Of a DNA stretch of 18,506 bases, positions 1 to 18,506 are shown one piece after another. The notes under the pieces are model-generated. The model was not told where the DNA came from, searched no databases, and saw only the letters and a program-made list of their open reading frames with translations. This DNA is from Acidobacteriaceae bacterium. Its GTDB lineage: Bacteria; Acidobacteriota; Terriglobia; Terriglobales; Acidobacteriaceae. Within the stretch, counting starts at the first letter, position 1. Each line of letters begins with the position of its first letter. The DNA is taken from NCBI GenBank assembly GCA_030044455.1, contig JASHVU010000060.1:1-18506 (forward strand), written 5' to 3'. A program made the translations under genes and the position numbers.

Positions 1-917
1 GCCATGTCGGGTGGGTCGGCGAGAATTGCGCGCATATCGTCGGCCGTCTGGCCGGTTTCGCGTTTGGCCAGGTTCCCAAAGTAAGTGCGCGTGACCTCGT
101 TGAGTTCGAAAGGAAAGGTGTAGGTCGACAGCTTGTCGAGCGCGGCCATCAGTTCGTAAATGGCATTGTCGGGCCGGGGCAGCGAGCTGTGGCCGCCTCG
201 ATCGGTGGTAGTGAGCTCAAAGTCGGAGTAGACCTTTTCAGTGGCTTCAACCGCAGCAATGGTCGGTCTGCCGTTTTCAAGATCCACGCCGCCGGAATCG
301 GGGTTGATGACGTAAGCGGCATCCACCAGGTCGCGATGTGTGTTCACCAGCCACGATGCGCCGTTGAATTTGCCACCCTCTTCGTCGGCAGTGAGGGCGA
401 GAATCAGATCGCGCTTCGGTTTGTAGCCCTCGCGATGCAGGCGCAGGAATGTAGCCACGAGCGCGGCATCGGAGTCCTTCATGTCCTGCGTGCCGCGGCC
501 GTACCAGTAACCGTCTTTTTCAATAAACTTGAAAGGATCGGTCGACCAGTCGGAGCGCAGCGCCTGTACCACGTCAATGTGGCAGAGGAAGAGCACGGGC
601 TTTTCAGTGGGCGTGCCTTCTGCGCGATAACGGACAACCAGGTTCATCTTCCTGGCGTCGGCGCCGAGCAAGTGCACGTCGGCTTGAGGGAATCCGGCGT
701 CGAGAAAACGCATCTCGAGCGGCTCGGTCGCGGCGGAAACATTGCCCTCGGGCGTGTCGGTCGTATTGGTCTCGATAAGCTGCTTGAAGATGGCAAGAGC
801 CTCGGCGCGATCGGACGGCGATGCGTGCGGCAGCGCGTCCTGCGCGGTTAAAGAGGCTGCGGAGAGGCAAATGGCGATAAAAGGAAATGCGCAACAGGCG
901 GCGACGAATTTAAGCAT
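1..917 (-). CDS. Secreted M20-family metallopeptidase, N-terminal 305 residues (runs off left edge)
   Basis: The gene is read from ATG 917-915 leftward and stays open to base 1, so the C-terminus and stop lie outside the window. Residues 1-25 form a signal peptide (hydrophobic stretch about 4-22, cleavage likely near TAQ/D), which places the enzyme in the periplasm or outside. M20 landmarks are in order: HIDVV with metal ligand H113 and D115, GRGTQDMKD with bridging D145, ADEEGG with catalytic E179 and ligand E180, NPDSGG with D207, and GGHSS with H243 at the lid/dimerisation domain. M20 enzymes are di-zinc exopeptidases or deacylases (carboxypeptidase, dipeptidase or N-acyl-amino-acid hydrolase); substrate cannot be told from sequence. 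All expected metal ligands present in this part look intact. The next gene on the same strand is tdk, 155 bases upstream across a heptamer array, so the two are probably not tightly co-transcribed. Confidence 0.9.
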   Translation of the reverse strand, partial: MLKFVAACCAFPFIAICLSAASLTAQDALPHASPSDRAEALAIFKQLIETNTTDTPEGNVSAATEPLEMRFLDAGFPQADVHLLGADARKMNLVVRYRAEGTPTEKPVLFLCHIDVVQALRSDWSTDPFKFIEKDGYWYGRGTQDMKDSDAALVATFLRLHREGYKPKRDLILALTADEEGGKFNGASWLVNTHRDLVDAAYVINPDSGGVDLENGRPTIAAVEATEKVYSDFELTTTDRGGHSSLPRPDNAIYELMAALDKLSTYTFPFELNEVTRTYFGNLAKRETGQTADDMRAILADPPDM

Positions 918-1029
918 GGAGGCAATTCTACGACCTCATGCCCGCGCCCCAAGCCCTTATTTGCGACGCGCTCTTGCCCGGCTTGATTGCGGGGCACTGT
1001 CGCGAACGCCGCAGATTAAACCTCGGTAA

Positions 1030-1071
1030 AGCTGTCAGCCAGAAGCTAAAAGCTAATAGCTATTAGCTGCC
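1030..1071. repeat. Tandem heptamer array, 6 units (AGCTAAA type)
   Basis: Six consecutive 7-base units fit the pattern AGCYNNN (for example AGCTAAA and AGCTAAT) without slippage. The array ends at 1071, one base before the tdk stop codon (complement of 1073-1075). The 18 bases AGCTAATAGCTATTAGCT inside it (1051-1068) are a perfect palindrome that could form a hairpin in the RNA of tdk. The same heptamer family recurs at 5749, 5903, 9586 and 17552. Confidence 0.9.
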
Positions 1072-1072
1072 T

Positions 1073-1681
1073 TCAGTGCGGCTTGCCCGGCAGCACAAAG
1101 TGCTCGGCGCAGCGCGGCTCGTAGGCGTCGCCAGGAACTTTGATCGGGCTGTCGTACGGTGCTGGCTGGCCGTCGATGAGACGTTGCGAGTAGAGCGCCC
1201 GCTGGCCGCAGGTGCAATAGGCTATGCACTCGGTAATGTTTCCGCCGTATGCGTTCACCAGCCAGTTCAGAGTTAGCATCTCGCCGAACGGTATGGCGCG
1301 GAAGTCGAGATCGAGCCCAGCGACGAGCACGTCGTGATTGCTGTCGAGCAGGTGCCTGCTAAAGAGGAAAAGATCCGTAACAAACTGGCCTTCATCGATA
1401 GCGATGCACTCCACGCGCTTGCCAATCTCCTGCTCTTTATCGGCGATGGCGTCAAGCACCTCCCATGGATTCAAGGAAGGGAATTCAAGCGCCTTGCAAC
1501 TGCCGTGGCCATTGGGATTGCGGCTCTCCACCATTCCGGGACCGCCCTTGGTGTCATCGCTGGGCTTGAGCACCATCACGTATTGTTTGGCGTACTGGCG
1601 GCGCATTTCGGCACGACGCAGCAGTTCCGCAGTCTTGTTGCTTCTCATCGGCCCCAATAGCAATTCGAGCTTACCCGGCAA
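1073..1681 (-). CDS. tdk: Thymidine kinase, type II (TK1 family), TTG start
   Basis: The 202-residue product matches bacterial type II thymidine kinase, which phosphorylates thymidine with ATP in the pyrimidine salvage pathway in the cytoplasm. Visible landmarks are the P-loop GPMRSNKT (10-17), IDEGQF (95-100) with the likely catalytic base E97, GLDLDFRAIPF (122-132), and the lasso/zinc region with C156, C158, C191 and H194. Length is normal for the family. The start is TTG at 1681-1679: a good Shine-Dalgarno GAGGGAG lies 8 bases upstream, the P-loop is in its usual place near the N-terminus, and the nearby ATG is in another frame. Oddities: the Walker A glycine before lysine is Asn (N15), and the first zinc pair is CxC instead of the usual CxxC. 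The fold assignment is secure; whether catalysis is normal is less certain. Confidence 0.88.
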   Translation of the reverse strand: MPGKLELLLGPMRSNKTAELLRRAEMRRQYAKQYVMVLKPSDDTKGGPGMVESRNPNGHGSCKALEFPSLNPWEVLDAIADKEQEIGKRVECIAIDEGQFVTDLFLFSRHLLDSNHDVLVAGLDLDFRAIPFGEMLTLNWLVNAYGGNITECIAYCTCGQRALYSQRLIDGQPAPYDSPIKVPGDAYEPRCAEHFVLPGKPH

Positions 1682-1768
1682 CGCGTTTTCTCCCTCATCT
1701 TGATTCTTGCTTCAGGAGTTTCATCATAACGCGTGGAGATGGGTGGCAGTGAGCCTGCGGAGCGACCC

Positions 1769-3541
1769 TTACTGCGCGGCCTTCATCAGCGCGTCCACTT
1801 CGGCCTTCAACACTCCGCAGGCACCGAAGAAGCGCATCAGATCGCCCGAGAGCGGCTGCAGGGCCGGCCGCGAAGAATGCGTATCGGCCGGCTGCAAGGC
1901 CGGCCCCGAAGAACGCAGATCGACCCGCTCAAAAGCCGGCGGGACCGCAGCTCGCCAATTGGCCCGAATAGCCCCCGAACCCGGCAACGACACCATGCGC
2001 AGTTCGCCGCCTCCCTGGGCGTCGAGGATAAGCGTGGTGAGCTTGCGGGCCATATCGAGAGGAAAGCTTTCGGCCACGAATACCAGTTTCCCGCGAACTG
2101 TAATCACCACCGGACCTTCGCTGGTTGAGTAAGTTTCTTCAACGGTGCCATCCATTGAGGGCGCGGTAACCGATGCCGAGGTATCGAGGTGGACGTTGGA
2201 GTATTTGCGGCCCAGATTGTCGGCATACATCTTGGCAAAGCCATTGGCCGAAGCCGGGCTCTTCCACACCGAAAGGTAGAAGAGGGCGAGGGATTGGGTG
2301 CTGTCTTGTTCGGCCGGGGTAGTGGCGCTGCGCAACTGCCCTGCCCAGTAAATGCCGCCGTTCCAGGCCGGCGTCAGATCTACGGCTGCCGAGTCGCCGC
2401 CAAACAGTTCGGCCAGGATTTTTAGATCGAGCTGGCCCACCTGCCCAATGTCGTATGGCTTGTAGAGCTTGTCGGTAATCGGATGGAAGTTGGGCAGCAG
2501 GGGAATTGCGGGCATTTGCTTCTGCTCGTAGACGCGCGGGTTCATGATCTCCCACGTTGAGGTTGGCGGACGGTCGAGAGTCCCGGCAAAAGCTGCAGCC
2601 TTCCCCTGGTCCATCCAGATATCCTGCTCAAAGCTCAGTCCCTCGCTATAAGGAAAGAGCATCGACTCGGAAAGCAGCAGCGGCGCGCGCGCCATCACTG
2701 GCGAGTTCTCCGATGAGGTCATCTGGTCCTTGAGCCGCTCCATGATTTCGGGGTCCTTCACCAGGCTCTTGCCCAGCGGCTTCAGCACGTAATCCATCAT
2801 GACCGCGGTTGCCTGGCCCTCGGCCACGGCGTCGCGCGCAGTGTCCATCTCGTCGCGCGCCAGGTGATCCTGGTCGCCTGCCGAGTCGGTTGAAACATCG
2901 TCCGGGGTCTGATCGTCCCACTTATCAAGGTCGCTGTGCTGGTCCTGCAGGGCGTGGGTCAGCTCGTGGGCCAGCACCGGCTTCTGCTCGTCGGCGTCAA
3001 CCCAGTCGAGCAGATTCACGGTCTTGGTTTTGGAGTCGTAGTATGCCTCAATCTGCTCCTTGAGCAGCGCCAGCAAAAACGGCTTCAGCTCAAAATCGCG
3101 GTCGAGCAGACCGAATTTCTTGAGCACGATCTCGTCGCGTTCCAGGCGCTTGGCGCTCTCGTCATCGTTGAATTTCTCTTCCAGGTAGGCTTCAACCGCC
3201 GCACGGGTGGTGAGCTGGCGCTTGACGGTGCTCTTGATCGGCAGCCCGGTTTCGTCGGAGGCGAACTTCATGAGCTCGTCGACCAGTGCGAAGAGCTGTT
3301 TGGCTTGTTCGGGAGTGATGTGTCCGGAGCTTTTGCTATCAGCAGCCTGGCTGGAATCGGGGCTCCCGGTCCCGGGGTTCTTTTGAGACCCGGCGGCCGG
3401 AGCAGAACCAGTAGAACCCTGTTGCGCAAACGCCGCGGCCGGAACGCCCAGACCCGCAATTACCACCGCCAGACATACCGCCAGAGTATCCAGCAGGCCG
3501 TGGCGGGTCCTGCGTCTTGCTGCTCGTTCCAATTGGCTCAT
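1769..3541 (-). CDS. Secreted zinc-metallopeptidase-like protein (HExxH), 590 aa
   Basis: I do not recognise a named family, but the product has a classical zincin signature: HELTH at residues 192-196 with a candidate third ligand E241 in AVAEGQA, about 45 residues on, which resembles a gluzincin arrangement. Residues 15-39 form a signal peptide or N-terminal anchor (cleavage near AFA/QQ), followed by a low-complexity Ser/Gly/Pro/Ala linker to about residue 72, so it should act outside the cytoplasm. The start is ATG 3541-3539, with AGGAG about 5 bases upstream; a longer open frame reaches 3805 but would precede the signal peptide and overlap the divergent ygfZ gene. The C-terminal 60 residues carry a 12-residue tandem repeat (1853-1924) that looks like an inserted repeat. 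ygfZ is transcribed divergently, 150 bases away. The proteolytic activity is inferred from motif only. Confidence 0.8.
   Translation of the reverse strand: MSQLERAARRRTRHGLLDTLAVCLAVVIAGLGVPAAAFAQQGSTGSAPAAGSQKNPGTGSPDSSQAADSKSSGHITPEQAKQLFALVDELMKFASDETGLPIKSTVKRQLTTRAAVEAYLEEKFNDDESAKRLERDEIVLKKFGLLDRDFELKPFLLALLKEQIEAYYDSKTKTVNLLDWVDADEQKPVLAHELTHALQDQHSDLDKWDDQTPDDVSTDSAGDQDHLARDEMDTARDAVAEGQATAVMMDYVLKPLGKSLVKDPEIMERLKDQMTSSENSPVMARAPLLLSESMLFPYSEGLSFEQDIWMDQGKAAAFAGTLDRPPTSTWEIMNPRVYEQKQMPAIPLLPNFHPITDKLYKPYDIGQVGQLDLKILAELFGGDSAAVDLTPAWNGGIYWAGQLRSATTPAEQDSTQSLALFYLSVWKSPASANGFAKMYADNLGRKYSNVHLDTSASVTAPSMDGTVEETYSTSEGPVVITVRGKLVFVAESFPLDMARKLTTLILDAQGGGELRMVSLPGSGAIRANWRAAVPPAFERVDLRSSGPALQPADTHSSRPALQPLSGDLMRFFGACGVLKAEVDALMKAAQ
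1853..1924. repeat. 36-base in-frame tandem duplication inside the metallopeptidase-like gene
   Basis: Two adjacent 36-base units (1853-1888 and 1889-1924) match at 30 of 36 positions. Because 36 is a multiple of three, the host frame survives and encodes two 12-residue copies (core SSxPALQP) near the C-terminus. Each unit contains the self-complementary core GGCCGGCC or a close variant, so it may be a palindromic dispersed element that entered a coding region. Confidence 0.8.
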
Positions 3542-3607
3542 CGATTCTCCTGTGAGCAGCTTCGAACCTCCGGGTGCCGGCCAACTACTCAAGTCTGTAT
3601 CCAAGGC

Positions 3608-3613
3608 TATAAT
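3608..3613 (+). promoter_or_regulatory. Candidate -10 box for ygfZ
   Basis: A perfect TATAAT lies 78 bases upstream of the ygfZ ATG, in the 150-base divergent spacer shared with the metallopeptidase-like gene. No convincing -35 hexamer is present at 16-18 bases, so this rests on the -10 match alone. Confidence 0.35.
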
Positions 3614-3691
3614 CAGGATGCGCTCCCGCGCCAAGCCGGTGCCAAAATTGGCAGGCAAATTTGTTCGCGGGACTGCGGAAAAGATCCCCCT

Positions 3692-4900
3692 ATGGCGGAG
3701 ACCGGCCTTACCGTGAACATACAGGCCACGGCGCTTTCTGCGATGCTGGAGACTGCCGGTACGCCGCGCACTCTTGTCGCGTATCGCGGTGTACTCACCC
3801 CACAACAGTTTGACGCTCCTTCAGCCGAAATAGCTGCGCTGGCTTATGGATCCGCCATTCACGACCTTGGCTGGCTAAGGCGCGTGGAGGTTCGCGGCCC
3901 TGACCGTTTTCGCTGGTTGAGCGGGATGGTGACCAACACGGTCAACGATTTGTTTCCCAACACCGGCGCATGGAACTTGGTGCTGAATGCGCAGGGCCGC
4001 ATCCAGGGCGACCTTGCGGTGTGGCGCGGGGGGGAAGAGCAATCGCCGCAGCGGCGCACGCCGCATCCGGATGCTGTCCGGAAGGGTGATCCCATGCTCG
4101 GCACGCCCTTTGCCGGCGAGTCGGGCCTGGAGCTGGAGATCGAAACGGGGCAGTTCGAGAAGCTGCTGGCGCACCTGAACCAGTTCATCATCATGGATGA
4201 TGTGGAGCTGGTTGCCCTGGGTGAAGAGTCGGCTTGCGGCGCCGGCGCTGAGACAGCCATTGGAGTGACCGGCCCGCAAACGGCCGAGGTTCTGGAGCGG
4301 CTGGGCCTGCCATTCTTTTCGAATACCATGAAGAGCGCCCGGGTTGGGTGGAACGGCTTAGAGCTCACCATCGAACGCAAGCACGGCGTCATTGTGCCCC
4401 ACTGCGTTTTTTGGGTGCCGTGCGCGGGCCTGCCCAAGCTCTGGTCCTGCGTCCGCACCGCGGGCGCCGTGCCGGTGGGCTGCGCTTCGCTTGAGTCTTT
4501 CCGGATCGCCGAGGGAATTCCGCTCTACGGCATCGATATTGTGGAACGGGACTTGCCTCAGGAGACCGCGCAGTCGCGGGCGCTCAATTTCAACAAGGGT
4601 TGCTACCTTGGCCAGGAGATTGTCGAGCGCATTCGCTCGCGAGGCAACGTGCACCGCCACCTGCGCCACCTTGAGATTGACGGGCCGGTGCCCGGGCCGG
4701 GAACCGAGCTGAAGCTTGCGGACGGTTCGCAGGCGGGGCATGTGACCAGCGCTGCCGAGCTGCCGCTTGAGAAAGGCCGGCGCGCTTTTGCCTTGGCTAT
4801 GGTGCGGGCCGAAGCCGAAGTGAAAGAGGAGCTTCTGCATTACTCCTCGGCCAGTGGCGAGGGAACTGCTCGCATTCAGGCCTCGCATCCTGTGCTGTAG
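3692..4900 (+). CDS. ygfZ: YgfZ/GcvT-fold tetrahydrofolate-binding protein
   Basis: The 402-residue product carries the YgfZ signature KGCYLGQE at 302-309 (C304 is the conserved cysteine) followed by RSRGNVHRHL. YgfZ proteins share the aminomethyltransferase (GcvT) fold, bind folate, and assist maintenance or assembly of certain Fe-S enzymes in the cytoplasm. The N-terminal lobe is seen in LRRVEVRGPDRFRWLSGMVT (62-81), the LNAQGRIQGDL strand (98-108) and FIIMDDVEL (165-173). A stretch of about 25-30 polar residues (113-142, Gln/Arg/Pro rich) sits between strands that are normally close together, so it appears to be an insertion. ATG 3692 is chosen because earlier in-frame codons overlap the antisense gene; only a weak GGAAAAG precedes it, and GTG 3713 is an alternative. 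It begins a plus-strand run continuing to ribF. Confidence 0.92.
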   Translation: MAETGLTVNIQATALSAMLETAGTPRTLVAYRGVLTPQQFDAPSAEIAALAYGSAIHDLGWLRRVEVRGPDRFRWLSGMVTNTVNDLFPNTGAWNLVLNAQGRIQGDLAVWRGGEEQSPQRRTPHPDAVRKGDPMLGTPFAGESGLELEIETGQFEKLLAHLNQFIIMDDVELVALGEESACGAGAETAIGVTGPQTAEVLERLGLPFFSNTMKSARVGWNGLELTIERKHGVIVPHCVFWVPCAGLPKLWSCVRTAGAVPVGCASLESFRIAEGIPLYGIDIVERDLPQETAQSRALNFNKGCYLGQEIVERIRSRGNVHRHLRHLEIDGPVPGPGTELKLADGSQAGHVTSAAELPLEKGRRAFALAMVRAEAEVKEELLHYSSASGEGTARIQASHPVL

Positions 4901-5001
4901 CGTGCAGCTGAAGACTTCCACGGGGCCCGGCGCGGTGCGAGTTCAGTTGCGCCGGTTCGATTGCCTCCCTGGCGATATACCGCCTCCGGCGACGGTTTGC
5001 C

Positions 5002-5113
5002 GCCTCCCGTAGGGAGGCAAGGAGTTTAGCCCAGGACGAAGTCCTGGGTAGGCCGGGCAAAAACCGGCAGCCCCGTAGGGGCGCTGTGATCCGGGAGGGG
5101 TTTCAACCCCGGA
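5002..5113. repeat. Cluster of GTA-loop and related hairpins
   Basis: Five short inverted repeats follow one another in the ygfZ/DUF1844 spacer: GCCTCCC-GTA-GGGAGGC (5002-5018), CCCAGGA-CGAAG-TCCTGGG (5030-5048), GCCGG/CCGGC (5052-5068), GCCCC-GTA-GGGGC (5070-5082) and GGGGTT-TC-AACCCC (5097-5110). Stems are 5-7 bases and perfect. None is followed by a T-run, so they do not look like simple intrinsic terminators. The composition suggests a compound dispersed repeat; the 253-base spacer holds no gene that I can see. Confidence 0.8.
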
Positions 5114-5153
5114 CCCGTCGCGTAGCCAGCGCGAAAAATGGGAAAATAGATTC

Positions 5154-5747
5154 ATGACCGATAAGCCGAAGTTCGAAGTGATTGACCGGCGCAAGATGAA
5201 GGCCGAAGAAGAGGAACTTGAGAGCCATCGCGCGCCCGAACCTCCCGAGCCCGGGGCAGGCCCCCGGCTGGTTGTAAACGAGGGCCGCGGAGAGGCAGCG
5301 CCTGAGCCGCCTGCCGCCGAAACTACGCCGGAGCAGGAATTCGAAGGCGCTTTGCCGCCCGCGCCCACGGCCCAGGAGAGCAGCGAGCAAAAGGCCGCGT
5401 ACGAAGCCTCCGCCGAGCGCGTTGAGGACCTGTTGCGCGCGCAGAATCCCGGCATGGGCAAACAGCCCGAGGTATCCTTCGATCATCTCGTGCAGCAGTT
5501 TTATCTCTCCGGCATGATCCAGATGGGCGCCGGTGCGCAGGAGGGTCAGCGGCCGCGCGTCGACATTGTGGGCGCGCGCAATACCATCGATATGCTGGGC
5601 GTCCTGGCGGAAAAAACCAAGGGCAACCTGACCGGCCAGGAAGAACGCATGCTCCAGTCGGTCCTGTTTGAGTTGCGCATGGCGTTTCTTGAGCTGACCA
5701 GCATGATCAACGTGCAGAGCGTTCCGCCACCGCCGGCAAAACCCTAA
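5154..5747 (+). CDS. DUF1844 domain protein
   Basis: The 197-residue product has an acidic, Pro/Glu/Ala-rich, probably disordered first half (residues 1-105) and a C-terminal DUF1844 domain (about 106-182). The domain is recognised from the conserved core IDMLGVLAEKTKGNLTGQEE (145-164) followed by LFELRMAF (171-178). DUF1844 proteins are small, widespread in Acidobacteria, Planctomycetes and Deltaproteobacteria, and have no established biochemical function. There is no signal peptide or membrane segment, so it is probably cytoplasmic. The start ATG 5154 has only a weak purine-rich stretch upstream. The stop codon TAA at 5745-5747 lies one base before a heptamer array. The gene lies between ygfZ and the MBL-fold gene on the same strand, with spacers of about 250 and 240 bases, so independent transcription is possible. 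Confidence 0.88.
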   Translation: MTDKPKFEVIDRRKMKAEEEELESHRAPEPPEPGAGPRLVVNEGRGEAAPEPPAAETTPEQEFEGALPPAPTAQESSEQKAAYEASAERVEDLLRAQNPGMGKQPEVSFDHLVQQFYLSGMIQMGAGAQEGQRPRVDIVGARNTIDMLGVLAEKTKGNLTGQEERMLQSVLFELRMAFLELTSMINVQSVPPPPAKP

Positions 5748-5748
5748 A

Positions 5749-5783
5749 AGCAGCTACTAGCCGCCAGCTTCTAGCTGCCAGCT
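5749..5783. repeat. Tandem heptamer array, 5 units (GCCAGCT type)
   Basis: Five 7-base units (for example GCCAGCT and TCTAGCT) start one base after the DUF1844 stop codon. Read on either strand they contain AGCT cores, and they belong to the same family as the arrays at 1030 and 5903, in a different phase. Confidence 0.85.
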
Positions 5784-5789
5784 GGAAAC

Positions 5790-5831
5790 AGGGGAAACCG
5801 GCCCCTGAACCTGAGTCCGCAGTCGGCGGAC
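5790..5831. other. Two small hairpins after the DUF1844 gene
   Basis: AGGGG/CCCCT (5790-5794 with 5802-5806) and GTCCGC/GCGGAC (5815-5820 with 5826-5831) follow the DUF1844 gene and its heptamer array. The second is followed only by CTTT. They may weaken read-through or may be remnants of dispersed repeats; the rest of the spacer up to 5902 shows nothing recognisable. Confidence 0.4.
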
Positions 5832-5902
5832 CTTTAACTGGGGTCGGCGTAACATTTGCCAATGCCACTCCAACGACTCAAGGCATCAACCCTCCCGCAC
5901 AA

Positions 5903-5986
5903 AGCTAAGAGCCAATAGCTAAAAGCCAGAGGCTTGAAGCTAGAGGCTAGGAGCTAGAAGCCGGGAGCTAGAAGCTGGAAGCTGAC
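5903..5986. repeat. Perfectly phased tandem heptamer array, 12 units, abutting a start codon
   Basis: Twelve consecutive 7-base units (consensus AGCTAGA, general pattern RGCYNRR) run without a single slippage and end at 5986, exactly one base before the ATG of the MBL-fold hydrolase. The last two units contain GGAAG, the only Shine-Dalgarno-like sequence upstream of that start, so the array may supply the ribosome binding site. Confidence 0.92.
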
Positions 5987-6784
5987 ATGCAAGCCACGCT
6001 TACATTCTTAGGCACCGGGACATCGATGGGAGTTCCTACGCTGGGCTGTGCCTGCGCGGTGTGCACGTCGACCGATCCGCGCGATTGCCGGTTGCGGCCT
6101 TCGGTGCTGGTCTCCTGGAATGATCCGGAAACCCAATCCCAACGCACCGTGGTCATTGACACAGGTCCCGACTTCCGCGAGCAGGCGTTGCGCGCGGGCA
6201 TCGCACACGTTGATGCCGTTTTCTACACGCACGCGCACGCTGACCACGTTCTGGGCATGGACGATCTGCGCCCGGTGAGCTTCACTGCCGCAAAAAAGTC
6301 GGGGCCGATTCCGCTCTACGCCTCGCTCGATACGATTGCAATTCTGATGCGCATCTTCGACTACACCTTTTCGCCTGACGCCACCTACATCAACCGCGCG
6401 CGGGTTGAGCTCAAGTCCCTGGCCGCGCACACGAGCGTGCATGGCGCGGACTTCATGCGGATTCCGGTGATGCACGGCGATTTGGAGATCAGTGGCTTCC
6501 GGTTCGGCAGCGCCGCGTACCTGACCGATGTGAGCGCAATTCCCGAGCCTAGCCTCGAGCTGCTCAAGGGGGTTGATGTGCTGGTGCTGTCGGCGCTGCG
6601 CCACAAGCCGCACCCCAGCCACGCAACGCTGGAGCAGGCCTTGGAGTGGGCCCGGAAAATTGGCGCGCGGCAAACCTGGTTTACGCACATCTCGCACGAC
6701 CTTGGCCACCAGGAGACCAACCGGACGCTGCCCGAAAATGCGCGCCTGGCATGGGACGGGTTGAGCGTGCCCGTAACACTATGA
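5987..6784 (+). CDS. PhnP-like metallo-beta-lactamase-fold hydrolase
   Basis: The 265-residue product opens with FLGTGTSMGVPTLGCACAVC (7-26), the N-terminus typical of PhnP-like MBL-fold phosphodiesterases with a Cys-rich structural zinc site (C21, C23, C26, C34). The MBL metal motif is THAHADHVLG (H82, H84, D86, H87). Further ligands fit PVMHGD, YLTDVS and HISHDLGH, so the di-metal site looks complete. PhnP cleaves 5-phosphoribosyl 1,2-cyclic phosphate, but most members of the wider family lack phn context and have unknown cyclic phosphodiester substrates; there are no phn genes here. It is cytoplasmic by lack of a signal peptide. Translation is probably coupled to ribF, since its TGA overlaps the ribF ATG (ATGA 6781-6784). 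The start codon touches a heptamer array. Confidence 0.9.
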   Translation: MQATLTFLGTGTSMGVPTLGCACAVCTSTDPRDCRLRPSVLVSWNDPETQSQRTVVIDTGPDFREQALRAGIAHVDAVFYTHAHADHVLGMDDLRPVSFTAAKKSGPIPLYASLDTIAILMRIFDYTFSPDATYINRARVELKSLAAHTSVHGADFMRIPVMHGDLEISGFRFGSAAYLTDVSAIPEPSLELLKGVDVLVLSALRHKPHPSHATLEQALEWARKIGARQTWFTHISHDLGHQETNRTLPENARLAWDGLSVPVTL

Positions 6785-7800
6785 GCGCGCAGCCGGGTTC
6801 CACCCGCATCTTTCGTTCGATTGGCCAATTGCCGGCCGGGTTCGGCCCCACGGTAGTGGCCATCGGCAACTTTGACGGCGTGCACCTGGGCCATCGTGAG
6901 ATTCTGTCCTCAGTTGTGGCCGATGCGAAGGCGCGCAACGCATTGGCCGTCGCGGTCACCTTCGATCCTCATCCTGAGCAATTCCTGCGCCCCGACCACG
7001 CGCCGCAGCTCATCACGCCGCTCGATGAACGGTTGCGGCTGCTGGCGGAAACCGGCGTGGATGCGGTCATGGTGCTGCGTTTCGACGCCGCACTGGCTGG
7101 CTTGGCGCCGCGCGAATTCGTCGAGAAGATCCTGGTTGCGGCCCTCAACACAAAAAGCATTCATGAGGGCGAGAACTTCCGTTTCGGGCGCGGTGCAACA
7201 GCCGGCGTTCAAGAGCTTGCAGTCTTCGGCCGCGAATTTGGATTTGAAGTGAGCGCGCACCAGGCGGTGCAGGTGCGCGGGCTCGAAGTTTCGAGCTCGG
7301 CGATTCGCGCCCTCGTTTGCGCCGGCGACATGCGCCGCGCCCGCTGGATGCTGGGGCGACCGTTCACCGTGCTGTCAACGCAGGCGCGCGGGCGCGGCGT
7401 GGGCACGCGGCTCCTGGTTCCCACTGTGAATCTTGCTGCATACAACGGTCTGCTGCCGGCGATTGGCGTTTACGTCACGCGATTGCGCGTAGCCGGTCAC
7501 GACTTTGATGCGGTGACCAACGTGGGTAACCGGCCCACATTTGAAGGTGTGGGCTTCGGCGTCGAGACGCACATTCTGAACTTCGAACCGGTCGAACTCT
7601 GCCCCACCGACGAAGACCTGCAGGTGGGGTCCCCGATCGAAAAACGCGAAAATACTCCGCTCGAACTTGAATTCTTGCTGCGCCTGCGCGAAGAAAGAAA
7701 GTTCCCGTCGCCCGAGGCGCTGAAGGCCCAGATCACGAGGGATGTGGCGCGAGCCAAGCGGTACTTCCAGTTGAAGCACCGTTCAATGAGGATTACATGA
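6781..7800 (+). CDS. ribF: Bifunctional riboflavin kinase / FMN adenylyltransferase (RibF)
   Basis: The 339-residue product makes FMN from riboflavin and then FAD from FMN in the cytoplasm. The N-terminal adenylyltransferase shows GNFDGVHLGH (29-38), TFDPHPEQFL (60-69), NFRFGRGATAG (132-142) and SSSAIRALVCAG (171-182). The C-terminal flavokinase shows PTVN (214-217) with the Mg-binding Thr, TNVGNRPTF (246-254) and VETHILNFE (261-269) with the likely catalytic E262. Length is normal. In the kinase domain the usual GR-x-LGFPTAN loop reads GTRLLVPTVN, slightly divergent. The start ATG 6781 overlaps the upstream stop by 4 bases, and a longer frame from 6646 would overlap the MBL gene. A decayed second copy of its last ~105 codons lies at 9274-9598. 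Confidence 0.96.
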   Translation: MSAQPGSTRIFRSIGQLPAGFGPTVVAIGNFDGVHLGHREILSSVVADAKARNALAVAVTFDPHPEQFLRPDHAPQLITPLDERLRLLAETGVDAVMVLRFDAALAGLAPREFVEKILVAALNTKSIHEGENFRFGRGATAGVQELAVFGREFGFEVSAHQAVQVRGLEVSSSAIRALVCAGDMRRARWMLGRPFTVLSTQARGRGVGTRLLVPTVNLAAYNGLLPAIGVYVTRLRVAGHDFDAVTNVGNRPTFEGVGFGVETHILNFEPVELCPTDEDLQVGSPIEKRENTPLELEFLLRLREERKFPSPEALKAQITRDVARAKRYFQLKHRSMRIT

Positions 7801-7883
7801 GCAGCATCCAGAAAACGCGCCGTAGCCCTGAATTGTAGCTTTCGTGGTTTGGTAACGGCAGCTATAGGCCGCACAACAAACAA

Positions 7884-7912
7884 CCCGGGCCGTCTGTATC
7901 AGGCGACCCGGC
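7884..7912 (-). terminator. Probable terminator of the TIGR03118 gene
   Basis: On the minus strand, about 30 bases past the stop codon, CCGGGTCGCC...GGCCCGG forms a stem of about 12 pairs with one mismatch and one G-T pair, closing a three-base loop. It is followed by a T-rich tract (GTTGTTTGTTG) at 7884-7874. On the plus strand the following bases are C-rich, so it is unlikely to terminate ribF efficiently. Confidence 0.55.
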
Positions 7913-7941
7913 TTGTCCCTCCCTCCTGAGTGTTTTGTCAA

Positions 7942-9003
7942 CTACGGCCTGAAGACGATTTTTGCGAACGTACCCGCCAACTCGGCAGTGCCAATTCCCT
8001 GGCCCACGGTGACGAAGAGTTCGTTTGCTGCTCCATTGGTCGTGTTTCCTCCACCGAAGGCAATGCCCCAGAGGTTGTTCAGAACGATTTTCTTCCCGTC
8101 CTGGTCCCTTATCGTTCCCACGAATCTTCCGGTAACTGGGTCAAACGCGTTAATGGTGCCTTCGACGGAATTGTTTGAAATCAGCAGGGTATTGCTCAGC
8201 GGTCCAAAATTGGGAGGAGCCGCGGCGACGCCCCAGGCCTGGTTGAGCGGCAGTCCCTGGATGAGTGTTTTCACGAAAATACCATTCTCGGTGAACAGGT
8301 CGACGTAACCGCCGGCGCCTACGTTCGGGACAGCATACGTTACGTAGACCAGTCCATTGATGTCCTGGATGCCGAATACTGAGAAGGTCGATGGGATCGA
8401 CGCATCACCAAACGACTTCACGAGTGTGAAGGTGCCGTCGTACATATCGATTTCATTGTTGGTGTTATCTGCCGCGTAGAGGAAATTCCCCGAGGCATTG
8501 CTGGTAATGGCCAAACCCGTATACATCGCCTTGTTGGCTGAGTTGTCGACCACGATCGTCGACTGGTTGGCGTTGACTCCCGGAGCCCACGCGCTGATGG
8601 TGCCATCCAGCGTGGCAAATAGGAAAGATGCTTTCTTGCCCTGAACCTGGAAATCTGTCGACGATCCGTTGTACACGATTCCAGTCGGCGTGCCGGGGCC
8701 GTTCAGGCCTGTCGGTTCGGTGGGCCCGTTTCCGGCGGTGGGAATCAAAACCCTGAGCGACTCTTGTGTCCCGGTGTCTTCATACAATGTCGACCAGCCG
8801 GTGTCGTTGTCGCTGATCCACCATGGGCTTGTTGCGCTTCGGGCCAATCCCCAGGGATTGGCCAGCAGTGGATCGATAGTCTTGGCTTGGCCGACCTGAT
8901 TCGAAACCAAATTGGTGATGCGATATTGTGCGTCGACCTGGGTCGAAACCATGAGAAGACCCAAGCCGAGGCACGCGGATACTACGGTCCTGCAAATTTG
9001 CAT
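7942..9003 (-). CDS. TIGR03118-family secreted beta-propeller-like protein
   Basis: The 353-residue product has an N-terminal signal peptide (residues 1-25, cleavage near VDA/QY) and then repeating beta-strand modules with motifs such as LANPWGLARS, NGLVYVTYA, AWGVAAAPPNFGPLSNTLLISNN and NLWGIAFGGG. This pattern is that of the uncharacterised TIGR03118 family, which resembles NHL/six-bladed propellers and is common in soil bacteria. It should be exported; substrate or partner is unknown. ATG 9003-9001 is chosen because GGAG precedes it by about 7 bases and the signal peptide follows directly; a start at 9033 is possible but less likely. A weak promoter (TTGATG, 17 bases, AAGAAT) lies at 9140-9112 on the minus strand. 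Sampled stretches are about 48-55% GC against about 63% in ribF, and the gene sits between ribF and a ribF remnant, both pointing to acquisition. Confidence 0.85.
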   Translation of the reverse strand: MQICRTVVSACLGLGLLMVSTQVDAQYRITNLVSNQVGQAKTIDPLLANPWGLARSATSPWWISDNDTGWSTLYEDTGTQESLRVLIPTAGNGPTEPTGLNGPGTPTGIVYNGSSTDFQVQGKKASFLFATLDGTISAWAPGVNANQSTIVVDNSANKAMYTGLAITSNASGNFLYAADNTNNEIDMYDGTFTLVKSFGDASIPSTFSVFGIQDINGLVYVTYAVPNVGAGGYVDLFTENGIFVKTLIQGLPLNQAWGVAAAPPNFGPLSNTLLISNNSVEGTINAFDPVTGRFVGTIRDQDGKKIVLNNLWGIAFGGGNTTNGAANELFVTVGQGIGTAELAGTFAKIVFRP

Positions 9004-9273
9004 ATTCGTTTCTCCTTTGCGAAGTCTGAACATTGGGGGGTCGAACCATTTGCGGGAATGGATGGATAGGGAGCCTTCCCTGAGTTGCTCTCAAAAGGTA
9101 GGCGGATCGCAATTCTTAGTTGTCAGGCGCTTGTCATCAATTTGCAAATCGTTGGCGTCCAAGCGGCATCAGCACAAAAATTCATATTGATTTCGCATGA
9201 AATGCAGTGCTTCGAATTGAGCGCTTGATTCAGCGGCCGCACCAGATCCTGCAACCGACATCGCCAATCGCGC

Positions 9274-9598
9274 CGACTGCGCGCAGTAGGGCGGCCGTGT
9301 GAGTGGGTGGCGAATGTGGGTAATCGGCCCGCGTTTTGAAGCCGTGGGTTTCTGCGTGGAAACGCGCAATCTCAGCTTCGCGCCGTTGGAGCTCCACCCC
9401 ACAGACGTAAACCTGTCCGTGGGGGCTCCGGTCCAAAAATGCGGAGAGACTTCGCTTGAGCTGGAATTTCTGCTGCAACTGCGCGGAGATCGCAAATTCC
9501 CGTCGCCGGAAGAGTTGAAGGCTCAGATTATGGAGGAGGTTACGCGGGCGAACAAATATTTCCACCGCGCCTCGAATCTGCTGAAAGCTAGAAGCTAG
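9274..9598 (+). pseudogene. Degenerate second copy of the ribF 3' end
   Basis: The translated stretch resembles the last ~105 residues of RibF: about 48 of 77 aligned residues are identical between FEGVGF...KRYF of intact RibF and FEAVGF...NKYF here. From 9274 the frame reads RLRAVG...VANVGNRPAF, matching RLRVAG...VTNVGNRPTF of RibF. An extra T in the run 9334-9337 then shifts the frame and creates TGA at 9337-9339. The downstream part is open from the other frame to TAG 9596-9598, which lies inside a heptamer array. Weaker similarity may reach back to about 9231 with small deletions. No start codon, adenylyltransferase domain or first half of the kinase is present, so no functional product is expected. 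It lies in the same orientation as ribF. Confidence 0.88.
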
Positions 9599-9606
9599 TA
9601 GCTGAG
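9586..9606. repeat. Tandem heptamer array, 3 units (AGCTAGA type)
   Basis: Three 7-base units (AGCTAGA, AGCTAGT, AGCTGAG) span the end of the ribF remnant and end 4 bases before the stop codon of the convergent penicillin-binding protein gene. The remnant's apparent TAG stop is part of the repeat. Confidence 0.8.
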
Positions 9607-9610
9607 TTTT

Positions 9611-12574
9611 TCAATTCAGCGCCGGTTTCACGGGGCCGTTCACGCGGGCAGCGGAGGCGCCAGACGGCATGGCAGGTTTCACCAATTTTCCCTCTGAACC
9701 CGATGGGGCTGCCGTTTTGGGTCGCGGCCTGGCAGCGGCCTGAAGCCGAGAAGATGCCCGAGGGGGGTGCGAAATTACTACTGCGGTCTTTGGTCCGCGG
9801 CCGGCAGGCAGATAGTGGAAAATCTCAACCTGCTGGCCCGGTCTGCTCTGAAACGGCCTGCCCTGAACAAGCCTGCCTTGAGTTGGCCTCGCTTGAGTTG
9901 CATTGACCTGAGTCGATTTCACGGGAACCGCCACCGGTACGGGACTGTCGCTCTTCACAATAGGATTCGCTGAGGCGGCAGGTCGAGGTTGGGGGGGTGC
10001 CGCAACCACTGGCTGAGAAATCGCTGCTCCAGAGCCGACTGGAGGCTTTGCCGGGAACGGCTGCGTTGCCGCCTCGTCCAGCTTGTTGGGTGCCGCGCGA
10101 TCGGGGCTGTTCCCTGGAGTCAAATCGTCGTTATCACTGGGGAACTTTTCGTCGTCTTTGCCCACAATCGCCTGTTTCATAAAGGTAATCCAGATGGGCA
10201 GCGCGGCTTGTGCGCCGGTTTCTTTTTTGCCTAGCGACTCGCGACTGTCGTAGCCAATCCAGACTCCGCAGGTGACGGAAGGCGAGAAGCCCATGAACCA
10301 TGCGTCGGTGAAATCGCTCGTCGTGCCGGTCTTTCCGCCAATCGGATGGTTCAACACTTTGGCCGCCGCGCCGGTTCCATGCTCGGTCACGCCTTCCAGT
10401 AGCCCCATCATGGTGCGCGCCGTCTGCTGATCGATCACCTGCGTCACCGCCGGATTATCGCTCCACATCTCGATGCCGTCGGCGTTTGACACCTTGCGAA
10501 TCAGCCGGGGCGCGATCCTCAGCCCATCGTTGGGAAAGACCGAGTAAGAAGCCACCTGCTCCTCGAGCGTGATTTCAACCGCGCCCAGCGCCACCGGCAG
10601 ATACGGCGGAATATTCGACGTGACACCGAACTTGTGGGCCATATCGATCACATTGTGAATGCCTACGCGCGCGGCCAGGCGCAGCGCCGGAATATTGCGC
10701 GACTCGGCAAAGGCGTTGGCCACGGTCATGGCGCCTTTGAAGTCGTTCTCGTAGTTGTGCGGTACGTAACTGCCGAAGCTCACCGGCGTATCCATGATGA
10801 TGTCGGTGGGCTTTACTCCGTCTTCGATCGCCGCGGTGTAGACGTAGGGCTTGAAGCTTGAGCCCACCTGCCGCTCAGCCTGGGTGGCGCGATTGAAAAC
10901 CGAAAGCTGGTAGTCGCGGCCGCCCACCATGGCCAGCACGTCGCCGGTGGTGTTGTCTACAGCCATCAATGCACCCTGCGCGCCCGAGTCCTGTTCGAGC
11001 GTGGCGCGCTGCGCCGCACCTTCGCTGGCGCCGGTCAGATGGATGTAGATAATGTCGCCCGCCTTCACCAGATCGGTGCCGTAGCGCTGGCCTGTCCACT
11101 GCCAGTCCTGCGGCAGCAGCACAATTTCGTCGTCCGGTCTGCCCGGCGGCCCGATGCGCGCATGAATCTGGAGCGGCAGCACACGCGTGACCAGCGCATG
11201 CACGTAGTCGCCCGCGCCATACTGGATGGCCCAATCCGGATGGCGATAGGCTTCTGTCGTCTGGCCCTCCGCAATCACGTTCTCCAGATGTCCCTTCCAT
11301 CCATGCCGGCGCTCGTAGGTCGCAACACCATCGTCGACGGCGCGGTTGGCAGTCTGCTGAAGATTGAGGTCGAGCGTGGTATCCACGCGCAACCCGGCTT
11401 CGTGCACCTGGTCCGTGCCGAAGCGCTTTTCGAGCTCCCGCCGCACTTCTTCCTGGAACCACGGTGCAACCGAGCCTTCAGGCTGCGAGACGTGCAGGCC
11501 GAGCGGGGCTTCGCGGGCCGCTTCTGCCTGCGTGTGGGTAATTACGCCGTCTGACTCCATCTCGCTCAGGACCAGGTTGCGACGCTTGAGTGCGCGATCG
11601 GGATTGAGAATCGGCGAAAACGCCACCGGTCCCTTGGGCAGGCCGGCCAGCAGCGCCGCCTCGGTCAGATTCACATCTTTGGCGTGCTTTGAGAAGAAGT
11701 ACTCCGCCGCGGCTTCGAAGCCGTAGTTTCCGCTGCCCAGGTAAATCTGGTTGCCATAGAGCGTAAAGATCTGCTCCTTGGTAAAGGCGCGTTCAATCTG
11801 GATGGCGAGATATGCCTCCTGGAGCTTGCGGCCGACCGTGCGCTCGTCGCTGAGGAACAGGTTGCGCGCCAACTGCATGGTGAGAGTCGACGCGCCCTGC
11901 GCGCGGCCGTGACTGCGAATGTCGTGCCAGGCCGCGCCGGCTACTCGAAACACGTTGATGCCCCAGTGCGACTCAAAGTTCTTGTCTTCAATGCTGATAA
12001 CAGCCTGACGCAGAACCGGCGCGAAGCCGTTGTAATCCACCACTTGGCGGCGCTGCAGCGCGAAGGAGCCGATGAGTTTGCCGTTGCGGTCGTAGAGATC
12101 GGTGGTAGTAGAGGGCCGATAGCGTTCCAGATCGCTGATTTGAGGCAGGTTGACCGAATAAATCAGGGTCAGCCCAGCAAGCGACCCGGTGACGGCCGCC
12201 AAAATCAGCAAAATGACCAGTGTCGACCGGCCGGCCAGTTTCCGCCGCCGGCGTGCAGGAACCCTGAGCGGCTGCGGCGCGGAGGGGCGCAGGGGCCGGT
12301 CAAATTCGAGAGACCTTTGTGCCGCAGAACCCCGCGCTCGATCCGGCACGAGCGACCTGGGGCCGCGCAGAATGGGATCGTGGGTCTCGACGGGCCGTTT
12401 GGGGGTGCCAGCCACCGATTGCACGCTCTTTCTTTGAACCTGTGAACCCGGCTTCAGGGTTGGATGTTGCGCACACGCTCCCTCTGACTCCCAGCCCGGT
12501 GGAGGGAGGCTCGCTACCTTAAGGCTAGCACTTTCGGAAATTTGAGGTGCGGATGATTGGATTTCCGGAACCAT
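9611..12574 (-). CDS. Class A penicillin-binding protein (PBP1A-like glycosyltransferase/transpeptidase)
   Basis: The 987-residue product polymerises lipid II into glycan strands and cross-links peptidoglycan at the outer face of the inner membrane. After a basic, probably disordered cytoplasmic region (1-115) comes one membrane segment (about 116-140). The GT51 domain shows IEDKNFESHWG with catalytic E196, GASTLTMQLARNLF (227-240), RKLQEAYLA and EQIFTLYGNQIYLGSGNYG. The transpeptidase domain has SSFK (nucleophile S572, K575), SRN (625-627) and KTGTT (748-752), all intact. The C-terminal ~180 residues are Pro/Ala/Gln rich with a pentapeptide repeat. Start: ATG 12574 is used; TTG 12583 and an internal GTG 12349 are alternatives, and no clear Shine-Dalgarno is visible, so the N-terminal extension is the least certain part. 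The gene is convergent with the ribF remnant. Confidence 0.95.
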   Translation of the reverse strand: MVPEIQSSAPQISESASLKVASLPPPGWESEGACAQHPTLKPGSQVQRKSVQSVAGTPKRPVETHDPILRGPRSLVPDRARGSAAQRSLEFDRPLRPSAPQPLRVPARRRRKLAGRSTLVILLILAAVTGSLAGLTLIYSVNLPQISDLERYRPSTTTDLYDRNGKLIGSFALQRRQVVDYNGFAPVLRQAVISIEDKNFESHWGINVFRVAGAAWHDIRSHGRAQGASTLTMQLARNLFLSDERTVGRKLQEAYLAIQIERAFTKEQIFTLYGNQIYLGSGNYGFEAAAEYFFSKHAKDVNLTEAALLAGLPKGPVAFSPILNPDRALKRRNLVLSEMESDGVITHTQAEAAREAPLGLHVSQPEGSVAPWFQEEVRRELEKRFGTDQVHEAGLRVDTTLDLNLQQTANRAVDDGVATYERRHGWKGHLENVIAEGQTTEAYRHPDWAIQYGAGDYVHALVTRVLPLQIHARIGPPGRPDDEIVLLPQDWQWTGQRYGTDLVKAGDIIYIHLTGASEGAAQRATLEQDSGAQGALMAVDNTTGDVLAMVGGRDYQLSVFNRATQAERQVGSSFKPYVYTAAIEDGVKPTDIIMDTPVSFGSYVPHNYENDFKGAMTVANAFAESRNIPALRLAARVGIHNVIDMAHKFGVTSNIPPYLPVALGAVEITLEEQVASYSVFPNDGLRIAPRLIRKVSNADGIEMWSDNPAVTQVIDQQTARTMMGLLEGVTEHGTGAAAKVLNHPIGGKTGTTSDFTDAWFMGFSPSVTCGVWIGYDSRESLGKKETGAQAALPIWITFMKQAIVGKDDEKFPSDNDDLTPGNSPDRAAPNKLDEAATQPFPAKPPVGSGAAISQPVVAAPPQPRPAASANPIVKSDSPVPVAVPVKSTQVNATQARPTQGRLVQGRPFQSRPGQQVEIFHYLPAGRGPKTAVVISHPPRASSRLQAAARPRPKTAAPSGSEGKLVKPAMPSGASAARVNGPVKPALN
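9839..9913. repeat. 15-base minisatellite coding for xQxRP repeats in the PBP tail
   Basis: Five 15-base units on the minus strand encode pentapeptides of the form TQARP, TQGRL, VQGRP, FQSRP (residues about 888-912 of the PBP). Unit length is a multiple of three, so copy number can change without breaking the frame. Confidence 0.7.
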
Positions 12575-12755
12575 GCGGGGCAAGAGCGGGACGGCAGCGC
12601 GGAATCGGGAGCGGGAACGGCAGCGAGTTGGCGAGTCGGCCAGTCAGCGGGTCGTGCCAAGCGGAAATACTTTCGACGGCGGTGGATTCTTCCCAGCGTA
12701 GACGCCCGGAGTAGAACGGTTTCCGGGCTCCATGGTCAGGCGGCGTTTCGCTAGG

Positions 12756-14408
12756 TCATTGCGCTTTGGCAGGCTGCAATTGTGATTTCAGGATTTCTTC
12801 GAATGCGGCCTTTCCTGCTGCGTGCGGAATCGGCGTCTGTTCAACTTGCGATCCCAATTCCTGCACCATGGGCGCGTCGGGCTGATAAGCAGGCCATAAG
12901 GGAAGCTCTGGAGCGGACGGCTCGCCGGTCTTCGCAAACTCGGTCCAGTAACCGATGAGGGTGTTCGATAGCTGAACATCCCCGGGACTCTTCACCCAGC
13001 TTGTCCAATACTTCCCGCTAAGGAACATGCTCTCCTCGCTGTGGAATGCGCCGAGTTGGGCGAAAACTCCTGCGCCAACATTTGTGAACAGGTAAACATA
13101 AGCGCGTTGGCCGTGGGCAGTCACCTCGCGAGCCAGCAAATTTGCGCCGAATCCAAATTCATAATCCGTGTCCATGGCAAGAAATGCAGTTGGAACCTCG
13201 GCGTCGGTATTTGCCGGGTATGCGGCAAACACCTTGTCGGCATCATGGTGGAACTCGCGCGACAGCCAATGGCGGTACTCGCCCACCGTCTTGGGGCGGT
13301 ACGATTTTTCCCCCACCAACGGGCTGGCAAAGATTGAAACCTCATCGGCATTGCTTCCCACCATGACAGGAGCCTTCACCTGCTGTCCCTGAGAAAAGAC
13401 GATGGCAGGCTGTTGTTTCAACACCCACCCGTCGATGACCGGATTCAAGTCGAGATCCCTTTCCTTCGTGGCCTGGCGCACAAGCTCATCCGCGGGCACC
13501 GCTCTAAGTTTCTTCAAAACGTCGGGACCGTTGCCGAGTCCCAGATCCGCAGCGAATTGCGCGCCGCTTGCCTCCGTTTCTGCAAGTCGGGGCACGAGCG
13601 AATCGATGCAGACCCCACTCTGCATGATCGCGCGTTGAAACAGGCCATCGGCAAGCGGTGACGCCATCAGATCGCAAATATCAAGCGATCCAGACGAGGC
13701 CCCGAAGACGGTGACTCGATGGGTATCGCCACCGAACCGGTCGATGTTGCGTTGTACCCACTTGAGCGCGGCCATCTGATCGAGCAAACCGTAATTTCCC
13801 GAAGCGTGATTGGGCGATTCCGCGGTGAGTGCGGGGTGCGATAAGTAGCCAAGCACACCCAGGCGGTAATTGATCGTCACCACCACCACGCCGTGGGTCG
13901 CCAGCTTGGGCCCAAGCGGCGGCCATTCCTGCGAACCCTCCACGTTTCCGCCTCCATGGATCCACACCATTACCGGCAACCGGGCGCGCCCGCCCAGGTT
14001 CGGCGTCCAGACGTTCAGGTACAGGCAGGCCTCGTCGGTCGACATCTGTTTGCGGCCGAGCATCTCAGGTAACCATGTGCTGGGGAGCTGTGGACATGCA
14101 GGTCCGAATTGATCGGCCAGGCGAACGCCTTGCCAACTTGCCGGTGGTTGCGGAGGCTGCCAGCGTAAGTTGCCCACCGGAGGGGCGGCGTACGGAATTC
14201 CAAGAAAAGCCGCGTAGCTGGGCGACGAGCCAAATTGACCGCCTTCGAGGATCCCGTCCTGCAGCGCTACGCGGGGGCGATTTTCCGCCGCCGCGTGTAC
14301 CAATTGTGCCGCGGCAAAGACCGCTAGAAGCAATGCCAACATCCCAACCCGGCAGTTTTGCCGCTGGGCTGCATGCGGCGCCGTTCTCGTACTACGCAGG
14401 ATATGCAT
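12756..14408 (-). CDS. Secreted type B carboxylesterase (alpha/beta hydrolase, PnbA-like)
   Basis: The 550-residue product belongs to the type B carboxylesterase/cholinesterase family, which hydrolyses ester bonds of varied substrates. A signal peptide covers residues 1-41 (hydrophobic 21-38). The oxyanion-hole motif HGGG is at 151-154. The catalytic triad can be assigned as S238 in FGASSGS, E356 in GSNADEVSIF and H456 in GAFHSEES. C105 and C128 fit the conserved first disulfide (EACLYLNV). The nucleophile elbow reads GASSG instead of the usual GESAG but keeps GxSxG. ATG 14408 is chosen because AAGGCGG precedes it and the signal peptide follows; upstream ATGs at 14435 and 14552 would add a non-signal-like leader. 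Substrate is not predictable; the nearby arabinose genes make a role on esterified plant polymers possible but unproven. Confidence 0.92.
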   Translation of the reverse strand: MHILRSTRTAPHAAQRQNCRVGMLALLLAVFAAAQLVHAAAENRPRVALQDGILEGGQFGSSPSYAAFLGIPYAAPPVGNLRWQPPQPPASWQGVRLADQFGPACPQLPSTWLPEMLGRKQMSTDEACLYLNVWTPNLGGRARLPVMVWIHGGGNVEGSQEWPPLGPKLATHGVVVVTINYRLGVLGYLSHPALTAESPNHASGNYGLLDQMAALKWVQRNIDRFGGDTHRVTVFGASSGSLDICDLMASPLADGLFQRAIMQSGVCIDSLVPRLAETEASGAQFAADLGLGNGPDVLKKLRAVPADELVRQATKERDLDLNPVIDGWVLKQQPAIVFSQGQQVKAPVMVGSNADEVSIFASPLVGEKSYRPKTVGEYRHWLSREFHHDADKVFAAYPANTDAEVPTAFLAMDTDYEFGFGANLLAREVTAHGQRAYVYLFTNVGAGVFAQLGAFHSEESMFLSGKYWTSWVKSPGDVQLSNTLIGYWTEFAKTGEPSAPELPLWPAYQPDAPMVQELGSQVEQTPIPHAAGKAAFEEILKSQLQPAKAQ

Positions 14409-14570
14409 CGACTCGCCGCCTTGCGCGTTCTGCATTACATTGCGGATTCCGGCGCCTGCGGACGGAGTGAATCTGAAAATAGACGGGCCCCAGCGGCGTT
14501 GAAAGAATTTGTCGCTGACGGAGATGGCGCAGGGTGTGTGAAGGCCCAGCATAAGTGCGATCTCACCGGG

Positions 14571-14588
14571 CAGGAGTCGACTCTCCTG
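14571..14588. other. Palindromic hairpin downstream of the S41 gene
   Basis: CAGGAG and CTCCTG flank TCGACT, forming a 6-pair stem 25 bases past the stop of the S41 gene and upstream of the esterase. There is no T-run, so it may be a weak terminator, an operator or chance. The rest of the 204-base spacer (14409-14612) shows no gene or clear promoter. Confidence 0.35.
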
Positions 14589-14612
14589 GACCGCCAGTCG
14601 TGAACAAATGCT

Positions 14613-15863
14613 CTATGCGCCTTTGGCCTTGAGCAGATTCAGGGCCTTGTCGAGCATCTCATCGGTGTTCGAAGGCGTGATGCCTTCGTCGATCTCGTCC
14701 TGCGGAGAGGCCACGGCAACATTCGGCGTCACCGCGTCATCCTGAATCTTCTTGCCGTCAGGGCCCTGGTACTTGGCCACAGTCAGGAAGAGCGCCGCGC
14801 CGTCGGGCAGGTCGATGGTGCGCTGCACCGAACCTTCGCCGAAGGTTCTTTCACCCACCACGTCGCCACGCTTCAGGTCTTCGATTGCTGCTGCCGTCAA
14901 CTCCGGCGCGCCATAGGTGCCGCGGTTCACAATCAGCGCAACCGGCGCATCGGTGATGAACGTTGCCGGGTCGGCTGTGAAGGTCTTGGTGGGATAGGTC
15001 TGGCCTTGCAGCGTGGCCAGGGTGCCCTGCTTGATAAAGAAGTTGGCCAGCCTCAGTCCCTGGTCCAGATCGTTGCCAGTGCAATCGCGCAGGTCGAGCA
15101 GGACTTTGCGACCCGTGCCCGCCTGCTTGATCTTTGCGGCGATCTCATCCACGCGAGCAGCGGTCAGCACTCCCGGCTTGAGGTAGAGGATGGTCGAGTT
15201 TTCATACTGCTGCTCGTCCAGAGCTGGCGGCTCGACAACCGCGCGCGTAAGCTCAACTTTCTCAGGATCGGGCTTGCTCTGGCGAATCACCGTCACGTCA
15301 ACCGTGGAGCCCGGCTTGCCCTCAAGCATCATCCGAATCATTGCCAGCGGAATGTCGTGCGTTGACTTGCCGCCGATCGATTCGATCACATCGCCATCTG
15401 TGATATGGCCGCCATCCAGCAGCTTTTCTTTGTCGGCGGGCGAGCCCGGGACCACGTTGACAATGGTCGCGTACCCAAAACGCTTTGAGATGGTGATGCC
15501 CTCTTGCGCATCGCCGCCGGTGGGGTGATCTTTGTAGAGCTTGTATTCGTCTGCGGTCAGGTAGCTTGAATCGGCATCGAGCGATTCCAGCAATCCATGC
15601 AGCGCACCCGTGGTCACGTCGCTGATGTTGGGGTCAGTCACATAGTCGCTCTGGACCTTCTGAAGGACCTCAGCGTAGACGCGCATCTGGTTGTAGGCGC
15701 CGTCCTGCTCGTTACCGGCATGCACGCCAAACCAACCGAATTCGCCCAGGGCAAATCCGAGGCCGAGCGAGGCGAAGATCGCCAGGGAGAGGACGAAGAC
15801 GAGACGCTGAACGAATCGTGACACGGACACCACCGGGGCAGGCCTCAAGGGGAAGCAGGCCAT
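14613..15863 (-). CDS. S41/CtpA-family protein with PDZ domain, predicted catalytically dead
   Basis: The 416-residue product has the architecture of a carboxyl-terminal processing protease: N-terminal membrane anchor or uncleaved signal (about 19-40), a helical segment with YNQMRVYAEVLQKVQSDYV (57-75), a PDZ domain (about 120-195, with DGDVIESIGGKS) and an S41 core (about 205-385). The core is well conserved in VALIVNRGT (308-316) and VVGERTFG-GSVQ (335-347). However, the nucleophile stretch that normally reads GTASASE is GTYGAPE (315-321), so the catalytic Ser is G318, and the Lys of FGKGSVQ is E343. The 25-residue distance equals that between Ser452 and Lys477 of E. coli Prc. It is probably a periplasmic binding or regulatory pseudoprotease. 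The start ATG 15863 has AGAGG close upstream. The ribulokinase gene ends 73 bases upstream. Confidence 0.88.
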   Translation of the reverse strand: MACFPLRPAPVVSVSRFVQRLVFVLSLAIFASLGLGFALGEFGWFGVHAGNEQDGAYNQMRVYAEVLQKVQSDYVTDPNISDVTTGALHGLLESLDADSSYLTADEYKLYKDHPTGGDAQEGITISKRFGYATIVNVVPGSPADKEKLLDGGHITDGDVIESIGGKSTHDIPLAMIRMMLEGKPGSTVDVTVIRQSKPDPEKVELTRAVVEPPALDEQQYENSTILYLKPGVLTAARVDEIAAKIKQAGTGRKVLLDLRDCTGNDLDQGLRLANFFIKQGTLATLQGQTYPTKTFTADPATFITDAPVALIVNRGTYGAPELTAAAIEDLKRGDVVGERTFGEGSVQRTIDLPDGAALFLTVAKYQGPDGKKIQDDAVTPNVAVASPQDEIDEGITPSNTDEMLDKALNLLKAKGA

Positions 15864-15936
15864 ACACCTCTATAGACGCAATGATACCTGAACCGGCTTT
15901 CGGTTTGACCAGAAACGACAGGAAATGCCGCATTTT

Positions 15937-17520
15937 TCAGGCTGCGGCCATGACTTCCGCGGCAATTTTGCGCAGCTCCGGCAGGATATTGCCGAGTGCG
16001 GCAGCCGGAGCCGTGCGCGTGCCCAGCGTGAAGTAGGCGGCGCGGTAGAGCGGGTAAATCCTTTCGTAGGTTGCAGCGGCCACAGGGTCGGGAGCAACGG
16101 TGGCAAAGTCAAGGCAGAGCGCAGCCTGAGCATCTTCGACCGTGGAATATTTGCCCGTAGCAACCAGCGCGAAGATGCCCGATCCCAGACTGGTGGGAAC
16201 GCCTGCAGGTACCAGAACCGGTTTGCCCAGCACGTTGGCGTAGACCTGGTTGAGAACCGCGTTGGACTGCGGAATGCCGCCGCCGTTAATCACGCGGTCG
16301 ACGGGAACGCCGTGTTCGGCCATGCGTTCCAGAATAATGCGAGTGTGGAAAGCCGTTCCTTCAATTGCGGCGAACAGTTCGTCCTGGGCGGTATGGACCA
16401 GGTTCCAGCCGAAGGTGACGCCGCCAAGCTCCGGATTCACCAGCACGGTGCGATCGCCGTTGTCCCAACTCAGGCGCAGCAGGCCAGTCTGGCCGGCACG
16501 GTAGTCTTCAAGGCCTTTCGAAAGTTCTGCGACCTTAACGCCGGCGCGGTTCGCAATGGCCTGGAAAATGTCGCCGGTGGCTGAGAGCCCCGCTTCGACG
16601 CCAGTGTATCTGGGATGCACGCTCCCGGGCACAACGCCGCAGACGCCGGGAATGAGCTCGGCTTGTTTGGCCATAGCGACGATGCAGGTCGAGGTGCCCA
16701 CGACGTTCACCACGTCGCCCTCCTTGCATCCGGCTCCCAGCGCATCCCAATGCGCATCGAAGGCGCCTACGGGGATGGGGATGCCGGCGCGCAGGCCCAT
16801 CTCGCCGGCCCAATACGGGGAGAGATGGCCGGCCAAGTGATCCGAGGTCAGGTACTCGCCTTCGAGCTTGTCGCGCACCCCGTCGAGCAGCGGATCGACT
16901 TTGGAGAGGAACGATTGCGACGGAAGCCCGCCCCACTTCGGATTCCACATCCACTTGTGACCCATGGCGCAAACGCTTCGCTTCACCTTTTTGGGATCGG
17001 TGATGCCGCAAAGCGCGGCTGCCACCATGTCGCAGTGCTCAAAGGCAGAGGCGAACTGCGCACGCTTGCCGGGATTATGGCGCAGCCAGTGCAGCAGTTT
17101 GGCGAATCCCCATTCATGCGAGTAGACGCCGCCGCACCACTCAATGGCCTCCAGATTCTCCTTGTGAGCCAGAGCCGTGATTTCCTGCGCTTCCTCATGG
17201 GCGCGATGGTCGCACCAAAGGTAATACTCGCTGAGCGGCTGCATCGCCGAGTCGACAGGAACCACGCTCGAGCCCGTCGTGTCGAGCGCAATGGCTTCAA
17301 CCTGATGGCCGTTGATGCCGGCGTCTGCGACCGCGTTGCGGGTTGCGGCCACAAGCCCACGCATCTGGTCCTCGTGCGCCTGTGTCGCATAGTCGGGATC
17401 CTCGCGTTTGCGGTGCAAAGGGTACTCTGCTACCGCGCTCCCCCTCCGCCCGTGCTCGCTGTCGATGATCGAGACACGAACGCTAAGCGTTCCAAAGTCG
17501 ACTCCCGCTACGATGGCCAT
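15937..17520 (-). CDS. araB: Ribulokinase (FGGY family)
   Basis: The 527-residue product matches ribulokinase, which phosphorylates L-ribulose to L-ribulose 5-phosphate with ATP in L-arabinose catabolism in the cytoplasm. Landmarks are the N-terminal phosphate loop GVDFGTLSVR (6-15), ALDTTGSSVVPVD (78-90), substrate-region LWCDHRAHEEA (101-111), the catalytic aspartate D255 in GAFDAHWDALGAG (252-264), GTSTC (275-279) and INGGGIPQSN (411-420). DFGTLSVR and the W/C-D-H-R-A motif separate AraB from xylulokinase and glycerol kinase. The length is slightly below the ~566 of E. coli AraB. ATG 17520 is preceded by AGAGGA at a good distance. The gene upstream on the same strand encodes an L-fucose/L-arabinose isomerase family protein, supplying the preceding pathway step; the 472-base repeat-filled gap between them makes a simple tight operon unlikely. 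Confidence 0.95.
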   Translation of the reverse strand: MAIVAGVDFGTLSVRVSIIDSEHGRRGSAVAEYPLHRKREDPDYATQAHEDQMRGLVAATRNAVADAGINGHQVEAIALDTTGSSVVPVDSAMQPLSEYYLWCDHRAHEEAQEITALAHKENLEAIEWCGGVYSHEWGFAKLLHWLRHNPGKRAQFASAFEHCDMVAAALCGITDPKKVKRSVCAMGHKWMWNPKWGGLPSQSFLSKVDPLLDGVRDKLEGEYLTSDHLAGHLSPYWAGEMGLRAGIPIPVGAFDAHWDALGAGCKEGDVVNVVGTSTCIVAMAKQAELIPGVCGVVPGSVHPRYTGVEAGLSATGDIFQAIANRAGVKVAELSKGLEDYRAGQTGLLRLSWDNGDRTVLVNPELGGVTFGWNLVHTAQDELFAAIEGTAFHTRIILERMAEHGVPVDRVINGGGIPQSNAVLNQVYANVLGKPVLVPAGVPTSLGSGIFALVATGKYSTVEDAQAALCLDFATVAPDPVAAATYERIYPLYRAAYFTLGTRTAPAAALGNILPELRKIAAEVMAAA

Positions 17521-17551
17521 TTTTCTATCCTCTTGTTCTTAACGCGCGCCC

Positions 17552-17641
17552 GGCTGGAAGCGGTAGCCAATAGCCAGTAGCTAATAGCTATCAGCCAGAA
17601 GCTGTTCCCTGGTCTCTAATCCCTGGTTCCTGTTCCCTAGC
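17552..17641. repeat. Heptamer array switching from AGCTAAT-type to CCCTGGT-type units
   Basis: About eight AGCT/AGCC units (17552-17606, one of them 6 bases long) pass without loss of phase into five CCCTGGT-like units (17607-17641). This is the only place in the window where the two heptamer families are joined. It lies 31 bases upstream of the araB start codon, inside its likely 5' untranslated region. Confidence 0.85.
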
Positions 17642-17643
17642 CG

Positions 17644-17792
17644 CTTAGAATCTGTTGAAAAACTCACTCGAAGGCTCTGTTTTGAAAGGGCACGACTTTC
17701 AGCCGTGCCGATAACGCCAATTGAGACAGCGCGGCTTTAGCCGCTGAGGGAAGGTTTCGTGCGCGCGAATGAGTTTTTCACGACTTTCTTAG
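17644..17792. mobile_element. Small hairpin-rich element A with terminal inverted repeats
   Basis: The ends 17644-17670 and 17766-17792 are imperfect inverted repeats (21 of 27 positions match, core TGAAAAACTCA). Inside are two further hairpins: GGCACG/CGTGCC (17689-17709) and GCGGCT-TT-AGCCGC (17731-17744). It codes for nothing. Size and structure resemble a MITE or REP-derived composite; mobility is inferred only from structure and its position in a heptamer array. Confidence 0.6.
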
Positions 17793-17799
17793 TCCCCTG

Positions 17800-17961
17800 G
17801 AGTCTGTTTACAATCTCGCCCGGACGGCATTCTCACGCCCGCTAGGGCGGGCTACGCACTAATAGACGTTACTTTTCCCCAGGCTCACGCCTGGGGCGAT
17901 CGTCTATCGTCCGCCTTCGGCGGACTGATTGTTCAAAAAACGAGAGATCGTAAACAGGCTC
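17800..17961. mobile_element. Small hairpin-rich element B with terminal inverted repeats
   Basis: The ends match as inverted repeats over 18 bases with two mismatches (core CTGTTTAC, 17800-17817 against 17944-17961). Internal perfect stems are GCCCGC/GCGGGC (17837-17852), ATAGACG/CGTCTAT (17862-17868 with 17901-17907) enclosing CCCCAGGC/GCCTGGGG (17877-17896), and GTCCGCC-TTC-GGCGGAC (17909-17925), giving a cloverleaf-like fold. The 10 bases TCTTAGTCCC occur on both sides (17787-17796 and 17960-17969), as a target-site duplication would. No reading frame is supported. Confidence 0.65.
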
Positions 17962-18001
17962 TTAGTCCCTGACTCCCTTGGTCCCTAGTCCCTCAGTCCC
18001 C
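17961..18001. repeat. TCCCTAG-type repeat array overlapping the isomerase stop codon
   Basis: Five units containing TCCC recur every 7-8 bases (for example GTCCCTA and GTCCCTC). They continue the CCCTGGT-type array interrupted by elements A and B. The isomerase stop (complement of 17993-17995) and its last two codons lie within it. Confidence 0.75.
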
Positions 18002-18506
18002 GTCTTCCCCGTGTTGATAGCTTTCCCAGCCCAGGTAGTTGGTGGCGGCTTCGTGCACAGCGTTCGCGACCGAGCTGAAGTTGGCCGCGGTGTGGTGTTC
18101 GAAGCCCTCGCGGCAGATGTAGCGGAGCAGCTTTTGCAGATGCGGAATCTCGGCCACGCCCGCTCCGCCAAAGGTTTCGAGCGGATCGTCGGTGAACCGG
18201 CCCGCGCCCGTATATCCGCGGATCACGCCCCTCCGGTCGTCGGTCGAGTAGCGCGCGAAAGTCATCGCCCCGGCCTTCACCCGGCCCACGCAGGTGCCGA
18301 ACGTGTTCAGCTTGCCCACCGTCCCGGCGATGATCTCCTGGTAGTCCATCTTCACATCGGCAAAAAAGTGCTTGGGCAGGTTCGAACAGTGGAAGCAGAC
18401 ACACTTGTTGGGGTCCGAGCCGTAGTTGTTGTTCAAGTCGAGCAATGCCGACGGCGTCTCCGAAGCCAGCGCCATCATGTACATGCTCAGCGTGCCCGGA
18501 ACGTCG
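17993..18506 (-). CDS. L-fucose/L-arabinose isomerase family protein, C-terminal 170 residues (enters from right edge)
   Basis: The frame is open to the right edge, reading DVPGTLS before the first in-window Met, so the true start lies outside. Recognisable family motifs are LDLNNNYGSDPNKCVCFHCSN, IIAGTVGKLNTFGTCVGRVKAG, TDDPLETFGG, EIPHLQKLLRYICREGFEHH and NYLGWESYQH, all typical of the C-terminal half of L-fucose isomerase-like proteins (COG2407). Members interconvert aldoses and ketoses using a divalent metal. Next to a ribulokinase gene, the most likely reaction is L-arabinose to L-ribulose, inferred from context; this fold is not that of the classical E. coli AraA. The last five codons (GEDGD) and the stop are partly made of the repeat array that follows. 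Activity on L-fucose cannot be excluded. Confidence 0.88.
   Translation of the reverse strand, partial: DVPGTLSMYMMALASETPSALLDLNNNYGSDPNKCVCFHCSNLPKHFFADVKMDYQEIIAGTVGKLNTFGTCVGRVKAGAMTFARYSTDDRRGVIRGYTGAGRFTDDPLETFGGAGVAEIPHLQKLLRYICREGFEHHTAANFSSVANAVHEAATNYLGWESYQHGEDGD

Follow-up and report, generated by a model that had tools for sequence, protein, structure and literature searches.

Inverted pairs of heptamer arrays suggest spacer hairpins built from different 7-base words in related species of an Acidobacteriaceae bacterium

The main feature of the heptamer arrays in this DNA, overlooked in the earlier note, is that they form inverted pairs across the spacers between genes. In a paired spacer, one heptamer array lies close after one gene and a reverse-complementary array lies close before the next, with a unique loop between them. 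Several unit families have the 7-nt step and a CTR/YAG signature in common, and most one-sided arrays keep the same side rule. We propose that many of the arrays are the arms of intergenic hairpins, that the arms are kept matched, and that the stem acts in the transcript; to this reading as a whole we assign a probability of about one half. Sequence comparison suggests that related species keep a spacer hairpin at some places and build it from different 7-base words. What persists at some spacers would be the matched inverted pair rather than the repeat, making structure separable from sequence. Unexplained heptamer arrays at gene ends occur in several bacterial groups, and two old proposals bear on them, a hairpin for transcript stability or coupling and mere slippage, both of which are now directly testable.

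Arrays of the window and their fit to gene boundaries

The window (the whole 18,506-nucleotide stretch analyzed) contains 22 positions at which three RGCY cores follow one another at an exact 7-base step, compared with a mean of 0.175 and a maximum of 3 in 200 first-order Markov resamplings of the window. Other periods from 5 to 12 gave 0 to 2 matches each. Arrays read from these phased cores are present at every place named in the earlier note; the start it gave at 17552 is out of phase, and the phased cores there begin at 17565. Its proposal of a genome-wide family is supported by 135 matches to AGCTNNNAGCTNNNAGCT in the bacterium's own genome versus 1 for the reversed control, a control that is uninformative for the TCCCT pattern, which is identical when read backwards.

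The inverted pair in the window lies on the plus strand between the DUF1844 and MBL genes. Its left arm (5751 to 5783) is of the YAGNNNN type, with units CAGCTAC, TAGCCGC, CAGCTTC, TAGCTGC, and CAGCT, and starts 3 bases past the DUF1844 stop codon. The right arm (5903 to 5986) consists of 12 CTRNNNN-type units, from AGCTAAG to AGCTGAC, and adjoins the MBL start codon at 5987, a start backed by same-genus relatives, whose alignments begin at residue 1 to 3. A 119-bp loop (5784 to 5902) separates the arms. On the minus strand, a one-sided array follows the tdk stop (1030 to 1068) and reads YAGNNNN (CAGCTAATAGCTATTAGC...) on the tdk sense strand, agreeing with the polarity rule; a short 3-unit array (9586 to 9603) follows the PBP stop, the PBP sense strand reading TGA, AAAACTC, and then YAG-type units; and an AGCT-type array (17565 to 17603), taken on the kinase sense strand, runs as CTRNNNN in the direction of the kinase start. 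Next to the latter are irregular CCCTGGT-type heptamers (17604 to 17641, no strand assigned; sense strand CAGGGAA / AGGGATT). Finally, an AGTCCCT-type array with 7/8 spacing (17961 to 18001, minus strand) spans the isomerase stop codon and reads AGGGACT on the sense strand, which is the YAG type, on the stop side.

The arrays had been described as stopping 0 to 4 bases from start or stop codons, which holds at four of the six boundaries: the tdk stop (1073) is 4 bases from the last core, the DUF1844 stop is at the 3 bases given above, the MBL start is 3 bases from the last core (which ends at 5983), or 0 when that unit is taken at full length, and the stop codon of the isomerase (17993 to 17995) is inside its array. 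It fails at the PBP stop (9611) and the kinase start (17520), where the gaps are 7 and 44 bases, respectively. Similarly, the claim that arrays never enter the body of a gene stands as near-exclusion and falls as a strict rule. Two window arrays overlap open reading frames (ORFs): 17961 to 18001 extends 9 bp into the isomerase ORF, and 9586 to 9603 overlaps the last codons of ORF 9299 to 9598, a remnant 60% identical to the RibF C terminus. In the genome sequence examined, only 3/96 AGCT-type and 5/71 lag-7 arrays are in coding DNA, which makes up 78 to 84% of bases, and array ends lie a median of 11 bp from a gene boundary, versus 36.5 with random placement; all boundary counts rest on a home-made gene finder, and some starts are still placed late. 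Arrays are thus enriched near boundaries and not equally frequent inside genes, so the tight fit and the boundary link hold against chance. The boundaries need not be codons, however, since inverted pairs also flank two tRNA genes at 7 to 11 nt. At large, 7-base repeats crowd the gene edges of this soil bacterium, many as the two halves of putative hairpins in the gaps.

Pairing, polarity, and the side rule

We define an RF pair as (YAGNNNN)n after one gene, then (CTRNNNN)n before the next. Among 27 spacers with several arrays, 22 are RF and none FR, the others being one RFRFR, one FRF, two RR, and one FF. F arrays are nearer the right boundary in 31/40 cases and R arrays nearer the left in 38/44; single arrays obey the side rule in 52 of 64 cases and break it in 12. 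The earlier suggestion that arrays expand until selection stops them fits the lineage-specific growth seen in DUF1844-MBL spacer lengths, but free expansion predicts neither the side polarity nor the frequent inverted pairs. In co-directional spacers of at least 100 bp from three genomes, complementary opposite edges (score of at least 14) were found at 4/178, 4/81, and 13/92 within the same spacer versus 0.34%, 0.44%, and 1.7% between different spacers; direct orientation gave 0 to 1.2%. Counting against hairpins, almost no matched edges were found in convergent and divergent spacers together (2/249), and one-sided spacers make up about half of array spacers (26/53), or 64/79 by stricter unsupervised typing.

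AGCTRNN is only one of several unit families, the others being AACTGNN, CACTGNN, and CCCTRNN. CTR is common to all and appears in 83/124 arrays. The CT of the unit is invariant beside variable flanking positions, the conservation of those two columns being inflated because arrays were aligned on CT, and positions 6 and 7 vary freely. The palindromic AGCT core, to which the earlier note had attributed the pairing of units, is inessential, as units lacking AGCT follow the same rule and share CTR; we rejected it as the key feature. The shared CTR and the one-sided arrays that still obey the side rule could also be explained by arrays that bind protein or RNA, with a factor reading CTR or YAG every 7 nt, or by G-quadruplexes of the CCCTGGT type, with pairing as a by-product. 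Published G-quadruplex heptamers of Xanthomonas and Nostoc (PMC4692102, in the relevant sections) lend this some precedent. Yet a conserved G-tract is missing from the AGCT, AACTG, and CACTG units, which therefore lack the runs of three or more Gs in each of four or more units that mark G-quadruplex heptamers; a conserved GGG occurs only in the CCCTRNN family. Binding would also leave unexplained why both arms in a spacer are built from one family when the sister species uses another, and we consider it very unlikely.

The arms of one spacer belong to the same unit subtype in all 24 AGCT-type pairs. Counting against hairpins, the order of units is only weakly matched between arms of the same subtype (p=0.025, mean rank 0.57). 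The loops of these pairs are 28 to 119 nt long. Searched against the rest of the sequence examined, loops of 25 bp or more gave only 16- to 17-bp matches and no copy. The window loop is single in its own genome, other matches having E values of at least 0.9. A nonautonomous mobile element (MITE- or REP-like) whose terminal repeats consist of heptamers would account for the inverted ends and for absence from most orthologous DUF1844-MBL spacers, but the loops are not repeated, many similar whole-element copies in one genome were not found, and in one case two species visibly share the sequence of the inner part of the loop (G004L331 and G010L299). The window does hold a real dispersed repeat (17642 to 17960), with 44 own-genome matches among those listed, one being itself, and it behaves quite differently from the arrays. 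We rejected the mobile element as largely refuted and extremely improbable.

Arrays avoid divergent spacers, occurring in 4/160 compared with 48/406 co-directional ones in unselected stretches (p=3e-4). An initial comparison of co-directional with all other spacers (p=3e-4) came from a set partly picked for arrays; redone on unselected stretches, the co-directional excess stands against divergent spacers only, convergent ones (10/112 with arrays) showing neither enrichment nor a deficit relative to co-directional spacers. This avoidance, together with T-rich outer flanks (at positions 3 to 7, 0.35 to 0.53 T for the stop side, from 40 arrays, and a weaker 0.15 to 0.50 for the start side, from 34), would suit bidirectional intrinsic terminators with array-built stems (AAAACAG...CTGTTTT). 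The T-rich flank is present, but the GC-rich stem, short loop, and T-tract of an intrinsic terminator were not found together: loops measure 28 to 119 nt, arrays sit between operon genes such as nuoA-nuoB and DUF1844-MBL, convergent spacers are not enriched, and a terminator scan gave no terminator-like site at the window's arrays. Terminators are quite unlikely.

For the hairpin reading, the predicted RNA fold of the window spacer has z=-4.45, versus -1.31 for an adjacent coding control. No Rfam family reaches its gathering score anywhere in the window. Arm mismatches are G.U in 162 cases versus A.C in 118 (bootstrap interval, 0.52 to 0.63), with nearly the same excess for mismatched partners (0.535 to 0.546), so the excess does not speak for selection in the RNA sense. 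Loss or masking of the Shine-Dalgarno sequence by right arms was rejected, with such sequences at 22/39 array-bearing starts and 253/452 others.

Orthologous spacers and the renewal of arms

At nuoA-nuoB, the arm score averages 15.8 within species and 9.2 between species, a contrast reached in 0/2000 permutations (p=0.0005; 17 spacers/species, 2/19 spacers being left out for length and a twentieth locus yielding none). In 14 further orthologous comparisons, the scores are 16.0 within versus 9.7 between, with the within score higher in 12 of 14 (p=0.002); one of the 14 is a false array produced by a run of N (G010L306), and a single orthologous trio supplies three. Array presence tends to be shared at orthologous spacers (odds ratio 5, p=0.016; 48 pairs, both spacers at least 60 bp, the false array left out). 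The unit family often differs between species at such spacers while the arms match inside each, which suggests hairpins that renew both arms jointly.

Two loci count against hairpins. At nuoB-nuoC, arrays occur in 13/17 spacers and matched arms in only 1/17; the contrast within versus between species is small (6.5 versus 5.5, p=0.038, from 13/20 spacers, 7/20 being left out for length), and direct likeness is higher (9.1). At DUF1844-MBL, the inverted pair is missing in most members of the genus, the spacer being 0 to 63 bp in 16/23 genomes and 239 bp here.

The latter locus, where lengths range widely, from 0 to 260 bp and perhaps more, also favors a purely mutational origin, in which heptamer slippage and fold-back template switching make functionless inverted arrays wherever they are harmless and gene edges mark the limit set by selection. 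Lineage-specific presence, unique loops, near-exclusion from coding DNA, and free variation at positions 6 and 7 all agree with this, as does the fact that true partner arms reach only the 78th percentile of arms from the same genome. Against it, arrays persist at the same spacers in different species, and arm scores of at least 12 are frequent at nuoA-nuoB (11/17, versus 18/270 background spacers; p=1.3e-8, the false array being counted in this tally). Further, an invariant CT beside variable flanks is unexpected from slippage of neutral units, allowing for the inflation of those columns by CT alignment. We regard the mutational origin as a real possibility, though less probable than the hairpin reading.

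Under the hairpin reading, arrays would lengthen and shorten by 7-nt slippage, and their arms would stay matched because, once a hairpin forms, one arm templates the other, because selection preserves the stem, or both. Growth would halt at gene edges because 7-nt units shift the reading frame and gene function is lost, and promoters may exclude arrays from divergent spacers. As an intercistronic or 3'-end RNA stem-loop, the stem would segment or protect neighboring messages and tRNA precursors. A stem-loop role in the transcript appears most likely, and the role in RNA ends raised in the earlier note is possible.

Joint renewal of arms would expose a process that generates repeats at a fixed step of 7 nt, and we know of no enzyme for it. 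It is conceivable, if unlikely, that a dedicated 7-nt repeat-writing activity with the CTR/YAG signature (telomerase-like templating or hairpin-primed copying) lengthens 3' ends at gene edges and from time to time replaces the units of both hairpin arms with a new one, and that the same process lies behind the heptamer arrays of Acidobacteriota, cyanobacteria, Xanthomonas, and Beggiatoaceae. The stem would then be inherited and its sequence would not.

Relation to known heptamer repeats

Inverted heptamer pairs in Xanthomonas and 7-bp short tandemly repeated repetitive (STRR) hairpins in cyanobacterial spacers are already known from the relevant parts of the literature cited below, and the arrays described here are a variant. 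A search of the open-licence PMC literature found no report of AGCT-type heptamers in Acidobacteria. As described in the relevant sections of Rehm et al. (2015, PMC4692102), GGGAATC heptamers of Xanthomonas and GGGGA(C/T)T heptamers of Nostoc are intergenic, mostly <50 bp from ORF ends, favored where neighboring ORFs are aligned, and rare where they diverge, with strand polarity following the spacer side. Those sections give 70/75 inverted convergent pairs in two Xanthomonas genomes and few in Nostoc, unit positions that are unequally conserved, and, as a separate figure, 83% shared position between two species. The proximity to ORFs, preference for aligned ORFs, scarcity between divergent ones, and inverted convergent pairs were all found here too. 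In contrast to those G-rich, G-quadruplex-forming units, AGCTRNN, AACTGNN, and CACTGNN lack a conserved G-tract, and those sections do not report several families that share CTR, or a spacer whose two arms both change family from one species to another.

The likeness in kind to cyanobacterial STRR sequences, also proposed in the earlier note, is upheld by tandem 7-bp units in noncoding DNA. A passage in PMC2670836 describes STRR as usually 7-bp, hairpin-capable repeats, located in a promoter region and, in the case of hupS-hupL, between genes of an operon, and suggested to increase transcript stability or couple translation. Hairpins between operon genes have their counterpart here in the inverted pairs of co-directional spacers and the predicted window fold. 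STRR belong to another phylum, however, and that passage gives no unit sequence, genome-wide pairing, or polarity rule; according to the earlier note, the unit is a different one.

TAACTGA heptamers of marine Beggiatoaceae, Cyanobacteria, and Bacteroidetes mostly point to start codons, and arrays that end 1 nt upstream form their largest single class (MacGregor 2015, PMC4679880, in the parts concerned). Unlike the arrays here, they have one fixed unit, mostly at starts, and almost no inverted pairs (1/170 sets). Their unit fits NNCTRNN (as AACTGAT) with the same polarity, and at the family level AACTGNN is present among our arrays.

Heptamer arrays and their fit to gene boundaries

The earlier note placed AGCTAGA-like arrays at gene boundaries in the window, and phased heptamers are indeed present there, with small corrections to their limits. 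The period-7 pattern RGCY-N3-RGCY-N3-RGCY occurs at 22 positions in the window versus a mean of 0.175 in 200 first-order Markov resamplings; the same triple at other periods from 5 to 12 occurs 0 to 2 times. Across the source assembly (4.72 Mb in 813 contigs, the window being contig 105), AGCTNNNAGCTNNNAGCT has 135 matches versus 1 for the reversed control. It is matched in 41 of 60 genomes, this one included, and in 118 of 396 genomes sampled across the phylum, where its occurrence is very patchy and frequently limited to one or few matches. The DUF1844 protein adjoining the main array shows 89% identity to that of a Terracidiphilus sp. relative (among the 120 matches listed).

An open periodicity search of two genomes found period 7 in 25/230 and 9/106 co-directional spacers and in none of the matched coding pieces. 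Other periods from 4 to 15 appear in at most 4 spacers, except 14 (13 and 6 spacers), which is twice 7. When 124 period-7 arrays were oriented solely via their closest boundary, the top phase-locked trinucleotide class was CTR (83), followed by GCY (67) and AGY (48), both contained within AGCT. Assigned by best type, 79 arrays are CTR, 16 are YAG (contrary to the side rule described below), and 29 are neither. Unit families include AGCTRNN, AACTGNN, CACTGNN, and CCCTRNN; identity between adjacent units is high in the core (1.0 at the CT columns by construction) and 0.45 to 0.67 at the last two positions.

The tight fit to boundaries that had been proposed is borne out: the median distance from array to closest gene boundary is 11 bp (84 arrays), compared with 36.5 bp for random placement within the same spacers (minimum over 2000 trials, 24.4). 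The further claim that arrays never enter a gene body is nearly correct: coding arrays number 3 of 96 in a 1.48-Mb set drawn from three genomes and partly chosen for holding arrays (reversed control, 1 array in total), and 5 of 71 among period-7 arrays in 1.30 Mb of unselected DNA, though 82% of its bases are coding. tRNA gene ends also serve as boundaries, with arrays lying 7 to 11 nt away on each side of tRNA-Thr and tRNA-Gly on contig 69 of the same genome. In unselected DNA, arrays occur in 48/406 co-directional, 10/112 convergent, and 4/160 divergent spacers; co-directional and divergent spacers differ (P = 3e-4), with no significant difference between the 406 co-directional and 112 convergent ones.

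Polarity and inverted pairing

Read left to right, arrays follow a side rule: YAGNNNN (R) at the left spacer edge and CTRNNNN (F) at the right. Besides 26 single-array spacers, 27 hold several arrays, ordered RF in 22, FR in 0, FRF in 1, RFRFR in 1, RR in 2, and FF in 1. In an unsupervised test, YAG precedes CTR in 13/15 multi-array spacers, and one-sided arrays follow the rule in 52 cases versus 12 that do not. Among co-directional spacers 100 bp or longer, complementary edges (4/178, 4/81, and 13/92) are 6 to 11 times commoner within the same spacer than between different spacers; edges alike in direct orientation are rare (0 to 1.2%), and convergent and divergent spacers together give 2/249.

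The window's own inverted pair (5751-5783 and 5903-5986) encloses a 119-bp loop. The RNA fold predicted for the complete spacer has z = -4.45, versus -1.31 for the coding RNA alongside. Loops of 24 AGCT-type pairs span 28 to 119 bp, and no second copies of loops were found within the searchable sequence.

AGCT-type arrays with an inverted partner are also found in named genomes of other phyla. For 91 long AGCT arrays (80 loci listed of at least 115), the partner is inverted in 25, direct in 3, and absent in 63, a patchy spread far beyond Acidobacteriota. Inverted-partner loci include L040, L045, L049, L061, and L067, from Selenomonadaceae, a Bacillota MAG, Hymenobacter, Halomonas, and a gammaproteobacterial MAG. 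The reversed control of AGCT, TCGA, brought to light a further heptamer family with a palindromic core, TCGANNN, in other acidobacterial families. Genomes carrying it include G283, with 230 matches (8 for AGCT), and G156, with 173 (0 for AGCT); loci L339-L350 hold such arrays.

Unit families shared by both arms

The DUF1844-MBL spacer, as called, measures 0 to 63 bp in 16/23 genomes and 81 to 298 bp in the other seven, including G006, G015, and G022, where it is overlong because the MBL start is placed late. Clear inverted pairs are present in the window's genome (239 bp), G013 (260 bp), and G016 (139 bp), and one-sided AGGGA-type arrays in G003, G004, and G022. With so few genomes carrying the pair, that of the window is a lineage-specific insertion or expansion. 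At this spacer, G019 (L236) has a TAGGGAC heptamer array plus an inverted 6-mer pair, GTGTGA/TCACAC; thus, matched inverted arrays occur beyond period 7.

Between nuoA and nuoB, arms are strongly matched (score of at least 12) in 11/17 usable spacers, and score at least 10 in 14/17, compared with strong matches in 18/270 background co-directional spacers. The family varies by species (TTCRCAG, AGGGTTC, CAGTGAT, CAGCTTT, and others), and the right arm frequently ends in CTGGAG ahead of the start. Using 17 of 19 spacers, arm complementarity averages 15.8 within species versus 9.2 between species, a contrast reached in 0/2000 permutations. The neighboring nuoB-nuoC spacer is mostly one-sided (arrays in 13/17, matched arms in 1/17), with a small contrast (6.5 versus 5.5; P = 0.038). 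In 14 further orthologous comparisons, of which one is an N artifact and three come from one trio, complementarity is 16.0 within versus 9.7 between species, and higher within in 12/14 (P = 0.002). Family switches are clear among these, for instance CAGGGAC/GTCCCTG in one species versus CAGTTCT/AGAACTG in the other. Array presence co-occurs at orthologous spacers above expectation (odds ratio 5, P = 0.016, 48 length-filtered pairs; odds ratio 7, P = 3e-4, 90 pairs before filtering), although absolute frequencies here are biased, since the regions were partly chosen for arrays.

A species-specific family common to both arms implies that a stem forms or has formed, or that a single event made both arms. 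A stem in DNA could let one arm serve as template for the other, and one in RNA could be kept by selection. The main rival is a purely mutational origin of the arrays. In the direct test for a stem selected in RNA, sense-strand G.U mismatches outnumber A.C mismatches by 162 to 118 (76 pairs, 578 co-directional spacers), with nearly the same ratio for mismatched partners; Shine-Dalgarno frequency beside arrays is unchanged, and a terminator scan called none at the window's arrays. We favor an RNA stem-loop within transcribed spacers, given the avoidance of divergent spacers, the occurrence of pairs between operon genes as well as between tRNA genes, and the persistence of arms at certain spacers.

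Known heptamer systems and other elements in the window

Arrays of this kind are already known. Xanthomonas has G-rich heptamers with inverted convergent pairs which, as here, prefer aligned genes and lie close to ORFs (Rehm et al. 2015, PMC4692102). Cyanobacterial spacers contain 7-bp STRR hairpins, with suggested roles in transcript stability or translational coupling (PMC2670836). TAACTGA arrays point towards start codons (MacGregor 2015, PMC4679880), and their unit fits NNCTRNN with the polarity seen here. As far as the parts consulted of these sources and of PMC4060949, PMC4666352, and PMC2858038, and the literature searched, show, CTR-sharing unit families in Acidobacteriota are new, as are a side rule reaching tRNA genes and a unit differing jointly in both arms between species.

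In contrast to the hairpin loops, the 319-bp intergenic island of dispersed repeat modules at 17642-17960, flanked by CCCTGGT/AGTCCCT heptamers, is a multi-copy REP-like element. With 40 of 93 candidates scored, its positions 16-119 have at least 42 further matches in the same genome and positions 164-319 at least one (C218). A dispersed palindrome-rich intergenic repeat at 4900-5150 (core approximately 5000-5100) has 11 other matches in this genome. An unrelated gene on the opposite strand (7942-9033; no Pfam match at E <= 0.001) separates the intact RibF gene (6781-7800) from 9299-9598, the remnant of a second RibF (flavokinase) C terminus that matches the intact protein at 60% identity over 89 amino acids.
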